A stretch of DNA of 64,000 nt from Bacillota bacterium (GTDB lineage Bacteria > Bacillota > Clostridia > Oscillospirales > Oscillospiraceae): the NCBI GenBank assembly GCA_021768085.1, contig JAETOJ010000008.1:1-64000 (forward strand), written 5' to 3'. Shown piece by piece: positions 1-64,000 of this stretch; the stretch's first letter is position 1; every line of letters begins with the position of its first letter. The notes under the pieces were generated by a model that was not told where the DNA came from, made no database searches, and saw only the letters and a program-made list of their open reading frames with translations. Made by a program: the position numbers and the translations under genes.

Positions 1-87
1 GGTTTTGCGTGGCTTGGGAACCGGCCAAAAAAATTTAAAAGGGGGGTTAATTTTGACTCTACAGCATCCGATATAGAGGGTGAGGCC

Positions 88-139
88 AGTAAAAACGAGT
101 CACGCAGAACTTATAGGTTTTGCGTGGCTCGTTTTTACT
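88..139. repeat. Long inverted repeat (hairpin)
   Basis: Arms at 88-110 and 117-139 pair over 23 positions with only two non-Watson-Crick pairs, both G-U in RNA, around a 6-base loop. It lies downstream of the recombinase on the minus strand and could end its transcript. Fourteen bases of the right half (116-129) recur exactly at 1-14, so the element continues or is repeated at the window edge. Nothing else is recognisable in 1-199. Confidence 0.7.
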
Positions 140-199
140 TTGTTCCATTGTTTGTTTAACCGTTTCCGGCGCTTGCCCTTCCCGGCCGTCCCTCCACCA

Positions 200-817
200 T
201 CACCCCTTGTGCAGACTTCCCGCGCACAGTTCTCTTGCCCTGCGCAGGAACGTGTCGCGGGACATCCCCAGCTCCCCAGCGGCGCGGCTGGCGGAGACGC
301 CGCCCTCCTGCCACAGCCGCGCCATGGTTTCAAACCCCAGCGGCAAGGACAGCCGCTCCCGCCCAAACCGGACGCCGGCCGCCCTGGCCGCCGCGATGCC
401 CTCCGCCTGCCGACGGCGGATATTCTCCCGCTCGGTCTGCGCCACGTAGCTGAGCAGCTGGAGCACAATGTCCGCAATGAGCGTCCCGGTGAGATCCCGC
501 CCCCGCCGGGTGTCCAGCAGCGGCATATCCAGCACCACAATGGCGGCCTCCCGCTCCTTTGTAATGACGGCCCACTGCTCCAGGATCTCAGTGTAGTTCC
601 GGCCCAGCCGGTCGATGCTCTTGATCACCAGCACGTCTTTCTGCCGCAACCCCTTTACCAGCCGCTGGTAGCGGGGACGGTTAAAGTCCTTCCCCGACAG
701 CTTTTCCACAACGATCCGCTCGTCCTCCACGCCGAACTCCCGCATGGCGGCCATCTGGCGGGCCTCGTTCTGTTCACGGGTGGACACCCGCACATAGCCG
801 TACGTCGTTCCTTCCAT
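200..817 (-). CDS. Serine recombinase (resolvase/invertase family)
   Basis: A 205-residue site-specific recombinase of the small resolvase/DNA-invertase type. The N-terminus YGYVRVSTREQN holds the expected catalytic serine (Ser12). The SIDRLGRNYTEI segment and the ERENIRRRQAEG helix are typical of the family, and the C-terminus (GGVSASRAAGELGMSRDTF) is a helix-turn-helix for site binding. The start at 817 is chosen because AAGGAGG lies 8 bases upstream; a longer in-frame start at 841 lacks this. Such enzymes act on plasmid or transposon resolution sites or invertible switches. No transposase or phage gene is beside it, so its site is not known. The inverted repeat at 88-139 is the nearest candidate structure. 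Confidence 0.9.
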   Translation of the reverse strand: MEGTTYGYVRVSTREQNEARQMAAMREFGVEDERIVVEKLSGKDFNRPRYQRLVKGLRQKDVLVIKSIDRLGRNYTEILEQWAVITKEREAAIVVLDMPLLDTRRGRDLTGTLIADIVLQLLSYVAQTERENIRRRQAEGIAAARAAGVRFGRERLSLPLGFETMARLWQEGGVSASRAAGELGMSRDTFLRRARELCAGSLHKG

Positions 818-1139
818 AGAATTGCCTCCTTGTTTCGTCATGGTTGCAGCTCTATTCTACAGGAAATGACAAATATCGCCAAACCTACCTCCGTCCCGTC
901 CCCTCCAGCGGGGAGCACCCCTCCCCTGGCAGCGCGGGGCTAAATGGCCGGCCGCGCCAGATCGTGCGCCGCTTTGTTTTCATTCGAGCCGCGGGCCGGT
1001 AGCAAGTCCGATTCCGGCCAGCTTTGCGGGGAAGCCCTGCCGCGGCCACTGGGCAGGAGCATTCCCAGGCATCCGATGTTCGTCTGATAATCAGCCTGAT
1101 GGAGGCAGGAATTTCCGATACTTGTCGGCTCCCTGCCGC

Positions 1140-1168
1140 TTGCAACCATGGTTGATTTCCATTATAAT
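1140..1168 (+). promoter_or_regulatory. Predicted sigma-A promoter for the 1.2-5 kb genes
   Basis: TTGCAA at 1140-1145, a 17-base spacer and a perfect TATAAT at 1163-1168. It lies about 58 bases before the phosphopantetheinyl transferase start and could drive the thiolase operon. Nothing else convincing was seen in the 842-1225 gap. Confidence 0.6.
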
Positions 1169-1225
1169 TGTAGAAAAAGCAGCCCTTTTTTTGTGCATTT
1201 TCCAATCGAGACGAGTTGATTCCAA

Positions 1226-1834
1226 ATGCATTCCATTCGGCTTCTTTTAGCGGACGCCCATGTGCTTGCGGGCAGGGAGGCAGAAAGCCTACCCCTACTT
1301 CCCCCAAACCGTCGGAGGGAGGCCGCCGCGTTCTGCTCGGACGACGCACGTTTGCTCTGTTGTGCCGCCGGGCTGCTGTTGCGCAGGGTACTGGGCGTGA
1401 CACGGGACGAGGATCTGGCCATCGGCCCCCTGGGGAAGCCTGCGCTGACCCGGGGCGGCGCGGCATTCAGCCTGTCCCACGCCGGACACTACGCGGCGCT
1501 GGCGGTAAGCGGGCAAACGGTGGGGGTTGACGTGGAGCCCATTCGGCCGCCCGCCGCGTTTCCACGCAAGGTGTTTACCGGGGCGGAGCTGGACTGGCTC
1601 TCCTCCCATCCCGGGCCGGAGGAATTCTGCCTGCTCTGGACCCGACTGGAAAGCGCCCTGAAGGCGGAGGGCTGCGGGCTGGCGGGAGCGCGCCGTGCAT
1701 TCTCCCTTTTGGAGCCCGGCGCGCCATGGCACTGGGAAAGCGTGCGCTATGACGGCCATTGGATCACCTGCGCTGCACGCTCGCCGGCGGAGCTCCGGTT
1801 CACGGTACTGTCCGCCGCCGACCTGCTCCGATAA
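1226..1834 (+). CDS. 4'-phosphopantetheinyl transferase (Sfp type)
   Basis: A 202-residue transferase that would move 4'-phosphopantetheine from CoA to the serine of a carrier protein. Visible family motifs are FSLSHAGHYAALAVS (81-95), GVDVEPI with Mg-binding Asp102 and Glu104, and WTRLESALKAEG (139-149) with Glu142 and Lys146, the counterpart of the usual WxxKEA/S-xxK block. The length matches compact Sfp/AcpT-like enzymes. It opens the cluster, 52 bases before the thiolase-like gene and 1.9 kb before a carrier-protein gene, so its natural client is probably that carrier. No polyketide or peptide synthase is in the window. The start is supported only by position; its ribosome site is weak. 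Confidence 0.85.
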   Translation: MHSIRLLLADAHVLAGREAESLPLLPPNRRREAAAFCSDDARLLCCAAGLLLRRVLGVTRDEDLAIGPLGKPALTRGGAAFSLSHAGHYAALAVSGQTVGVDVEPIRPPAAFPRKVFTGAELDWLSSHPGPEEFCLLWTRLESALKAEGCGLAGARRAFSLLEPGAPWHWESVRYDGHWITCAARSPAELRFTVLSAADLLR

Positions 1835-1886
1835 GCGGGGGCAGGCCAGAGCTTCAACAATTCAATCATAGAAAGGATGTATCCGC

Positions 1887-3203
1887 ATGAACCAGACCCA
1901 TCCAGGAAGGTACAGCAGAAGCGTGTCGATCATCGGCGTTGGCTGCACACCGTTCATGTATACGGTGGATAACCCCGAAACAAACGGCTTGACCGAGGGC
2001 GAGCTGTTCGGCTACGCGGCGCTGAAGGCCATGGAGGACGCCGGTATCACCGCCAAGGACGTGGATTTCTATTTCCACGGCGAGGCCAGCCCCCTCAACG
2101 GCTCCAACTACCTGACCCCCAACTCCCAGATCGCCAACTGGTTCGGCATGAAGGGCAAGGCGTCCATCCACCACTCCGAGGCCTGCTGCACCGGCTACCT
2201 GGCCATTGAGCAAGCCGTCAACGCCGTGGCCTCCGGCAAATACAACTGCGTGCTGTCCGGCTGTGTGGAGTTTGGGGACAGCACCCCCGCCCCTGCAGAC
2301 AACATCGAAACCAAAAAGCACCCCTACAAACGGGACAAGATGACCATGGAGCGGTTCCTGGCCACCACCCAGTGGCTGTATGACCGCAACTATGCCCGCA
2401 GCTTCATGGCCCCCATGGAGCTGATCTATGACGACGCGGCGGAGGACTACGTGCGCACCCGGGGCATCAGCGCCCAGGACATGGACGACACCCTGAACTG
2501 GATGGCCATCAACAACCGCCGCAACGCCGCCAAGAACCCCCTGGCCCTGGAGCGCAAGGAGTTTGCCGAGATCGCCAAGGAGGCCGGGTTTGACGATGTA
2601 ATGGCCTATATGCGCTCTCCCTACAACCCCCGGATGGGCGACTTCCTGCGGGCCGAGTGCATTGAGCGCAAGTGCGACGGCGCCGCCGCCTGCATCGTGT
2701 GCGCCACCGACCTGATTCCCCAGATCGCCAAGAACCTGAAGCATAAGCCCGTGGAGGTGCTGGGCATCGGCTGCTCCTGCATGGAGGCCACCAACCCTCA
2801 CTTCGAGATCCGGGCCACCGAGGAGGCCATTCGGCAGGTATACGAGGTCACCGGCGTGAAGCCGGAGGAGATCGACCTGTTCTTTGCCAATGACTTCATC
2901 ATCACCTCCCACCTCATCGCCGCCGAGATCGCGGGCTATCTGCCCTACGGCGAGGGCTGGAAATACATCTGCGCGGGGCGCACCGCTTACGACGGCGACA
3001 AGCCCATCAACACCAACGGTGGTCGGACCTCTTTTGGCCACGCCCACGCCGCCTCCGGCATGGCGGATGTCTACGAGGCCTGTATGCAGATGCGGGGCGA
3101 GTGCGGGGAGCGCCAGGTGAAGAAGCTGCCCAAGACTACCCTGCTGCGCGGGTACGGCGGCTCCCAGAACGTGGCGGCCGTGATGCTCCGGATTGCGGAC
3201 TGA
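1887..3203 (+). CDS. Thiolase-superfamily enzyme (SCP2/Ltp2-like)
   Basis: A 438-residue thiolase-fold protein. The segment HHSEACCTGYLAIEQA puts a cysteine (Cys100) where thiolases carry the acyl-accepting residue, and NTNGGRTSFGHAHAASG (375-391) gives the conserved C-terminal His385. The usual second catalytic cysteine near the C-terminus is not evident; that stretch reads LLRGYGGSQNVA. Proteins of this branch that pair with a DUF35 protein, as here (gene 24 bases downstream), include archaeal acetoacetyl-CoA thiolases, the Ltp2 steroid side-chain aldolases and the PhlC acyltransferase. It may therefore do thiolysis, retro-aldol cleavage or C-acylation. With a phosphate acyltransferase and butyrate kinase in the cluster, a cleaving, catabolic direction is the favoured inference. 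Confidence 0.8.
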   Translation: MNQTHPGRYSRSVSIIGVGCTPFMYTVDNPETNGLTEGELFGYAALKAMEDAGITAKDVDFYFHGEASPLNGSNYLTPNSQIANWFGMKGKASIHHSEACCTGYLAIEQAVNAVASGKYNCVLSGCVEFGDSTPAPADNIETKKHPYKRDKMTMERFLATTQWLYDRNYARSFMAPMELIYDDAAEDYVRTRGISAQDMDDTLNWMAINNRRNAAKNPLALERKEFAEIAKEAGFDDVMAYMRSPYNPRMGDFLRAECIERKCDGAAACIVCATDLIPQIAKNLKHKPVEVLGIGCSCMEATNPHFEIRATEEAIRQVYEVTGVKPEEIDLFFANDFIITSHLIAAEIAGYLPYGEGWKYICAGRTAYDGDKPINTNGGRTSFGHAHAASGMADVYEACMQMRGECGERQVKKLPKTTLLRGYGGSQNVAAVMLRIAD

Positions 3204-3227
3204 CGAATTTGACAGGAGGGTTGGATC

Positions 3228-3650
3228 ATGGCGATCAAATTGGAAAAAGTCGTTCAAAAGTTCTATGACAGCCTGGAGGAAGGGAAGATTTTAGGCCGCA
3301 AATGCCCTGCCTGCGGTGCGGTGGAGTTCCCGCCGGTCTACGCCTGCAACACCTGCGGCAACCTGGAGACGGAGTGGGTGGAGATCAGCGGCAAGGGCGT
3401 GATGAAGTCCATCGTCATGCCCGCCGCCCTGTCCTCTAAACCGGAGTACGACGCCCTGGGCGCCCGCAACTTCGCCTATGGCGAGGTGGAGCTGGCCGAG
3501 GGCGCCTGCCTCAACGCGGTGGTCAAGGGCATCAACAAGAAGAAGCGCAAGGAGATCATGGAGAAGGACCTGCTGCCCGTCCCCGTCCACGCGGAGATCT
3601 TCCAGCGCGACGGCTATAAGACCGTGGTGTTCGTGCTGGACGAGGAGTAA
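3228..3650 (+). CDS. DUF35 Zn-ribbon/OB-fold protein, partner of the thiolase
   Basis: A 140-residue protein with a rubredoxin-like zinc ribbon (Cys26, Cys29, Cys40, Cys43; CPAC and CNTC) followed by an OB-fold half containing the KGVMKSIV and EIFQRDGYKTVVF strands. This is the DUF35/ChsH2 architecture. In characterised systems it binds the thiolase-like subunit and helps channel or hold the acyl thioester. It directly follows the thiolase gene in the same operon with GACAGGAGGG as ribosome site, so a two-subunit complex is the natural reading. Nothing shows enzymatic activity of its own. Confidence 0.85.
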   Translation: MAIKLEKVVQKFYDSLEEGKILGRKCPACGAVEFPPVYACNTCGNLETEWVEISGKGVMKSIVMPAALSSKPEYDALGARNFAYGEVELAEGACLNAVVKGINKKKRKEIMEKDLLPVPVHAEIFQRDGYKTVVFVLDEE

Positions 3651-3705
3651 CCCTCCCGCTGTTCCAGCCAACTAAAATAAGAATGGATAAAGGAGCTTGA
3701 CACGT

Positions 3706-3945
3706 ATGGATCGCAAGGAACTGGAAGCGAAAATTCTGGAGCTGGTCTCCACCTCTTACAACAAGGACATCTCCACCCTGTCCATGGACACCCGGATCAA
3801 GGAGGATCTGGGCGGCGCCTCCGTGCTGATGGTGGGCCTGGTCTCCGAGATTGAGAACGAGCTGGACGTGCTGGTGCAGCTGCCCGTGGCCGCCGCCTGC
3901 AAAACCATCGGCGAGCTGGTGGACAAAACCGAGGAGCTGCTGTAA
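3706..3945 (+). CDS. Acyl-carrier-protein-like protein with variant site
   Basis: A 79-residue protein of ACP size and helix pattern. The usual DSL prosthetic-group motif is replaced by GASV within DLGGASVLMVGLVSEIE; the serine (Ser39) that would carry phosphopantetheine is kept but the preceding aspartate is alanine. The four-helix pattern and acidic helix 2 (LVSEIENEL) are otherwise preserved. The ATG at 3706 is chosen because AAAGGAG lies 10 bases upstream; an in-frame TTG at 3697 is too close to it. Position between the thiolase/DUF35 pair and the phosphate acyltransferase suggests it carries the acyl group between them. Whether it is modified by the nearby transferase is unproved. Confidence 0.75.
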   Translation: MDRKELEAKILELVSTSYNKDISTLSMDTRIKEDLGGASVLMVGLVSEIENELDVLVQLPVAAACKTIGELVDKTEELL

Positions 3946-3969
3946 TTCGGCGCGGAGGGAGTAACCGCT

Positions 3970-4977
3970 ATGGCAAATATTCTGGATCGGCTCTATGAGA
4001 AGGCCAAGCTGGACGTCCAGCGGGTGGCGTTCCCCGAGGCGGACAACGAGAAGATGATGCAGGCCGCCTATGAGTGCGGCCGGGACGGCTACATCGTCCC
4101 TATCCTGGTGGGCGACGCAGAGCAGCTCAAGGCCCTCTGCGCCCAGCGGGGCTATGACGAGGGCGTGTTCACCTTTGTGGACGTCAACAATGAGGAATAC
4201 AAAAACAAGCTGATCGCGGCCTATGTAGCCCAGCCGGGCCGCATCCTGAAGGAGAAGGCCCTGGGCCGCCGGATGGCGGATCCCCTGTACTTCGCCGCGG
4301 TGATGCAGGCGGTGGATGAGGCGGATGTGACCTTCGCCGGCATCAACAACACCACCGGCGACGTAATTCTGGCCGGCCAGATGGTGGTAGGGCTCCAGCC
4401 CGGCATCGCCACCATTTCCAGCATCGGCCTGTGCGACATCCCCGGCTATGAGGGCAGCGAGGGCTCCCTGCTGGCCATTGGCGACAGCGCGGTGTGCACC
4501 AACCCCAACGCCGAGCAGCTGGCCTCCATCGCCATCTCCGCCTGTGACACCGTCCGCTCCCTGCTGGACTGGGAGCCCCGGTGCGCCCTGGTGTGCTATT
4601 CCACCCGGGGCAGCGGCCAGGGCGAGCTCATTGACAAGGTGATCGAGGCGGCCAAGATCGCCAACCAGCAGCGCCCCGACCTGGCCATCGAGGGCGAGCT
4701 CCAGCTGGACGCCGCCATCGTCCCTGCGGTGGCCGCGAAGAAGGTCAAGGAGGACAGCCGCGTGGCGGGCAAGGCCAACGTGGTGATCTGGCCTGACCTG
4801 AACGTGGGCAACGTGGCGGTGAAGCTGATCCAGCAGTTCGGCCGCGCCGACGCCTACGGCCCCATGCTCCAGGGCTTCCAGAAGGTGGTGTGCGACTGCT
4901 CCCGGGGCGCGCCGGTCTCTGAGATCAAGGGCAATGTGATCATCTCCGCCGTGCGGGCGGCCGGAATGAAAAAGTGA
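3970..4977 (+). CDS. Phosphate acetyl/butyryltransferase family enzyme
   Basis: A 335-residue member of the PTA/PTB family, which swaps an acyl group between a thiol carrier and phosphate. The N-terminal RVAFPEADNEKMMQAA and the middle DVILAGQMVVGLQPG and CYSTRGSGQGELIDKV blocks fit the family, and the length matches single-domain phosphotransacetylases. Its acyl specificity cannot be read from sequence. In this cluster it would turn an acyl-ACP or acyl-CoA from the thiolase step into an acyl phosphate for the butyrate kinase at 12684. It starts 24 bases after the carrier-protein gene. It is distinct from the PduL-type phosphotransacylase in the eut operon. Confidence 0.85.
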   Translation: MANILDRLYEKAKLDVQRVAFPEADNEKMMQAAYECGRDGYIVPILVGDAEQLKALCAQRGYDEGVFTFVDVNNEEYKNKLIAAYVAQPGRILKEKALGRRMADPLYFAAVMQAVDEADVTFAGINNTTGDVILAGQMVVGLQPGIATISSIGLCDIPGYEGSEGSLLAIGDSAVCTNPNAEQLASIAISACDTVRSLLDWEPRCALVCYSTRGSGQGELIDKVIEAAKIANQQRPDLAIEGELQLDAAIVPAVAAKKVKEDSRVAGKANVVIWPDLNVGNVAVKLIQQFGRADAYGPMLQGFQKVVCDCSRGAPVSEIKGNVIISAVRAAGMKK

Positions 4978-4990
4978 ATCAAGCGTGACA

Positions 4991-5032
4991 AAAGCACCTC
5001 CCGCGGCTGGCTCAGCCATTGGGAGGTGCTTT
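4991..5032. repeat. Hairpin just before the MBL-fold gene
   Basis: Twelve-base perfect arms (4991-5002 and 5021-5032) enclose an inner GGCT/AGCC stem. There is no U-tract on the plus strand and the AAGGAG of the next gene follows within 4 bases. A processing or attenuation element is more likely than a plain terminator. Confidence 0.55.
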
Positions 5033-5043
5033 GGGAAGGAGCT

Positions 5044-5838
5044 ATGGCATTTTCATGGAAAGAAATCGCGCCGGGCGTGGGGCAGATCGGGGACGGCCAG
5101 GGTAATTTCTGCACCCTGCTCACCGGCAGCCGGAGCGCCGTTCTGTTTGACACCATGGTTGGGCTGGGCGATTTGAAGGGCTTTGTCGGCCGGCAGTGCC
5201 CCGTGGAGCCCATGGTGATCGCCAGCCACGGCCACTTCGATCACATTGGCGGGGCGCGCCAGTTTTCCCCCGTGTATATGAGCCCGGAGGATCTCCCGCT
5301 GCTGGAGGTGGGCCGGGGGCAGATTCCGGTGCTGGAGCAGACCCTGGGCCGGAGTCTGGACGGCATGGAGGAGAGCTTCCGGCCTGAGCGGTACCGGCCA
5401 ATCCGCCCCGGCCAGGTGCTGGATCTGGGCGGGATGACGGCACAGGTGGTGGATCTGTCCGGCCACACAGCCGGGAGCATCGGCCTGCTGTGCCGGGAGC
5501 TGCGGCTGCTGCTGGCGGGGGACGCGCTCTCCCCCCAGGCGTGCATTTTGTTCCCGGAGAGCCTGTCCCTGGAGCACTACGCCCGGATGCTGGATCGGGT
5601 GGAGCGGCTGCCCTTCGACCGGTTTTTGTCCGCCCATTTTGATATCGCGTTCCCCAGGCATATCATTCAGAGGTTCAGGCAGTGCGTTTCCCTGGTGGGT
5701 AAAAAGCGGGGCATGGAGTACGAGTTTGGCCCCCTGCCCTATATCAAGGGCCGGGTTTACGTGGGCGAGCCGCAAAACCGGGAAATCGGCCAGCTCATCT
5801 GCCTGATCACCAGACCGGACACGCCGCCACTGGACTGA
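5044..5838 (+). CDS. Metallo-beta-lactamase-fold hydrolase
   Basis: A 264-residue MBL-fold protein. The metal motif is complete: SHGHFDHIGG (His62, His64, Asp66, His67), a further His in LSGHTAGS and an Asp in LLLAGDALS. Such proteins include glyoxalase II-like thioesterases and lactone hydrolases. In this cluster a thioester or ring-opening hydrolysis is plausible but not shown. The start at 5044 follows AAGGAG closely. The preceding hairpin (4991-5032) may set its expression apart from the upstream genes. Confidence 0.8.
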   Translation: MAFSWKEIAPGVGQIGDGQGNFCTLLTGSRSAVLFDTMVGLGDLKGFVGRQCPVEPMVIASHGHFDHIGGARQFSPVYMSPEDLPLLEVGRGQIPVLEQTLGRSLDGMEESFRPERYRPIRPGQVLDLGGMTAQVVDLSGHTAGSIGLLCRELRLLLAGDALSPQACILFPESLSLEHYARMLDRVERLPFDRFLSAHFDIAFPRHIIQRFRQCVSLVGKKRGMEYEFGPLPYIKGRVYVGEPQNREIGQLICLITRPDTPPLD

Positions 5839-5958
5839 TCGGCTTCATCTACCGTCCTTTCCGGATGGAGTGTCCCGCAAATAGGGCGTCTTATCACACG
5901 AAGGCAGCCGCCGACTTCGATTAGGCGGCACAGGCGGTTTAAAAAAAGGGGGGTCTTT

Positions 5959-7272
5959 ATGGCAGCGGAGGTGGCACGGGAAAAGGTTGAGAGCACCAAG
6001 CATAAGCTGTTTCACGCGCTTCAGTCAAAATATTCCCTGAAGTATTACCTGGATCTGGTGTATGACGTCATTCATTTGGAGCTGAACCTGTGCGACACCA
6101 GCTACGGCTTTTTTGCCAGGGTGCCGAGCCCTGCCGGGGAGCACCCGGACGTGGACAGCTCCAATGGACGGCTCTACCTGAAATACGACATGAGCCAGAA
6201 CCTGGAGCTGAACCGGCACATTGACCGCGCGCTGGAGATCTCCGGCCCCTATGTGTGCCAGGACGACCGTTTCCCCTATGACATCGTTTTCCAGCCGGTT
6301 CGGATCAACCGGGCCATGGTGGCCTATCTGTTCAGCCCGGGGCGGCCGGAGGGATTTACCGACGTGGATCTGGAGCTCATCGACTTTCTGGCCCAGGTGC
6401 TGTCCATTGAGCTGCAAAAGAACGACAGCTTCGCGGTGGAGAGCGGCCTGAAATACGAGTATTTCCTTCAAGAGCTGATCGATGGCCATTTTTCCTCTGA
6501 TGAGTTTGCCGGGCAGCGCCTGCGCCAGCTGGGCCGCAAGCCCCAGCCCTACTATTATATGTTGCACTTTTCCTTTGACGATCCGGAGTCCATCCGCATT
6601 GCCAGAAGCCACTATTACGAGCTGCTGCGGGGCGCGTTCCCGGACGGCCTTGTGGGGGTGGTGCGGGGCAGGCTGTATCTGCTGCTGCCCCGCGACGCGC
6701 CCAGCCCGCTGAACGGCAGGGAGCGCCAGGCCCTGCTGAAGTTCCTGACACTGAACCGGATCCGCTGCGGCATCAGCTATTACTACACCTCCCTGGTCAT
6801 GTCCCATTACGCCGCCCAGCAAGCGGTGGCCAGCGTCAGCCAGCCCACTGCCGGCGAGTATATCTACAGCTATGAGCAGGAATTCCTGTATCATATCTTT
6901 TCCCAGGGAATGAGCCAGGATTGGCTTCAGTCCCAGATCTTCCCGGATCTGCGGCTTCTCCGCGCCCATGATCAGACCTACCATACGGAATTCGTGCACA
7001 CCCTGCGCACCTATATTCAATGCTCGCGCAACGCCACCAACGCCGCCGTCCAGCTCCACATCCATAAGAGCACCTTCTTCTACCGGATGAGCAAGATCGC
7101 CGATCTGCTGGGGACGGATATTTACGACGGCAGGCGGCTGTTCGCCTATGAATTCTCCTTTTACCTGATTGATTATCTGAAAAGGGGAAGCACCCCCAAG
7201 GAGGGACCGGTCGGCACAGGCACGTCCGGCGGCGGAGTAGTTCCGACGAACGTAGTAAAACCCACAGATTAA
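5959..7272 (+). CDS. PucR/CdaR-family transcriptional regulator
   Basis: A 437-residue regulator. The C-terminal part (about 345-400; YIQCSRNATNAAVQLHIHKSTFFYRMSKIADLLG) is the HTH_30 DNA-binding domain of PucR/CdaR proteins. The N-terminal 170 residues look like a ligand-sensing GAF/PAS-type domain, without clear signature residues. PucR-type proteins usually activate neighbouring catabolic genes when a substrate binds. Its place between the thiolase half and the redox half of the cluster makes it the likely switch for both. A clear terminator follows it, so the downstream genes need their own start. Confidence 0.85.
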   Translation: MAAEVAREKVESTKHKLFHALQSKYSLKYYLDLVYDVIHLELNLCDTSYGFFARVPSPAGEHPDVDSSNGRLYLKYDMSQNLELNRHIDRALEISGPYVCQDDRFPYDIVFQPVRINRAMVAYLFSPGRPEGFTDVDLELIDFLAQVLSIELQKNDSFAVESGLKYEYFLQELIDGHFSSDEFAGQRLRQLGRKPQPYYYMLHFSFDDPESIRIARSHYYELLRGAFPDGLVGVVRGRLYLLLPRDAPSPLNGRERQALLKFLTLNRIRCGISYYYTSLVMSHYAAQQAVASVSQPTAGEYIYSYEQEFLYHIFSQGMSQDWLQSQIFPDLRLLRAHDQTYHTEFVHTLRTYIQCSRNATNAAVQLHIHKSTFFYRMSKIADLLGTDIYDGRRLFAYEFSFYLIDYLKRGSTPKEGPVGTGTSGGGVVPTNVVKPTD

Positions 7273-7288
7273 ATTGATAAAGTTTTGA

Positions 7289-7321
7289 CAGCCATCGGAT
7301 GACGAATCCGGTGGCTGCTTT
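7289..7321 (+). terminator. Rho-independent terminator after the PucR-type gene
   Basis: Twelve-pair stem (7289-7300 with 7306-7317, one G-U) with a 5-base loop, followed by CTTTTAT. It separates the regulator from the flavodoxin-like gene. Confidence 0.75.
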
Positions 7322-7492
7322 TATAATAAACAATGATGCACAAAACAGGCCCGCTTTCCTTCCGTATTTTATGGAAAACTCACATGGAAGGGCGGCCGGT
7401 TTGTTCATTGGGCAACTCGGAATCATTCTGTGCAAGGGGCAAACATCACAGCACACGCGGCAGGGCCGTGCAACAGATTAGGAGGAAAAAAC

Positions 7493-8443
7493 ATGGCATT
7501 TAAGGTAATGGGAATGACCGCAGGCCGAAAGGACAGCAACAGCGAGATTTTGCTGAAGGAGGCACTGTACACCTGTCAGGAGCTGGGGGCGGAGGTCACC
7601 TTCGTCAACCTGCGGGACTACAGCATTGAGGACTGCACCGGCTGCACCTTCTGCACCCAGGGTATGTTCATGAAGGGCGAAAACGTGGGGTGCGTGCTGA
7701 AGGAGAAGGACGACAAGGAAAAGCTGATGCAGGCCCTATTTGACAACGACGCCTTCATTTTCTCCGCGCCTACCTATGACCTTCAGGTCTCCGCCAACTT
7801 CACCCGGTTTATGCAGCGCTCCCTGGCCTATGAGACCGCGTTTCTGGAGAAGATCGGCGCCATCAAAACCCGCCACCGCGTGGCCGGCCTGATCGCCACT
7901 GGCGGCTCCACCCGGGCCTGGATGTCCCAGACGCTGGAGAATATGCAGGCCGCTATGTTCACCTGCGACTTCCACGTGGTGGATATGCAGCTGGCCACCC
8001 GGATCCCTGCCAAGGCCCATGTGCTCACCCGGCCCGACCATCTGGAGCGGGCCCGCAAGCTGGGCCAGAACATCATGGCCTCCCTGTCCAAGGCCCCCGA
8101 GGATCGGGGCTGGGAGGGCGACCCGGATATGGGCTGGTGCCCCCACTGTCATTCCAACGCCCTGGTGCTGGGTGAACCCCAGTGGGACGGCATCCACTTC
8201 AAGGTGGAGTGCCAGGTGTGCGGCTGCGGTGGCGACCTGGAAAAGGGCCCGGACGGCAGGTGGAAGTTCGTCATCGATCCGGAAATCGGCTACTGCCGGG
8301 ATCGCACCACTGCGGAGGGCCGGGGCCACCATCTGGAGGAGATCGGTGCCACCGAGGGCGCGTTCTACCGCGACCCGAAGAACATGGAGCTGGCGGAGGC
8401 AAAGATCGGCCGCTACAGGGAAATGAAGTTCAAAACAGTGTAA
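7493..8443 (+). CDS. Flavodoxin-like (NADPH-dependent FMN reductase family) protein with Zn-ribbon tail
   Basis: A 316-residue protein. The first 190 residues have the flavodoxin-like fold of WrbA/FMN-reductase proteins: an FMN-phosphate loop (GMTAGRKDSNSEI), a cysteine-rich DCTGCTFC segment and the SAPTYDLQVSANFTRFMQR block. The last third adds CPHCHSN and CQVCGCGG pairs, a zinc ribbon or rubredoxin-like site not typical of plain WrbA. The start at 7493 has TTAGGAGG 7 bases upstream. It leads the redox half of the cluster, 37 bases ahead of the flavoenzyme, and may pass electrons to it or act on the substrate. The substrate is not known. Confidence 0.8.
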   Translation: MAFKVMGMTAGRKDSNSEILLKEALYTCQELGAEVTFVNLRDYSIEDCTGCTFCTQGMFMKGENVGCVLKEKDDKEKLMQALFDNDAFIFSAPTYDLQVSANFTRFMQRSLAYETAFLEKIGAIKTRHRVAGLIATGGSTRAWMSQTLENMQAAMFTCDFHVVDMQLATRIPAKAHVLTRPDHLERARKLGQNIMASLSKAPEDRGWEGDPDMGWCPHCHSNALVLGEPQWDGIHFKVECQVCGCGGDLEKGPDGRWKFVIDPEIGYCRDRTTAEGRGHHLEEIGATEGAFYRDPKNMELAEAKIGRYREMKFKTV

Positions 8444-8480
8444 TTCTGACGTTTTTTATAATGTAAAGGAGATATTTGAC

Positions 8481-9962
8481 ATGAAAAAAATGGAAGCTGA
8501 CGTCATTGTCGTAGCCGCCGGTCTGTCCGGCATGGCCGCCGCCTGCGCCGCTGGCGAGGCCGGCGCCAAGACCTTGGTATTTGAAAAGGCCAACACCACC
8601 GGCGGCGCAGCCAACATGGCCATGGGCCCCCTGGGCGTGGGCTCCCGCATCCAGCGGGAATCCATGGTGTCCATCACCCCGGGCGAGGCCTTCCGCAAGC
8701 ATATGTTCTTCACCCACTACAAGGTGGACGCTCGCCTGGTGCGCGACTACTACTTCAAGTCCGGCGACACCATCGACTGGCTGGAGCGTATGGGCGTGGA
8801 GTTTGCCGGCGTGCAGCGGGCCTTCTCCGCCCCCGAGGCCACCCGTCCCTACTCCGACGGCGAGTTCACCTGGCACGTGGTAAAGCCCGAGGGCGGCGGC
8901 ATCCCCGGCCCCCGCGCCGCCACCGCCATGATGAAAAAGATGACCGAGTACGCCATGGAGCAGGGTGTGGAGTTCTGCCTGGAGACCCCGGTGAAGAAGC
9001 TGATCAAGGAGGACGGCGCCGTGGTGGGCGTCATCGCCGTGGACGCCCAGGGCGATGAGATCGAGGCCCGGGCCCCCAGCGTCATCATCGCCACCGGCGG
9101 CTTTGGCGCCAACCCCGAGATGATCAAGGAATACTGCGGCTTTGAGTACGGCAAGACCATCAACAACTTCGCCGTCCCCGGCATGGTGGGCGACGGCCTC
9201 AAGATGGCCTGGGAAGTGGGCGCCGCCAAGACCCCTATCATCATGGAGATCATGTACCAGCTGCCCGACAACCTGAACCACTTCTATATCGAGGGCGCCT
9301 TCCGCCAGCCCTGCCTGTGGGTCAACCGCAACGGCCAGCGCTTTATGCCCGAGGATCAGATCGGCAACACCACCTTCACCGGCAACGCCCTGGCCGCCCA
9401 GCCCGGCAAGATCGGCTTTGCCATCTTCGACGCCAGGCTGCTCAAGCGCTATAAGAAGAAGGGGCCGGACATCGTCTCCCACGTCCACCCCCATGACCTG
9501 TACGACCACTTTGAGGAGCAGTGGGAGCGGGATCTGGCCGCCGGCTACGAGCCCATCTGTCAGGCGGACACCATCGAGGAGCTGGCGGAAAAGGCCGGCA
9601 TCGACGTGGAGGGCCTGAAGGCCCAGGTCGAGGAGTACAACGAGATGTGCGAGGCGGGCTACGACGAGGTGTTCGAGAAGGAGCGCCACTACATGGAGCC
9701 CATCGCCAAGGCCCCCTTCTACTGCTGCCGCCAGACCGTGGGCGCCTACGGCTCCCTGGGCGGCATCAAGATCAACCACAAGATGGAGGTGCTGGACGAG
9801 GAGGCCCATGTGATCCCCGGCCTGTACGCCGTGGGCACCGACGCCTGCTCCATCTATGGCGACACCTATCCGTTCACCCTGCCCGGCAACACTATGGGCT
9901 TCTGCGTCAACTCCGGCCGCATTGCCGGCGAGAACGCCGCCGCCAAGGTTGCGGAGTTCTAA
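8481..9962 (+). CDS. FAD-dependent fumarate-reductase-like oxidoreductase
   Basis: A 493-residue FAD_binding_2 protein of the fumarate reductase/3-ketosteroid dehydrogenase group. Visible are an N-terminal dinucleotide fold, the VIIATGGFGANPEMI block and the C-terminal LYAVGTDACSIYGDTYPFTLPG and GRIAGENAA segments. The first glycine of the usual GxGxxG is alanine (VAAGLSG). No signal peptide, heme motif or FMN-attachment domain is present, so it is cytoplasmic. Such enzymes reduce activated double bonds in fumarate, urocanate, cinnamates or steroids. Neighbouring electron-input proteins suggest it is a reductase. The substrate cannot be deduced. Confidence 0.85.
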   Translation: MKKMEADVIVVAAGLSGMAAACAAGEAGAKTLVFEKANTTGGAANMAMGPLGVGSRIQRESMVSITPGEAFRKHMFFTHYKVDARLVRDYYFKSGDTIDWLERMGVEFAGVQRAFSAPEATRPYSDGEFTWHVVKPEGGGIPGPRAATAMMKKMTEYAMEQGVEFCLETPVKKLIKEDGAVVGVIAVDAQGDEIEARAPSVIIATGGFGANPEMIKEYCGFEYGKTINNFAVPGMVGDGLKMAWEVGAAKTPIIMEIMYQLPDNLNHFYIEGAFRQPCLWVNRNGQRFMPEDQIGNTTFTGNALAAQPGKIGFAIFDARLLKRYKKKGPDIVSHVHPHDLYDHFEEQWERDLAAGYEPICQADTIEELAEKAGIDVEGLKAQVEEYNEMCEAGYDEVFEKERHYMEPIAKAPFYCCRQTVGAYGSLGGIKINHKMEVLDEEAHVIPGLYAVGTDACSIYGDTYPFTLPGNTMGFCVNSGRIAGENAAAKVAEF

Positions 9963-9975
9963 GCGGGAGGCAGGC

Positions 9976-12090
9976 ATGGTAAAGCTGACAATCGACGGCC
10001 AGGCGGTGGAGGCCCGGGAAGGCCAGTCGGTGCTCCACGCGGCGCTGGATGGTGGAATCTACATCCCCCATCTGTGCGACCACCCCGACCTGGAGGCCAA
10101 AGGCGGCTGCCGCCTGTGCAGCGTCACGGTAAACGGCGGCCAGATCCCCGTCCCCGCCTGCACCACCATCGTGGAGGAGGGCATGGTGGTGGACAGCCGC
10201 AGCGAATCAGCGGAGGCGGTGCGCCGCACCTCCATGGAGCTGATGCTGGCCACTCACCCCGCCGACTGCACCGGCTGTCCCAAGTATGGCAAGTGCGAGC
10301 TGCAGAGCATCTATCAGTACATGGGGGTCAACGGCCAGGACTGGCGGCAGAAATCCCGTCCCGTCCCCACCGACGAGAAGAACCCCCTGATCTCCCACCT
10401 GTTCACCCGCTGCATCCGGTGCGGGCGCTGCATCCGCGCCTGCCAGGACAAGCGGGGGGTCAAGGTGCTGGAGTACATCCGCGACAGCAGCGGCGTCCAC
10501 GCGGGCGTGCCCGAGGGCAAGAGCCTGGCGGACGCGGGCTGCCGCTTCTGCGGGGCGTGCATTGAGGTGTGCCCCACCGGCTCCATTATGGACGCAGTGG
10601 GCATTATGGGCAAGCACCAGTCCTACGCGGACGACGTGGTGCCCTGCCGGGCGGAGTGCCCCGCCCACATCGACATACCCGCCTACATCCGGGCCGTCCG
10701 GGAGGGCCGGCCCGGGGATGCCCACGCCATCATCCGGGAGAAGGTGCCCTTCCCCCTGGTGCTGGGCCACATCTGCAACCACCTGTGCGAGACGGGCTGC
10801 AAGCGCACCGAGCTGAACGACCCCATGGGCATCCGAAATCTGAAGCGCTTCGCCGTGGAGCACGACACCGAGCAGGCGTGGAAGTCCAAGGGCTTCCAGA
10901 AGCCCCGCACCGACAAGCGGGTGGCAGTCATCGGCTCCGGCCCCTGCGGGCTGACCGCCGCCTATTATCTGAACAAGCTGGGCCACGATGTCACCGTGCT
11001 GGAGAAGCGGCCCCAGCTGGGCGGCCCCATGACCAGCGGCATCCCCGGCTACCGCCTGCCCCTGGAGGGGGTCATGGAGGAGATCCGGTACATCATTGAC
11101 AGCGGCGTGAAGTACGAGGTCAACCGGGAGGTGGACAACGCCGCCGCCCTGCGGGCCGACTATGACGCGGTGCTGGTGGCAGTGGGCGTATCCAAGGGCC
11201 GCAAGCTGCCCCTGCCCGGGGCGGAGCTGCCCCAGGTACACACCGCCATGGACGTGCTGGCGGACAGCCGGGCCGAGGCGGATCTGTCCTGCCTGGGCCA
11301 GACCGTGTGCGTCATCGGCGCGGGCTCCGTAGGCTATGACGTGGCCCGCTCCCTGGTGCGGAGCGGCATGACGGTGAACCTGGCCTGTATCGAGCAGGCG
11401 GACAAGATCCTGGCGGACAAGGACGACCAGGAGGAGGGCGCCCAGGAGGGCGTGAACCTGTTCCCGGGCCGCTCCTTCGAGGAGATCGAGGCCGCGGACG
11501 GCAAGGTCACCGGCCTGCGAGTGCACACGGTGCTGTCCTCCACCTACGACCGGGCCACCGGCAAGGTCACCGAGGTGGCAGAGGAGGGCAGCCAGATGGT
11601 GATCCCCTGCGATAGCGTGGTGTTTGCCACCGGCCAGCACACCGGTTTGCAGGATTACGCAGACTTCGGCATCGAGCTAAACAGCCGGGGCTACCCCGTG
11701 ATGGACGGCTTCAAGACCTCCGAGGACGGCATCTTCGCCGCCGGAGACGCCATCACCGGCATCAGCTTTGTCATCAAGGCCATCCAACAGGGCCGCGAGG
11801 TGACGGCGGAAATCGACCGCTATCTGGGGGGCGACGGCCAGATCGACGAGGCCCTGGTGGAACGGGCCGCAAATCCCTACATCGGTCAGGCGGAGGGCTT
11901 CGCCGCCCTGCCCCGGGTGGAGCAAGAGCTGCGGGACGCCTCGGAGCGCACCGCCGACAACATGGATGTGTACCATACCTACACCTGCGAGCAGGCCCAG
12001 TGCGAGTCCAGCCGCTGCTTACAGTGCGATCTGCGCCTGCAATTCCAGCGGGTGAAGCTGTGGAACGAATACGGAGGTGACAACGGATGA
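9976..12090 (+). CDS. Ferredoxin-NuoG-like/GltD-like NAD(P)H electron-input fusion
   Basis: A 704-residue fusion. Residues 1-75 are a [2Fe-2S] domain (Cys34, Cys45, Cys48, Cys62). Then come a NuoG/hydrogenase-type His-Cys3 cluster region (HPADCTGCPKYGKC) and two [4Fe-4S] motifs (CIRCGRCIRAC, CRFCGACIEVCP). From about 215 it is a glutamate-synthase-small-subunit-like module with an FAD fold (VAVIGSGPCGLTAAYYL) and a second nucleotide fold (VCVIGAGSVGYDVA). It would oxidise NAD(P)H and pass electrons down Fe-S clusters, probably to the adjacent flavoenzyme. Its end overlaps the next gene (ATGA), pointing to a complex of the two products. The start at 9976 follows GGGAGG. Confidence 0.85.
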   Translation: MVKLTIDGQAVEAREGQSVLHAALDGGIYIPHLCDHPDLEAKGGCRLCSVTVNGGQIPVPACTTIVEEGMVVDSRSESAEAVRRTSMELMLATHPADCTGCPKYGKCELQSIYQYMGVNGQDWRQKSRPVPTDEKNPLISHLFTRCIRCGRCIRACQDKRGVKVLEYIRDSSGVHAGVPEGKSLADAGCRFCGACIEVCPTGSIMDAVGIMGKHQSYADDVVPCRAECPAHIDIPAYIRAVREGRPGDAHAIIREKVPFPLVLGHICNHLCETGCKRTELNDPMGIRNLKRFAVEHDTEQAWKSKGFQKPRTDKRVAVIGSGPCGLTAAYYLNKLGHDVTVLEKRPQLGGPMTSGIPGYRLPLEGVMEEIRYIIDSGVKYEVNREVDNAAALRADYDAVLVAVGVSKGRKLPLPGAELPQVHTAMDVLADSRAEADLSCLGQTVCVIGAGSVGYDVARSLVRSGMTVNLACIEQADKILADKDDQEEGAQEGVNLFPGRSFEEIEAADGKVTGLRVHTVLSSTYDRATGKVTEVAEEGSQMVIPCDSVVFATGQHTGLQDYADFGIELNSRGYPVMDGFKTSEDGIFAAGDAITGISFVIKAIQQGREVTAEIDRYLGGDGQIDEALVERAANPYIGQAEGFAALPRVEQELRDASERTADNMDVYHTYTCEQAQCESSRCLQCDLRLQFQRVKLWNEYGGDNG

Positions 12091-12653
12091 ACGACAAGCT
12101 GTTGAAGCTCTCCGAGACACAGTGCCCGGTGGACGAGCTGCTGCGTTATGTCCGGAGCCACAGGTGCCTGGACTGCGGCAAGTGCGTGTTTGGCTACGAG
12201 GGCGCGGCCCAGCTTGAGCTGACGCTGACCGACATCACCATGAAGAAGTCCCGCTCCACCGACCTGGCCCAGCTCACCAAGGTGTGCCGGTACATGAGGG
12301 AGCAGTCCCTGTGCGACGACGGCGTGGAGCTGGGCGATACCGCCCTGGCGGTGTTCGAGCAGTACGGCGATGAGTTTGCCGCCCATGTGGCCAAGAAGGG
12401 CTGCAAGGCCGGGGTGTGCAAGAGCTTTGTCACCTACCACATCCTGGCGGATCGCTGCGTCGGCTGCGGAGACTGCGTGGACGAGTGCGAGGACGACGCC
12501 ATCCTGGGTAAGAAAAAGTTTATCCACGTCATCGATCAGGACGAGTGCACCCAGTGCGGCAAATGCCTGTCCGCCTGCGAGGAGGACGCCATTGTCAAGG
12601 CCGGGGCCGTCAAGCCCCGTTGCCCGGCAAAGCCCATCCCCTGCAAACGGTAA
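12087..12653 (+). CDS. NuoF/HymB C-terminal-like iron-sulfur protein
   Basis: A 188-residue protein that resembles only the C-terminal Fe-S part of NADH-dehydrogenase/NADH-dependent hydrogenase subunits (NuoF/HymB). It has a CLDCGKCVFGYEGAAQL cluster block, a GCKAGVCKSFVTYHI segment and two ferredoxin motifs (CVGCGDCVDECEDDAI, CTQCGKCLSACEEDAI). The FMN/NADH-binding part of NuoF is missing, so NAD(P)H oxidation must come from the translationally coupled upstream protein. Together they look like a soluble electron module built from NuoG, GltD and NuoF pieces. The start overlaps the previous stop. Confidence 0.8.
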   Translation: MNDKLLKLSETQCPVDELLRYVRSHRCLDCGKCVFGYEGAAQLELTLTDITMKKSRSTDLAQLTKVCRYMREQSLCDDGVELGDTALAVFEQYGDEFAAHVAKKGCKAGVCKSFVTYHILADRCVGCGDCVDECEDDAILGKKKFIHVIDQDECTQCGKCLSACEEDAIVKAGAVKPRCPAKPIPCKR

Positions 12654-12683
12654 ACCGAAACTTAGGAGGCTGAAGGAACGGCT

Positions 12684-13787
12684 ATGAAAATTTTGACCAT
12701 CAATCCCGGCTCCACCAGCACAAAAATCGCCCTGTTTGAGGGGGAAACGGCCCTGTTCACCGCCAACGTGTCCCACGACGCCGCCGAGCTGGCCAGGTAC
12801 CCGTCCATCAGCGATCAGCTCCCCTACCGGGAGCAGACCATCCGGGCGCTGCTGGCGGAGAACGGCGTCAGCCTGGACGGACTGTCCGCCGTGGTGGGCC
12901 GAGGCGGCGGGCTGATCGCCATGGAGGGCGGCGTGTACGCCATCGACGCACTGCTGCTGGATCACGCCGCCCGGGGCGCCAACGGCGTGCAGCACCCCGC
13001 CCAGCTGGGCCCTCAGCTGGCAAAAAAGCTTTCCGACGAGATCGGCTGTCCCGCCTTTGTCGTCAACCCGCCGGACACCGACGAGCTCCAGGACGTGGCC
13101 CGGGTTACCGGCATCAAGGGCGTGTACCGCAACGTCCACCTCCACGCCCTGAACCTGAAGGAGACCGCCATCCGCCATGCTGCGGGCCTGGGCAAACGGT
13201 ACGAGGACTGCAATTTCGTGGTGTGCCACATCGGCGGCGGCGTGTCCATTTCCGCCCATCAGAAGGGCCGCATGATCGACGGCTGCGACATCGTGGGCGG
13301 CGAGGGCCCCATGGCCCCCACCCGCTGCGGCTCGGTGCCCGCCGCGGAGCTGATTGACTATTGCTTCTCCGGGGTGGACAAAAAAAACGCTAAGGCCCTG
13401 TGCACCAAGTCTGGCGGCTTTGTCAGCCTGCTGGGCACCTCCGACGCCATCGAGGTGTCCCGGCGGGCCGCGGAGGGCGACAGGGTGGCCTGGCTGGCCT
13501 GGAACGGCATGATCTACCAGATCATCAAGGAGATCGGCGCCATGGCAGCGGCCCTCCACGGGCAGGTGGACGGCATCCTGCTGGGCGGCGGCATGGTGCA
13601 CAACAGGGAGCTGGTGGAGCAGATCACCGGGGCCTGCACCTTCATCGCCCCTGTCTCCGCCTACCCCGGCGAGTTTGAGATGGAGGCCATGGCGGCGGGG
13701 ACCATTCGCGCCCTGAAGGGCGAGGAGCAGGTGCGCAGCTACACCGGAGAGCCTGTGTTCAAGCAGTTCAAAGCCATGCTGGAGTGA
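12684..13787 (+). CDS. buk: Butyrate kinase
   Basis: A 367-residue acetate/butyrate kinase-family protein of the butyrate-kinase branch. It opens with the ATPase motif ILTINPGSTSTKIALFEG, and has NPPDTDELQDVARVTG, FVVCHIGGGVSISAH, DIVGGEGPMAPTRCGSVP and GILLGGGMVHNRELVE. It makes ATP from an acyl phosphate and ADP. Its likely donor is the product of the phosphate acyltransferase at 3970, although the genes are 8 kb apart. It follows the NuoF-like gene by 30 bases with TTAGGAGG. The true substrate could be butyrate, a branched acid or an aryl-alkanoic acid; sequence does not decide. Confidence 0.9.
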   Translation: MKILTINPGSTSTKIALFEGETALFTANVSHDAAELARYPSISDQLPYREQTIRALLAENGVSLDGLSAVVGRGGGLIAMEGGVYAIDALLLDHAARGANGVQHPAQLGPQLAKKLSDEIGCPAFVVNPPDTDELQDVARVTGIKGVYRNVHLHALNLKETAIRHAAGLGKRYEDCNFVVCHIGGGVSISAHQKGRMIDGCDIVGGEGPMAPTRCGSVPAAELIDYCFSGVDKKNAKALCTKSGGFVSLLGTSDAIEVSRRAAEGDRVAWLAWNGMIYQIIKEIGAMAAALHGQVDGILLGGGMVHNRELVEQITGACTFIAPVSAYPGEFEMEAMAAGTIRALKGEEQVRSYTGEPVFKQFKAMLE

Positions 13788-13982
13788 GCACCGCGAGGTT
13801 TTGGGGGAGCGCCATCCCCCTCGGCCCACGATACTTTGAGGGAGGAGGTGGTCTATGGGCAATAGCGCAGCTCGTGCAGGATCAGAAAGACGAGCCCGCG
13901 TGCGGCCGGCAGGCCGTGAACCGCGTCTTTTTGAAGGGTCGAACGAAACTACGCAACAAATCATGATCAGAGGAGAGAGATT

Positions 13983-15326
13983 ATGCAAAACAACGTAAAA
14001 GGCTTTGGCTTCCGCGGCTGGATGCTGATGATCTATCAATTCCTGGCCAACTTGTCCATGGTAGTGTTCACCAACTACCCCATGAACGCCCTGTCTCAGA
14101 TCTACAGCCCGAAGAATCCCCAACTGCTGTCCATGCTGTTTACCGTGTCCATGGTGGTGGGCATCGTGATCCAGCTCATCCTGTCCGCCAACATCGGCAA
14201 GGTCAAGAGCGTGAAGAACCTGAGCATCGCCATCGGCGTGGCCGCCATGGTGTTCTCCGCCGGCGTCATGCTCATCAAGCCCGACCTACAGGGCGGCAAT
14301 CTGGTGGTGCCCTGGGCGGTGTGCTATTTCATGTCCTGCCTGCTCATCATCATCTGGTGCACCTTCGTCATCGGCGTGCTCATCGGCCAGTGGTTCCCCC
14401 GCCGCAAGGGCACCGTCATGGGCCTGGTTACCATCGCCTTCCCCCTGGGCAACGCCCTGCTGAACGTGTTCATGAAGCTGACTATGGGCGGCGGTATGCC
14501 CAACCCCACCGCCGGCTTCCTGCCCTTCTTCATCGTCACCTGTGTGGGCATCCTCATCGGCATCGTGTTCATCACCGACTATCCCGAGCAGTGCGGCGCC
14601 TACCGCGACAATGACAAGAGCATGACCCCGGAGATCGCCAACGCCATGATGATGCAGGAGATCGAGGACAAGAAGCACACCGTTTGGACCATCGGTAACA
14701 CTTTCAAGTGCCCCGACTTCTGGCTGATCACCCTGCCCGCCGGCATGATGCTGTTCGGCTCCGTGGGTATGATGACTCAGACCGCTGGCGTCATCGGTTC
14801 CTATGGCTACGGCGCCGACTCCAAGGAATTTGGCCTAATCATGCTGGGCGTGGCCGTGGTGGCCATCATTGGCTCCACCCTGCTGGGCCTGCTGGACACC
14901 AAGATCGGCACCCGGAAGGCCATGATGGCCGCCTTCGGGTTCATGATCGCCTCCGGTGTCATCGGCGCCATTCAGCAGTTCCCCTGCATGGTTATCGCCA
15001 TGCTATTGCTGGGCGTGTTCATGGGCGCCTCCTCCAACTTCACCGTGTCCGCCGCTGTGCAGTACTGGCGTCGTGAGGATTTCCCCTCTGTGTTCGCCCG
15101 GGTGAATCCCATTGCCAATCTATGCCAAGCCGTGGCCCCCGTGATCCTGGTGGCCATCCTGTCCAGTGTGGGCTACCATGGCGACTTCATTCTGGTGGGC
15201 GTCATGGGCGTGGTGAGCATGATCATGGTGGCCATGGTTAAGCCCGACCGCATTAAGGCGATGGACGACAAATACCGCACGGCCGCCGGCAAGTCTCTGG
15301 ACGACGCCCTGGTGGGCCGCAAGTAA
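13983..15326 (+). CDS. MFS transporter (oxalate/formate antiporter-like)
   Basis: A 447-residue, 12-helix major facilitator protein. The loop WFPRRKGTVMGLVTIAFPLG after helix 4 resembles the OFA/monocarboxylate branch, as does the second-half GLLDTKIGTRKAMM loop. OFA-type carriers exchange or import small carboxylates. It ends the catabolic cluster and is followed by a strong hairpin, so it most likely brings in the cluster's substrate or exports its product. The ribosome site GAGGAGAGAG precedes the ATG. Confidence 0.8.
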   Translation: MQNNVKGFGFRGWMLMIYQFLANLSMVVFTNYPMNALSQIYSPKNPQLLSMLFTVSMVVGIVIQLILSANIGKVKSVKNLSIAIGVAAMVFSAGVMLIKPDLQGGNLVVPWAVCYFMSCLLIIIWCTFVIGVLIGQWFPRRKGTVMGLVTIAFPLGNALLNVFMKLTMGGGMPNPTAGFLPFFIVTCVGILIGIVFITDYPEQCGAYRDNDKSMTPEIANAMMMQEIEDKKHTVWTIGNTFKCPDFWLITLPAGMMLFGSVGMMTQTAGVIGSYGYGADSKEFGLIMLGVAVVAIIGSTLLGLLDTKIGTRKAMMAAFGFMIASGVIGAIQQFPCMVIAMLLLGVFMGASSNFTVSAAVQYWRREDFPSVFARVNPIANLCQAVAPVILVAILSSVGYHGDFILVGVMGVVSMIMVAMVKPDRIKAMDDKYRTAAGKSLDDALVGRK

Positions 15327-15365
15327 GCCGCACCTGCACTGGAAGCATCTATAGAGCAAAACGCG

Positions 15366-15396
15366 CCCCCGCCCTCCCGCTCCGGGAGGGCGGGGG
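15366..15396 (+). terminator. GC-rich hairpin ending the catabolic cluster
   Basis: Perfect 14-base arms (15366-15379 and 15383-15396) with a 3-base loop, 40 bases after the transporter stop. A U-tract is lacking, so it may rely on stem strength. Apart from this hairpin and the promoter at 15554, nothing is seen in 15327-15657. Confidence 0.65.
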
Positions 15397-15553
15397 TCAG
15401 CATATCTCAGCGCATCTTGATCCCCTTGGAGCAAGGTTCTGGGCTCCGGGGATTTTCCAGCTGCGGCAAAGCCCTCCCAATAAAAACAATATTGATGACA
15501 ACCTATCTGGTGCCGCCCTTAATTCACTCTCCGCCCCGCGCCAAAAACAGCCC

Positions 15554-15600
15554 TTGACAAATCGAGCATTTGTACTATAATAAAAGGTACAAATGTTTGA
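15554..15600 (+). promoter_or_regulatory. Strong promoter with LexA-like operator before the radical-SAM gene
   Basis: TTGACA at 15554-15559, 16-base spacer, TATAAT at 15576-15581. A perfect 9-base inverted repeat (CATTTGTAC 15567-15575 and GTACAAATG 15587-15595) brackets the -10. The right half reads GGTACAAATGTTTGA (15586-15600), which matches the dinB-type box at 23488-23502 at 13 of 15 positions and the Firmicute LexA consensus GAACnnnnGTTY except for one base. Repression by LexA is inferred. Confidence 0.7.
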
Positions 15601-15657
15601 TTGTGTGGGCGCATTCACAAGCAGGTGGTGCCGGCCCGCACACCGGGGGGAAGTTTC

Positions 15658-16929
15658 GTGGAGGTATTGGACAAGCTAACCATTCTGGCCGACGCCGCCA
15701 AATACGACGCCGCCTGCACCTCCAGTGGGGTGAGCCGGGGTGGGAAACCAGGCACCATCGGCACCGCCTCCAACTCTGGCTGCTGCCACACCTTTTCCGC
15801 CGACGGGCGGTGCGTCTCCCTGCTGAAGGTGCTCTATACCAACCACTGCTGTTATGACTGCGCCTACTGCGTCAACCGCCGCTCCAATGACGTGCCCCGG
15901 ACCGCCTTCACCCCCCGGGAGCTGGCGGAGCTGACCATCCAGTTCTACCGGAGAAACTATATCGAGGGGCTGTTTTTGTCCTCCGCCGTGCTGAAAAGCC
16001 CCGACTACACCACGGAGCGGATGATTGAGACCCTGCGCCTCCTGCGCAGATCGTACGGTTTCAACGGCTATATCCACGCCAAGGCCATCCCGGGGGCGGA
16101 TCCGGGGCTGACCTATGAGCTGGGGCTGCTGGCGGATCGGTTGAGCGTCAACATCGAGCTGCCCTCGGAGGCATCCCTCCAGCTGCTGGCCCCCGACAAG
16201 ACCAAGGCCGCCATCCTGCGGCCCATGGCCCAGATTCGGGACGGGGCTGCCCAGTCCAAAGCGGAGCTGAAGCTCTACCGCCACGCCCCCAAATTTGCCC
16301 CGGCGGGGCAGTCCACCCAGATGATCGTGGGAGCTACGCCGGAGAGCGACTGGCACATTTTATCTCTGACCGAGGGGCTCTACCGGAAGTACAACCTGAA
16401 ACGGGTCTTTTTCTCCGCCTATATGCCGGTGTCCCAGCATAAAAACCTGCCCGCCCCGGCGGGCTTCAAGCCACCCCTGCTCCGGGAGCATCGGCTGTAC
16501 CAGGCGGACTGGCTGCTGCGATTTTACGGCTTTACTGCCCAGGAGATTTTAGACGACAGCCACCCCAATTTCGACGCCGCCCTGGATCCCAAGAGCGACT
16601 GGGCCCTACGCCACCCGGAGTTTTTCCCGGTGGAGATCAATCGGGCGGACTACGAGGCCATCCTGCGGGTACCCGGCATCGGGATGCGGGGGGCAGAGCG
16701 GATCGTGGCCGCCCGGCGGTACGGCCCTCTCTCCTTCGAGGGGCTGAAGCGGCTGGGCGTGGTGATGAAGCGGGCCCAGTATTTCATCACATGCTCGGGC
16801 CGGATGCTCCCTGGCCTGCGGTTCGGGCCAGACAGCGTCTACCGTCGCCTCACGGGGCTGGAGCAGGCGGCGCTGGGCACAGGGGAGAGCTGGCAGCAGC
16901 TGTCCCTGTTTGACGGGAGTGCAAGCTGA
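15658..16929 (+). CDS. Putative DNA modification/repair radical SAM protein
   Basis: A 423-residue radical-SAM protein. The Fe-S motif is CCYDCAYC (CxxxCxxC) after TLLKVLYTNH-like context, and a helix-hairpin-helix (VPGIGMRGAERIVAARR) near the C-terminus suggests DNA contact. Families with this layout occur beside the TIGR03915 protein, as here, and are annotated as putative DNA repair or modification enzymes, without proven chemistry. GTG at 15658 is taken as start because the family begins near the EVLDKLTILADAAKYD segment and GGGGGGAA precedes it. It overlaps the next gene by one base. The upstream LexA-like operator supports a damage-response role. Confidence 0.85.
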   Translation: MEVLDKLTILADAAKYDAACTSSGVSRGGKPGTIGTASNSGCCHTFSADGRCVSLLKVLYTNHCCYDCAYCVNRRSNDVPRTAFTPRELAELTIQFYRRNYIEGLFLSSAVLKSPDYTTERMIETLRLLRRSYGFNGYIHAKAIPGADPGLTYELGLLADRLSVNIELPSEASLQLLAPDKTKAAILRPMAQIRDGAAQSKAELKLYRHAPKFAPAGQSTQMIVGATPESDWHILSLTEGLYRKYNLKRVFFSAYMPVSQHKNLPAPAGFKPPLLREHRLYQADWLLRFYGFTAQEILDDSHPNFDAALDPKSDWALRHPEFFPVEINRADYEAILRVPGIGMRGAERIVAARRYGPLSFEGLKRLGVVMKRAQYFITCSGRMLPGLRFGPDSVYRRLTGLEQAALGTGESWQQLSLFDGSAS

Positions 16930-17723
16930 TGATGGCGTACCGGTATGACGGCACCTTTGCCGGATTCTTGACCTGCGTCTGGGATGCACTGGAGGGCAAC
17001 GTGGAGCCCGCGACGTTTCTCCTGCCCGACGGCGGGGCGACGCTCTGGGAGACGCGGGAGCCGCCAACGGATCGCGACCGGGCCAAACGGCTTTACGGGG
17101 CCCTGCGCCAGCGGGTGTCCCCTGCCTTTCAAATGCTCATCGCCCGAGGGTTTCTGACCTGCCTGCCGGACAAAGAGCTGGATCTGCTGACGCTGATCCG
17201 CCGGGGACTCCGGGAGGGGGATCGGGTGCGGCTGGATCTCAGCGACCCGGTGATGGCCCGGGTGAACCTGGCGCTGACCAAAATGTGGACGGAGTGGGAT
17301 CATCTGAAGGGCTTCGTCCGCTTCTCTGACCTGGACGGCTTTCTGGTGGGGGAGATCGAGCCTAAAAACCGGGTGCTTCCCCTGCTGGCCCCCCACTTTG
17401 CCGCCCGGTACTCCGGGGAACGGTTGGCCCTCTACGACCGCACCCATCACGAGATCTTCCTCTCCGACCGAGGGCAGTGGAAGCTGCTGCCGGCAGAGAA
17501 TTTCCGCATGGGCTCCGCGGGAGAGCAGGAGCGGGCCTTCCGGGCCATGTGGCGGAGGTACTACCAGACCATTGCCATTGAGGGACGGATCAACCCCAAA
17601 TGCCAGTCCACCCACCTGCCCAAGCGGTACCGCCACGTGATGACGGAGTTTCTCACCGATGAGGAGATGGAAAAGAGCCTGCCGGGACAGACTCCGGCAG
17701 GCTCTCTGGGGGATGGTTCTTAA
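16929..17723 (+). CDS. TIGR03915-family DNA metabolism protein
   Basis: A 264-residue protein of the family regularly encoded after the radical-SAM DNA protein. It starts MMAYRYDGTFAGFLTCVWDALEG and includes HLKGFVRFSDLDGFLVGEIEPKNRVLPLLAPHFAARYSGE split over residues 117-160, and WRRYYQTIAIEGRINPKCQ near the C-terminus. The start codon shares one base with the preceding stop, so the two are translationally coupled. Its biochemical role is not known; partnership with the radical-SAM protein is inferred from the constant pairing. Its 3' end contains the terminator used by the converging luxC gene. Confidence 0.85.
   Translation: MMAYRYDGTFAGFLTCVWDALEGNVEPATFLLPDGGATLWETREPPTDRDRAKRLYGALRQRVSPAFQMLIARGFLTCLPDKELDLLTLIRRGLREGDRVRLDLSDPVMARVNLALTKMWTEWDHLKGFVRFSDLDGFLVGEIEPKNRVLPLLAPHFAARYSGERLALYDRTHHEIFLSDRGQWKLLPAENFRMGSAGEQERAFRAMWRRYYQTIAIEGRINPKCQSTHLPKRYRHVMTEFLTDEEMEKSLPGQTPAGSLGDGS
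17671..17704 (-). terminator. Terminator of the luxEC operon inside the converging gene
   Basis: Perfect 11-base stem (17675-17685 with 17694-17704) followed on the minus strand by TTTT at 17674-17671. It lies in the last codons of the plus-strand gene. Confidence 0.6.
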
Positions 17724-17726
17724 AGA

Positions 17727-18989
17727 TTATCGCTCCACGTCCACCACCCGGACGTAGCGGCGCAGGGGGTATTCCCCGTCGTGGGCCTCGCCGGGGAAGG
17801 CGGCGGACATGGATCCGGCCCGAGTGACCCGGGTAACCCCCGCCTGGGACAGGAGCTCGGTCAGCGCCACCCGTTTGTCGGGTGTGCACAGAAGGCCCGC
17901 CGTCTGAAGCCGCCCCTTCTGGCGGCGCAGGGCGGGCAGCAGCTCCTTTTGGGGCAGCAGCTTCACCAGTACGTTCCCCTCCATGGGGGACAGCTCCAAC
18001 TCCCGGCCGGGCCGAAGGACAACGGAGCACCCTTTGCCCTGAAACAGAGTTTCCCCTGCGGCTGTACCGTCCACGATACGTTCCAGCAGGGCGGTGTGGC
18101 CGCTGAGGGAGGCGGAGGCCCCGGCGCCCAGACCGGGGCGCGTTGCCGCCGCTTGTTCCAGATAGGGCAGGAACTCCCGACAGAAGGCCAACCCGTCCTC
18201 CTGGCGCTCCGTATCCAAAAAGATCGCCTGGCAGGAGGAGCACAGCCGCTGGCCCGTCTCCACGATGTGGCGGGCCAGGGCGGCCAACTCGGCGTCCTTG
18301 TCCTCATAACCGGAGACATAGGCGAAGCTGAGGCGGTGGCCCCATTCGATGAGCTTGCACCCCGGCCCGGCCAGGGTTCGGGCGGCTTCAATGGCTCCGT
18401 CGCCACCCCAGACCACCAGCCCGTCGGCCAGATCCGCCAGCCTTCTCATGTCCTCCCGCCGGCCGGAAGGCAGATCAAAGGCATAGAGGTAGGGGGCCAG
18501 CCGGGGCTCCTGCTCCGTCAGCATCTGGAAGGCCGCCAGGGACAGCCCCTTGTCCCCGTGGGGTAGCTTGATCAGGTTCAGGTTGCCGGTGAGCAGCCCC
18601 TCCAGCGCGGTATACACCGGCAGGCCCGGCATATTGCCCGGCGCGATGTGGAACAGCACCCCCAGGGGCAGAACGTAGGCCGTGGTTTTGGCAAGCTCTC
18701 TGGGGCGGAAGGGCTCCGGGCCCAGCTCAGCGGCCAGCTTGGCCTCCAGCGCCTCCCGACGCAGCAGGGGGAGCAGCTCGTTCAGCCCCACCCCGGCAGG
18801 CAGGAATTGAGCCAGCAGGGGGGCGAATTCCCCCGCCTCCAGCCGCCTGCCCAGGGCGTCCACAGCGGAGATAACCGTCTCCGCCTTCAAGGGCGGGGCC
18901 GTGCGGACGGCATTTAGCTGGGCCTCCAGGCCGTTCAGGACGGCGTCCCGCTCCGTATCCGGCAGCAACGTTCCGTTGGCGAAAATCAA
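17727..18989 (-). CDS. luxC: LuxC-family acyl-CoA/acyl-protein reductase
   Basis: A 420-residue aldehyde-dehydrogenase-fold acyl reductase of the LuxC family, which reduces an activated fatty acyl group to an aldehyde with NAD(P)H. Seen are VLPLGVLFHIAPGNMPGLPVYTALEG split over 85-110, LNLIKLPHGDKGLSL, the VVWGGDGAIEAAR nucleotide loop and the QRLCSSCQAIFLDTE segment with the likely acyl-accepting cysteine. The start is a TTG at 18989, overlapping the luxE stop (TTGA), with GGGGGAGG upstream. No luciferase (luxAB) or acyl-transferase (luxD) is near, so the aldehyde must serve another purpose. Confidence 0.85.
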   Translation of the reverse strand: MIFANGTLLPDTERDAVLNGLEAQLNAVRTAPPLKAETVISAVDALGRRLEAGEFAPLLAQFLPAGVGLNELLPLLRREALEAKLAAELGPEPFRPRELAKTTAYVLPLGVLFHIAPGNMPGLPVYTALEGLLTGNLNLIKLPHGDKGLSLAAFQMLTEQEPRLAPYLYAFDLPSGRREDMRRLADLADGLVVWGGDGAIEAARTLAGPGCKLIEWGHRLSFAYVSGYEDKDAELAALARHIVETGQRLCSSCQAIFLDTERQEDGLAFCREFLPYLEQAAATRPGLGAGASASLSGHTALLERIVDGTAAGETLFQGKGCSVVLRPGRELELSPMEGNVLVKLLPQKELLPALRRQKGRLQTAGLLCTPDKRVALTELLSQAGVTRVTRAGSMSAAFPGEAHDGEYPLRRYVRVVDVER

Positions 18990-20110
18990 AAGGCCTCCCC
19001 CTTTCCCAAAAGCTCGGCGGCCCCGGCGGCGCAGGTCTGGATGTCGCCCATCCCCACCCGGCCCAGAATGGTGAGGTAGGGCGAGGAGATGCCGCAGCCG
19101 CATTGCTCCCCGGCTGTCAAATGACCCAAATCATCGGTCATGACGCTGAGGGTGGGGGTGGCGCACATCAGGGGCGAGATCAGGTTCACCAGTCCCACCC
19201 GACCCATAGGCAGGGGCTCCAGCGTGTCCGGATCCCGTATGATCACCCGGCCATAGGCGGGAATATGGAAATGGTGCCGCCGGCAGGTATTGTAGAATAC
19301 CGGGTGCTCTACCGCGCCGAACAGCTCGTTGATGTTGTCCTCGGGTATGCCCAGCACCCGCTCCGCCAGGGTGTAGAGGGTGACCTTGTCCACCTCTTGT
19401 GCGGCGTGCTGTTTCCAGCCCCCGGCCAGGATGATCCGGGAGCCGCGGGGCAGCTTCACCCGCAGGCCCAGCTCCTCCATCCGCTTCAACCCGAACCACA
19501 GGTAGGAGGGGAACCCGATGACTCGGGTGGGAAAGCGGGAGCGTTCCAGCTTTTTCAGGGCATTGGCCACCGAATCCAGATCGGGAGCATAGGCCCCGTC
19601 CACCATACGCAGGGCGTAGGTTCGGCTGAGGGGCGGGGAGAAGTGGGTCAGGCCGAACATGGTGCGGGTGACTCCGGTGTGGTTGGACTTGTGGGGCTTG
19701 TAGCCCAAAATGACGCAGTGGGCGGGCTTGGGGGACACCAGATGGTGGCGGAAGCCCAGGTTGATCACCATGGCGGCCTCCGCCAGGATGCAGCCCCAGT
19801 CAAAGCCGATGCGGCTGAATTTCCCGCTGGTGCCCGACGAGGTGACCTTCAGGGCCATCCGCCACTGAGGCATGGAAAACAGGGCCTTCCGCTTGAAAAA
19901 GAGGGTGGGAAGGACAGGGATCTTCGCCAGATCCTCCATAGACTGGAGTTGCTCCGGGGCAAAGCCCAGGTGGCGGCAGATGGCGGCGTAGCCGGGGCAA
20001 TGGCGGATGTGGTAGGCGCAGTTGTCCCGGCAGGCCCGCAGGAACGCCCGGTCGGAGCCGGGCAGGTCGTAGGGCCGGAGCCGCCAGAACAGCCGTTGAC
20101 GGGACAGCAT
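18986..20110 (-). CDS. luxE: LuxE-family acyl-protein synthetase
   Basis: A 374-residue acyl-adenylating enzyme of the LuxE family, which activates a fatty acid with ATP and hands it to the LuxC partner. It has the AMP-forming phosphate loop VTSSGTSGKFS, the LILAGGWKQHAAQEVDK-like region (about 235-252) and the C-terminal MTDDLGHLTAGEQCGCG segment. The ATG at 20110 has AAAGGAGG 7 bases upstream; an in-frame GTG 21 bases earlier lacks a site. It overlaps luxC by 4 bases, so equal expression of a LuxE-LuxC complex is likely. Confidence 0.85.
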   Translation of the reverse strand: MLSRQRLFWRLRPYDLPGSDRAFLRACRDNCAYHIRHCPGYAAICRHLGFAPEQLQSMEDLAKIPVLPTLFFKRKALFSMPQWRMALKVTSSGTSGKFSRIGFDWGCILAEAAMVINLGFRHHLVSPKPAHCVILGYKPHKSNHTGVTRTMFGLTHFSPPLSRTYALRMVDGAYAPDLDSVANALKKLERSRFPTRVIGFPSYLWFGLKRMEELGLRVKLPRGSRIILAGGWKQHAAQEVDKVTLYTLAERVLGIPEDNINELFGAVEHPVFYNTCRRHHFHIPAYGRVIIRDPDTLEPLPMGRVGLVNLISPLMCATPTLSVMTDDLGHLTAGEQCGCGISSPYLTILGRVGMGDIQTCAAGAAELLGKGEAF

Positions 20111-20158
20111 GGACTCGCCTCCTTTGACCACAGGCTCGCAGCCTGTGCAATATGGCTT

Positions 20159-20187
20159 ATTATATCAGACTGTCCGGTCTATGACAA
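20159..20187 (-). promoter_or_regulatory. Promoter of the luxEC operon
   Basis: On the minus strand TTGTCA (20187-20182), 17-base spacer, TATAAT (20164-20159), about 49 bases before the luxE start. Confidence 0.7.
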
Positions 20188-20263
20188 GTTTGCCTTCGGG
20201 ACTTCGGGCGCCGCCCGGGCACTGTATCCGCCTGTTTTCGGCCCCGGCCCTTTCGCGCAAAAA

Positions 20264-20442
20264 CGCGGGAGGGGCAGCCTTGCGCGCTGCTCCTCCCGCG
20301 GAACTGGTTTTTTACATGGAATTCTTCATAAAACGGTGAAACCGTTTTATGGGGCCGCGGAACGCGGCCCGACGGCGAAGCCGTCAAGAATGTTGTCAAT
20401 ACTTTTCTTGGCGCGCCGCGACAAAAAGGTTTTAACCTTTTT
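20264..20442. repeat. Intergenic hairpin array with a cloverleaf core
   Basis: A 15-pair hairpin at 20264-20300 is followed by three abutting perfect hairpins at 20327-20351, 20352-20370 and 20371-20385, each with loop GAA. ATTCTT at 20321-20326 pairs with AAGAAT at 20386-20391, closing the three into a four-way junction with no unpaired linker. A further 9-base inverted repeat lies at 20423-20442. The array fills most of the gap between degV and luxE. Confidence 0.75.
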
Positions 20443-20461
20443 ATCAAGAAACAGTATTACG

Positions 20462-21298
20462 TTATTTCCTGAGAAAAATGACGCCCAGCGTATTGGGCCC
20501 GCAGTGACAGGAGATGGTGGAGCCCGCCACGGCGGTAAGCACCTCATGAAATCCAAACTGCCGCACCATGGAGCACACCGCCTCGGGTATGGCGGGATCG
20601 CAGCGGGTGTGCACCACGAAAACCCGATCCTGGTTCACGTCCTTCCCGGTGAGCTGATCCAGCACGTAGTCGGACAGCACCTTGTCAAAGGCCCCCCGGT
20701 ACTTCTTGCCCACGGTCATGCTGCCGTCGGCCAGTACAATGCAGGGCTTCAGCTTCAGCAGATTGGCCCCCAGGGCCACTACGGAGGAGCAGCGCCCCCC
20801 CTTGGCCAGATAATCCAGCTTATCCACCACAAAGGTGGTGTCCACCTTGCCGGAGAGCTCCTCCAGCATGGCCAGGATGTCCTCCACCGAGTCCCCCCGC
20901 TCCGCCGCCCGGGCCGCCTCCAGCACCAGCAGGCCCTGGCCCACGGTGAGGTTCCGGGAGTCCACCACGTGGACGTTGGGGAAGTCCGCCGCCGCCACCA
21001 GGGCGTTCTGATAGCAGCAGGAGAACTCGCTGCCGATGGTGATATGGAGCACTGCCTCATGCTTCGGGGCCAGCTCGGCAAACAGGGCCTGATAGTCCGC
21101 GATGTTCACCGCGGAGGTGGAGGGCAGGGCGCCGCCCTCCTCCACATGGCGGAAGATGTCCTCGGGGCCGGTGTCCACGCCGTCCCGGTAGGTGCCCCCG
21201 CCATAGGAGACGTACAGGGGGACGATGGTGATCTGGTGGCGCTCCACCAGATCAGAGGGCAGGTCGCAGGTGCTGGTGGCGGTGATTTTGATGGACAT
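20462..21298 (-). CDS. DegV-family fatty-acid-binding protein
   Basis: A 278-residue DegV protein, which binds a single fatty acid and in other Firmicutes presents it to the fatty-acid kinase FakA. It shows ITATSTCDLPSDLVERH at the N-terminus, the SYGGGTYRDGVD and LPSTSAVN motifs and the C-terminal GCD-like VAGSTISCHCGPNTLGVIF. The ATG at 21298 has CGGAGG 8 bases upstream; the longer in-frame start lacks one. It reads in the same direction as the LuxEC pair but is separated by the hairpin array. A link to fatty-acid supply for LuxE is possible but only an inference. Confidence 0.9.
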   Translation of the reverse strand: MSIKITATSTCDLPSDLVERHQITIVPLYVSYGGGTYRDGVDTGPEDIFRHVEEGGALPSTSAVNIADYQALFAELAPKHEAVLHITIGSEFSCCYQNALVAAADFPNVHVVDSRNLTVGQGLLVLEAARAAERGDSVEDILAMLEELSGKVDTTFVVDKLDYLAKGGRCSSVVALGANLLKLKPCIVLADGSMTVGKKYRGAFDKVLSDYVLDQLTGKDVNQDRVFVVHTRCDPAIPEAVCSMVRQFGFHEVLTAVAGSTISCHCGPNTLGVIFLRK

Positions 21299-21346
21299 GG
21301 CGGCGGCCTCCGTTTCCTTGTCAAATACGCTGTCTGTAGTGGGCAC

Positions 21347-21375
21347 ATTATATCAAACGGCCTGGGGAAAAACAA
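21347..21375 (-). promoter_or_regulatory. Promoter of degV
   Basis: Minus strand TTGTTT (21375-21370), 17-base spacer, TATAAT (21352-21347), about 50 bases before the start codon. Confidence 0.6.
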
Positions 21376-21509
21376 CCGGGGAATTGTACAAGCTCGTTTG
21401 CCGTTTCTCCCGGGTGCGTGAAGATTTTTGACAAAGGCGTTGGACTGTCAAGAAATTAGGCGGGCATGATCCCCAGCCCGGGCGCATATGTGTGGCCGAG
21501 GTGATGTGC

Positions 21510-22217
21510 ATGGTAGGGGAACTGATCTGCCTGCGGCAGCGGGGCCGGGGCCGGGGGTCGCCCTCCGCCCTGGGGCCGCTGCCGGCGATACGCTGGACGG
21601 TGTACGCCCCGGAGGGCCTGTCCCCCGGTTGGCTGGCCCGGCGGCTCTACCAGGCGGAGCGGGGCCTTGCCGCCGCGGGGGTGGGCCGGGTGGTGCTGCG
21701 CCACGGCTTCCCCTATGGGGACAGGCTGCGGCTGCTCCGGCCTGTGGATCCCCTGCCCCTGTGGCGGGGTCTGGCGGACGTGCTGGCCCTGGGGGCGCTG
21801 GAGCTGGAGGGGATCCCTCCCGGCCGGGGCCGGGTGGCCCTGTCCGCCCCCCGGCTGTGTCCCGAGCTGACGGCCGCGGCGGAGCGGCTGTGCCCCCTGG
21901 TGCGGGGCCTGCTCATCGACGCCCCCGGCGGGGAGGACTACGCCCGGAATCTTCAGGCCCGGTTCGGCCTCCCGGTGACGCCCCCTGCGGCAGGGGCGGA
22001 CGTGACGGCGGCCTTCGGCCCCGGAGGCAGCCGCTGGGGCCGGCGGCTGGAACTGTACGGAACGGCGGATCTGAGCGGGCTTCAGGTGCGGGCGGCGGGG
22101 CTGGAGCTGCCGGAGGACTGCGCCGATCAGGCGCTGGCCCTGCTGTGGGAGCAAGGGCTGGTGAAGCGGGAGGATCTGCTCACGTCTGCCCGGATCCCCT
22201 CCGGAGACACGGCCTAA
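21510..22217 (+). CDS. Conserved-looking hypothetical protein, Arg/Leu/Gly-rich
   Basis: A 235-residue protein that I do not recognise. It is rich in arginine, leucine, glycine and alanine, with no signal peptide, membrane helix or metal motif. Repeated short beta-strand/helix units (WTVYAPEGLSPGWLARRLYQ, VGRVVLRHGFPYGDRL, VRGLLIDAPGGEDYARNLQARFG) suggest an alpha/beta fold of Rossmann-like type. The start at 21510 is chosen for GAGGTG 6 bases upstream; earlier GTG and ATG codons are in frame. It converges on and overlaps the polymerase gene by 4 bases. Strong third-position GC matches its neighbours, so it is probably real. Confidence 0.6.
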   Translation: MVGELICLRQRGRGRGSPSALGPLPAIRWTVYAPEGLSPGWLARRLYQAERGLAAAGVGRVVLRHGFPYGDRLRLLRPVDPLPLWRGLADVLALGALELEGIPPGRGRVALSAPRLCPELTAAAERLCPLVRGLLIDAPGGEDYARNLQARFGLPVTPPAAGADVTAAFGPGGSRWGRRLELYGTADLSGLQVRAAGLELPEDCADQALALLWEQGLVKREDLLTSARIPSGDTA

Positions 22218-23440
22218 AAGGGCACCCCGTCCTCCCCTTCCGGCGACCGCGGCGGGGTCAGCGCCGCCACCGTCACCGCCTCCCGGCCGTACTTGGCGCG
22301 GATGGCGTCCATGGTGCGCTCCAGCGTCTCCACCCGGGCCCGGCGCTGGGGGGCGGCAGACTGGAACAAATCCAGCTGCTCCGCCGCCTCCCCCTCCGGG
22401 ATCAGGTTGTGGGCGGTGAGGGTGATGGCCCGGATAGGGGCCCCGGACTTCCAGCTCCGGGCCAGGATGTCCATGGCGGCCCGGGTGAGCTCCCGGGCGG
22501 TGTTGGTGGGGGCGTCCAGGGGCCGCTGGCGGCAGATATCCTTGAAAGCCGGATCCCGTATGGTCACCTGGAGGGTGGCGGCCATCATGCCGTGCCTGCG
22601 CAGCCGTACCGCCACCTGATCGGCCAGCATGGCCACCCCCCGGGCCACCTCGTCCCGGCGGGTGAGGTTCCGGGGGAAGGTCTCCCCGTTGCCCACCGAC
22701 TTGGGGGGCGTGTACGTCCCCGCTGGGGCCACGGGACTGCCGTCCAGGCCGTTGGCGTAGCTCCACAGCTGTCCCCCCTGCTTGCCCAGCAGCTCGATGA
22801 GGGCAAAGCGGTCAAAATTTGCCAGATCCCCGATGGTGGCCACGCCGTACCGGGCCAGCACCCCCGCCGCCGCCCGGCCCACGTACAGCAGATCCGTCAC
22901 CGGCAGGGGCCACACCACCTGGCGGTAGTTTTCCTCGGTGATGACGGTGGTGGCGTCCGGCTTCTTGTAGTCGCTGCCCAGCTTGGCGAATACCTTATTA
23001 AAGGATACCCCCACCGAGATGGTCAGACCCAGCTCCTCCCGGACGGTGTTCCGGATCCGGTCGGCCAACGCCCTGGCGTCCCCGCCGAACAGGTGGAGGG
23101 AGCCGGTCACGTCCAGCCAGCTCTCGTCGATGCCGAAGGGCTCGATGAGGTCGGTGAAGCGGTCATAGATGCCATTCACCTTTTTGGAGTATTCCGCGTA
23201 CAGCCTCCGGTGGGCGGGCAACAGCACCAGCTCCGGACACTTCTTCCGGGCCTGCCAGATGGTCTCGGCGGTGCGCACGCCGCATTTCTTGGCGGGTTCG
23301 TTTTTGGCCAGAATGATGCCGTGGCGGCTGGTGGGGTCGCCGCACACCGCCGCGGGCACGTTCCGCAGCTCCGGGTGGGACAGCAGCTCCACTGAGCAGT
23401 AAAAGCTGTTGCAGTCGCAGTGGTAAATCACCCGTTCCAT
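22214..23440 (-). CDS. dinB: Y-family DNA polymerase (Pol IV-like)
   Basis: A 408-residue translesion polymerase. Palm residues are clear: IYHCDCNSFYCSVE (first acidic residue) and FGIDESWLDVTG (the DE pair), with the fingers region AVCGDPTSRHGIILAKN, an HhH-like GVATIGDLANF and a little-finger domain. A QLDLF motif (about 366-370) is a beta-clamp-binding site. It copies damaged DNA at low fidelity. The ATG at 23440 follows AAAGGGGG; longer in-frame starts are not supported. Its promoter carries a LexA box, so it is probably SOS-induced. Confidence 0.9.
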   Translation of the reverse strand: MERVIYHCDCNSFYCSVELLSHPELRNVPAAVCGDPTSRHGIILAKNEPAKKCGVRTAETIWQARKKCPELVLLPAHRRLYAEYSKKVNGIYDRFTDLIEPFGIDESWLDVTGSLHLFGGDARALADRIRNTVREELGLTISVGVSFNKVFAKLGSDYKKPDATTVITEENYRQVVWPLPVTDLLYVGRAAAGVLARYGVATIGDLANFDRFALIELLGKQGGQLWSYANGLDGSPVAPAGTYTPPKSVGNGETFPRNLTRRDEVARGVAMLADQVAVRLRRHGMMAATLQVTIRDPAFKDICRQRPLDAPTNTARELTRAAMDILARSWKSGAPIRAITLTAHNLIPEGEAAEQLDLFQSAAPQRRARVETLERTMDAIRAKYGREAVTVAALTPPRSPEGEDGVPF

Positions 23441-23462
23441 GGGCCCGCCCCCTTTCAGGGAC

Positions 23463-23502
23463 ATTATACCCCGTTCCTCCCGCTTTGTCAAACACTTGTT
23501 CC
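23463..23502 (-). promoter_or_regulatory. Consensus promoter with LexA box for dinB
   Basis: Minus strand TTGACA (23491-23486), 17-base spacer and TATAAT (23468-23463). GAACAAGTGTTT (23501-23490) overlaps the -35 and fits the Firmicute LexA/DinR consensus GAAC-N4-GTTY. Repression by LexA would block polymerase binding directly. Confidence 0.8.
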
Positions 23503-23573
23503 ATTATAAATATAGTCAACTGTACTGCCTGTTGTAGAAAACAGCCCCTCCGCTTCCGCAGAGGGGCTGTGGT

Positions 23574-24581
23574 TTACCCGATAAACTGCACGCTGTTGAC
23601 ACACACAAAATACAGCCGCTTGTCGGTCTCGTTGGCCAGCACCAGCACGTTGCCCACGCTGCCCAGCAGCTGCACGTTCTGGAGCAGCAGCAGCCCCGCC
23701 GCCAGGGACACCCGGCGCCGCAGGTTGTTCTGGGCCAGGGTGGCCAGCAGCCCGGCGGCGCAGCAGCAGTCCCGGCCGTCGCAGGCGCAGGAGCAGCAGT
23801 CCAGGTCGCAGGGGTCGCCGCAAGGGTTCAGCCGCTGGGCCAGCAGGGTGCGCAGGCACCGGAAGTTCCGGGCCTCCACCTCATCGGCGGTGAGGTCGCC
23901 CTCGGGGCAGGCCTCCGCGCCCTGAATCACCACCGCGTCCAGCTCGCACAGGCTCACCTGGCTGGCGGTAAAGCCGCAGCTCTTGGAGGCCGGGGTGTAG
24001 AGCTGGGCGTCAATGTCCAGCAGGTCGCAGCTGCACGGCGCGAACCGCCGGAAGCTGCCCGACAGGGCGCCCAGATTGTCGGACTGGCCGCCGGGGCAGG
24101 GGCAGGGCTTGGGGGGCGGGGTGGGCTTGCCCCTGGCCCCGGCGCCGCAGCCGTCGTCCTCGTCGTCCGTCTGAACAGCCGCCCCCCTGCCGTGGGGCTT
24201 CCCGCCCTTCAGGGCGGCCCCGGCGGTGTAGGTTCCCGTGACGAACGCCGCCGCGTCGAAATCCAGCAGGCTGGAGATCCGCTCCTCGCACAGCAGACCC
24301 AGGGCCGCCCGGAAGCTCTGCTTGCAGCAGCAGCCCTCCTCCACGTGGGGGGGCTTGGGCTTGTGCCCCGGGACGGGACGGCAGCAGCACACCATGGGCT
24401 GGCAGCAATCCCGGTCATGGCGGCAGTCCTGATCCTGGCAGCAGCCGCTGTCCCCGCAGCCGCAATCGCGGTCACGGTCGCAGCCGCAGTCACAGCCGGA
24501 CTGCTGGGCGGCTCCGGCCGCGAACTCCTCCGCAGTCATGGCATAGCCACGGGAGGGCTCGTTCCAATAGAGTTGACTCAT
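23574..24581 (-). CDS. Very cysteine-rich hypothetical protein
   Basis: A 335-residue protein with about 36 cysteines. The N-terminal third (about 29-86) is packed with C, D, R and H in short units such as CDCGCDRDRDCGCG and CCQPMVCCCRP. A second cluster (DPCDLDCCSCACDGRDCCC) lies near 276-295, and the ends look like ordinary globular sequence. No signal peptide or membrane helix is visible. Similar cysteine loading occurs in spore-coat crust proteins and metal-binding proteins; which applies here is not decidable. ATG at 24581 has AAAGGAG upstream. It is divergent from nrdD and followed by a hairpin at about 23542-23572. I do not recognise the family. Confidence 0.75.
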   Translation of the reverse strand: MSQLYWNEPSRGYAMTAEEFAAGAAQQSGCDCGCDRDRDCGCGDSGCCQDQDCRHDRDCCQPMVCCCRPVPGHKPKPPHVEEGCCCKQSFRAALGLLCEERISSLLDFDAAAFVTGTYTAGAALKGGKPHGRGAAVQTDDEDDGCGAGARGKPTPPPKPCPCPGGQSDNLGALSGSFRRFAPCSCDLLDIDAQLYTPASKSCGFTASQVSLCELDAVVIQGAEACPEGDLTADEVEARNFRCLRTLLAQRLNPCGDPCDLDCCSCACDGRDCCCAAGLLATLAQNNLRRRVSLAAGLLLLQNVQLLGSVGNVLVLANETDKRLYFVCVNSVQFIG

Positions 24582-24788
24582 GAATACGCTCCTTTCACCG
24601 GCCCCGGCCCAGGGGGATCCCGCGGCCCCCGCCGGGGCCGGAGACGGGCGCGGAGGCGCGGGCGCAACCCCCACCTGGGTGCACTCCAGTCTATGTCTGC
24701 CCGGAGCCGGTGGACACAGAGCTGTCAAGTCCTTCTTCCCAAAAATTCCAAACAAAAAAAGCGAGTGCCGTTTATATAGTTTGCACAG

Positions 24789-24817
24789 TTGACATTAACC
24801 ACAAGATATAGTATTAT
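24789..24817 (+). promoter_or_regulatory. Promoter of the nrdDG operon
   Basis: TTGACA at 24789-24794, 17-base spacer, TATTAT at 24812-24817. The predicted start near 24824 gives a leader of about 120 bases that contains the long palindrome at 24845-24888. Confidence 0.7.
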
Positions 24818-24844
24818 GGTGACGCGGCCTTGTCGAGTGTCGGC

Positions 24845-24888
24845 AGCACACGGCAGGATATAATATAAATTATATCCTGCCGTGTGCT
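24845..24888 (+). repeat. 20-base-pair perfect palindrome in the nrdD leader
   Basis: Arms 24845-24864 and 24869-24888 are perfectly complementary with a 4-base loop ATAA; the inner part is AT-rich and the outer part GC-rich. No U-tract follows, and the nrdD start is 55 bases downstream. It would form a stable hairpin in the mRNA leader or serve as an operator or cruciform. The 24582-24942 gap shows only this element and the promoter. Confidence 0.8.
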
Positions 24889-24942
24889 CCTGACTAATGA
24901 CGAACGCTTCACAAGCACTTAGGAAAAGGAGCATCAGGAGAG

Positions 24943-27069
24943 ATGAAAGTAATCAAGAGAGACGATTCCATCGTCGAGTTCGACCGTTCCAAGATTGTCG
25001 CCGCCATCCAGAAGGCCAACCAGGCGGTGGACGAGCCCTATCGCATCGACGAGGGATCCATCGACGCCATCGCCGACGCCGTGGCCGAGACCCGGGGCCG
25101 CAAGCGCCTGCTGGTGGAAGACATCCAGGACATGGTGGAGACCAAACTGATGGCCTCTGGCAAGTACGAGCTGGCCAAGGCGTACATCATCTACCGCTAC
25201 ACCCGGGCCCTGGTGCGCAAGGCCAACACCACCGACGAGTCCATCCTCTCCCTCATCCGCAACGACAACAAGGAGCTGGCGGAGGAGAACGCCAACAAAA
25301 ACACCGCCATCGCCTCCACCCAGCGGGACTACATTGCCGGCGAGGTGAGCCGGGATCTGACGCGACGCATCCTGCTGCCCGAGCACATCTCCAAGGCCCA
25401 CGACGAGGGCGTGCTCCACTTCCACGACGCGGACTATTTCGTGCAGCACATTTTCAACTGCTGCTTGGTGAACATCGGGGATATGCTGGACAACGGCACC
25501 ATGATCAACGGCAAGCTCATCGAGTCCCCTAAGAGCTTCCAGGTGGCCTGCACCGTGGTGACTCAGATCATCTCCTGCGTGGCCTCCAACCAGTACGGCG
25601 GCCAGTCCGTGGAGATGAGCCATCTGGGCAAGTACCTGCGGCTCACCTATGAGAAGTACGTCCGCCGCACCCGGGAGGCCGCCCCCGAGCTGGACGATGA
25701 GACGGTGGAGAAGCTGGCCCGGGCCCGCACCCGGGACGAGCTCAAGAGCGGCGTGCAGACCATCCAGTACCAGATCAACACCCTGATGACCACCAACGGC
25801 CAGTCCCCCTTCGTCACCCTGTTCCTGGTGCTCCGGGAGGGCGACCCCTATATTCAGGAGAACGCCGCCATCATCAAGGAAATCCTCACCCAGCGGCTGG
25901 AGGGCATCAAGAACGAGAAGGGCGTGTATATCACCCCCGCCTTCCCCAAACTGGTGTACGTGCTGGACGAGTGCAACAACCTCACCGGCGGGGAGTACGA
26001 CTACCTCACGGAGCTTGCCGTCAAGTGCTCCGCTAAACGGATGTATCCCGACTACATCTCCGCCAAGAAGATGCGGGAGCACTACGAGGGCAATGTATTC
26101 TCCCCCATGGGCTGCCGCTCCTTCCTGTCCCCCTGGAAGGACGAGGACGGCAACTACAAGTTCGAGGGCCGGTTTAACCAGGGCGTTGTGTCCCTCAACC
26201 TGCCCCAGATCGGCATCCTCTCCGGCCAGGACGAGGACAAGTTCTGGAAGCTGCTGGACGAACGGCTGGAGCTGTGCTTCGAGGCCCTCATGTGCCGCCA
26301 CAACGCCCTGAAGGGCGTCCGCTCCGACGTGTCCCCCATCCACTGGCAGTACGGAGCCGTGGCCCGGCTGGACAAGGGCGAGACCATCGACAAGCTGTTG
26401 TACGGCGGCTATTCCTCCATCTCCCTGGGGTATATCGGCCTATACGAGGTCACCAAGCTGGTGAAGGGCTGCTCCCAGACCGAGCCGGAAGGGGAGGACT
26501 TCGCCCTGCGGGTGATGACCCACCTGCGGGAGACCACCGACCGGTGGCGTAAGGAAACCAACATTGGCTTCGCCCTGTACGGCACCCCGGCGGAGAGCCT
26601 GTGCTATCGCTTCGCCCGCATCGACAAGGAGCGGTTCGGCACCATCCCCGACATCACCGACAAGGGCTACTACACCAACAGCTATCATGTGGACGTGCGG
26701 GAGGACATCGACGCCTTCGCCAAGTTCACCTTTGAGAGCCAGTTCCAGAAGATCTCCAGCGGCGGCTGCATCTCCTACGTGGAGATCCCCAATATGCGCC
26801 ACAACCTGGAGGCGCTGAAGGACGTGGTGCGGTTCATCTACGACAACATCCAGTACGCCGAGTTCAACACCAAGAGCGATTACTGCCAGGTGTGCGGCTA
26901 CGACGGGGAGATCATCGTCAACGAGGACAACGAGTGGGAGTGTCCCTGCTGCCACAACAAGGATCACGCCAAGATGAACGTGACGCGCCGCACCTGCGGC
27001 TATCTGGGCGAGAACTTCTGGAACGAGGGCAAGACCAAGGAGATCGCGTCCCGGGTTCTGCACCTATAA
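24943..27069 (+). CDS. nrdD: Anaerobic ribonucleoside-triphosphate reductase
   Basis: A 708-residue class III ribonucleotide reductase that makes deoxynucleotides without oxygen through a glycyl radical. The N-terminal 90 residues (VIKRDDSIVEFDRSKIVAAI) form an ATP-cone for allosteric control. The C-terminus has the zinc site CQVCGYDG and CPCCHNK, and the glycyl-radical loop RTCGYLGENFWNEG. The length fits the family. The ATG at 24943 is preceded by CATCAGGAGAG. The activase nrdG lies 181 bases downstream beyond two hairpins. Confidence 0.97.
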   Translation: MKVIKRDDSIVEFDRSKIVAAIQKANQAVDEPYRIDEGSIDAIADAVAETRGRKRLLVEDIQDMVETKLMASGKYELAKAYIIYRYTRALVRKANTTDESILSLIRNDNKELAEENANKNTAIASTQRDYIAGEVSRDLTRRILLPEHISKAHDEGVLHFHDADYFVQHIFNCCLVNIGDMLDNGTMINGKLIESPKSFQVACTVVTQIISCVASNQYGGQSVEMSHLGKYLRLTYEKYVRRTREAAPELDDETVEKLARARTRDELKSGVQTIQYQINTLMTTNGQSPFVTLFLVLREGDPYIQENAAIIKEILTQRLEGIKNEKGVYITPAFPKLVYVLDECNNLTGGEYDYLTELAVKCSAKRMYPDYISAKKMREHYEGNVFSPMGCRSFLSPWKDEDGNYKFEGRFNQGVVSLNLPQIGILSGQDEDKFWKLLDERLELCFEALMCRHNALKGVRSDVSPIHWQYGAVARLDKGETIDKLLYGGYSSISLGYIGLYEVTKLVKGCSQTEPEGEDFALRVMTHLRETTDRWRKETNIGFALYGTPAESLCYRFARIDKERFGTIPDITDKGYYTNSYHVDVREDIDAFAKFTFESQFQKISSGGCISYVEIPNMRHNLEALKDVVRFIYDNIQYAEFNTKSDYCQVCGYDGEIIVNEDNEWECPCCHNKDHAKMNVTRRTCGYLGENFWNEGKTKEIASRVLHL

Positions 27070-27094
27070 AATCGTCGGGGCAAAGTCCGCTTCA

Positions 27095-27212
27095 GGAGGA
27101 ATGCCCATTGGGCATTCCTCCCTGCGCTTCCTTGCCCCTCCTCTCCCCACGAAACCTGAAGGCCGGTTTCGCGGGGGCCCCACCGGGGCGGTCAGCCGAC
27201 CGCCCCGGTTTT
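27095..27212 (+). terminator. Two hairpins between nrdD and nrdG
   Basis: A perfect 12-base stem with 3-base loop at 27095-27121, and an 11-base perfect stem at 27183-27208 followed by TTTT. The second resembles a weak terminator, so nrdG may be expressed below nrdD or by read-through. Confidence 0.6.
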
Positions 27213-27250
27213 CGCCCTGTGCGCCCCACACCGCCGAAAAGGAGACTGCT

Positions 27251-27802
27251 ATGAATTACGCGACAATAAAATGGGCCGACGTGGCCAACGGCCCCGGCAT
27301 CCGGGTGTCCCTGTTTGTGTCGGGCTGCACCCACCGCTGCCCCGGCTGCTTCAACCCGGAGGCCCAGGACTTCGCCTACGGCCAGCCCTTCACCCAGGCC
27401 GAGGAGGACAAGATTCTGGCCGCCCTCTCCCCTGCCCACATCAAGGGCCTGTCCCTCTTAGGTGGCGAGCCCTTCGAGCCGGACAATCAGCGGGCCCTGC
27501 TGCCCTTCCTGCGGCGGGTAAAGGAGGCATACCCGCAGAAGGAGATCTGGTGCTATTCCGGCTATCTCCTGGACGAGGAGCTGTGGAAGGACAGCCGCGC
27601 CCGGTGCGAGTGCACCGACGAGCTGCTGTCCCTCATCGACGTGCTGGTGGACGGCCCCTTCGTGGAGGCGAAAAAGGATCTGAACCTGCGCTTCCGGGGC
27701 TCCTCCAACCAGCGGATTTTGAACGTCCCCGCCAGCATTGCCGCCTGCGCCCCGGTGTCGTGGGACGGCGAGCTCACCATCCAGCCCATCACCCCGGACT
27801 GA
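27251..27802 (+). CDS. nrdG: Anaerobic ribonucleotide reductase-activating protein
   Basis: A 183-residue radical-SAM activase that generates the glycyl radical on NrdD. The motif CTHRCPGC (CxxxCxxC) is at about 26-33, followed by LLGGEPFEPDNQ, the SAM-binding GGE block. The ATG at 27251 has AAAGGAG 6 bases upstream; the in-frame extension upstream runs through the hairpins and is not coding. It is followed 16 bases later by the DUF815 gene. Confidence 0.95.
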   Translation: MNYATIKWADVANGPGIRVSLFVSGCTHRCPGCFNPEAQDFAYGQPFTQAEEDKILAALSPAHIKGLSLLGGEPFEPDNQRALLPFLRRVKEAYPQKEIWCYSGYLLDEELWKDSRARCECTDELLSLIDVLVDGPFVEAKKDLNLRFRGSSNQRILNVPASIAACAPVSWDGELTIQPITPD

Positions 27803-27818
27803 CCCGAGGAGGAAATCT

Positions 27819-29012
27819 ATGAACCTAAAAGCCATGCTGGCCGCCCTCCAGGGGGTCACGGCCTATAAGGACATCCTGGCCCGCCCGGTGATGGAGCGGG
27901 CCCTTCGGCTGGTGACCTGCACCGCCCACGGGGACGGCCTGGGCGGGCTGGAGGCGTACACCGACCTGTTCTACCAGCTCCGGGTGGAGGGTTTCCCCGG
28001 GCTGGGCCAGTGGCTGGGGGACGCCCTGCGCTGGTCGGAAGGGCCCTATCCTCTGCTGGCTGAGCGGGAGGATCGGGATCCGGCCTTGGAGCAGGCAGCG
28101 CGGCTGGATCTGTCCGCCTTCGCCCTGCTGGCCGGGGTGGACTGCGACCGCTGGCTCACCCAGCTGGGCCGGCTGCTGGACAGCGACTACCAGGGGGTGC
28201 TCACCAGTCTGCCCCGGTGGCAGGCCGGCGTCCCCTTCTCCTTTGACGCGCTGACAGAGGTCTACCGCCGGGAGGGGGCGGGCCGGTTCGCCCGCTACCG
28301 GGCCTTCGTGTGGGACAGCGGCGACCTGATCCCCGTGGCCCATCCGGACGGCCCGGACAGCAGCCAGCTTTTGGGCTACGACGAGCAGCGGGCGGAGGTG
28401 GAGCGCAACACCCGGGCCCTGGTGGAGGGTCGGTATGTGAACAACGTGCTGCTCTACGGCGAGAGCGGCACGGGCAAGTCGGCCACAGTGAAGCACCTGC
28501 TCACCCTGCCGGGGCTGGAGGAGCTGCGGATCATCGAGGCAGACAAGGAGCATCTGGGGGGCCTACCCGCCCTCATCCGCACTCTGGGCGGGCGGCGGCA
28601 GAAGTTCATCGTGTTCATCGACGACCTCACCTTCGACCGGGACGACCCCACCTATTCCATCCTGAAAACCATCCTGGAGGGGGGCGTGGAGCCCCGGCCC
28701 CGGAACGTGGCGGTGTACGCCACCTCCAACCGCCGCCATCTGGTGCGACAGACCATCTCAGAGCGGGCGGGGGACGAGATGGATCGCTCGGAAACCATCC
28801 GGGAAAAGACCTCACTGGCCGACCGATTCGGGATGCGGGTGCTGTTCCAGGGGCTGGACAAGGCGGGCTTCCTGGCCCTGGTGGATCTGCTGGCGGAGCG
28901 GCACGGCGTGGCCCTCCCTCCGGAGGAGCTCCACCGGCAGGCGGTGGCCTGGGAGCGGTTCCACGGCGCCCAGACCCCCCGGACGGCGCTGCAATTCGTT
29001 CTCTCTTTATAA
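27819..29012 (+). CDS. DUF815-family AAA ATPase
   Basis: A 397-residue ATP-binding protein of the DUF815 family. The Walker A motif GESGTGKSATVKHLL lies about 211-225 and Walker B FIVFIDDLTFDRDD about 265-278. An arginine/sensor region (SNRRHLVRQTISERAGDEMDR) follows. The N-terminal 200 residues are a helical domain. The family's role is not established. Start at 27819 follows GAGGAGG. It is closely spaced after nrdG (16 bases), but a functional link is not evident. A terminator follows. Confidence 0.9.
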   Translation: MNLKAMLAALQGVTAYKDILARPVMERALRLVTCTAHGDGLGGLEAYTDLFYQLRVEGFPGLGQWLGDALRWSEGPYPLLAEREDRDPALEQAARLDLSAFALLAGVDCDRWLTQLGRLLDSDYQGVLTSLPRWQAGVPFSFDALTEVYRREGAGRFARYRAFVWDSGDLIPVAHPDGPDSSQLLGYDEQRAEVERNTRALVEGRYVNNVLLYGESGTGKSATVKHLLTLPGLEELRIIEADKEHLGGLPALIRTLGGRRQKFIVFIDDLTFDRDDPTYSILKTILEGGVEPRPRNVAVYATSNRRHLVRQTISERAGDEMDRSETIREKTSLADRFGMRVLFQGLDKAGFLALVDLLAERHGVALPPEELHRQAVAWERFHGAQTPRTALQFVLSL

Positions 29013-29018
29013 AACAAA

Positions 29019-29057
29019 GCGGCGGGCGGTGAACAGGCCGCGCGCCGCCTGTTTTTT
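29019..29057 (+). terminator. Terminator after the DUF815 gene
   Basis: GC-rich stem (29019-29029 with 29038-29048, one mismatch) followed by CTG and six T residues to 29057. Confidence 0.8.
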
Positions 29058-29162
29058 GGGGAAATGGGCAGATGCCACCGCCGGTGGCGGGTTTTCCAGC
29101 GAAAGCTGGTGGACTGCCACCGGCCTTTGCGGTAGGATAGACGCAGAAAGGAGGTCGGTTCT

Positions 29163-29699
29163 ATGACCTTTGGAGAACGGCTCCAGCAGGTGCGGCGGGC
29201 GGCGGGGCTGTCCCAGGAGCAGCTGGGGGAGCTCATCGGAATGTCCCGGCAGGCGGTGTCCAAGTGGGAGACGGATCAGGCCGCGCCGGACATCGAAACG
29301 CTGGTCCTGCTGTGCGGGGTGCTGGGCGTGTCCGCCGACGAGCTGCTGGGCCGGGAGGCCCCGCCCCGGCGGTCGGAGGGAGCGCCCCCGGGAGGCGGGC
29401 TGGAGGAATGCGTCCGGGTAAACGCCGCCAAGCGGTGCTTTACCGCCGGGTGGGTGACGGCGGTCATCGGCGTGGTGCTGCTGATTGTGGAATTCTTCTC
29501 CCTTCTGGTGATCCAGGTGGTGGATCTGGAGACAACCAAGGACTGGTATCCCAACGCCATGGAGTACGCCGCCATGCCACCCATGCCGGTGATCTTCGGC
29601 GTCACCATCGCCGTGATCGCGGCGGGGATCGCCCTGGCCGTGGGCAGCGTCCTGGCCATGCGGAGGAAACGCCCCGGCAAAGCCCCAAACGTGCCCTGA
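29163..29699 (+). CDS. XRE-family regulator with two membrane helices
   Basis: A 178-residue protein. Residues 5-60 are a classic HTH_XRE domain (LQQVRRAAGLSQEQLGELIGMSRQAVSKWE). After a charged linker come two hydrophobic helices, about 99-125 (AGWVTAVIGVVLLIVEFF) and 143-168 (VIFGVTIAVIAAGIALAVGS). It is a membrane-tethered DNA-binding protein; its target and signal are unknown. AAAGGAGG precedes the ATG. It converges on the 11-mer-repeat gene over a shared terminator. Confidence 0.85.
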   Translation: MTFGERLQQVRRAAGLSQEQLGELIGMSRQAVSKWETDQAAPDIETLVLLCGVLGVSADELLGREAPPRRSEGAPPGGGLEECVRVNAAKRCFTAGWVTAVIGVVLLIVEFFSLLVIQVVDLETTKDWYPNAMEYAAMPPMPVIFGVTIAVIAAGIALAVGSVLAMRRKRPGKAPNVP

Positions 29700-29707
29700 C
29701 ACGGCAA

Positions 29708-29736
29708 AAGCCCCGCGGCCATAGGCCGCGGGGCTT
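29708..29736. terminator. Bidirectional terminator
   Basis: Perfect 13-base arms (29708-29720 and 29724-29736) between converging genes. T-rich sequence follows on the plus strand (CCTTCATTTTT) and TTTTGCC on the minus strand. Confidence 0.85.
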
Positions 29737-29750
29737 CCTTCATTTTTCCA

Positions 29751-30209
29751 TTACTCCTCGGGCTTGTCGGCCTCGTCCTCCGCCTCGGGCTCGGGCTCGC
29801 CGCAGCAACAGGGCTCCTCGTCCACCGGCTCCACCGCGTCCACTTCCTCGTCGGACATCTGGCCCGCCGCCTTGATGTCGGCGATGCGCTCGTTGTTGTA
29901 GGAGATGCGGGCCAGGGCATCGGTGATGCGCTGGCACAGGTCAGCATAGGCCGCCTCGGGGGCGGAGCCCCGCTCGGCGTAGTACAGCTTGCCCAGCTCG
30001 GAATAGGCCTTGCGGATGGCCTCCTGCTCGGTGGAGTTCTGCACCTTCAGCTTGCCGATCTCGGTGAGCTCCTTGGCCTTGGCCGCGCCGGTGTCCGCCA
30101 GCTCCTTGGCTTTGGCCACGCCGGTCTCGGTGAGCTCCTTGGCCTTGGTCACGCCGGACTGGGCGAGAACCACAGCTTTGTCCTTCAAGCTTTCAAAATC
30201 AATGCTCAT
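29751..30209 (-). CDS. 11-residue-repeat helical protein with acidic Cys tail
   Basis: A 152-residue cytoplasmic protein. Residues about 19-52 carry three tandem 11-residue units (VTKAKELTETG, VAKAKELADTG, AAKAKELTEIG), which would make an amphipathic or extended coiled helix like those of LEA and apolipoprotein-type proteins. A helical region with conserved-looking EAIRKAYSELGKLYYAER follows. The tail is acidic with CCCGEPEPEAEDEADKPEE. The start at 30209 follows CAGGAGG. Resembles small proteins often annotated as zinc-ribbon or serine-protease-like hypotheticals, but no zinc pair is complete. Function unknown; membrane-surface or stress protection is a guess. Confidence 0.75.
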   Translation of the reverse strand: MSIDFESLKDKAVVLAQSGVTKAKELTETGVAKAKELADTGAAKAKELTEIGKLKVQNSTEQEAIRKAYSELGKLYYAERGSAPEAAYADLCQRITDALARISYNNERIADIKAAGQMSDEEVDAVEPVDEEPCCCGEPEPEAEDEADKPEE

Positions 30210-30380
30210 GGGGAATCCCTCCTGTTTAAGATGTGTGGGCCGCCCAGCGGCGCTGCCCGGCGCCGCCTCATTTTCCACGTATTTCATTTTAGGGCCAGCG
30301 GGCCCAAATTGCAAGGGCCTTTCGCGAATATTTATAAAGGTTTAACAATCTTTCCCTTTTGACAAGGGGATCGGGGGCTA

Positions 30381-31352
30381 TTAACTGTCCTTCTGATCCG
30401 TCTCCCCGTCCAGCACCTCCCGGATCAGGAACCGGGGCCTGTCCTTGCTCTCCAGATATAGCTTGCCCAGATATTCTCCGATGACTCCCAGAGACAGCAG
30501 GATCAGCCCCCCGATGAACCACACGGAGCAGGCCAGACTGGCCCAGCCCGCCACCGTATTCCCGGTGGCCCACCGCACCACATTGTAGAGGATCATAATG
30601 AGGGAAATCAGGAACACCAGAAAGCCCAGCCCGGTAATCATCCGCAGGGGCCGCACGGACAGGGAGGTGACCCCCTCCAGGGCGAAGGCCAGCATCTTCT
30701 TCAGAGGGTACTTGCTCTCCCCGGCGAACCGCTCCCCCCGCTCGTATTCCACGGTGTCGGTGCGGTAGCCGATCATGGGCACGATGCCTCGGAGGAACAG
30801 GTTCACCTCGGTGAACTGGGCCAGCCCCTCCAGCGCCCGCTTGGACATGAGCCGGTAGTCGGCGTGGTTGAACACCGTCTCCGCCCCCAGCAGATCCATC
30901 ATCCGGTAGAAGCCCTCGGCGGTGGTGCGCTTGAAGAAGGTGTCCTTCTTCCGGGAGGAGCGCACGCCGTACACGATGTCCACCCCGTCCAGGTACTTGT
31001 CCACCATGGCGTCCGCCGCGTCCACGTCGTCCTGGAGGTCGGCGTCCATAGAGATCACCATATCCGCCCGATCCTTGGCGGTCATCAGACCCGCCAGCAG
31101 GGCGTTCTGGTGCCCCCGGTTCCGGGTCAGATCCACCCCGCACATGAGCCCGTCCTCCCGGTGGAGCCGTTGGATGATCTCCCAGGTCTTGTCCTTGGAG
31201 CCGTCGTTGACAAACAGCACCCGGCTGCGGGGGTCGATCTTCCCCGCCTCCATCAGAGCGCGGAGCTTGTCCCCCAGGCGGCGGGCGGTCTCGGGGAGCA
31301 CCTCCTCCTCGTTATAGCAGGGCACCACAATATACAGGGTGTTTCCGGGCAT
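30381..31352 (-). CDS. Family 2 glycosyltransferase with two membrane helices
   Basis: A 323-residue GT2 of the GtrB/dolichyl-phosphate-sugar-synthase type. VVPCYNEEEVLPET opens the GT-A fold, with FVNDGSKDKTWE and the DADLQDD metal/nucleotide-sugar motif (about 102-108). Two C-terminal helices (about 236-256 and 272-292) anchor it in the membrane. It would load a sugar onto undecaprenyl phosphate for cell-surface glycans. The start at 31352 follows GGAGGAGG. It is 69 bases downstream of dut in the same direction. Confidence 0.9.
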   Translation of the reverse strand: MPGNTLYIVVPCYNEEEVLPETARRLGDKLRALMEAGKIDPRSRVLFVNDGSKDKTWEIIQRLHREDGLMCGVDLTRNRGHQNALLAGLMTAKDRADMVISMDADLQDDVDAADAMVDKYLDGVDIVYGVRSSRKKDTFFKRTTAEGFYRMMDLLGAETVFNHADYRLMSKRALEGLAQFTEVNLFLRGIVPMIGYRTDTVEYERGERFAGESKYPLKKMLAFALEGVTSLSVRPLRMITGLGFLVFLISLIMILYNVVRWATGNTVAGWASLACSVWFIGGLILLSLGVIGEYLGKLYLESKDRPRFLIREVLDGETDQKDS

Positions 31353-31421
31353 GGCACAAACCTCCTCCGGCACTTGGTTCCCATCCGGCAGGACGCCGGA
31401 TGGTCGATTTCAGGCGGGCGG

Positions 31422-31865
31422 CTACCTGCGCCCGGTGGAGCCAAAGCCCCCCTGGCCCCGCTCCGTACCGTCCAGCTCCTCCGTCGGGGCGAATTGGGCG
31501 GTGAGATAGGGCACGATGGCCAGCTGGGCGATCCGGTCGCCGTCCTCCACCACCTGAGACTCCGAACCGTGGTTGTGGAGGAACACCATCAGCTCCCCCC
31601 GGTAGTCGGCGTCAATGACGCCCACCTTGTTGGCGGGGGCCAGCCCGCCCTTGCAGGCCAGGCCCGACCGGGCAAACACCAGCCCCACGTACCCCTGGGG
31701 GATGGCCACCGCCAGCCCGGTGCGCAGCTTGACGCTCTCCCCCGGGGCCACGGTCACCGGGCCGTCGGTGAGGGCGTACAGGTCGGCTCCGGCGGCGTCA
31801 GCCGAGCCGTAGGCGGGCAGCTTGGCCCGTGGATCCAGCAGCTTCACAGGGACAGGTGCGGTCAT
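31422..31865 (-). CDS. dut: dUTP diphosphatase
   Basis: A 147-residue trimeric dUTPase that hydrolyses dUTP to dUMP and keeps uracil out of DNA. All five family motifs are visible: ADAAGADLYA, ARSGLA, GVIDADYRGE (with the catalytic Asp), GDRIAQL and the glycine-rich RGQGGFGSTG tail. The start follows AAAGGAG. It lies 14 bases after fhs, so both probably share the ZTP-controlled transcript. Confidence 0.95.
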   Translation of the reverse strand: MTAPVPVKLLDPRAKLPAYGSADAAGADLYALTDGPVTVAPGESVKLRTGLAVAIPQGYVGLVFARSGLACKGGLAPANKVGVIDADYRGELMVFLHNHGSESQVVEDGDRIAQLAIVPYLTAQFAPTEELDGTERGQGGFGSTGRR

Positions 31866-31879
31866 AATAAATTCTCCTT

Positions 31880-33544
31880 TCAGAACAGGCCGCTGATCAC
31901 GCCGTTTTCGTCCACGTCGATCTGCTCCGCGGCGGGAACCTTCGGCAAGCCGGGCATGGTCATGATGTCGCCGGTCTGCACCACCACAAAGCCCGCCCCG
32001 GCGCTCACCTTCACCTTAGACACCGTGACGGTGAAGCCCTCCGGGCGGCCCAGCTTGGTCTGGTCGTCGGACAGGGAGTACTGGGTCTTGGCCATGCACA
32101 CCGGCAGACCGCCGAAGCCCATGGCCTCCAGCCGATCCAGCTCCTTGGAGGCGGCGGCGGAATAGCTCACCCCGGCCCCGCCGTAGACGCGGCGGACGAT
32201 GGCCTTGATCTTGTCCCGCAGGGGCCGATCCAGCTCATAGGCGAACCGGAACTCGTGGGGCTGCCCGCACAGCCGGAGCACCTCCTCCGCCAGCTCGATA
32301 CCGCCCTCGCCGCCCTTGCCCCACACCTCGGACAGGGCCACGTTCACCCCCAGCTCCTTGCACTTGCCGGCGATCAGGGCCAGTTCGGCGTCGGTGTCGT
32401 TGACGAACCGGTTGATGGCCACCACGCAGGGCAGGCCGTACACCTGGGTGATGTTCTCCACGTGCTTGAGCAGGTTGGGCAGGCCCTTTTCCAGCGCCTC
32501 CAGGTTCTCCGCCCCCAGATCCGCCTTGGACACACCGCCGTTGTATTTCAGCGCCTTGACGGTGGCCACGATCACCACCGCGCTGGGCTCCAGCCCTGCG
32601 GCCCGGCACTTGATATCTAAAAATTTCTCCGCGCCTAAATCTGCGCCGAAACCCGCCTCCGTCACCACGTAGTCCGCCAACTTCAAAGCGGTGTCAGTGG
32701 CGGACACGGAGTTGCAACCGTGGGCAATGTTGGCAAAGGGCCCGCCGTGCACCAGGGCCGGGGTGTTCTCCAACGTCTGTACCAGGTTGGGCTTGATAGC
32801 GTCCTTCAGCAGGGCCGCCATGGCCCCCTGGGCCTTCAGGTCGGCGGCGGTGACCGGCTTGTCGTCATAGGTGTAGCCCACGATGATCCGGGCCAGCCGC
32901 TCCTTCAAATCCTTCAGATCGGTGGCCAGACACAGCACCGCCATGATCTCGGAGGCCACGGTGATGTCAAAGCCGTCCTCTCGGGGCACCCCCTGCATCC
33001 GGCCGCCTAAACCGTCCACGATGTTCCGGAGCTGCCGGTCGTTCATGTCCACGCACCGCCGCCAGGTGATCTTCTTCGTGTCGATGCCCAGCGCGTTGCC
33101 CTGCTGGATGTGGTTGTCCAGCAGAGCGGCCAGCAGGTTGTTAGCCGCGCCGATGGCGTGGAAGTCGCCGGTGAAGTGGAGGTTGATGTCCTCCATGGGC
33201 ACCACCTGGGCATATCCGCCCCCGGCCGCGCCCCCCTTCACCCCGAACACCGGGCCCAGGGAGGGCTCTCGCAGGCACAGCAGCACGTTCTTGTCCAGCC
33301 TGGACAGCGCGTCCGCCAGCCCCACGCTGGTGGTGGTTTTGCCCTCCCCGGCGGGGGTGGGGTTGATGGCGGTGACCAGGATCAGCTTACCCTTCCGGGG
33401 CCTGTCCCGGAGGGGGCCGATGTCGATCTTGGCCTTCACCCGCCCATAGTGCTCCAGCAGCTCCTCGTCGATACCCGCCTTGGCCGCCACCTGGCTGATG
33501 GGCAGCATCGCCGCACTCTGGGCGATTTCAATGTCGGTTTTCAT
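31880..33544 (-). CDS. fhs: Formate--tetrahydrofolate ligase
   Basis: A 554-residue enzyme that joins formate to tetrahydrofolate with ATP, feeding purine synthesis and one-carbon metabolism. It has the P-loop [41 protein letters not shown] split over 95-117, and [10 protein letters not shown]. The start at 33544 follows AAAGGAGG; the longer in-frame start at 33592 lies inside the riboswitch region. A ZTP riboswitch and a strong promoter precede it. Confidence 0.97.
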
Positions 33545-33582
33545 CCTGATGTCCTCCTTTGATTGGGCGCGTCCAAAGGAAA

Positions 33583-33682
33583 CTGGGCGCACCGAGTCAG
33601 ATCAGCGCGCCCAGACGGTCGGCAGTCAGACGCAATCGCGCCGCCGTACTCCATGTGGTGCTCCACTTCCGTCAGTCATACG
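33583..33682 (-). promoter_or_regulatory. ZTP (pfl-type) riboswitch controlling fhs
   Basis: On the minus strand the leader contains GACTGACGG near its 5' end and GCCGACCGTCTGGGC near its 3' end, the conserved blocks of the ZTP/ZMP aptamer, with a GTGGAGCACCAC hairpin between. The 3' block CTGGGCGC (33607-33614 region) is also the 5' arm of a terminator paired with GCGCCCAG at 33590-33583 and followed by TTTCCTTT. Binding of ZTP, a sign of 10-formyl-folate shortage, should block the terminator and switch fhs on. Upstream of fhs is a known location for this riboswitch class. Confidence 0.85.
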
Positions 33683-33690
33683 GCAAGAAT

Positions 33691-33719
33691 AGTGTACCAT
33701 GGGGGACGGGTTCCGTCAA
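33691..33719 (-). promoter_or_regulatory. Promoter of the fhs-dut operon
   Basis: Minus strand TTGACG (33719-33714), 17-base spacer, TACACT (33696-33691). The predicted transcript starts at the riboswitch 5' edge. Confidence 0.7.
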
Positions 33720-33870
33720 GAGGCTATACGCTCCGTATAGTTCCCTGGGGGATTGGGGCCGGAGGCGGAAACGGCGGCGGTTCGGCCTCTGAGTTTTCAA
33801 GGGGTTCCGGAGGGGCCGGCCTCCTGAAATCGGTTTCCATAATATTGCATACCTATGCAGATACGGAAAG

Positions 33871-33879
33871 TTATCCACA
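33871..33879 (+). other. Perfect DnaA box in a non-coding stretch
   Basis: TTATCCACA, the DnaA consensus, followed by related ACTTCCACACA and TTTTCAACAG sequence up to 33901. Neither dnaA nor dnaN is in the window, so this is at most a DnaA-binding cluster. Otherwise 33720-34030 contains nothing recognisable. Confidence 0.5.
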
Positions 33880-34036
33880 ACTTCCACACAGTTTTCAACA
33901 GCCGGGAGGGAGTGTTTTCAAGGCTTTTGCAGGATATGGAAGAAACTTACAAACCCGAAACCGGACTTCTTTTCTATGCGAAAGCGGCGGTTTATTTGAC
34001 ATAATTTCGATTTAGCGGACGGGGACAGCCCGAGAC

Positions 34037-34200
34037 TGTCGAAAAAGCCGCTTCTGTTCCAATAACGGGAAGGAAGCTGGTGTGAAAGAAACTCAGGCGG
34101 GTGTCTTTCACGTTCCATCAACAAATTTTTGGAACGCTCTTTGCTCCAAAAATTTGTGCTCAGCGTGGCGAAAAGACTTTTTCGACACGCTGAGCACAAG
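34037..34200. repeat. Intergenic hairpin array
   Basis: TGTCGAAAAAG (34037-34047) is complementary to 34177-34187. Between them lie hairpins at 34050-34077, 34082-34111 (8-base perfect outer stem) and 34121-34157 (13-base perfect stem). The last unit, 34156-34197, has a 12-base perfect outer stem and a 6-base inner stem and competes with the long-range pairing. Confidence 0.65.
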
Positions 34201-34224
34201 GCCCCGCGACCGATGTCACGGGGC
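34201..34224 (-). terminator. Hairpin after the ECF S-component gene
   Basis: Ten-position stem (34201-34210 with 34215-34224, one mismatch), 12 bases past the stop of the minus-strand transporter gene. There is no clear U-tract. Confidence 0.5.
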
Positions 34225-34236
34225 CTCACAGAGGAT

Positions 34237-34797
34237 TCAGACGGACGGAGGAAGCCCTGGGGGCAGATTGCCGCCGCTGTGCCGCCCCAGCATCTCCCGG
34301 TACAGCCGCTCCAGCAGCCTCCGCATGGGGACAAACAGCCCCAGGGCAATGACGAAGTTCCCGGCGCAGTGGAGGATGTCCATGGCGATGCCGTTGACCC
34401 ACCAGACGATGGCACCGTGGAGCCCCGCGGTGAACAGATACACCGGCGCGCACAGCAGCCCGAACAGCAGCCCGAAGGCCCCGGACAGCATAGCCCAGCC
34501 CAGCGGGCTGCGCATCCCCCGCAGCAGCCACGCAGCGGCGGCCAGTACCAGCCAGACATAAAGATAGTTGATGGACCAAAGCTGGATCCCGTAGAGGACG
34601 AACTCCAGCAACACGTAGACGTAGATGGGAAAAACCGCCTTCCAGCCAAAGACGACGGCGAACAGCATCACCATCAGGGACACGGGCTCCACGTTGGGCA
34701 GCCCCGCCATCCCCACCTTGGCCGCGAAGGTCATGCCCCCCAGCACGCCGAACAGGGTGACCTCCCCCAGGCTCAGCCGGTGGGCCCGTCTACGCAA
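34237..34797 (-). CDS. ECF transporter S component, probably for cobalamin
   Basis: A 186-residue membrane protein with five to six helices of the energy-coupling-factor S-component type. It starts SLGEVTLFGVLGGMTFAAKVGMAGLPNVEP, with the small-residue pattern used to dock on EcfT. Its start overlaps the DUF4430 gene by 8 bases, and both are under a cobalamin riboswitch, so B12 or a precursor is the likely substrate (CbrT-like role). The EcfA/A'/T energising module must be elsewhere. B12 import would feed the EutBC enzyme encoded downstream on the same strand. Confidence 0.8.
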   Translation of the reverse strand: MRRRAHRLSLGEVTLFGVLGGMTFAAKVGMAGLPNVEPVSLMVMLFAVVFGWKAVFPIYVYVLLEFVLYGIQLWSINYLYVWLVLAAAAWLLRGMRSPLGWAMLSGAFGLLFGLLCAPVYLFTAGLHGAIVWWVNGIAMDILHCAGNFVIALGLFVPMRRLLERLYREMLGRHSGGNLPPGLPPSV

Positions 34798-35185
34798 GGG
34801 TATATACCAGGGAGAAGGCGTCGCCGTCCTGGATGGGGGTCTGATCCACGCTGAGCGGGGTGGGCTCTCCGCCCTGCATCACCGCCCAGTAGGCCCCGTC
34901 CTCCTCATAGACCGCTTTTTCGCCATCTGCGAACTTGATATACAGCCCATAGGGGCCCTCCTCGCCCTGGGCGATCTGTTCGGCGTCCAGCACCGGGCCC
35001 AGATACTCCTCGTCGGTGTGGCAGGTGAATTCCTTCTTGGAACCGTCCTTGTGGATGACCTCCACCGTGATGGTTTTGGCGCCCTGGGTGGTGGCGGGGC
35101 GGGTGGCGAACCAGACGCCCAGGAAAACAGCGATAATCGCCACTACGGCCACGGCCGCAATGAGGAGCTTCTTATTTCTATTCAT
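34790..35185 (-). CDS. Secreted DUF4430 (transcobalamin-like) protein
   Basis: A 131-residue protein with an N-terminal membrane anchor or uncleaved signal (about 7-26, LLIAAVAVVAIIAVFLGVWF) and an extracellular DUF4430 domain. This fold is shared with the C-terminal part of transcobalamin/intrinsic factor. It would bind cobalamin outside the membrane and hand it to the S component encoded by the overlapping gene. The ATG at 35185 gives this size; the longer in-frame ORF upstream runs through the riboswitch leader and is not coding. Confidence 0.8.
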   Translation of the reverse strand: MNRNKKLLIAAVAVVAIIAVFLGVWFATRPATTQGAKTITVEVIHKDGSKKEFTCHTDEEYLGPVLDAEQIAQGEEGPYGLYIKFADGEKAVYEEDGAYWAVMQGGEPTPLSVDQTPIQDGDAFSLVYTLA

Positions 35186-35400
35186 GTCGATGATCCTGCC
35201 TTTCTTGAGTAAACATACAGGGATAGCCCCTTCGTCGCGGCTATTCCCATATGTGAAGGCTTCCTGAGAAGCCCAGCCCTCGTCTCGCATACGTCTGCAA
35301 CCGGGAGCGCCGGCTTGTGTGGCCTGTGGCGGGGGAGCGTGCTGGCAGACACGTCCCCCGCAACGCAAGTTCCAAAGGGGTGGCAAACCAAAAAGCAAAC

Positions 35401-35427
35401 AAAAAGCTGCACCCTTGAGGGTACAGC
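35401..35427 (-). terminator. Terminator in the B12-riboswitch expression platform
   Basis: Ten-position stem (35406-35415 with 35418-35427; one mismatch) followed on the minus strand by TTTTTG. It lies 70 bases after the aptamer and could be formed when cobalamin is bound. Confidence 0.7.
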
Positions 35428-35496
35428 AAACAAACCGTTGCTCAACAACGGGAGCCTGCACCCTCCCAATGCACGGGGAGGACATTTGTGCGTCAT

Positions 35497-35657
35497 ATGT
35501 GGGCAGGTATTCTGGCTGAAGCGTCAAACGTCTTTTCCGGCCTTCCCAGGGAAACCCCCAGTGACATTCTTGGAAAACACTCCGCTAACACAGCAACGGC
35601 ATTGCGCGGGATTCACACCCGCTTCCCTATTGTGCGCCCGGGAGAGCGCACCCACAT
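35497..35657 (-). promoter_or_regulatory. Cobalamin (B12) riboswitch
   Basis: Minus-strand aptamer with the conserved GGGTGTGAATCCCGC core, GTCACTGGGG and the B12 box GCCAGAATACCTGCCC (35516-35501). Closing stem P1 is visible as ATGTGGG (35657-35651) pairing with CCCACAT (35503-35497). It precedes the DUF4430 and ECF S-component genes. The rest of the 35186-35803 gap is its leader, with several small hairpins. Confidence 0.92.
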
Positions 35658-35803
35658 ACCCTTTTATTCACTTTCATGGTCTACGCCTTTATTATAAGGT
35701 TCCCGGGTTCTATTGTCAAGCGGGTTTTGCTGTTTTACCAGCATTTTTGCCGGCAGTCCTGCCCCGCTCCAAGGGCGGGGCAGGACTGAAACGGCGTGAA
35801 CGC

Positions 35804-37579
35804 TTACTTGATGTTGTGATAGCCGGCGAACTCGGTCAGGAAGCCGTATTTCAGGCCCAGATCGTTGCCCTCCGCGTCGGCGGCGGTCTTGATGGCAAAG
35901 CGGTCGATGATCTCCTTGGTGGTCATGCTGTGGTCGATCATGTACTTGAGCTGGGCCTCATTGTCCGCATTCTTGAACAGGGCGGGCTCCGTCTTGCCCA
36001 GCAGCATGGTGCTGTCGCTGGCCCGCAGGCCCCGCAGCCCGTTCTCCTCGCGGCCCTGGAGGACGTAGAGGGTGTCCCCGTTGGCGTTGGCCTTCTTCAG
36101 GTCAAAGCCCAGGGTGTCCCGCTGGTAGATGGCCAGCTCAGAGATCACGCCGCCGCCGTCGGTAATTTTGCGGCTGGCGCGGTTGAAGCAGATCACCAGT
36201 TTCAGATTGGCGAACTCCGTGCAGAAGTTGTAGTCGCCGGTGGAGTCCATGAACCCGGCCAGGGGGCCAGCCCCGTTGTACTTGGGGGCGATGGCGTTGA
36301 CGATGGCCGTCACCTTGCCCACGCCCTGGGTCTGGGCCTTGATGGGCAGAGTGTCGCGCACCCAGCCGCCCTTGCCGTCATTGAGCCAGCCGCAGCCGGT
36401 GGTGTAGTCATACTCGTTGACGTATACGCCGTCCTTCAGCTTGTTGGTCATGGCCAGCATACCGGTGATGTAGTCATGGAGGCCCCACGCGTCCACGGCG
36501 GCCCGGATGGGGTCGGTGGCGGAGGCGGAGCACACCCACACGTCGATGCCGTTGGCCTGGAGGGTGGCCCACAGCTCCTTGATGTTCTCGGACACCTGGG
36601 TGCCGGAGGTCCACTTGTACTCCACAACGCCCACCTTGGACTCGATGTCCTTGGGGGTAGTCCAGGTCTGGGTGGAGGTCTCCACGCTGCTGTAGTAGGT
36701 GTGGGACGCCTTGGCCAGGTCATAGACCTCCTGCTCGGTCATACCGGTGAACCAGTAGAGCACCCAGGGGTAGGCCACGGAGGCGGACTCATGGTCGTAG
36801 ACGACATCGTACATGGTGCGGATCTTGGTGGCGAACTCCAGCCACTGGGGGTCAGCCTGGATCTTGGCCTGGGCCTCCTTGTCAAGGCCCTTGCCGGTGA
36901 AGGGGCCGTACTCCTCATAGAGGTAGGTGTACGCCTTGGTGATATCCGCGATCCAGTCGTTGTAGGAACCATTGCCGTAGCCCAGATCGCTGAGATCCAC
37001 ATTCAGATCCGCATCCTCCAGGCCGATGTCGGTGGCCAGCACCTCGGGCATCTTCTCGGGGGTGATGGCGAAGGTCATGGTCTGGAGCTGGTAAATGGCC
37101 AGCTGTTCCTCCACGTCGAAGATGGAGCAGGTGTTGTCAAAGTCAAACACCACGTAGGAGCCGTCCTTGGCGTAGCTGGCAGAAGTCTTGCCATAGGCGT
37201 CCATGAAGTCGTTGACCGCCTGCTTCACAAAGGGATCCCAGTCGTTCCGCTGAACGTGGGCCGCCTCGGGCGTGGGTTCCGGCGTGGGCTCGGGCGTGGG
37301 TTCTGGCGTGGGCTCGGGGGTAGGCTCCGGGGCGGGCTCACCGTCTGGGATCCGAAGCTCCTGCCCCACATAGATCCGGTTGGGATCCTTGATGATTTCC
37401 TTGTTAGCTTCGTAGATCTCGCGCCACCTGCTGCCATTGCCCAGTTGCTGCTTGGAGATGCTCCACAGGCTGTCGCCCTTCTTCACCGTGTAGGTGGAAG
37501 CAAAGGCGGGAACCGCCAGGGACAGGGCCAGCACAAGGGCCAAAAGTATGGAACCGAGCCTCTTACATTTTTTCATCAT
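35804..37579 (-). CDS. Secreted LysM-HAD phosphatase (phosphorylcholine-phosphatase-like)
   Basis: A 591-residue exported protein. A signal peptide (1-27, ending AVPAFA) is followed by a LysM domain (TYTVKKGDSLWSISKQQLG, about 28-77) for binding peptidoglycan, then a PEPT-repeat linker. The rest is a large HAD-superfamily domain that opens with VVFDFDNTCSIFD, where the first Asp of DFDNT is the expected nucleophile. The layout resembles bacterial phosphorylcholine phosphatase (PchP). Last in the eut operon, it may strip phosphate from phosphoethanolamine or phosphocholine at the wall to free ethanolamine. ATG at 37579 follows AAAGGTGG; a terminator sits just upstream. Confidence 0.8.
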   Translation of the reverse strand: MMKKCKRLGSILLALVLALSLAVPAFASTYTVKKGDSLWSISKQQLGNGSRWREIYEANKEIIKDPNRIYVGQELRIPDGEPAPEPTPEPTPEPTPEPTPEPTPEAAHVQRNDWDPFVKQAVNDFMDAYGKTSASYAKDGSYVVFDFDNTCSIFDVEEQLAIYQLQTMTFAITPEKMPEVLATDIGLEDADLNVDLSDLGYGNGSYNDWIADITKAYTYLYEEYGPFTGKGLDKEAQAKIQADPQWLEFATKIRTMYDVVYDHESASVAYPWVLYWFTGMTEQEVYDLAKASHTYYSSVETSTQTWTTPKDIESKVGVVEYKWTSGTQVSENIKELWATLQANGIDVWVCSASATDPIRAAVDAWGLHDYITGMLAMTNKLKDGVYVNEYDYTTGCGWLNDGKGGWVRDTLPIKAQTQGVGKVTAIVNAIAPKYNGAGPLAGFMDSTGDYNFCTEFANLKLVICFNRASRKITDGGGVISELAIYQRDTLGFDLKKANANGDTLYVLQGREENGLRGLRASDSTMLLGKTEPALFKNADNEAQLKYMIDHSMTTKEIIDRFAIKTAADAEGNDLGLKYGFLTEFAGYHNIK

Positions 37580-37596
37580 ATCATAATCCACCTTTC

Positions 37597-37635
37597 ATAA
37601 AAGACAGGGCGGCAAGGGATGCCTGCCGCCCCGTC
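37597..37635 (-). terminator. Terminator directly before the LysM-HAD gene
   Basis: Twelve-pair stem (37603-37614 with 37624-37635, one G-U) followed on the minus strand by TCTTTTAT. Its U-tract abuts the ribosome site of the next gene, leaving no room for a separate promoter. Confidence 0.8.
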
Positions 37636-37693
37636 CCTAAAATCTTTCCTTGGGGCCGGTTGCTTGGAACTGAGATCTGCGCGTTGGATGGGC

Positions 37694-38137
37694 TCAGCCC
37701 TCCTGCCAGTTGGCAGGATAGACTGTGTAGACGTACTTGGCGTAGCTGGGGGTCTGGAAGTGGATGTGGCTGCCCTTGGGGATGTAGATGATATCCCCCG
37801 GGCCACCGCTGACAATGCGTCCGTCGATCTCGATCTCCAGGGCGCCCTCCAGCACGATGTCGTACTCGTCATAGGTAAGGGTCCACTCAAAGCTGGCGGC
37901 GTCCTTCAGCTCCATGACGCCGCAGCCCATCCGGGGAGCCTCCTCCAGGGTGGTCACATCGTTCAGCAGCACATCCTGCCGGCCCTCGAAGGGCTGGAGG
38001 GGGACGGTGCTGGTCTTGATCCCGATGATACCGCTGGGATCCACCTGCCGCTCCATGGCGGGGGCGGCGGTGAGGCCGCCGGCCTCCTGGAGCACTTTGG
38101 TGACGATCTCACGGATCAGCTGTTCGCTGACGTTCAT
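37694..38137 (-). CDS. eutQ: Ethanolamine utilisation protein EutQ
   Basis: A 147-residue cupin protein of the EutQ family, reported to have acetate-kinase activity and a role in compartment assembly. The N-terminal helix NVSEQLIREIVTKVLQEAGG resembles an encapsulation peptide. The C-terminal cupin contains DIVLEGALEIEIDGR and GDIIYIPKGSHIHFQTP. Enterobacterial EutQ is longer; this short form is typical for Firmicutes. Expressed downstream of eutH after a 134-base gap with GC-rich hairpins. Confidence 0.9.
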   Translation of the reverse strand: MNVSEQLIREIVTKVLQEAGGLTAAPAMERQVDPSGIIGIKTSTVPLQPFEGRQDVLLNDVTTLEEAPRMGCGVMELKDAASFEWTLTYDEYDIVLEGALEIEIDGRIVSGGPGDIIYIPKGSHIHFQTPSYAKYVYTVYPANWQEG

Positions 38138-38271
38138 AGGTTCACACCTGACCTTTCTCTGCCGCGCCCTGCCCCCTCACCCGGCGGGGGAGGGAACGGG
38201 GACGGCGCTGGTTCTTGCTTTTGCCTGCGCCTGCCTGGAAGACCCCGGACGGGCGCGAGAGCGGGATTTCG

Positions 38272-39471
38272 TTAAGCCTTCTTCCCCTCGGTGACGCCGA
38301 TCTTGGCCAGCAGCTTGGGAGCCAGGAGGTAAGCCACGATCACGGCGGTGATACCGCCAACCAGCTTGGCGACGATAACGGGGGTCACCATGCTCTGGTT
38401 CACGCCGGCGGTGAAGCCCAGGTGATCGCCGAACACGAAAGCGGCGGACACGGCGAAGGCCACGTTCAGCAGCTTGCCCTTGGGATCCATCTCGCCCATG
38501 ATGTTAAACATGGCGATGTTGTTGGCCAGGTTGGCCACCATGCCGGCAGAACCCTTGTCGTTCATGCCCAGGGCGCCGCCCAGCTTGCCCAGGGCGCCGC
38601 CGAAGGTCTTGGTGATCCACTTCACCATGGGGAAGGCGCCGATCAGCACGATGCCGATCTGGCCGCAGGTCAGCAGGCCGCTGTTCAGCGGGGTCATGCC
38701 GGTTTCATCAGGAGTAGCCATCACATCAAACAGCGGGAACATGATGCCGGTGATCTGCTCGAACACGGCGATGGCGGTAAAGGCGGTGATGACGATGGTC
38801 ACGCCGGTGCCGAACACGTTGAAGCCCTTGATCATGCCGGCGGGGGCAAACCACAGGCCGATGACGATGAGGGCGGCGATGATGATAACGGGGATCAGGT
38901 TCTGGAGAATCTGGATGATGGACAGCTTATACTCGGTCATGGCGGACATCACCAGGCCGCCCACGATGCAGCCGATGGGGATGGTGATCATACCGGCCAG
39001 AACGCCGGCGCCCAGGTAGGAGCGGTCTTCCTTGGAGATGATGCCCAGGGCCACGGGGATGGTGAACACGATGGTGGGACCCATCATGGTGCCCAGGATC
39101 AGGCCGGCGAAGTTACCCATGGTCTCATTGGCCGCCAGCTGCATGGCCAGGGGATAGCCGCCCATGTCGCAGGCCAGCAGGGTAGTGGCGAACATGGCGG
39201 GGTCAGCGCCAAAGACGGTGTAGATGGGGGTGATGATGGGGCCAAGGATCTTGGCCAGCACAGGGGCGGCGGCCACGACGCCGGCCATGGACAGGGCCAG
39301 GGGGCCGATGGCGTTGAAGCCGGCCTCGAACTCCTCGCCGTAGCCGAACTTGTTGCCCATGATCTTGTCAATCGCGCCCACCAGCATGAAGATCATCATG
39401 ATCATCATAATGACGGAGTTGATGGAGATACCGGACACCCATGCGCCGATGCTTTCAGTGAAAACGCTCAT
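38272..39471 (-). CDS. eutH: Ethanolamine permease EutH
   Basis: A 399-residue membrane protein with about ten helices, of the EutH family. It begins MSVFTESIGAWVSGISINSVIMM with glycine-rich helices such as LACDMGGYPLAMQLAANETMGN split over 100-125. It helps ethanolamine entry, mainly when the uncharged form is scarce at low pH. The ribosome site GAAGGAGG precedes ATG. It lies between the PduT-like shell gene and eutQ. Confidence 0.95.
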   Translation of the reverse strand: MSVFTESIGAWVSGISINSVIMMIMMIFMLVGAIDKIMGNKFGYGEEFEAGFNAIGPLALSMAGVVAAAPVLAKILGPIITPIYTVFGADPAMFATTLLACDMGGYPLAMQLAANETMGNFAGLILGTMMGPTIVFTIPVALGIISKEDRSYLGAGVLAGMITIPIGCIVGGLVMSAMTEYKLSIIQILQNLIPVIIIAALIVIGLWFAPAGMIKGFNVFGTGVTIVITAFTAIAVFEQITGIMFPLFDVMATPDETGMTPLNSGLLTCGQIGIVLIGAFPMVKWITKTFGGALGKLGGALGMNDKGSAGMVANLANNIAMFNIMGEMDPKGKLLNVAFAVSAAFVFGDHLGFTAGVNQSMVTPVIVAKLVGGITAVIVAYLLAPKLLAKIGVTEGKKA

Positions 39472-39544
39472 GTATGTTCCTCCTTCAGAATTTCTTTTCT
39501 CTTGACACGGGGGCGGCGCCCCCGCAAAAGACGGACTGTGGAGC

Positions 39545-40084
39545 TTACAGCAGGGAGTCGAACACCTGCTTGGCGGGCCGCGGGATGACGGTGGTGCCCA
39601 CCAGGAGCTGGGCGTCCCGGGAGGCGGCGGCCACTGCCGCGCGCACCGCGCCCACGTCCCCGGTGAGGGTCACGTAGCCCTTGCCGCCGATGGCATAGCC
39701 GATGCGCACCTCAATCAGGGTGATGTTGGCCGCCTTGGCCGCCACGTCGGCGGCGGTGATGGCGGACGCCACAGAGTAGAACTCCAGCACGCCCACCGCG
39801 CCCAGGGCGGGGGTGGGGGTGGCCATACTGATGGCGGGGATGAGCTGTGGATGGACGTTGGGCAGCAGCAGCGTGTCCACCACGCACTCGCCCCCCCGTT
39901 TCTCCCCCTCCTTCATGGAGGCCCGCACGTCGCCGGTGTCCCCGGCGATGAGAATCAGGTACTTGCCCGGGCAGACCGTGGAGGAGCGGATGAGCTCCAC
40001 CTGAGCGGCCTTTACCATATAGTCGCAGGTTTCAATGCCTTTGGCGATGCTGTTCAGCTCCACCATACCGATTGCCGTTCTCAT
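39545..40084 (-). CDS. pduT: Tandem-BMC shell protein with Fe-S pore (PduT-like)
   Basis: A 179-residue protein with two BMC domains (IGMVELNSIAKGIETCDYMVKAA and VGVLEFYSVASAITAADVAAKAA), forming a pseudohexameric shell trimer. The loop STVCPGK around Cys38 matches the pore cysteine that holds a [4Fe-4S] cluster in PduT. It could pass electrons across the shell. The adjacent gene encodes the PduS-like flavin/Fe-S protein, its known partner in propanediol compartments. Confidence 0.9.
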   Translation of the reverse strand: MRTAIGMVELNSIAKGIETCDYMVKAAQVELIRSSTVCPGKYLILIAGDTGDVRASMKEGEKRGGECVVDTLLLPNVHPQLIPAISMATPTPALGAVGVLEFYSVASAITAADVAAKAANITLIEVRIGYAIGGKGYVTLTGDVGAVRAAVAAASRDAQLLVGTTVIPRPAKQVFDSLL

Positions 40085-40088
40085 ACGC

Positions 40089-41435
40089 TCACTCCTTTCT
40101 TCTGATGGTCGCGCCCGCGCCGGTGACCTGCTCCACCACGCCGCCGATGCTGGCGTGGATGTTGACGGACAGGCCCTCCGCGGCCTGGGCCAGCAGATCC
40201 CCCACGGCCACCGTGTCGCCCACGGCCTTCACCGGGACGGCGGGCTTGCCGATGTGCTGCTGGAAGGGGATGAATACCCGCTCCGGCTCCAGGGTCTTGC
40301 AGGCGTGGGCGTGCTTCCCGTCGTACTGGGCCAGCCCCAGGCGGGCGATGAGCCTGCCGGTGGGCGTCTTGCGGTCGTCCACAAACTGGCGGGCCTGGGG
40401 CTCCATGTTCCGGGGCACCTGGATGCCCCGCTGGCGCAGCTCGCCCTTGATGTACTGGTTCACCTTCCTGGGGGACAGCCCCATGGGGCAGGCAAACATT
40501 TCGCACACACCGCAGTCGCAGCAGTTGGCAGCGTCCCCGAAGGCGGCCAGGTACTGGCCGTCGTCGGTGATGGTCTTTTCCCGCCACAGGTTGCGCATCA
40601 CCAGGTTGGGCCGGATCTGGTGCCCGATGAGATACCGCGGGCACAGGTCTGTGCACATACGGCACTGGATACAGGCGCTCTTGGTCTGGTGGCGGATGGC
40701 GTCCAGGCTGAGCTGGGCCCGCCGGAACAGATAGTGATCCTTGGGCAGCACGATGATGTTGCCGGTGGTCTTGGTCACCACGGCGGCGGCAATGTCCTCC
40801 TGTTTGGTGAGGGGCTTGCCCATCATAGGCCCGCCCACAATCAGGGCGTAGTCCGTCAGGGTGGGCTCCGCCGCCGCCACGCACTCCGTCAGCGGGGTGC
40901 CGATGGGCACGTGGAGCATGATGGGTTCCTTGACCTCGCCCACCACCGACAGGTACTTCTGGGTGACGGGCACGCCGTCCAGGGCCTGGAGGACGTTGAG
41001 CAGAGTGCCCACGTTGTCCACCACGCAGCCCACGTCCAGCGGCAGGCCGCGCTCGGGCACGCTGCGCCCGGTGACCTGCTGCACCATGGTCTGCTCATCC
41101 CCGGCGGGGTAGAAGGTGGCCATCTGGAAGATCTCCACATCGGCCCCCAGCTTGCTGATGGCCCCCTCCAGAGCGGCGATCTCGTCCCGGTACTTGCCCT
41201 TTAGGGCGATGACCGCCCGCTTGGCCCCCAGGTGGGCGGCGATGGCCGCGGCCGCGGCCACCACCTGCTCCGGGAAGGTCCGGCACAGGTATTTGTCGGT
41301 CTCAATCAGCGGCTCGCACTCGGCGGCGTTGACAATAAAGCACTCCGCCTTGGCATTGAGCTTTACATGGGTGGGGAATCCGGCGCCGCCTGCGCCCACA
41401 ACGCCGGCCTCCCGCACCGCTTGGGTCAAATTCAT
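40089..41435 (-). CDS. pduS: PduS-like RnfC-type cobalamin reductase
   Basis: A 448-residue protein with an N-terminal RnfC/NuoF-like NADH/FMN-binding fold (GVVGAGGAGFPTHVKL), two ferredoxin-type cluster motifs (CIQCRMCTDLCP; CCDCGVCEMFACPMG) and a C-terminal barrel-sandwich segment. PduS reduces cob(III)alamin so that the adenosyltransferase can rebuild coenzyme B12. Here it would serve EutT and keep EutBC active. It is followed after 4 bases by the PduT-like gene. Confidence 0.92.
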   Translation of the reverse strand: MNLTQAVREAGVVGAGGAGFPTHVKLNAKAECFIVNAAECEPLIETDKYLCRTFPEQVVAAAAAIAAHLGAKRAVIALKGKYRDEIAALEGAISKLGADVEIFQMATFYPAGDEQTMVQQVTGRSVPERGLPLDVGCVVDNVGTLLNVLQALDGVPVTQKYLSVVGEVKEPIMLHVPIGTPLTECVAAAEPTLTDYALIVGGPMMGKPLTKQEDIAAAVVTKTTGNIIVLPKDHYLFRRAQLSLDAIRHQTKSACIQCRMCTDLCPRYLIGHQIRPNLVMRNLWREKTITDDGQYLAAFGDAANCCDCGVCEMFACPMGLSPRKVNQYIKGELRQRGIQVPRNMEPQARQFVDDRKTPTGRLIARLGLAQYDGKHAHACKTLEPERVFIPFQQHIGKPAVPVKAVGDTVAVGDLLAQAAEGLSVNIHASIGGVVEQVTGAGATIRRKE

Positions 41436-41490
41436 AGTCTCACCTTATTTCCTTGTGGGCCGCGGCCGGCCCGGCCCCCGGCTTGGGGGC

Positions 41491-41781
41491 TCAGGTCGGC
41501 TGCAAAACGCTGGCGTCCACATCCTGGTCGTCCACAATGCCCACCACGGTGGCGTCCACCGGGATCATCATGTCCCCTGCGGCGCTCCGGGCGGAGCTGC
41601 CGCCAACCACCACTACCGTCTCCCCCACGCCGGCGCCGATGATATCGGCGGCCACAATGGGGATGCGGTATAGCTCCCCGTTCAGCGGGTTGATGGGCTG
41701 AACCAGCAGCAGCTTCAGGCCGGCCAGCTTTTCCTCTTTCCGGGTCGCCCAGATGTTGCCAATCACTTTTGCCACTTGCAT
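41491..41781 (-). CDS. eutN: BMC vertex protein EutN
   Basis: A 96-residue EutN/CcmL-type pentamer that caps compartment vertices. It opens MQVAKVIGNIWATRKEEKLAGLKLLLVQPI and contains DIIGAGVGETVVVVGGSSAR, both family hallmarks. GAGGGAAATTC precedes the ATG. Confidence 0.95.
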   Translation of the reverse strand: MQVAKVIGNIWATRKEEKLAGLKLLLVQPINPLNGELYRIPIVAADIIGAGVGETVVVVGGSSARSAAGDMMIPVDATVVGIVDDQDVDASVLQPT

Positions 41782-41822
41782 GAATTTCCCTCATTTCGTC
41801 CGGGCGATGGGCCGAGAACCGG

Positions 41823-42581
41823 TCAGCGCCCCGCGCCGCGGATCAGGCGGATGCCCTTGGATTTCGCGTACTCCACGGCCAGCGCCGTCAGGATGGTCTT
41901 TTCCCCGATGTGGATGCAGGTGACCTCGTCCTTATCGGCGGCGATCACGTCCCGCTCCGTCAGTACCCGCTTATCCAGGCACAGCTCCTTGTCCGGGCCG
42001 CAGGGCTCCGGCGGGGCCGCCGGCGCGGCAGGGGCGGCGGAGCAGGCGGGGCAGGCCCCGTCCAGAATCGCCCCGGCCAGGTTCTGCTGGGAGCAGATGG
42101 TCAGGCCGCAGGCGGTGAGCAGGGCCAGCTTCTCCTGAAGCATGGCGCAGTAGGGCGCGGGCAGCTTGCAGGAGGTGGCGCGCATGGCCTCCATCTCCTC
42201 CGTGGGCACGAACACCCGCTTGCCGGCCAGCAGCGCCTGCTGGGCAAGCTTGGTAAACGGCGTGTCGCAGATCCCGCTGGCCAGCTTGCACAGCACCTCA
42301 TTGGTAAACTGGTAGATCACCACGGCCTCGAACTTGTCCAGATCCACCTGGTAGTCCTGCTGGAGGGCGCATTCCGTGCGGTAGCACGCCGTCAGGCGCG
42401 GATCCTCCAGCACGTGATGGCAGTCCTCCCCGTGTTCCTGGGTCAGGATCAGCAGGCCGGGCCGCCCGTCGTCCGGGGTGGGGCCGCCGCAGGCGGGGCA
42501 TCCCTGGGAACAGGCCCCGCTCTGAGCCAGCTTCTCCACGACGCGGGCCAGGATCAGCTCGACCAATTCCTTATGATCCAT
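41823..42581 (-). CDS. Ethanolamine operon protein (TIGR02536-type), Cys-rich
   Basis: A 252-residue protein of a family found only in Firmicute eut operons and lacking a defined activity. The N-terminus (MDHKELVELILARVVEKLAQ) is an amphipathic helix like an encapsulation peptide, followed by GACSQGCPACGG and a flavoprotein-like core (FEAVVIYQFTNEVLCKLASG). The C-terminal part (KRVLTERDVIAADKDEVTCIHIGEKTILTALA) resembles the EutT/EutQ-associated domain that starts deaminase operon proteins. Start at 42581 follows AAAGGGGGG. It is probably a lumenal redox or scaffold protein, by inference from the helix. Confidence 0.8.
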   Translation of the reverse strand: MDHKELVELILARVVEKLAQSGACSQGCPACGGPTPDDGRPGLLILTQEHGEDCHHVLEDPRLTACYRTECALQQDYQVDLDKFEAVVIYQFTNEVLCKLASGICDTPFTKLAQQALLAGKRVFVPTEEMEAMRATSCKLPAPYCAMLQEKLALLTACGLTICSQQNLAGAILDGACPACSAAPAAPAAPPEPCGPDKELCLDKRVLTERDVIAADKDEVTCIHIGEKTILTALAVEYAKSKGIRLIRGAGR

Positions 42582-42601
42582 GGCTGACCCCCCTTTCATG
42601 G

Positions 42602-43420
42602 CTAAATTTTACAGTTCATCGCGATTCCCGCCGGCGTCACCAGGAAGGGATCCGCCGGCTTGATGGTTTTGATTTGCGTCTCTTTCTGGAAGATGTCCTC
42701 GATCCCGGTGAGGCAGCAGGTGCCGCCGCACAGATAGATGGCGTCCACGTCGGTGCCCGCCAGATAGCGGCGGACAATGGTGGCCATCTTCTCCACCACC
42801 GGGCGCACCACCGGCAGGATCTCCCGGTGGCGGGCATAGTCCTGCTTGATGGCCTCCGCCTCCTGGAAGCTGACGTGGTAGTTCCCCGCCAGCACCAGGG
42901 ACAGGTGGGTGCCTCCGGTGGGCTCGTCCTCGGTGCGCACCACCTTGCCATCCTGGAGGATGGCAAGACCGGTGGTGCCGCCGCCGATGTCCACAATCAC
43001 GCCGTTCTGGATTTGATAGATGGCGTTGGCCGCGCTGGGCTCATCCAGCACCGCTGTGACCTCGAACCCGGCTCCCTCCGCCACGTACTGGTGGGTGCGG
43101 GCGCTGGATTCCGTGCCGGCGGGCATGGCGATGGCGCAGTTGAGCAGCTCCGCGTCCAGCCGGCCCTCCAGCTTTTTCTTCAGCTCCCGGACGATATTCA
43201 GCGCGCCGGTGTAGTCCACCACTACGCCATCCTTGAGCACCCCTGCCGCCTGCTTCTCGCAGGCGATGGGGTTGTCTTCCTCGTCCAGCACCACCAAAGC
43301 GATATAGGCCGTGCCCAGATCCAGGCCCGTCTTGAGCTTGGGGCTTACAGGGTGGAAGGTGGTGTGTTCCGACTCCTTCACCCGTTCCATATAGGCGTTG
43401 ACCCGATCCAGATCCATCAT
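42602..43420 (-). CDS. eutJ: Ethanolamine utilisation chaperone-like protein EutJ
   Basis: A 272-residue actin/Hsp70-fold ATPase of the EutJ family. It has GLDLGTAYIALVVLDEEDNP (phosphate 1), VIVDIGGGTTGLAIL (phosphate 2) and IYLCGGTCCLTGIEDIF (adenosine loop). Its role is thought to be in folding or compartment assembly; it is not essential in other bacteria. AAGGAG lies 9 bases before the ATG pair. Confidence 0.92.
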   Translation of the reverse strand: MMDLDRVNAYMERVKESEHTTFHPVSPKLKTGLDLGTAYIALVVLDEEDNPIACEKQAAGVLKDGVVVDYTGALNIVRELKKKLEGRLDAELLNCAIAMPAGTESSARTHQYVAEGAGFEVTAVLDEPSAANAIYQIQNGVIVDIGGGTTGLAILQDGKVVRTEDEPTGGTHLSLVLAGNYHVSFQEAEAIKQDYARHREILPVVRPVVEKMATIVRRYLAGTDVDAIYLCGGTCCLTGIEDIFQKETQIKTIKPADPFLVTPAGIAMNCKI

Positions 43421-43462
43421 AGTGATACGCTCCTTCCCGGCGCTGCGGGGGCCGTGGGGCCC

Positions 43463-44080
43463 TTACCGGATGATTTTACCAAGGGTGAAGCCCTTGACCA
43501 TGGCGGCGTTGGCCTCGTCGAAATCAATGTGCATCTTGCAGCTGAACCGGGTGCTCACCCGGATCAGCACGTCCCGGAACACCACGGGCCGCTCGGTGAG
43601 CAGGGCCACGCTGACCCGCTGCTTATCCCGCAGGTCGAACATGACCGAGTCGGGGGCGGTCACATGGATGTGGTTGCGGGCGATGATCACGCCCTCCTTC
43701 AGCTCCAGGGTGCCGCAGGGCCCCTCGATGACGATGGAGCCGGAGCCGGCCACGTCGCCGGACTCCCGCAGGGGCGCGTCCACGCCCAACTCCACGCAGT
43801 CGCTCTTGGACAGCTCCACCTGGGAGGCCGTCCGCACCGGGCCCAGCACAGCGGTGCGCTCCTTGCGGCCCTTGGGGCCCACCAGGGTCACCCGCTGCTG
43901 GGACAGGAACTGCCCCGGCTGGGACAGGGGCCGGGCGGGCTCCAGCACCGCGCCGGGGCCAAAGAGCACCTCGGCGTCCGCCTGGGTCAGGTGGACGTGG
44001 CGGGCGGAGACCTCAACCTCTACCAGCCCCGCCCGGTGGACGGAGTTCATGACCGCCGCGGAGATCTGTTCTGCCGTCAT
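43463..44080 (-). CDS. pduL: Phosphotransacylase, PduL type (EutD role)
   Basis: A 205-residue PduL-family enzyme that turns acetyl-CoA and phosphate into acetyl phosphate, recycling CoA inside the compartment. Two zinc-site blocks are present, SARHVHLTQAD and ARNHIHVTAPD. The N-terminal helix may act as an encapsulation peptide. The start at 44080 overlaps the eutT stop (ATGA). It stands in for the unrelated EutD of enterobacteria. Confidence 0.93.
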   Translation of the reverse strand: MTAEQISAAVMNSVHRAGLVEVEVSARHVHLTQADAEVLFGPGAVLEPARPLSQPGQFLSQQRVTLVGPKGRKERTAVLGPVRTASQVELSKSDCVELGVDAPLRESGDVAGSGSIVIEGPCGTLELKEGVIIARNHIHVTAPDSVMFDLRDKQRVSVALLTERPVVFRDVLIRVSTRFSCKMHIDFDEANAAMVKGFTLGKIIR

Positions 44081-44871
44081 TTTGCCGCCCCCTTGTAGTC
44101 GCCGGCCAGATACTTGCACATCATGATGTGCAGGGCGCTGGACAGGCGGTTAAGCTCCTCGATGATGTCGCCCCGGCTGAACCGGAACCCGTCATAGAAG
44201 GCGTTGGCCGCGGCTACCTCGGTCTCCCGGATGGCGGCCCGCAGCTGGTTGAGCAGTGCGTAGTCCCGGCCCATGGTGTAGGAGGGCAGGAGCATCTGCC
44301 GGATGTTGTAGAACTTCATGGGGTTGTGGGAGTGCTCCCTCAGCTCGGCGTGGGTCAGCCCGATGATGGTGTCGCTGTGCAGCTCCTCGTCCAGCACGTC
44401 ACAGCGCATCATATTGCGCAGCGCCTTCAGCACGTCGTCCAGATCGGCCAGCAGCTGCTGGCTGCCGCCGCCCTCAGAGATCAGCGCCTGATCCAGCACC
44501 ACCAGCGCCTGGAGGCTGTCCAGCTTGCCCCGGAACAGGATCCGGGGGTGGTTTTTCGGCACCAGTTGGTTGTCAAAGAGCTGGGTCATGTGCTCCGGCT
44601 TCTCCATGTAAAAGGAGCCGCTCTGATAGTCCACATACTTGGGCTTGGGCGCGGCCATCACTGGTTGCTGGACCGGCTGGGCCGCGGCCGGTGCCGCGGC
44701 CTCCTCCGGGGCCCGCTGGGGACACTCCCCCTCTTTGGCGATCTTGATCTTGCGCTGCTGGAGGTATTCCCGCGCCGCGGGCGTGAGGATTTTCCCGGTG
44801 GGGATGTAGTACACCTCCGGCTGGCTGTTGCGCAGCTCAAACCGCAGAATATCCTCGGTGATTGCTCTCAT
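44077..44871 (-). CDS. eutT: Corrinoid adenosyltransferase EutT
   Basis: A 264-residue EutT-type cobalamin adenosyltransferase that makes the adenosylcobalamin used by EutBC. The core matches NHPRILFRGKLDSLQALVVLDQALI and the helix block MGRDYALLNQLRAAIRETEVAAA. The HX11CCX2C metal motif of enterobacterial EutT is not present: only one cysteine lies in the first 100 residues. A Pro/Ala-rich linker (about 55-75) separates an N-terminal domain that resembles the operon-associated domain in the TIGR02536-type protein. Confidence 0.9.
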   Translation of the reverse strand: MRAITEDILRFELRNSQPEVYYIPTGKILTPAAREYLQQRKIKIAKEGECPQRAPEEAAAPAAAQPVQQPVMAAPKPKYVDYQSGSFYMEKPEHMTQLFDNQLVPKNHPRILFRGKLDSLQALVVLDQALISEGGGSQQLLADLDDVLKALRNMMRCDVLDEELHSDTIIGLTHAELREHSHNPMKFYNIRQMLLPSYTMGRDYALLNQLRAAIRETEVAAANAFYDGFRFSRGDIIEELNRLSSALHIMMCKYLAGDYKGAAK

Positions 44872-44906
44872 GGGTGTCCCCCCTTTCTCAGTGGAAGTTT
44901 ACGGGC

Positions 44907-45191
44907 TTACTTCTCCAGAGAGGGAAGGATGAACTCCACTTCCTCGTGGGGCCTGGGGATCACATGGACGGAGATGAGCTCGCCCACCCGCTCGGCGGCG
45001 GCGGCGCCCGCATCGGTCGCGGCCTTCACCGCGCCCACATCGCCCCGCACCATCACGGTGACCAGGCCGCCGCCCACATGGACCTTGCCGATGAGGGTGA
45101 CGTTGGCGGCCTTCACCATAGCATCGGCCGCTTCGATAGAGGCAACGAGACCCTTTGTCTCGATCATGCCCAGTGCCTGCATTGCTGCCAT
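44907..45191 (-). CDS. eutM: BMC hexamer shell protein EutM, copy 2
   Basis: A 94-residue single-BMC-domain protein ([46 protein letters not shown]) that forms the flat shell hexamers. It is nearly identical to the next gene upstream at 45219; the few differences are near both ends and at VAS/VSS. AAGGAG precedes the ATG. Confidence 0.95.
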
Positions 45192-45218
45192 ATTAGTTCA
45201 CTCCTTAATGATGTTGGA

Positions 45219-45506
45219 TTAGCCCTTGTCCAGGGTGGGGAGAATGAACTCCACTTCCTCGTGGGGCCTGGGGATCACGTGGACGGAGATGAGCTCGCCC
45301 ACCCGCTCGGCGGCGGCGGCGCCCGCGTCGGTCGCGGCCTTCACCGCGCCCACGTCGCCGCGCACCATAACGGTCACCAGACCGCCGCCCACATGGACCT
45401 TGCCGATGAGGGTGACGTTGGCGGCCTTCACCATGGCGTCCGCCGCTTCAATAGAGCTGACCAGACCCTTTGTCTCGATCATGCCCAGTGCCTGCAATGT
45501 TGCCAT
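45219..45506 (-). CDS. eutM: BMC hexamer shell protein EutM, copy 1
   Basis: A 95-residue BMC shell protein almost identical to the product of 44907-45191, including nearly all of the DNA. The ATG at 45506 is used rather than the in-frame GTG at 45518 because the latter overlaps the ribosome site. The tandem pair points to a recent duplication, perhaps to raise the dose of the main shell tile. Confidence 0.93.
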
Positions 45507-45549
45507 TGTATGCTTCACTCCTTATTTCGATGGGATTGGATGGGGCCCG

Positions 45550-47031
45550 TTACAGCGCCCGGAGCTTGGCCAGGATGCTGTCCACGATGCCGTCGATGTC
45601 AATGCCGCTGAGATCGGGGTTGACCCGGCACACGCCGTCCTCGCAGGACGGCACGCCGGCCCGGATCTCCTCCAGCTCCTTCAGGCCATGGGCCACATAG
45701 CGCAGATTGAGCAGGTGCATGGGGCCCACGTTCTCCGACGTGGCCGAGCCGCCCACCGCGCCGCAGCCCAGAGTGAGGGAGGGCATCAGGCCGGTGGTGC
45801 CGCCGATGCCGCCCAGGGCGCTGGGGGTGTTCACCAGAATCCGGGAGGCGGGCACTCGACGGGCAAAGTAGTCCTCGATCTCCTTGTTCTGGGTGTGCAT
45901 GGAGAAGGTATGGCCGGCGCCCTCGTAGTGGAGGATCTCGCACACCTTGTCACACACGTCCTTGTAGTCCTTGCCCACGTAGAAGGCCAGGATGGGTCCC
46001 AGCTTCTCGTTGGAATAGGGATGGCCGCGGCCCACGCCGGTCTCCCGGGCCACCAGCACCCGGGCGGTGGCGGGCACCTTGGTCAGGCCGGCCAGCTTGG
46101 CGATGGTTTCCACGCTGCGGCCCACGATCTCGGGGTTCATGGTGCCGTTGGCCCGGAGAATGAACCGGCCCAGCTGCTCCCGCTCCGCCTCGTCCAGGAA
46201 ATAGGCGCCCTGCTTCTCCATCTCGGCCTGCACCGCCACCACCATGTCCTCGTCGCAAATGATGGACTGCTCGGAGGCGCAGATGGTGCCGTTGTCAAAG
46301 GTCTTGGAGTCCAGAATACGCTTGACCGCCAGCTTCAGGTCGCAGCTCTTTTCAATGTAGGCGGGGCCGTTGCCCGGGCCCACGCCGATGGCGGGGGTGC
46401 CGGAGGAATAGGCCGCGCGCACCATGGCGGAGCCGCCGGTGGCCAAAATCATGGCCACGTCCCGATGGCGCATCAGATTGTCGGTGGCCTCCATGGTGGG
46501 GATGGTGATACAGGAGACCAGATCCTCATTCCCGCCCGCCTCGGACACCGCCTGCCGGATGACCTTGACGGTCTCCAGAATGCAGCGCAGGGCGGTGGGG
46601 TGGGGGGAGAACACAATGGCGTTGCCCGCCTTGATGGCGATCTCCGCCTTATACAGCGCGGTGGAGGTGGGGTTGGTGGACGGGATCAGACCCGCAATCA
46701 CGCCCACGGGCACCGCGATGGTGTGGACGCCCCTGGCGGGATCACAGCTGATCTCGCCGATGGTTTTCATGTCCTTGATATGCTCATAGACGCCGCGGCT
46801 GGCAAAGACGTTCTTGATGATCTTGTCCTCGACGATACCGAACCCGGTGTCCTCGTTGGCCATCTGGGCCAGACGGCGGGCGTTGCGCACGCCGGCGTCC
46901 GCGATGGCCCGGACGATCCGATCCACCTGGGCCTGGCTCATCTGGGCCAGCTCCCGCTGGGCGGCCTTGGCCGCCTCAACCAGCTCACGGACTTCCTGCA
47001 TGGACAGTAAGTCCTTATCAATCAGTTGCAT
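45550..47031 (-). CDS. eutE: Acetaldehyde dehydrogenase (CoA-acylating) EutE
   Basis: A 493-residue aldehyde dehydrogenase that converts acetaldehyde, NAD and CoA to acetyl-CoA. The catalytic cysteine is in FDNGTICASEQSIICDED, and FSPHPTALRC and GVGPGNGPAYIEKS form the cofactor site. The N-terminal helix (DLLSMQEVRELVEAAKAAQREL) resembles a compartment-targeting peptide. GGAGTGATG precedes the start. It sits between the EutK-like and EutM shell genes. Confidence 0.97.
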   Translation of the reverse strand: MQLIDKDLLSMQEVRELVEAAKAAQRELAQMSQAQVDRIVRAIADAGVRNARRLAQMANEDTGFGIVEDKIIKNVFASRGVYEHIKDMKTIGEISCDPARGVHTIAVPVGVIAGLIPSTNPTSTALYKAEIAIKAGNAIVFSPHPTALRCILETVKVIRQAVSEAGGNEDLVSCITIPTMEATDNLMRHRDVAMILATGGSAMVRAAYSSGTPAIGVGPGNGPAYIEKSCDLKLAVKRILDSKTFDNGTICASEQSIICDEDMVVAVQAEMEKQGAYFLDEAEREQLGRFILRANGTMNPEIVGRSVETIAKLAGLTKVPATARVLVARETGVGRGHPYSNEKLGPILAFYVGKDYKDVCDKVCEILHYEGAGHTFSMHTQNKEIEDYFARRVPASRILVNTPSALGGIGGTTGLMPSLTLGCGAVGGSATSENVGPMHLLNLRYVAHGLKELEEIRAGVPSCEDGVCRVNPDLSGIDIDGIVDSILAKLRAL

Positions 47032-47069
47032 CTGTCACATCACTCCTATCGTAAGCCGGGTTACGGCTG

Positions 47070-47678
47070 TTATCCCCGGCGCGCCAGGCAGGCCCGGATC
47101 TCCGTGAGAAGCTGATCCTTCTTGGCGTCCCGGATCTCCCTGCGGCTCATGCCCTCCACGTTGAGGGAGCGGGCCAGCACCCGCAGCTGCACCACGGGCA
47201 TGGCCTCCAGCTCCGCCTCCGTAGGAATGGCGGCGTCCGCCTTGGCGGGCGCGGCCTCCCTGGGCTCGGGCTGGGGCTGGGGTTCCGGCGCGGCCTCCCT
47301 GGCGGGGGGCTCAGGCTCCGGATCCGGCGGGGCGATGGGCTCAGGGGGCTGCTCCGGTTTCGGTGGGGCCGGAGGCTCCGGCTCGGGGGCAGGCTCCGCG
47401 GCCGGAGGGGGCAGCTCGCCCAAAATCTCCTCCACCTCGCCGTGGGGCCTGGGAATGACATGGACGGAGATGAGCTCGCCCACCCGCTCGGCGGCGGCGG
47501 CGCCCGCGTCGGTGGCGGCCTTCACCGCACCCACGTCGCCCCGCACCATCACGGTGACAAGCCCGCCGCCCACGTGCTCCTTGCACTGGAGGGACACATT
47601 GGCGGCCTTCACCATGGCGTCAGCCGCCTCGATGGCGGCCACCAGGCCCTTGGTTTCGATCATGCCCAATGCTTTCAT
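47070..47678 (-). CDS. eutK: EutK-like BMC protein with SAP/Rho_N-type tail
   Basis: A 202-residue shell protein. Residues 1-88 are a BMC domain closely matching the EutM copies. Then comes a 60-residue linker rich in Pro, Glu and Ala ([17 protein letters not shown]), and a C-terminal 45 residues ([32 protein letters not shown]) that look like a Rho_N/SAP-type helical nucleic-acid-binding unit. Enterobacterial EutK also ends in a helix-turn-helix-like domain. It may link the shell to RNA, DNA or cargo; this is not proven. Confidence 0.85.
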
Positions 47679-47709
47679 AAGTACCTCCGTTCAAAAGGCG
47701 GATGGGGAC

Positions 47710-48360
47710 TTATTCCACGGGACGATCAGCAACAGCCTCCACGGCGGCGGCAAACGCATCGCAGGCGGACTTACAGGCGGACTGGCTGCCGGTGAGCAGA
47801 GCGCCGCCGAAGTTGGTCTCGGAAGGAGGCGCGTACAGCACGCACATCCGCACGTCGGCGGCCTTCAGCGCGGCATCCACGCCGTACATGGCCTCCAGCG
47901 GAGGAGCGATGAGGTAGGCAATGGCCTCGCCCTCGGCAATGCCGCAGCCCTCGGACAGATAGGAGCCGGTGCGGGAGATGCAGTGGGCGTAGTAGCACAC
48001 GCTGTCCTCGTCGTTGGCGGAGACAAAGTGGCACACATTCTCGATCATGTCCACAGCCGCGTCCAGGCCGGCCTTGGCCTCGGCGGGGTTGGGAGCGGCC
48101 AGAATGCCGATGATTTCGCCGGCCAGGGCGGTGTTGGCGTTGGCGGCGCCGGCGTAGAAGCTCTTGGCGTAAACCACCTTGCAGTCGGCCTTCTTGGTGG
48201 CCTCGTCCAGGGCGGTGTAGGTCACATCATCGCAGTCGGCAGTGATGAGGGCCAGGGACTTCTGATCGGGAGTCAGACCCAGCTCCTTGGCCATATCGGG
48301 GGCCACATTGGGGATCAGGCGGGTGGCTAATACCTTTGCAGGCAACGGATCGCGTTTCAT
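47710..48360 (-). CDS. eutL: BMC tandem-domain shell protein EutL
   Basis: A 216-residue EutL protein with two circularly permuted BMC domains that forms trimers with a gated central pore. It begins DPLPAKVLATRLIPNVAPDMAKELGL and has the IENVCHFVSANDEDSVCYYAHCIS and EGEAIAYLIAPPLEAMYGVDAAL blocks of the family. It is thought to admit large cofactors such as cobalamin or to bind ethanolamine. GAGGGAGG precedes the start. Confidence 0.96.
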   Translation of the reverse strand: MKRDPLPAKVLATRLIPNVAPDMAKELGLTPDQKSLALITADCDDVTYTALDEATKKADCKVVYAKSFYAGAANANTALAGEIIGILAAPNPAEAKAGLDAAVDMIENVCHFVSANDEDSVCYYAHCISRTGSYLSEGCGIAEGEAIAYLIAPPLEAMYGVDAALKAADVRMCVLYAPPSETNFGGALLTGSQSACKSACDAFAAAVEAVADRPVE

Positions 48361-48379
48361 GATAATAATCCTCCCTCTG

Positions 48380-49267
48380 TTACAGTTTCAGATCAGTGCC
48401 GCTGGCCTTCTTCTCCAGCATGATCTTGATGATCTCGGCAATATGGGCGCCGGCCTCGGCGGGGATGGTGCCGGAGCGGTGGATGTTGGACACCACGGTG
48501 CGGCGGGCCTCGGGCATGCCCACGGTGGCCTTGTACGCGATGTAGGCGGACATGGACTCGGCGGTGATCAGGCCCGGACGCTCACCGATGAGGGTGCAGG
48601 TCACGTCGGCGCCGGTCAGCTCGGAGATCTCGTCCATCACGCCCACGCGGCCGTACTTCACGAAGAAGGGGGTGCCCACGTCGATGCGGTAGCTCTCCAG
48701 GCCCTGCAGGATGGCGGGGAGCAGATCGCCGATGTTGGCGGCCACGGACGCGGAGGACAGACCGTCGGACACATAGATCTGAACGGTGGGGTTCTTCTTG
48801 CACTTGGCCTTGATGGTCTCCACGCCCTCGGGGCTGAGCTTACGGCCCAGGTCGGGACGGGTCAGGTAGACGTCCTTGCTCTCGCACTGGGTCTGGACAG
48901 TCCACAGGCCCATCTTCTCCACGAACGCCTCGTCCACGTCGTTGAACACGGCGTCCTGGGCGGCGGAGTGGGCGGCGCGGAACTCCAGCTGGGGCAGGGT
49001 CAGGTAGCGGGCGCCGGCCCGGCCGATGCCCAGACGGCAAGGGGCGTTGTATTTCAGCTCGGCGTACTCCTCGCCGTGCTCGGGGTTTTCCACCAGGTAC
49101 TGGGTGCGGATGTCGATGGCGGTCACGTCGGGCAGCTCGCCGTCCTCAACCTGGGAGGACTGGACGGCCTGACTGACAGCCTGGACGGCGGCCGGAGCAG
49201 CGGCCGCGGAAGTGCCCAGCTCGGAGAGTACCTGCTCAATAATGGCTCTCAGATCTTTCTCATTCAT
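48380..49267 (-). CDS. eutC: Ethanolamine ammonia-lyase small subunit
   Basis: A 295-residue light chain of the adenosylcobalamin-dependent lyase that splits ethanolamine into acetaldehyde and ammonia. The B12-binding part includes [22 protein letters not shown] and [23 protein letters not shown]. The N-terminal [18 protein letters not shown] helix plus Ala-rich linker is a compartment-targeting peptide. It follows eutB by 15 bases with AAAGGAGG. Confidence 0.97.
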
Positions 49268-49282
49268 TGATTCCAGCCTCCT

Positions 49283-50653
49283 TTACTTCGTCATGAACAC
49301 GGAAGCGTCGCCGGCCTTGCCGGTCAGCTTGCCGTTCTCGGAGAAGCCCATCTTCTCCAGCCACTGGTCGAACTCCTTGATGGGACGCAGGCCAAAGACC
49401 TCGCGCAGCGCGGCGGCCTCATGGTAACCGGTGCACTGGTACATCAGCATACAGTCGTCGCCCTGGGGCACGCCCATGACGTAGTTGCAGCCCGCGGCCA
49501 CCAGCAGGGTAGCCAGGTTCTCGATGTCGTTCTGGTCGGCCTTCATGTGGTTGGTGTAGCAGGCGTCGCAGCCCATAGGCAGACCGCTGAGCTTGCCCAT
49601 GAAGTGATCCTCCAGGCCGGCGCGGGTGACCTGCTTGGAATCGTACAGGTACTCGGGGCCGATGAAGCCGACGACGGTGTTCACCAGGAAGGGCTTGAAG
49701 TGGCGGCCGAAGCCGTAGCAGCGGGCCTCCATGGTCACCTGATCCCAGCCGTTGTGGGCGTCGGAGGACAGCTCGGAGCCTTGGCCGGTCTCGAAGTACA
49801 TCACGTTGGGGCCGGTGCAGGTGCCCCGGGTCAGCATGGTCTGGCGGCCGTCCTCCAGCATCTGGGTGGTCAGGCCGAAGGCCTCGTTGCCCTTCTGGGA
49901 GCCGGCGATGGACTGGAACATCAAATCCAGCGGAGCGCCGAACTTGTTGGCGGCCTCGGTCTGGGTGGTCACGTGGGCCAGCACGCAGATCTGGGTGGGA
50001 ACCTCCCACTTGGCCTTGAACTCGTCCAGCATCTTCAGCAGACGGGCCACGCTCTCCACGGAGTCGTCCACGGGGTTGATGCCGATGACGGCATCGCCGC
50101 AGCCCAGGGACAGACCCTCCATCACGGAGGCCACGATGCCCTTGGGATCGTCGGTGGTGTGGTTGGGCTGGAGACGGGCGGAGAAGGTGCCCGGCAGACC
50201 GATGGTGGTGTTGCAGTGGGCGCTGACGCGGATCTTCTTGGCGGCGTACACCAGATCCAAGTTGCTCATCAGCTTGCACACGCCGGCGATGCACTCGGAG
50301 GTCAGGCCCCGGGAGGCGCGCTTGATCATGTCGCCGGTGGTCTTTTCGCTGAGCAGCCACTCACGGAACTCAGCCACGGTCATATTCTTGAAGCTGTTGA
50401 AAATGGTCTCGTTCAGGTCGTCCTGGATGATGCGGGTTACGTCGTCCTCCTCATAGGGGACGGCGGGGCAGTTGCGCAGATCATTGAGCGTAAGGTTGGA
50501 CAGAACCACCTTAGCAGCGACCCGCTCCTCCGCAGTTTCGGCGGCGATGCCTGCCAGCTTGTCGCCGGATTTTTCCTCGTTTGCCTTGGCCATGACCTCA
50601 CGGATGGATTTGAACTCGTAGACATGGCCGAACAGCCTGGTTTTGAGAATCAC
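49283..50653 (-). CDS. eutB: Ethanolamine ammonia-lyase large subunit
   Basis: A 456-residue TIM-barrel heavy chain with the active site for ethanolamine and the adenosyl group. Typical blocks are VMAKANEEKSGDKLAGIAAET, SAHCNTTIGLPGTFSARLQPNH split over 140-165, and MYFETGQGSELSSDAHNGWDQ. The start is taken as GTG at 50653 (MILKTRLFGHVYEF), as AAGGGG lies 8 bases upstream and homologues start there; an earlier in-frame GTG is too close to that site. Confidence 0.97.
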   Translation of the reverse strand: MILKTRLFGHVYEFKSIREVMAKANEEKSGDKLAGIAAETAEERVAAKVVLSNLTLNDLRNCPAVPYEEDDVTRIIQDDLNETIFNSFKNMTVAEFREWLLSEKTTGDMIKRASRGLTSECIAGVCKLMSNLDLVYAAKKIRVSAHCNTTIGLPGTFSARLQPNHTTDDPKGIVASVMEGLSLGCGDAVIGINPVDDSVESVARLLKMLDEFKAKWEVPTQICVLAHVTTQTEAANKFGAPLDLMFQSIAGSQKGNEAFGLTTQMLEDGRQTMLTRGTCTGPNVMYFETGQGSELSSDAHNGWDQVTMEARCYGFGRHFKPFLVNTVVGFIGPEYLYDSKQVTRAGLEDHFMGKLSGLPMGCDACYTNHMKADQNDIENLATLLVAAGCNYVMGVPQGDDCMLMYQCTGYHEAAALREVFGLRPIKEFDQWLEKMGFSENGKLTGKAGDASVFMTK

Positions 50654-50678
50654 TTTTTTCACCCCTTATTATTGTTCG

Positions 50679-52109
50679 TCAGGAATTGAACACCAAGGTC
50701 TTAATCACCACGGGCAGAACCTGCCCACCGGCCACCGGCTCGCCGATGTCGATGTAATCGCCGTTGGCGGTGTGTACTCCGTCGATGCAGATCACGGGCT
50801 TTTCGTGCTTGAGCATCACATTCAGCGCGTTGCCCAGCACCTTGCCCACATCGTTTTCCACCACCACGATGAGCGGGAATCTGCTGTCTATCACCTCCTT
50901 TGCCGATTCGATGATCGCCGCCGCCAGCGCCTGGACTTCCACAAAGCTGGTGCGTTTTTCCCCGGCGAAGGCGATGGCGATCTGCTCGATCTTGCCCTCC
51001 GGCATATGCAGCGGGAGTTGATATGCAATCGAGGCCTTCAGCGTCTCCAGCGACGCCTCGTCCTCAGCGGAGACTTTCAGAATGGGCACGTTTTTCACCG
51101 GGAGCAGGTTGGCGTCATAGCGGATGGTGCTCCCGCTCACGTCGGTGGCGTGGGTGCCCGCCCCCACCACCGTGGCCCGGATGGTCTCCAGGGCGGGGCA
51201 CCGCTCCACCCTGGACAGGTCGGGATCCTCCCGGATGGCCCGGCCCAGCAGCACGCCGATGTCCCCATACCGGAACACGTCCCCCGGCTGATCCTGGTAC
51301 ACACAGTCGGCCACGCCGCCGGAGAAGGTCACCGCCTTCACCCGGGGCTGGTCGGCCAGCATCTTGCCGGAGTTGGTATACAGCCCCTTGTGCTCCCCGT
51401 CCGGCTGGGTGAGGTGGAGGGCCTGGGCCAGCTGGGCGGCCATGAGCCGGCACACCTGGAGCAGCACCTCCGGATCGGCCCGGTTGCCGGCGGAGATCTG
51501 GATGCCGTGCCGGTTGGCCAGGGCCTGAATTTTGGGATAGACATAGGTCAGCCTGCCGTCCGCCACCTTGATCAGCCGTCCGCCGATGTCCAGGCAGCAG
51601 GTGCTGCGCAGGGTGCCGGTGTCGTACAGGGCGATGTTGCTGGTGCCGCCCCCCACGTCCAGGTTGGCCACCGGGATGCGGCGCTGCTTGGACAGGGCGT
51701 CCGCCCCGGCCCCCCGGGCGGAGAGGACGGACTCCAGGTCAGGGCCCGCCGTGGCCACCACGAAGTCCCCCGCCATGTCGGACAGGGCGGCCAGCACCTC
51801 GTTGGCGTTCTGCTTCCGGGCGGTCTCGCCGGTGATGATCACCGCGCCGGTCTGGATGTCCTCCGGCTTCATGCCGCCGGCGGCGTACTCCCGGCGCACG
51901 ATGTCCTTCACCGCCTCCGCGTCGATCTCCGTGGGGGACTTCAGGGGGGTGAAGTAGATGGGGCTGCGGTAGATGACCTCCTTGTCCACAATGTCGATCT
52001 GGGGCGCCATGTAGCTCACCGCCCGGTTCTCCAGGGTCAGGCGGCTGAAGATCAGTTGTGTGGTGGATGTTCCAATGTCAATGCCCGCGCTGAGAATGAC
52101 TTCATGCAA
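50679..52109 (-). CDS. eutA: EutA reactivating factor for ethanolamine ammonia-lyase
   Basis: A 476-residue actin-fold ATPase that releases damaged cobalamin from Eut[40 protein letters not shown] and [11 protein letters not shown] are its nucleotide-binding blocks. The start is taken as TTG at 52109 (reading [14 protein letters not shown]) with GGGTGG 5 bases upstream; homologues begin at this point. It is preceded by a conditional terminator with EutV-type hairpins. Confidence 0.95.
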
Positions 52110-52140
52110 AATAACCACCCGCTTCTCTTAAAATAATCCG

Positions 52141-52227
52141 AAAAAAAGGCAGCCCAAAGCAAGGGGGCCTCCCCCCGTGCCCGAGCTGCACCGCTCCAAG
52201 CGAAGTCCGGCGGCGTTACGTCACGTC
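52141..52227 (-). promoter_or_regulatory. EutV-type antitermination site before eutA
   Basis: On the minus strand, hairpin 1 (52227-52212; GACGT, loop GACGTA, ACGCC) overlaps the eutW stop. Hairpin 2 (52196-52183; GAGC, loop GGTGCA, GCTC) starts about 30 bases later. Its 3' arm is also the 5' arm of a terminator (52189-52148) followed by seven T residues (52147-52141). The two folds exclude each other, as in ANTAR antiterminators. Confidence 0.7.
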
Positions 52228-53628
52228 GTCGGGGTTGGTCAGTTGGTTTCTGAAATCAAAGGTCACCTGGGTGCCCCTGGGCCCGGACTCAATGTCCAGG
52301 TTGCCAAAGAGCTTATCCTCCACCAGGGTCTGGACAATGGACAGCCCCAGCCGGGACTTGGTGGCGTCCTGCACGTTAAAGCCTCGCCCGTTGTCGATGA
52401 CCTGGATGCGGGAGTAGAGATCCCCCCGGGTCATGACGATGCGGACAAGCCCTCTCCTGTCCGGCTCAAAGGCGTACTTCATGGCGTTTTGCAGCAGCTC
52501 GTTCACCACCAGGGCCACCGACGTGCCCACGTCGGAGTCCACCGTGAAGTCGCCCCCCTCCATGGAGACGGCCACCTTCAGGTGGGGCCCGGCGCAGGAG
52601 CGCAGGGCGTTGCTCCTGATGTTGCGCACCACGTCGCTGAGCATCACCTCGTCCATGCCGCTCTGGGCCAGCAGCTCGTGGGTGCTGGCGATGGCGATGA
52701 TCCGGTTCATGCTCTCCTCCAGCACCTTCCGGGTCTCCGGGCTGTCGGAGCGACGGGTCTGGAGCCGCAACAGGCTGGCGATGGTCTGGAGGTTGTTCTT
52801 TACCCGGTGGTGCATCTCCTTCACCGCCACCGACTTGAGGATGAGGGCCTTCTCCTGCTCCCTCCGCCAGGTGAGATCCCGAATCACCAGCACGAAGGCC
52901 ATGTTGGGGGCCCCCAAGGGGATGCGCTTCACATCCAGCACATAGCGGCCTACCTCGACCTCCATGTGGGAACCCTCGCAGGCGGGATCCGCGTTTACCA
53001 GGAATACGTTGTCATAGGGCTGGCCCAGCACGTCGTCGATGTAGCCCAGCTTCTGGTACAGCTCCTTGGCCAGGGTGTTGCGGAAGGTGATGATCCCGCC
53101 CTCGTCCACGATGAGCAGGGCCTCGTCGATGCACTCCGTCAGCCAGTTGTTTTCCGGCATCACCCGGTTGAACCCCCCGGAGATGGCCTCATAGCTCTGC
53201 TGGGCGGACTGGAGGCGCTGGTTGGTAAAGAATTTCTCGTCGATGTGCCGCTCCTGGATCAGCACGCCGATGATGTGATCCCCGTTGCGGATGGGCTCCA
53301 CCGACTGGATGGTGCGGCGGTTCTCCTGTGTGACCGCCTTCATCTGCTTGGTGCTCACCCCCAGGCGGGAGGTTCTGGCCACCGCCGGCTCGTTCTCCGC
53401 CTTGGCCAGCATCCCCACCACCGATTTCTGGTAGGAGGAGGGGAACCCGGAGGGCTTGGCCTCCGCCACCACAATGGAGTCGGCGTTCCGGCAGGGGCAG
53501 TCGATGAAGATGTCCGCGTCGGTCAGATCGGCGATGATCTGCAAAAATGGCGCCAGGGCTTCGATGGTGGAGATCTCGTCCTCCGTGAGGGTGGTGTATT
53601 TGTGGCAAAGATCCCGGATGACGCCCAC
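52216..53628 (-). CDS. eutW: Sensor histidine kinase EutW
   Basis: A 470-residue soluble kinase. The N-terminal 130 residues match the sensory domain of EutW/Pdtas-type kinases, with a CPCRNADSIVVAEAKPSG segment. A PAS domain (about 160-265) follows. The HisKA_2-type phosphorylation helix EMHHRVKNNLQTIASLLRLQ is near 275-295, and the ATPase has LVVNELLQNAMKYAF and DNGRGF. It senses ethanolamine and phosphorylates EutV. The start is GTG at 53628 with GGGAGG upstream, 5 bases after the eutV stop. Confidence 0.95.
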   Translation of the reverse strand: MGVIRDLCHKYTTLTEDEISTIEALAPFLQIIADLTDADIFIDCPCRNADSIVVAEAKPSGFPSSYQKSVVGMLAKAENEPAVARTSRLGVSTKQMKAVTQENRRTIQSVEPIRNGDHIIGVLIQERHIDEKFFTNQRLQSAQQSYEAISGGFNRVMPENNWLTECIDEALLIVDEGGIITFRNTLAKELYQKLGYIDDVLGQPYDNVFLVNADPACEGSHMEVEVGRYVLDVKRIPLGAPNMAFVLVIRDLTWRREQEKALILKSVAVKEMHHRVKNNLQTIASLLRLQTRRSDSPETRKVLEESMNRIIAIASTHELLAQSGMDEVMLSDVVRNIRSNALRSCAGPHLKVAVSMEGGDFTVDSDVGTSVALVVNELLQNAMKYAFEPDRRGLVRIVMTRGDLYSRIQVIDNGRGFNVQDATKSRLGLSIVQTLVEDKLFGNLDIESGPRGTQVTFDFRNQLTNPDDVT

Positions 53629-53633
53629 CTTGC

Positions 53634-54218
53634 CTACTCCTCCCTCTGCATCAAAATAAACTCGGCAATCCGGTACATGGACAGGTGCTTGCTCTGGCTC
53701 AGCGCCCGGATGTAGTCATAGGCCTCCTGCTCGCTCTTGCCCTGCTCCGCCATGATCACGCCCTTGGCCTTCTCGATCACAATGCGGTTTTCCAGCCGGG
53801 CCGCCGTCTTTTCCATGTCACGGCGGAGCTGGCGCATCTCCTGGCTGCGGGCGGCGGCCAGCTCGATGCTGGGCACCAGCGACTTCTCGTCGATGGGCTT
53901 CACCAGGTAGCCGTTGACGCCGTAGCTCTTGGCCCGGTTGATGAAGTCCCGCTCGCTGTAGGCCGTCAGCATGACGATGGCCCCGGCCAGGTTTTCCTCG
54001 TGGATGATCCGGGCGGCGGACAGCCCGTCCAGGAAAGGCATCTTCACGTCCAGCAGGATGAGATCCGGGCGGTGCTGCCGGCACAGCTCCACAGCGTCCA
54101 GCCCGTCGGAGGCCTCCGCCACCACCTCATAGCCCGCCGAGGTGAGCAGCTCCCGCAGATCCATTTTGGTGACGGGCTCATCGTCGGCGACGATAATCCG
54201 GATCTTCTCGTTCTCCAT
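53634..54218 (-). CDS. eutV: ANTAR response regulator EutV
   Basis: A 194-residue regulator: receiver domain (IIVADDEPVTKMDLRELL; phosphoacceptor Asp in LILLDVKMP; TAYSERDFI; LVKPID), coiled helix, and ANTAR RNA-binding domain (LENRIVIEKAKGVIMAEQGKSEQEAYDYIR). Phosphorylated EutV dimers bind paired hairpins in leader RNA and prevent terminators. Candidate sites lie before eutS, eutA and eutG. ATAGGAGG precedes the ATG. Confidence 0.97.
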   Translation of the reverse strand: MENEKIRIIVADDEPVTKMDLRELLTSAGYEVVAEASDGLDAVELCRQHRPDLILLDVKMPFLDGLSAARIIHEENLAGAIVMLTAYSERDFINRAKSYGVNGYLVKPIDEKSLVPSIELAAARSQEMRQLRRDMEKTAARLENRIVIEKAKGVIMAEQGKSEQEAYDYIRALSQSKHLSMYRIAEFILMQREE

Positions 54219-54240
54219 GGGGCCTCCTATCGATCTGCTT

Positions 54241-54681
54241 CTATAAATTCAGAAATTCCACCAGCTCGGGCACGCCCTTGCCGGTGACGCCGCTGGCCAC
54301 AAAGATGTCCTCCGCCCCCGCCATGCGCAGGTATTTTTTCGCCTTCTCCACCTGCTCCGGAGTGGCCAGATCCTCCTTGGTGACGACGCCCACAATGGGC
54401 TTGGCAAACATGGTGCCATAGGCCGGGGGAAACATGGTTCCGTCCTCCGTGGCCTCCTGCACCAGCACCACGATATCGGCGTCGGTGGCGGTTACCATCA
54501 AAGCGCCCCGGAACCCCCGGCGCTCCAGGTACTCCCCCGGCGTGTCGATCATGTTCTGGTTGACAATGGACACGGTCTGGGTCTTGTGGTAGCGTACCTC
54601 CTCATGGCTGATGCACTGGCACAGGGTGGTCTTGCCCGCCGCCGACCGGCCCATCAGAACGATGCGCGTCTTGTCCGCCAT
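54241..54681 (-). CDS. eutP: Ethanolamine utilisation GTPase-like protein EutP
   Basis: A 146-residue P-loop protein of the EutP/PduV family. The G1 loop GRSAAGKTTLCQ and the G3-like NMIDTPGEYLERRGF are clear, with VTKEDLA as G4-like motif. EutP has been reported as an acetate kinase and PduV as a compartment-positioning protein; which role applies is open. It starts 4 bases after eutS. Confidence 0.95.
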   Translation of the reverse strand: MADKTRIVLMGRSAAGKTTLCQCISHEEVRYHKTQTVSIVNQNMIDTPGEYLERRGFRGALMVTATDADIVVLVQEATEDGTMFPPAYGTMFAKPIVGVVTKEDLATPEQVEKAKKYLRMAGAEDIFVASGVTGKGVPELVEFLNL

Positions 54682-54685
54682 GCCG

Positions 54686-55036
54686 TCAGGTCTTGGTCAT
54701 GGGGGCGGGGGAGAACCCCATCATATCGCACAGCACCTTCATCACGTCCCGCAGGGAGGCCTCCACGGCGGCCACGTCCCCGGTGAACACCAGGGAGCCG
54801 TTGAACCGATCCACAAAGCCGATCTTCACGTCGGCGGCCTTGGAGGCCACGTCGGCGGCGATCATGGCCCCCTCGCTGGGGGTGATGGTGAGGATGCCGA
54901 TGGCCCCCTCCGCGTCCAGCAGCCCCAACTTGGCGTAGAGATCCTTGGTGGGGTTGGCGATCACGTGGGCCAGCGTAACCTGCTTGCCCGGGACAAATTC
55001 CTGAATAATTCGTTTTTTCTCGTCCAGTTCGATCAT
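54686..55036 (-). CDS. eutS: BMC shell protein EutS
   Basis: A 116-residue permuted BMC-domain protein that makes bent hexamers at shell edges. It has [41 protein letters not shown] split over 44-65, and [19 protein letters not shown], all typical of EutS. The start at 55036 has CAAGGAGG upstream. It is the first gene of the operon. Confidence 0.95.
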
Positions 55037-55091
55037 GCAGTCCCCTCCTTGCTCTGCGCTCAAGCAGAATGCCGTGGCACAGGAAACCGGT

Positions 55092-55183
55092 AAAAAACAT
55101 AATAACTCCTGTTAATATTTCTATCAACAGAAGTTACATCACTTCAAGTCAAACCCAAACCGCGCTGGCGCTGGCATCGCGCC
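55092..55183 (-). promoter_or_regulatory. EutV-type antitermination site before eutS
   Basis: Minus strand: hairpin 1 at 55183-55167 (GGCGC, loop GATGCCA, GCGCC), hairpin 2 at 55145-55130 (GAAGT, loop GATGTA, ACTTC). Hairpin 2 overlaps the 5' arm of a terminator-like stem (55136-55126 with 55113-55103) followed five bases later by TTTTTT (55097-55092). Confidence 0.65.
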
Positions 55184-55237
55184 GCCGCAGACTGTGCCGC
55201 GGTATTCAGTTGTGGATATCATGAAATTTCGCTTTTT

Positions 55238-55266
55238 ATTTTAGCAGACAATTTAACCATTGTCAA
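55238..55266 (-). promoter_or_regulatory. Promoter of the eut operon
   Basis: Minus strand TTGACA (55266-55261), 17-base spacer, TAAAAT (55243-55238). The predicted leader of about 195 bases holds the EutV-type site. Confidence 0.75.
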
Positions 55267-55325
55267 CAAAGGCGGCAAAGTTTTGTTAAATTTTTTCAAG
55301 CACTGGAGCCGGGCGGGCTGGGGTC

Positions 55326-55355
55326 TTTACAGCGGGGCGTCCTCTGTGCTATACT
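55326..55355 (+). promoter_or_regulatory. Promoter of the DUF2284 gene
   Basis: TTTACA at 55326-55331, 18-base spacer, TATACT at 55350-55355, about 40 bases before the ATG. It is divergent from the eut promoter. Confidence 0.55.
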
Positions 55356-55398
55356 TGTGCCAGCAAAATGCCGGGAAACCGGCGGAGGGGGCACGGGT

Positions 55399-55947
55399 AT
55401 GTACACCACGCAGGTCAAAACGGCGTCGCTGCCGGTATCCCGGTGGCTGGACGACTACTGCACGCCGGAGCGGTTTCGGGACGCCTGCCGGGCCTGCCCG
55501 GACTATGGAAAGGTATGGTCCTGCCCGCCGGGGGTGCCCGACGCCCGGGCGGCCTTCGCCCCCTTCCGCACAGTATACCTGGTGGGGGTGCGGGTGGACT
55601 ACGCCCCCGAGACAATCGCCGCGGCGGACACGCCGGAGCGCACCGAGGCCCTACGTCAGGCCAGCTACGGCGTGGTGAAGAAGCAGCTGCTGTCCACCCT
55701 GCTGGAGCTGGAAAAGGCAGTGCCGGGGAGCTGGACGGTGGCGGCGGGCCGGTGCGAGCAGTGCGACGTATGCACGCGGCGGGAGGGCCTGCCCTGCCGG
55801 AAACCGGATCGGATGCGCTATTCCTTCTCCGCCTTCGGCTTCGATCTGGGGAAGCTGGCCCGGGAGCAGCTGGGCCTGGAGCTGCTGTGGGCGGATCGGG
55901 GCCTGCCGGCCTACAACGCCGCCATTGCCGCGTTCCTCACGCCTTAA
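55399..55947 (+). CDS. DUF2284 metal-binding protein
   Basis: A 182-residue cysteine-rich protein of the DUF2284 family. Conserved cysteines appear as FRDACRACPDYGKVWSCPPG and AAGRCEQCDVCTRREGLPCRKP, which together could bind an Fe-S cluster or zinc. The C-terminal MRYSFSAFGFDLGKLAREQLG block is typical. Its role is unknown; family members occur in anaerobes. The ATG at 55399 is preceded by GGAGGGGG. Confidence 0.88.
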   Translation: MYTTQVKTASLPVSRWLDDYCTPERFRDACRACPDYGKVWSCPPGVPDARAAFAPFRTVYLVGVRVDYAPETIAAADTPERTEALRQASYGVVKKQLLSTLLELEKAVPGSWTVAAGRCEQCDVCTRREGLPCRKPDRMRYSFSAFGFDLGKLAREQLGLELLWADRGLPAYNAAIAAFLTP

Positions 55948-55975
55948 TACTTATACTTTGCATAAACGGATCGAA

Positions 55976-56006
55976 CAGGGCCCCGCCGCCGGCGGGGCCC
56001 TGTTTT
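55976..56006. terminator. Bidirectional terminator
   Basis: Perfect 12-base arms (55976-55987 and 55991-56002) followed by TTTT to 56006. It serves the DUF2284 gene and, from the other side, the GNAT gene. Confidence 0.85.
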
Positions 56007-56009
56007 GCG

Positions 56010-56483
56010 TCACAGTGTTTTCACCATAATGTTTTCGTCCAGGCCGGGCAGGATGGCGTCGGGCACATAGCCCACCTTCCGGTAGCCCATGGACTGGTAG
56101 AGGGCCTTGGCCCTGGGGTTGAAGCTGCTCACCAGAAGGGAGGTCTTGCGGTAGCCCATGGCCCGGGCCACCCCCTCGTAGACCTGAAGGAGGGTATGCC
56201 CCACCCCCATGCCCCGGAACCGCTTCTTCACGCCCAGCAGCGCCAGGTAAGGGAAGGCGCCGAAGAAGCCGGTGAGCTCCACCTGCATGGCTCCCACCAC
56301 CTCGTTGCGGGAGTCCACAGCCAGCCACAGATCCCCCTTGGCCACGGCGGTGGACAGGATGTCGTCCAACCGGCCCTCCCGGGTAAAGTAGTGATCATAG
56401 AGGGCGCTGTCCAGAAAAACCTCCCGGATCTCGGGGAGGCGCTCCGGCGCGGCCCGCTCTATGGTTACGTTGATTCCGTTCAT
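56010..56483 (-). CDS. GNAT-family N-acetyltransferase
   Basis: A 157-residue GNAT. The acetyl-CoA loop is KKRFRGMGVGHTLLQVYEG (RxxGxG/A) with SSFNPRAKALYQSMGYRKVG as the C-terminal motif. It acetylates an unknown small molecule or protein N-terminus. It starts 18 bases after the Eis-like gene and is probably co-transcribed with it. Confidence 0.88.
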   Translation of the reverse strand: MNGINVTIERAAPERLPEIREVFLDSALYDHYFTREGRLDDILSTAVAKGDLWLAVDSRNEVVGAMQVELTGFFGAFPYLALLGVKKRFRGMGVGHTLLQVYEGVARAMGYRKTSLLVSSFNPRAKALYQSMGYRKVGYVPDAILPGLDENIMVKTL

Positions 56484-56501
56484 ACAGTCTCCTGCTTCCC
56501 G

Positions 56502-57734
56502 TCAAAAATAGGTGTAGTTTACAGGTTTTTCGTGCCAGCCGATGGCCCTTTGCACCTCGGGGATCCAGGCCGGATCGGACAGCTCCATCACGCCCCGGGC
56601 CACGGCCTTGTCCAGGGAATAGGCCCCCATCACAAAGGAGGACAGGGCGGCAATATCTGTGCGCAGCGTCACCTGGGGGGTGGTATCCCCCACCAGCTCC
56701 ACCCGGTCTCCGGACACGCGGAGGAAATAGCTGCCGGTGTTGTCCTTCAGGAAGCCGTCCTCCACCTGGAGCTCCAGCACGAAGTCCCGGCCCACCGGCG
56801 CGGAGCAATGCCCCTGGCCCCGGAAATAGGCCGCCACGTCCAGAATCCGGCACATATAGCCCATGGTGCGTCGGCCAATCTCCTGGATGCAGCCGTCGTG
56901 GGCCCGGTTCTCCCCGGTATCCGGGTTGAGGAACAGCATATGGAGATCGGGATCGGGGGAGAGGAACCGCACCCGCTCGATCTGATCGCCCTGGGAGGCG
57001 AAGAAGGTCATGAACTGCTTCAAGGTGTCCAGATCGTCGTACACCATCTCCCGCACCAGCAGATCGTGGTAGCAGTCGGTGTAGTGATCCACGTCCACAA
57101 ACTCGAAGGTGAAGTAGCCGGTGATCCGCCCCGCCCGGCGGCAGAGCACCACGTAGGGCATATCAAAAATGCGGTGGGGATCCATGTAGTGGTGGAGGGT
57201 GGCGCCGTGGGTGCGCTCCACCCAGCGGCGGTAGTAGTCCAGCACCGCCTCCCGATCCTCCTCCCGGGCGTAGCACAGGCCGGATTTGTCCCCAAAGGAT
57301 CGGATGTAGCAGGGTTTCGGGGCGTACAGCGTGTTTTCGTTGCACAAGCCGTAGCCCATCTTGTGATAAAACGCGGGGTTGAAGGGGTGCAGGCAGCTGA
57401 TCGGGGCGCCTGACCTGGCGTAGTACCGCATCAACACCTCCAAAAGCGTGCGGGCCACGTGCTCCTTTTTCCGCAGGAAATTGGTGGAGACGTAGGCCGC
57501 CGCTCCCATCGGTGTCATCACCCCTCTGACGTTGAGGGTGAAGTCCATCATCAGGATGGAGCCCAGCAGGGTTCCATCGTCATCGAAGCAGCCGAGGTAG
57601 CGTCCCTCGTCCGGCCGGTACAGTTCGCCCTCCATATTCTTCAGCAGGAGCTCCGGCGTCTTGGACGGGAACGAGGTCACCACATTCCGCGCCAGCTGCC
57701 CCACCTCTGAAGGAAGAACAAACCTGATATCCAA
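56502..57734 (-). CDS. Eis-like GNAT acetyltransferase with SCP2 domain
   Basis: A 410-residue protein of the enhanced-intracellular-survival (Eis) group: two GNAT domains and a C-terminal sterol-carrier-like domain. VYSTNFLRKKEH-like acetyl-CoA region reads AYVSTNFLRKKEHVARTLLE, and the C-terminal LELQVEDGFLKDNTGSYFLRV and TDIAALSSFVMGAYSLD belong to the SCP2-type fold. Eis proteins acetylate amines, including aminoglycosides; the natural substrate is unknown here. The start is taken as TTG at 57734 (reading MDIRFVLPSEV), 12 bases after AAAGGAG; no closer ATG exists. Confidence 0.85.
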   Translation of the reverse strand: MDIRFVLPSEVGQLARNVVTSFPSKTPELLLKNMEGELYRPDEGRYLGCFDDDGTLLGSILMMDFTLNVRGVMTPMGAAAYVSTNFLRKKEHVARTLLEVLMRYYARSGAPISCLHPFNPAFYHKMGYGLCNENTLYAPKPCYIRSFGDKSGLCYAREEDREAVLDYYRRWVERTHGATLHHYMDPHRIFDMPYVVLCRRAGRITGYFTFEFVDVDHYTDCYHDLLVREMVYDDLDTLKQFMTFFASQGDQIERVRFLSPDPDLHMLFLNPDTGENRAHDGCIQEIGRRTMGYMCRILDVAAYFRGQGHCSAPVGRDFVLELQVEDGFLKDNTGSYFLRVSGDRVELVGDTTPQVTLRTDIAALSSFVMGAYSLDKAVARGVMELSDPAWIPEVQRAIGWHEKPVNYTYF

Positions 57735-57899
57735 TTTTGATGAACACTCCTTTGCCCGAACCCCGCCCTCCGGCGCGGACACGGGCGCGAAACTGCGGAA
57801 CCGGCTGGACGGCCCCGCACACACCAGCTTTGCTGCTGTCAATTATGTCAGCTTTTCCCGAAAATGTCAACGGGAATTTGCGAAATTCCCCCAAAGGGC

Positions 57900-58018
57900 T
57901 TGACAAGCGGGCCCAAACCCGGTAAAGTTAGGATATATCCCCGCGATGGAGCGGGGGTGTCGGAAAAGGAGCGATGGAGCGCCTTGGACTGCCGCTGGGC
58001 GGATCCAGGCGCTTTTTT
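57900..58018 (+). promoter_or_regulatory. Promoter and EutV-type antitermination leader of eutG
   Basis: TTGACA (57900-57905), 17-base spacer, TAAAGT (57923-57928). The leader carries two hairpins with the same GCGATGGAGCG core: 57939-57956 (six perfect pairs, loop GATGGA) and 57968-57983 (loop GATGGA, one mismatch), 28 bases apart. The second overlaps the 5' arm (57978-57988) of a strong terminator whose 3' arm is 58004-58013, followed by six T residues to 58018. Nothing else is evident in 57735-58057. Confidence 0.8.
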
Positions 58019-58057
58019 GTGTCAACGCGAAAATAACGGGACAGGAGGCTCGAGCAT

Positions 58058-59191
58058 ATGGATCAATTTCAACTGGGCGCAAAAATTTTCATGGGCGGCG
58101 GTCTGGACGACCTGCTGGCGGGGCGGCGGAAGGTGCTGATCGTCAGCGACCGCTTCCTGGTGGACAGCGGCAAGGTCTCCTATGTGGCGGACGCGGCTAC
58201 CCGGGCCGGAGCGGAGCACCGGGTTTTCTCCGACGTGCAGGCCGACCCGGACATCGCCACCGTCACCGCCGGGGTGGGGCTGCTGCTGGAGTTCCAGCCG
58301 GATGCGGTGGTGGCCTTTGGCGGCGGCTCCGCCATCGACGCGGCCAAGGCCATCCTGTTCTTCTCCGCCAAGCAGCAGGACGTGCGGGACGTACTGTTCG
58401 CCGCCGTCCCCACCACCAGCGGCACGGGCTCGGAGGTGAGCCGGTTCGCCGTCATCACCGACCGGGAGAAGGAGATCAAATACCCCCTGGTGGACGACAA
58501 GCTGCTGCCCAACGCGGCGGTGCTGGATCCCGTCCTCACGGTGAGCGTCCCCCCCGTGGTCACCGCCGACACCGGCATCGACGTGTTCACCCACGCGGTG
58601 GAGGCCTTCGTGTCCACCGCCCACACGGATTTCTCCGACGCGGCGGCGGAAAAGGCCATCAAGCTGGCCTACCACAACCTGCTGGAGGCCTACCGCGCCC
58701 CGGATAACCTGGAGGCCCGGCAGAAGATGCACAACGCCTCCTGTCTGGCGGGCATCGCCTTCTCCAACTCGGGGCTGGGGCTGAACCACGGCATGGCCCA
58801 CGCCCTGGGCGCCCATTTCCACATCTCCCACGGCAGAGCCAACGGCATCCTGCTGCCTTACGTGATGAGCTTCAACGCCGGCTGTATCGACGGGCTCACC
58901 CCCACCGCCAAACGGTACGCCCAGATCTCCCGCCTGCTGCGGCTGGACAGCTCCAGCGTGCGCCAGAGCGCCCTTCAGCTCATCCGCACCATCCGCAGCT
59001 CCATGGACAAGCTGAGTATGCCGTCCACCATCAAGGACGCCGGGGTGCTCCAGGCGGAGTTTGAGGCGGACGTGGAGGCCATGGCGGCGGACGCCCTGGC
59101 TGACCGCTGCACCGCCACCAACCCCAGGCCGTGCACCAAGGAGGACATCGTGCGGATCTACCGGCGGGCCTATTCGGGAAAACTGTTCTAA
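58058..59191 (+). CDS. eutG: Iron-containing alcohol dehydrogenase, probable EutG
   Basis: A 377-residue Fe-dependent alcohol dehydrogenase of the EutG/PduQ kind that reduces acetaldehyde to ethanol and regenerates NAD. It has VVAFGGGSAIDAAKAI, VPTTSGTGSEVSRFAVIT, GIDVFTHAVEAF and the iron-site LGLNHGMAHALGAHFHISHG. ACAGGAGG precedes the ATG. It is 3 kb from and opposite in direction to the eut operon, but its leader has the EutV-type antiterminator, which supports a role in ethanolamine breakdown. Confidence 0.88.
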   Translation: MDQFQLGAKIFMGGGLDDLLAGRRKVLIVSDRFLVDSGKVSYVADAATRAGAEHRVFSDVQADPDIATVTAGVGLLLEFQPDAVVAFGGGSAIDAAKAILFFSAKQQDVRDVLFAAVPTTSGTGSEVSRFAVITDREKEIKYPLVDDKLLPNAAVLDPVLTVSVPPVVTADTGIDVFTHAVEAFVSTAHTDFSDAAAEKAIKLAYHNLLEAYRAPDNLEARQKMHNASCLAGIAFSNSGLGLNHGMAHALGAHFHISHGRANGILLPYVMSFNAGCIDGLTPTAKRYAQISRLLRLDSSSVRQSALQLIRTIRSSMDKLSMPSTIKDAGVLQAEFEADVEAMAADALADRCTATNPRPCTKEDIVRIYRRAYSGKLF

Positions 59192-59204
59192 TCGGATCAC
59201 AGGA

Positions 59205-59236
59205 AACGCGGCCCATGGAGCTCCATGGGCCGCGTT
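59205..59236. terminator. Bidirectional terminator, 16-base perfect palindrome
   Basis: Arms 59205-59220 and 59221-59236 are perfectly complementary, with no fixed loop, between the converging eutG and protease genes. T-rich sequence (TTCTATTTCTC) follows on the plus strand. Confidence 0.85.
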
Positions 59237-59243
59237 CTATTTC

Positions 59244-60425
59244 TCATTTCGTCAGCAGCTCCAGGGCCGCCTGGAGCTGTACGTCGTCCTCCCCGCCCAG
59301 GGCCGCCCCCTCGGGCAGGGACAGCTCCACGTCGGGGGTGATCCCCTCCCCGATGAGGGAGTGGCCGCTGCCCGTGCAGTAGGCCGCGGTGGACAGGCCC
59401 GCTCCGCCGCCGTTGGCCAGGGGGAAGGTCACCTGGGAGTAGCCCTTGCCGCTGGTGTGCTCCCCCACGATAGGGGCGCCGGCGCTCTCCCGGAGCTGGG
59501 CCGCCAGCAGCTCCGCCGCGGAGTAGCTGTCCTCATCCACCAACACCGCCATGGGTAGGTCGATACAGTTTTTGTCCGACTGGTAGACAGACTTGAACCA
59601 CCACCGGGGCTTGTGGGTGAACACCGGGCCCTCGGGCAGCAGGTAGTCCAGAATCTTCTCCAGCTCCGCCACGTAGCCGCCGGGATCGCCACGCACGTCG
59701 ATGAGCAGCCGCTCCGCCCCCTGCTCCACCAGGGCGTCCACCTCTTTTTTAAAGCTGTCCGCCGAGCCGGAGTAGAAGTTGCTCAGCTGCACATAGCCCA
59801 CCTTGTCCTCCAGCATCCGCCCCCGGGCGGAGGGGGTGTAGAGGGTGGCCCGGGTGCAGGTCACGTCCCGGCTGGCCCCGTCCTCCCCCAGGAGGGTGAG
59901 AGTAACCTGGGTGCCCGCCTCCCCCCGGATCCGGTCGGAGCCCTCCTGCCGGGCGTCCCCGGCGATGGACACGCCGTCCACAGCGGTGATCACGTCCCCC
60001 GCCAGCACCCCCGCCTTGTCCGCGGGGCCGTCCTCGGTGACGGACTGCACCAGCAGGCCCTCCTCCCGGGCGACGCTGTCCACCGTCACGCCGATGCCCA
60101 CATAATTGTTGGCCCGCCGCTGAATGGTGGCTTGGTGAGCCTCGGCGCTGAGGTAGTACGACCACCGATCCCCCAGCCCCTTCACAAAGGCGGACAGGGC
60201 CTCGTCTGTGGCCCCGTCCAGATCCGCGTCCGTCTCCACGAAGGCGAACCGGGCCAGCAGATAGGTCTGCACCAGGGCCACGCCGCTGCCCCCCAGCGCC
60301 AGGCACCACAGCCCTGTGGACAGCAGTAGAGTCAGGATCACCGCAATGGCGATCTTGGCGGGGCCGGTGGGCTGCCACCACTTCCGCTTGGCCTTCTCCG
60401 CCGCCTGTGTCCCCTGTTCCCTCAT
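59244..60425 (-). CDS. C-terminal processing peptidase (S41, CtpA type)
   Basis: A 393-residue membrane-anchored protease. A single N-terminal helix (about 24-46, IAIAVILTLLLSTGLWCLAL) is followed by a PDZ domain (VGIGVTVDSVAREEGLLVQSV; GPADKAGVLAGDVITAVDGV) and the S41 domain. The catalytic serine is in VDEDSYSAAELLAAQL and the lysine in HTSGKGYSQ. Such proteases trim exported or sporulation proteins. It follows the ftsEX-M23 operon in the same direction, after a terminator. Confidence 0.93.
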   Translation of the reverse strand: MREQGTQAAEKAKRKWWQPTGPAKIAIAVILTLLLSTGLWCLALGGSGVALVQTYLLARFAFVETDADLDGATDEALSAFVKGLGDRWSYYLSAEAHQATIQRRANNYVGIGVTVDSVAREEGLLVQSVTEDGPADKAGVLAGDVITAVDGVSIAGDARQEGSDRIRGEAGTQVTLTLLGEDGASRDVTCTRATLYTPSARGRMLEDKVGYVQLSNFYSGSADSFKKEVDALVEQGAERLLIDVRGDPGGYVAELEKILDYLLPEGPVFTHKPRWWFKSVYQSDKNCIDLPMAVLVDEDSYSAAELLAAQLRESAGAPIVGEHTSGKGYSQVTFPLANGGGAGLSTAAYCTGSGHSLIGEGITPDVELSLPEGAALGGEDDVQLQAALELLTK

Positions 60426-60507
60426 GGTTCGGCCTCCTTTTTAAAACAGTTTGAAGTTTTTTGCTCAGTGATTACAAATCGCAATCAATCGCCCGGGAAA
60501 TAAATGA

Positions 60508-60536
60508 CAGGGGCGCGGGTTTTCCCCGCGCCCCTG
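60508..60536 (-). terminator. Terminator of the ftsEX operon
   Basis: Perfect 12-base arms (60508-60519 and 60525-60536) followed on the minus strand by TCATTTATTT. Confidence 0.7.
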
Positions 60537-60566
60537 GGCTTTTTGTGTACGCTTCGCTTCAGCGGT

Positions 60567-61889
60567 TCAGCCGCCTTGGATGTTATACCTCCGCCCCGCG
60601 CCATCGGTGGCGGTAAACGTCATACCGGGGTAGAGCTTAATCACGTCCCCCCGCACCCCGTTCACCCGCACCTCAAAGTGCAGATGGTTGCCGGTGGAGC
60701 GGCCCGTGGTGCCCACGTAGCCGATGACCTGGCCCTTGTTCACGGTCTGTCCCTCGGTCACCGGTGGCACCTGGCACTGGTGGGCGTACAGGGTGGCGTA
60801 GCCGTTGCCGTGGCTGATGATGCAGTAGTAGCCGTAGGACGAGGCGTACTGGTTCCGGTTCACCGTGGTCACCACCCCGTCCTGGGCGGCGTAGATGGGG
60901 GTGCCGGAGGGGGCGGGGATATCGGTTCCGGTGTGGTTCGATGGCCGTCCCGTGAAGGGGTCGGCCCGATTGCCAAACAGGGACGAGAGGTGATACCGCC
61001 CCGGCAGCGGCCAGTACCAGTTGCCGCTGGTCATGTTGACGTTGTTGTTGTTCTGCTGGTTCTGGCGCTCCAGCTCGGCCAGCTGCTGGGCGTACTTCCG
61101 CTCGGCCTCCTTCAGCTGCTTGTTGATGAGGGCCTCGCTCTCGGCCAGCTTTTTGGCCTCCTCCGCCGCCTCGCTCTCCGACGCGGCGATCTGCTTCAGC
61201 AGCTTATCCTGCTCCGCCCGCTTGGCCTCCAGCTCGGCCTTCTGACCCTCCAGCTCCTCCTTGGCGGCGGCCTCCTCGTTCCGGACGGCCTGCACCGCGT
61301 CCCGGGCCTCGCCGATCTGCCGCTGGGTGTTCTCCAGCCGGTCGATGATCCGGTTGGAATACTCCATGATGTTGGTGATGAGGTCGGCGTAGTCCAGCAG
61401 CTCGGAGAAGGAGGACGCCTGGAACAGGATGGACAGGTAGGACACGCTGCCCGTCTCCTCCATCCAGCGCGTCTGGCGGTAGAACTCCTGGAGCTGCTCC
61501 TGCTCCTGTACCTCCAGATCCGCGATCTCCGCCTCCTTGGCGGCGATGTCCCCGTCGTACTGATCCAGCAGCTGCTGGCTGGCGTTGATCTGGGACTCGG
61601 TGAGCACCACCTGGCTCTGGATCAGCTCCATCTGCTCCTTGGCCTTGGACAGATCGTTCCGGATGGCGGCCAGCCGCTCCTCCGCGTCCTTCTTCTGCTC
61701 CTTGATGTCGGAGAGCTCATCCTTGATGTTCTGGATGTCCCCCTTGGTATTCTGGAGATCCCCCTGAGTCACCGACCCGTAGGCCAGCACGCTCAGCGCC
61801 GGCACCAGCACTGTCAGCAGCAGCGCCGCCGCCACCACGATCACTATGATCCGCTGTGTCTTTTTATTCATACCGCGCCTCCCATGCAA
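60567..61889 (-). CDS. EnvC-like murein hydrolase factor (coiled coil + M23)
   Basis: A 440-residue exported protein. An N-terminal membrane segment (about 11-33) leads to a long coiled coil (about 40-270, e.g. KDELSDIKEQKKDAEERLAAI) and a C-terminal M23/LytM peptidase domain with NHTGTDIPAPSGTPIYAA, YGYYCIISHGNGYATLYAHQ split over 360-380, and HLHFEVRVNG. The zinc residues (HxxxD, HxH) appear complete, so it may be an active endopeptidase. It is directly adjacent to ftsX, the usual partner that activates it in cell separation. Confidence 0.93.
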   Translation of the reverse strand: MHGRRGMNKKTQRIIVIVVAAALLLTVLVPALSVLAYGSVTQGDLQNTKGDIQNIKDELSDIKEQKKDAEERLAAIRNDLSKAKEQMELIQSQVVLTESQINASQQLLDQYDGDIAAKEAEIADLEVQEQEQLQEFYRQTRWMEETGSVSYLSILFQASSFSELLDYADLITNIMEYSNRIIDRLENTQRQIGEARDAVQAVRNEEAAAKEELEGQKAELEAKRAEQDKLLKQIAASESEAAEEAKKLAESEALINKQLKEAERKYAQQLAELERQNQQNNNNVNMTSGNWYWPLPGRYHLSSLFGNRADPFTGRPSNHTGTDIPAPSGTPIYAAQDGVVTTVNRNQYASSYGYYCIISHGNGYATLYAHQCQVPPVTEGQTVNKGQVIGYVGTTGRSTGNHLHFEVRVNGVRGDVIKLYPGMTFTATDGAGRRYNIQGG

Positions 61890-62783
61890 TCAAACCTGAA
61901 GGAACCGCCGGATGGCGAACCCGGAGCCCACCGCCCCGATGGCCGCCCCCGCCGCCAGGAACACCCCCAGCACCCTGCTCCAAATGTCCTTGAACTCCAG
62001 CAGCTCAAACAGGGCCAGCGCCCCGCTGCCGATGATGGCCCGGCACACCGCGCCGTACACCGCCCACTGGAGAAAAAAGGCCACCAGCGCCCCCATCAGC
62101 CCCAAAATCAGCCCCTCCACGATGAAGGGCCCCCGGACGAAGCCGTCGGTGGCGCCGCACATCTTCATGATGGCGATCTCTTCCCGGCGGGTGAAGGTGG
62201 CCAGCCGGATGGTGTTGGCGATGATGAACAGGGACACCGCCGCCAGAATGGCCACCAGCACCCAGGCCAGGGCGGTCACCGCGTTGCGCACCGCCACAAA
62301 GCCCTCGGCCAGCTCGCCCTCCGCCCGGTGGCCGTCCACGCCGGGCAGGGCCTCCACCGCCTCCACCGTCTCGTTGAACCGGGTCAGATCCAACACGTGG
62401 ATGGACAGGCGATCCCGGAACACCTCGTCGGGCATATTGACGTACAGCCCCTCCCCCTCGTGTCCCTCCAGGTAGGCGGCCTTGGCCTCCTCCCTGGTGA
62501 CAAACTTCACCGAATCCGCGTCCACGTTGTCCACGGCCTTCACCCGCGCGATCAGCTCCTGAATCTGGGCGTCGGTGTAGTTCTCGTCGATGTAGGCCAG
62601 AAACTCGTTGTCATCCTCCAGCTTTTTCAGGTTCTCGTCCACGTTCATGGCCAACAGGGAGAAGGAGCCCATGATCAGCAGGCAGGCCACGATCATGCAC
62701 ACCGCCGCAAAGGACATCAGCCCGTGGGAGAACACGCTCAGGAATCCTTCCTTGATGAAATACCCTATGTTAATCCGTTTCAT
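61890..62783 (-). CDS. ftsX: Cell division ABC-like permease FtsX
   Basis: A 297-residue membrane protein with four helices (about 23-45, 170-195, 220-245, 265-290) and a large external loop that contacts hydrolase activators. It begins NIGYFIKEGFLSVFSHGLMSF and has TRREEIAIMKMCGATDGFVRGPFIVEG, family marks. The ftsE stop overlaps its ATG by 4 bases. It passes ATP-driven motion of FtsE to the EnvC-like protein encoded next. Confidence 0.95.
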   Translation of the reverse strand: MKRINIGYFIKEGFLSVFSHGLMSFAAVCMIVACLLIMGSFSLLAMNVDENLKKLEDDNEFLAYIDENYTDAQIQELIARVKAVDNVDADSVKFVTREEAKAAYLEGHEGEGLYVNMPDEVFRDRLSIHVLDLTRFNETVEAVEALPGVDGHRAEGELAEGFVAVRNAVTALAWVLVAILAAVSLFIIANTIRLATFTRREEIAIMKMCGATDGFVRGPFIVEGLILGLMGALVAFFLQWAVYGAVCRAIIGSGALALFELLEFKDIWSRVLGVFLAAGAAIGAVGSGFAIRRFLQV

Positions 62784-63460
62784 ACCCTGTAGTAGCCTCC
62801 CTGACCGTCCCGCACCAGCTCCCCGTCTTTGATGGCCACCACCCGCTTGGAGAAACGATTGACCAGATCCTTCTCATGGGTGACCACCAGCACGGTGGTG
62901 CCCATGGAGTTGATCCGCTCCAGCAGCGTCATGATCTCCAGGGAACGCTTGGGATCCAGGTTTCCGGTGGGCTCGTCGGCGATAATCATGCGGGGGTTGT
63001 TCACCAGCGCCCGGGCAATGGCCACCCGCTGCTGCTCCCCGCCACTCATCTCGTTGGGAAAGGCGTCCGCCTTGCCGTTGAGCCCCACCAGATCCAGCAC
63101 GTAGGGGATGCGCTTGCGCATTTCCCGCCCGCTGGCCCCGATGGTGCGCATGGCAAATTCCAGGTTCCCCTGCACCGTCTTTTTCTCGATGAGGCGGAAA
63201 TCCTGGAAGATGACCCCGAGGGTGCGCCGCATATGGGGGATCTGCCAGCGGCGGATGTTGTTCAGGTTATATCCGTTGACGATCACCCGGCCCTTGGAGG
63301 CGGTGGACTCGGCGGTGAGCAGCTTGACAATGGTGGACTTGCCCGACCCGGAGGGCCCCACCAGAAAGACAAACTCCCCGTCCTCAATGCGCAGATCGAT
63401 TCCCTTCAACGCCTTGGTGCCGTTGTCGTACTCTTTATATACATCGATCAATCGTATCAT
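62780..63460 (-). CDS. ftsE: Cell division ATP-binding protein FtsE
   Basis: A 226-residue ABC ATPase. Walker A VGPSGSGKSTIVKLL, Q-loop FQDFRLIEKKTV, signature MSGGEQQRVAIARAL, Walker B MIIADEPTGNLD and H-loop VVTHEKDLV are all complete. The ATG at 63460 is the only reasonable start; GGGAGG lies 11 bases upstream. The longer in-frame ORF extends into a hairpin array that is not coding. Confidence 0.96.
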   Translation of the reverse strand: MIRLIDVYKEYDNGTKALKGIDLRIEDGEFVFLVGPSGSGKSTIVKLLTAESTASKGRVIVNGYNLNNIRRWQIPHMRRTLGVIFQDFRLIEKKTVQGNLEFAMRTIGASGREMRKRIPYVLDLVGLNGKADAFPNEMSGGEQQRVAIARALVNNPRMIIADEPTGNLDPKRSLEIMTLLERINSMGTTVLVVTHEKDLVNRFSKRVVAIKDGELVRDGQGGYYRV

Positions 63461-63516
63461 GTCATGGGCGGCCTCCCCATTGTAACTGCTTTGTAATCTT
63501 TTGCTATCGTCAAGCA

Positions 63517-63692
63517 GTTCAAAAGTATCAATTGATACTTTTGAACCCAGCGGCGATAAATCGCCGCTGGGGGCCGCAAATGCGGCCCTGCCTTGCACGT
63601 CATAAAAACAAAAACGCGCCTTGCGCGTCAGCGTGCTCTCAGCACGCTGGTTGAAAAAGTACAAATTGTACTTTTTCAACTTTTGTTTTTAT
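63517..63692. repeat. Intergenic hairpin array with a second cloverleaf
   Basis: First block: three hairpins in a row at 63517-63546 (15-base perfect arms), 63546-63571 (11-base arms, loop TAAA) and 63571-63588. Second block: ATAAAAACAAAA (63602-63613) pairs with 63681-63692, enclosing abutting hairpins at 63614-63628, 63629-63649 and 63650-63680 (15-base arms). This makes a four-way junction without unpaired bases. It lies in the leader region of ftsE. Confidence 0.8.
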
Positions 63693-63798
63693 ATTATATC
63701 GGCTAATCGGGGCGCTGTCAACCGGGTGGCGCTCTTTCCCAGCATTCGGCAGGAAAATTTACAAACTGTCCATGCCGTCAACCCGGCCGGCCGCGAAA

Positions 63799-63824
63799 GA
63801 AAGCCGCCCGGACGGGCGGCTTTC
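63799..63824 (-). terminator. Terminator after the partial CdaR-type gene
   Basis: Perfect 11-base arms (63799-63809 and 63814-63824), 20 bases beyond the stop codon of the minus-strand gene. Confidence 0.7.
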
Positions 63825-63843
63825 CAGGTTGATTCTCCGGCAG

Positions 63844-64000
63844 TCAGGACTCGATGCCCCGAGAAACCAGGTACTTCTTGACCATCAGCGCCACCTTGAA
63901 GGTGATGGCGTCGTCGAACTCCCGCAGATCCAGGCCGGTGAGCTTCTTGATCTTCTCCAGCCGGTACACCAGGGTGTTCCGGTGGACGAACAGCTTCCGG
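63844..64000 (-). CDS. CdaR/PucR-type regulator, C-terminal fragment
   Basis: The last 51 codons of a gene that enters from beyond the window, read on the minus strand to a TGA at 63846-63844. The translation RKLFVHRNTLVYRLEKIKKL followed by TGLDLREFDDAITFKVALMV is the HTH_30 DNA-binding domain of CdaR/PucR regulators. The N-terminal sensory part is not available, so its ligand is unknown. Confidence 0.85.
   Translation of the reverse strand, partial: RKLFVHRNTLVYRLEKIKKLTGLDLREFDDAITFKVALMVKKYLVSRGIES

Follow-up and report, generated by a model that had tools for sequence, protein, structure and literature searches.

In the literature that we found, as far as its accessible text extends, polyphenol cleavage is described as hydrolysis by phloretin hydrolase (Phy). 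For Clostridium butyricum, the available part of the source places the proposed genes for the flavone reductase FLR, a flavanone-cleaving reductase and Phy side by side. The phloroglucinol C-acylase PhlC, a member of the thiolase fold family, has a Cys88 that appears acetylated after an acylphloroglucinol soak, according to the accessible portion of that report. The final steps of the anaerobic phloroglucinol pathway (PGR, DPGC, TfD, TAL), as described in the available sections, run through acyl phosphates and acyl kinases (PMC10470551).

The cluster reported here is a different gene set, of which full-text literature searches found no description – in agreement with an earlier sequence-only reading of the same DNA, which knew of no described pathway with this content. 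Our best reading, to which we give a probability of about 0.5, is that the cluster would reduce a flavonoid- or chalcone-type polyphenol, cleave an acyl group from it onto an acyl carrier protein (ACP) and make ATP through an acyl phosphate. We infer each reaction, the choice of ACP over CoA, the direction of the pathway and the substrate class from the sequences and their relatives; this reading and its rivals overlap, as do the rivals among themselves, so that their odds need not sum to one.

Gene content and layout

The cluster lies in a 64,000-nt window (the whole stretch of DNA analysed), positions 1–64,000 of contig JAETOJ010000008.1 from assembly GCA_021768085.1 (Bacillota, Clostridia, Oscillospirales, Oscillospiraceae). 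Inspection of the window's open reading frames bore out the earlier description of thirteen co-directional genes at 1226–15326, every one on the + strand, and profile matches supported the gene families then named:

1226–1834, +: 4'-phosphopantetheinyl transferase (PPT), Sfp-like (ACPS PF01648, 48.7 bits)
1887–3203, +: THL, DUF35-associated thiolase-superfamily protein, 438 aa (Pfam Thiolase_C_1, 102.6 bits)
3228–3650, +: DUF35-type zinc-ribbon partner of THL (zf-ChsH2 PF12172, 36.6 bits; weak BbsA match)
3706–3945, +: dedicated ACP, not of the fatty-acid-synthesis type (PP-binding PF00550, 28.6 bits, cut-off 20.8)
3970–4977, +: phosphate acyltransferase of the PTA/PTB family (PTA_PTB, 272 bits)
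5044–5838, +: metallo-beta-lactamase-fold (MBL) hydrolase (Lactamase_B, 52.3 bits)
5959–7272, +: PucR-type transcription regulator (HTH_30, 57.6 bits; GGDEF_2, 33.1 bits)
7289–7317, +: terminator-like hairpin separating the two halves, overlapping a promoter-like site at 7299–7327 (consensus matches only)
7493–8443, +: FLR-like FMN ene-reductase with the FMN reductase fold (PDB match FLR 7D38)
8481–9962, +: FRD, FAD ene-reductase of the FrdA/flavocytochrome c superfamily (FAD_binding_2, 185.9 bits)
9976–12090, +: NuoG-N-terminus/GltD fusion, Fe-S and flavin electron-input subunit (Fer2_4, NADH-G_4Fe-4S_3, Fer4_20, Pyr_redox_2)
12087–12653, +: Fe-S subunit, NuoF C-terminal 4Fe-4S plus 4Fe-4S ferredoxin (NADH_4Fe-4S, 45 bits; Fer4, 45.8 bits)
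12684–13787, +: butyrate-kinase-family acyl kinase (TIGR02707, 387.7 bits, above the cut-off of 289.1)
13983–15326, +: MFS transporter (MFS_1, 72.7 bits; weak oxalate/formate-antiport match, 25.3 bits)

Preferred start codons were used for the ACP (3706), the FMN reductase (7493), the NuoG/GltD fusion (9976) and, by eye, the MBL hydrolase (5044). The DUF35-type partner matched zf-ChsH2 alone, an OB domain being absent from its matches at E <= 0.001, and an Rfam search of positions 1–20000 gave zero matches.

The larger intergenic gaps measure 120 bases before the PucR gene, 220 before the FMN reductase gene and 195 before the MFS gene. The hairpin at 7289–7317 (12 pairs), between the PucR and FMN reductase genes, is the longest terminator-like one of the region, in which such hairpins as a class are not enriched (8 found against a shuffle mean of 11.1). 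From this layout, the set probably forms two to four transcription units rather than one 13-gene operon.

Conservation and linkage of the two halves

A genome of another genus in the same family (G030) carries all 13 genes in identical order, with identities to the window of 94% for the thiolase, 96% for the ACP and 92% for the flavoenzyme, and of 65%, 66% and 56% for PPT, PucR and MFS. Across a collection of 84,980 genomes, 296 stretches encode THL relatives, of which the best 80 were examined; gene content was counted by tblastn, matches covering <30% of the query being dropped. One of these loci (L050) is probably the same record as the G030 locus, so that the two comparisons are not independent there. 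The 38 loci of at least 20 kb are referred to as long loci, the 42 shorter ones falling outside the counts for that group.

Thiolase, DUF35 partner, ACP, PTA and butyrate kinase occur together in 37 of the 38 long loci, and the ACP in all 38. An FLR-like gene is found in 29/38, FRD with both electron subunits in 18/38, and a PPT or AcpS homologue in 19/38 (29/80 of all examined loci); the DUF35 partner is present in 77 and an MBL homologue in 12 of the 80. As a small control, the same queries gave 0 matches in the window's remaining 44.8 kb. Because the full set stands in the same order in G030 and its core recurs widely, chance is not the explanation of the co-occurrence.

That the reductase and acyl halves are two unrelated adjacent operons is very improbable. 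Such a reading would draw on the 220-base gap and terminator-like hairpin between them, on the nine of 38 long loci in which FLR-like and FRD genes are both missing beside the core – so that the core can stand apart from these reductases – and on an 18.5 kb locus (L143) with FRD but without the acyl module. Separate operons had been the expectation if the halves never co-occurred and responded to different signals; the first condition is contradicted by 28 of 90 loci compared, which hold both FRD and THL, on the same strand in 28/28 and in two relative orders (FRD upstream in 21, downstream in 7). A locus with a replaced cleavage enzyme (L142, below) likewise keeps FLR, FRD and the electron subunits alongside ACP, PTA and kinase. 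Given the synteny with G030, the 28 loci and their single strand, we reject a chance neighbourhood of two operons, and the view that the halves are one functional set holds up.

In a 391-genome sample of the class, no THL orthologue was found beyond the window's own, bar one 29% match; many THL relatives in the larger collection come from what is presumably the same class, so that either this sample is thin or the first screen misses some. Two same-genus genomes lacked the thiolase in one search, and 7 of the 8 other same-genus genomes listed lacked it in another, G707 being the only carrier (54%), on a contig other than that of its L142 cluster. Viral contigs gave no THL match. The gene set recurs in gut and rumen Clostridia, and in our best reading it would be an accessory catabolic set of gut Clostridia. 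Isolates are among its carriers; loci with both halves occur, for example, in Petralouisia muris NM01_1-7b (L097), Butyrivibrio sp. VCD2006 (L069) and Lachnospiraceae bacterium NK4A144 (L077).

The reductases and the substrate class

The protein at 7493–8443 had been called flavodoxin-like; the FMN reductase fold stands, and the label is corrected to the FLR family. FLR 7D38 is its only PDB match at E <= 0.01 (E 1.7e-24), and it shares 33.2% identity (87/262) with F. plautii FLR over chain residues 2–277 of 310, which places it among FLR homologues as defined by at least 30% identity, at least 80% coverage and E <= 1e-10 to F. plautii FLR (PMC7862272). In the accessible part of the same study, 11/11 further FLR homologues assayed converted apigenin. 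By homology, the protein is a member of the flavone-reductase family, whose characteristic reaction, reduction of the flavone C2–C3 double bond, it may share; closer FLRs are encoded in two related loci tested (L072, E 9e-39; L094, E 6.4e-82).

FRD, previously described as fumarate-reductase-like, does belong to that superfamily. Aligned to the 1QO8 chain at six fumarate-site positions, it has Y, G, R, T, G and T. The site residues of flavocytochrome c3 we take to be of the types H365, E378, R381, R402, H504 and R544, so that five of the six types are changed and only that of R381 is kept. Because these five are lost, reduction of fumarate or a similar dicarboxylate by FRD is unlikely, and we reject that reading.

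The sequence-only reading named plant phenylpropanoids, dicarboxylates, bile acids and steroids as compounds to try; neighbours in some other genomes suggest plant polyphenols as the substrate. Related loci include homologues of a C-glycoside deglycosidase beta-subunit (4/80), a GH106-like rhamnosidase (3/80) and an esterase (8/80), one representative of each being confirmed in Pfam; none of the cluster's 13 genes is a polyphenol-glycoside gene. The phloretin/DAPG hydrolase family PF18089 had no match in the window's own genome, and control genomes were equally silent.

The same catabolic logic might instead serve a smaller enone or 1,3-diketone, such as a pyrone or a vinylphenol-type or polyketide-derived compound, which we consider somewhat unlikely. 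In its favour, the best NCBIfam model for FRD is the vinyl phenol reductase VprA (NF053717), at 341 bits against a cut-off of 600, a score at which we reject a vinyl phenol reductase proper. The smaller substrate is also favoured by the lack of a glycosidase among the 13 genes, by the oxalate/formate-like MFS family – weak in the window, present in 18/80 related loci (by eye) – and by the remoteness of the FLR-like protein from FLR. Against such a substrate speak the recurrence of FLR-like genes and the C-deglycosidase, rhamnosidase and esterase homologues that adjoin the core in some loci.

The acyl module

THL is a thiolase-superfamily protein with a DUF35 partner, as judged by its fold, an invariant Cys and the DUF35-type neighbour. 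Its Cys100, His385 and His64 are invariant in a 69-sequence alignment (68 of 80 distinct related sequences plus the window's own, the partial second thiolase of locus L117 being left out) and may correspond to the PhlACB catalytic Cys88, His347 and His56, to which they were matched by motif and spacing only. The folds nearest to its AF2 model (mean pLDDT 79) are those of a Pyrococcus thiolase, SCP2-thiolases, BbsB, an HMG-complex thiolase, PhlC and Ltp2, with a further match to a MucABC subunit. In sequence, THL is nearer to CoA thiolases (7yvy, 110 bits; BbsB, 76) than to PhlC (48–49 bits).

The ACP scores 29.3 bits against the fatty-acid-synthesis model TIGR00517, below its cut-off of 70.45, and would be charged by the PPT of the same cluster. 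The PTA-family protein likewise falls below both specific cut-offs, acetyl (TIGR00651, 243.9; cut-off 311.2) and butyryl (TIGR02706, 64; cut-off 410.5), and would act as an acyl-ACP:phosphate acyltransferase.

In L142, from the same-genus genome G707, a CocE/NonD hydrolase takes the place of thiolase/DUF35, while ACP, PTA, kinase, FLR, FRD and electron subunits are retained. Since the cleavage enzyme can be swapped in this way, the constant part, judged by gene content, is ACP–PTA–kinase. In another locus (L042), an ACP domain precedes CocE within one 717-aa reading frame.

A CoA-based pathway – in which THL/DUF35 would be a normal CoA thiolase, acyl-CoA the substrate of both PTA and kinase, and the ACP a helper or relic – is unlikely. 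CoA is the usual partner of PTA enzymes, members of the PTA and kinase families generally work in CoA pathways, and CoA thiolases are among THL's nearest PDB relatives; yet the ACP is present in every long locus, with a PPT/AcpS homologue in half of them, an ACP domain precedes CocE in the fused frame of L042, and family-profile searches of the 13 genes found no CoA ligase or CoA transferase.

The cluster could also run in the biosynthetic direction: a carboxylate would be loaded onto the ACP by kinase and PTA, and THL/DUF35 would acylate an acceptor, as in PhlACB/MucABC. The fold matches to PhlC and the MucABC subunit would suit this direction, and biosynthetic systems typically pair an ACP with a PPT. 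We regard it as quite improbable: the ene-reductases with NAD(P)H-type subunits, together with glycosidase and C-deglycosidase homologues near some relatives, suggest breakdown, and no PhlA-like third subunit, which would mark a PhlACB system, is among the 13 genes.

Proposed pathway

In the best reading, NAD(P)H electrons would reach the reductases through the NuoG/GltD and Fe-S subunits, and the FLR-like FMN enzyme and FRD would reduce C=C bonds in a conjugated substrate that is probably a polyphenol (flavonoid/chalcone-type). The THL/DUF35 cysteine would then attack the ketone of the reduced product and free the other half, for example the phloroglucinol-type ring of a dihydrochalcone, the acyl group passing to the phosphopantetheine of the dedicated, PPT-charged ACP. 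The PTA-family enzyme would convert acyl-ACP and phosphate to an acyl phosphate, from which the butyrate-kinase-family enzyme would generate ATP, releasing the free acid. The MFS protein may serve substrate uptake or product export, and the PucR-type protein may act as regulator. The previously suggested chain from reduction through C–C or thioester cleavage and acyl phosphate to ATP fits the gene anatomy.

This reading is supported by the recurrence of the core (37/38), the FLR-like gene (29/38) and FRD with both electron subunits (18/38), the co-stranded FRD and THL (28/28), the FLR kinship of the FMN enzyme, the glycoside-related neighbours in some loci, the persistence of ACP, PTA and kinase when CocE replaces THL/DUF35 and the lack of a CoA ligase or transferase. 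The gene arrangement proposed for C. butyricum, which follows the same scheme with a hydrolase, and the place of PhlC in the thiolase fold family also favour it. It is weakened by an FLR-like protein only 33% identical to FLR, a THL nearer to CoA thiolases than to PhlC, the usual dependence of PTA enzymes on CoA, the nine long loci that lack both reductase genes, polyphenol-glycoside genes in a minority of loci, the missing further orthologues in the 391-genome sample, and FRD without the acyl module in L143. A broader proposal, which we put forward tentatively, is that gut Clostridia have a CoA-independent, carrier-protein-based substrate-level phosphorylation: thiolase/DUF35 (C–C bonds) or CocE/NonD (other acyl bonds) would load holo-ACP from unactivated polyphenols, with PTA, kinase and ATP following.

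If true, polyphenol cleavage would pay the cell directly in ATP, and an anaerobe would gain from flavonoid-type cleavage by carrier-protein phosphorolysis what hydrolysis loses. ACPs and PTA/butyrate-kinase relatives would acquire a new catabolic role, the recurrence of the set in gut and rumen Clostridia would be explained, and the genes would provide a marker for microbes possibly releasing phenylpropionates and phloroglucinol-type products.

Comparison with described systems

Carrier- or enzyme-bound acyl thioesters occur in the catabolic citrate lyase, malonate decarboxylase and glycine reductase, the last of which makes an acyl phosphate; to our knowledge, in none of the three does an ACP work together with a PTA-family enzyme and an acyl kinase. 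BbsAB (benzoylsuccinyl-CoA thiolase) and the Ltp2-ChsH2 aldolase share the thiolase/DUF35 pair and act on CoA esters, as PDB titles also indicate, whereas the cluster's 13 genes lack a CoA ligase or transferase. PhlACB and MucABC share a thiolase-fold subunit and PhlACB also, in the accessible text, a DUF35-type zinc protein and C-acyl phenol chemistry; the cluster differs in lacking a PhlA-like subunit, in having ACP, PTA and kinase, and in the low sequence similarity of its thiolase to PhlC.

The phloroglucinol pathway resembles the proposal in that polyphenol breakdown finishes at acyl phosphates and acyl kinases, but uses other cleavage enzymes: PGR, DPGC cyclase, TfD and TAL are all absent from the 13 genes, on which ground we reject that pathway itself for this gene set, in agreement with the distinction drawn in the sequence-only reading. 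Similar in outline is the FLR-Fcr-Phy system of Clostridium butyricum, Eubacterium ramulus and Flavonifractor plautii, in which an ene-reductase of the FLR family is likewise joined by another reductase and by an acyl-cleaving enzyme. Because Phy hydrolyses the C–C bond, the energy of that bond would be lost, whereas a thiolase/DUF35 or CocE enzyme acting with ACP, PTA and kinase could conserve that energy in ATP; by this analogy, the cluster would be an energy-conserving counterpart of phloretin hydrolase.

Gene content and the identity of the reductases

The window comes from a draft genome of 2.94 Mb, in which thirteen genes fill one segment:

1226–15326, + strand: PPT (carrier-protein modifier), THL (DUF35-associated thiolase-superfamily protein), DUF35, ACP, PTA, MBL, PucR, an FLR-like gene (FLR, flavone reductase), FRD (FAD flavoenzyme of the FrdA/flavocytochrome c superfamily), NuoG/GltD, Fe–S, BUK (butyrate-kinase-family acyl kinase) and MFS

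Family scans bear out the families that the sequence-only reading had listed for these genes. Three of the products score below curated cut-offs, namely ACP (29.3 bits versus 70.45 for the standard family member), PTA (243.9 versus 311.2 bits for acetyl-PTA) and FRD (341 versus 600 bits for VprA); the kinase, with 387.7 bits against a cut-off of 289.1, is a clear butyrate-kinase family member.

The flavodoxin-like protein has one sequence match in the PDB, the Flavonifractor plautii FLR (7D38; 33.2% identity over 89% of the chain) – an entry named ‘Cd1’ there, with four entries listed in the data statement of the FLR paper (PMC7862272). By the paper’s own definition the window protein is an FLR homologue, and apigenin was reported there to be converted by all 11 further homologues that were assayed. 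Closer FLRs occur in both related loci tested (L072, E = 9e-39; L094, E = 6.4e-82). In FRD, five of the six compared residues of the fumarate reductase site (H365, E378, R402, H504 and R544 types) are changed, and only the R381-type residue is retained; a neutral conjugated compound is therefore a likelier predicted substrate than a dicarboxylate.

Linkage of the two halves

A tblastn comparison of 90 loci – the best 80 of 296 THL relatives and 10 further loci, many on short contigs – detected THL in 90, DUF35 in 87, ACP in 81, PTA and BUK in 75 each, the FLR-like gene in 47 (window query), Fe–S in 34, NuoG/GltD in 32 and FRD in 28. Among the 38 loci of the best-80 set that reach at least 20 kb, 37 hold all five core genes (THL, DUF35, ACP, PTA, BUK), 29 match at least one of three FLR-type queries, 18 combine FRD with NuoG/GltD and Fe–S, and 19 have PPT or AcpS; nine lack both the FLR-like gene and FRD. 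A homologue of a DUF1097 membrane protein, possibly a transporter of the pathway, is found in 24 of them (Pfam on the representative, L064 14827–15342). The same queries gave no match in the other 44.8 kb of the window, and at E ≤ 1e-5 its own genome yields two FLR-like stretches and one FRD.

The five core genes share a strand in 65 of the 66 loci holding all of them. The sequence-only reading had treated core and reductase genes as one set, to be given up for separate operons if the halves were never together in other genomes and answered to different signals. This refutation fails, as the two halves do co-occur elsewhere: FRD and THL lie on a common strand in all 28 loci holding both, with FRD upstream of THL in 21 and downstream in 7. 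Since the linkage survives rearrangement, it indicates that the halves share a joint function.

Conservation and spread

Another genus of the same family (G030) carries the identical thirteen genes in identical order, spread over two contig pieces that overlap (L023, L024). THL, ACP, DUF35, PTA and FRD are 89–96% identical to those of the window, and PPT (65%), PucR (66%) and MFS (56%) less so, as would be expected for an operon with a catalytic core under strong constraint. THL is nonetheless accessory within the family, being present in 11 of 400 genomes at E ≤ 1e-50 (own genome counted); across 391 sampled genomes of the class, a search at E ≤ 1e-20 returned only the window’s own THL and one 29% match. 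In a named-genome scan, 296 of 317 candidate stretches proved to encode relatives. The best 80 come chiefly from isolates and MAGs with the labels Lachnospiraceae, Oscillospiraceae, Blautia, Butyrivibrio and Pseudobutyrivibrio (one of these, L050, equals the G030 contig in length and is probably that contig again).

Broken remains of a THL/DUF35 pair lie at L025 3900–5000, in genome G106. Three further loci (L046–L048) hold a diverged version, with a 48% identical thiolase, another FrdA-type flavoprotein (Pfam, L047), a NuoG-like protein, a PucR-type regulator and an MFS carrier, to which inspection by eye adds a ferredoxin and a thioesterase-like protein – by predicted family, a functional list similar to the cluster’s, built from other families.

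Of 400 genomes of the family, 20 have FRD at E ≤ 1e-100, six of them at ≥ 71% identity. Among these six, FRD adjoins the THL core in the window’s genome and in G030, and a version of the cluster with a CocE-type hydrolase in G707. In G646 a 4.5-kb contig carries FRD, and the core lies on a separate one with the Fe–S gene at its edge, so that adjacency is possible; in G054 the FRD contig measures only 4 kb. G056 (L143) has the FLR-like gene, FRD and the electron subunits, and the 18.5 kb examined there contain no match to THL, DUF35, ACP, PTA or the kinase, so that the reductase half can stand alone.

Replacement of the predicted cleavage unit

The G707 locus (L142), from the window’s own genus, has a divergent MBL gene and then, on the other strand and in this order, PucR, FLR, FRD, NuoG/GltD, Fe–S, ACP, a CocE/NonD hydrolase, PTA and butyrate kinase, with identities to the window of 45% (PucR), 78% (FLR) and 80% (FRD). 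THL and DUF35 are absent from it; the hydrolase takes their place, adjoining ACP. At E ≤ 1e-120, 14 of the 400 family genomes encode relatives of this CocE; the window’s own is not among them. The 15 CocE loci compared, some of them short, include ACP in eight, PTA and kinase in six, FRD in five, NuoG/GltD in five, an FLR-type gene in three, a C-deglycosidase beta subunit in two and also THL/DUF35 in two. In L042 (3768–5921), a single 717-aa reading frame joins an ACP-like start to the CocE/NonD hydrolase, followed by homologues of AcpS, PTA and butyrate kinase. The recurring theme, complete in few CocE loci, is predicted reduction and acyl release combined with the trio of ACP, PTA and kinase.

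Transcription units and flanking genes

Intergenic gaps are small inside the PPT–MBL and FLR–BUK blocks and larger before PucR (120 bases), FLR (220) and MFS (195), and a terminator-like hairpin of 12 pairs lies at 7289–7317; the genes more probably form two to four transcription units than a single one. Other features of the window are:

200–817: serine recombinase adjoining the cluster; the flavoenzyme-half locus L143 also has a homologue (59%)
15601–17723: immediately past the cluster, a radical SAM protein with a putative role in DNA repair, together with its TIGR03915 partner
17727–19103: LuxC-family acyl reductase (PF05893, 172.7 bits), seemingly unusual for a gut anaerobe, adjoining another − strand gene at 18986–20110
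37694–54681, − strand: long block resembling, by eye, an ethanolamine-utilisation microcompartment operon, with several shell-protein-like ORFs (e.g. 44907–45191 and 45219–45506)

Proposed mechanism, substrate and comparison with known systems

An AF2 model of THL, built from 69 sequences (mean pLDDT 79, loops weak), matches Pyrococcus thiolase, SCP2-thiolases, benzoylsuccinyl-CoA thiolase, the archaeal HMG-complex thiolase, PhlC, MucABC and Ltp2 (TM by target 0.72–0.80); in sequence, THL is closer to CoA thiolases than to PhlC. Its Cys100, His385 and His64 are invariant and, from motif and spacing, probably correspond to PhlC Cys88, His347 and His56. PhlC is reported to show density for acetylated Cys88 after an acylphloroglucinol soak, and to be active without CoA.

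The observed parts, linkage and kinship of the cluster suggest a pathway in which the FLR-like protein and FRD would reduce the substrate, the THL cysteine would attack a ketone, the acyl group would move onto holo-ACP (PPT, ACP), PTA would convert acyl-ACP into acyl phosphate, and BUK would gain ATP from the latter.

Among the neighbouring genes of the 80 loci are some homologous to the beta subunit of a C-glycoside deglycosidase (4), to a GH106-like rhamnosidase (3), to GH35/DUF5597 (8) and to an esterase (8) – assigned by Pfam on one representative each – as well as, named by eye, Gfo/Idh-type oxidoreductases (10 and 11 with two queries) and TIM-barrel proteins (8). Together with FLR, they point tentatively to plant polyphenol glycosides as candidate substrates, such neighbours being confined to a minority of loci and absent from the thirteen genes.

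A full-text search, with most subscription papers and all preprints outside its scope, found no description of this combination. In published accounts, C-deglycosylating Catenibacillus also has putative FLR genes, and the proposed FLR, Fcr and Phy genes of C. butyricum adjoin one another; compared with this FLR–Fcr–Phy set, the window cluster may be read as an energy-saving version.
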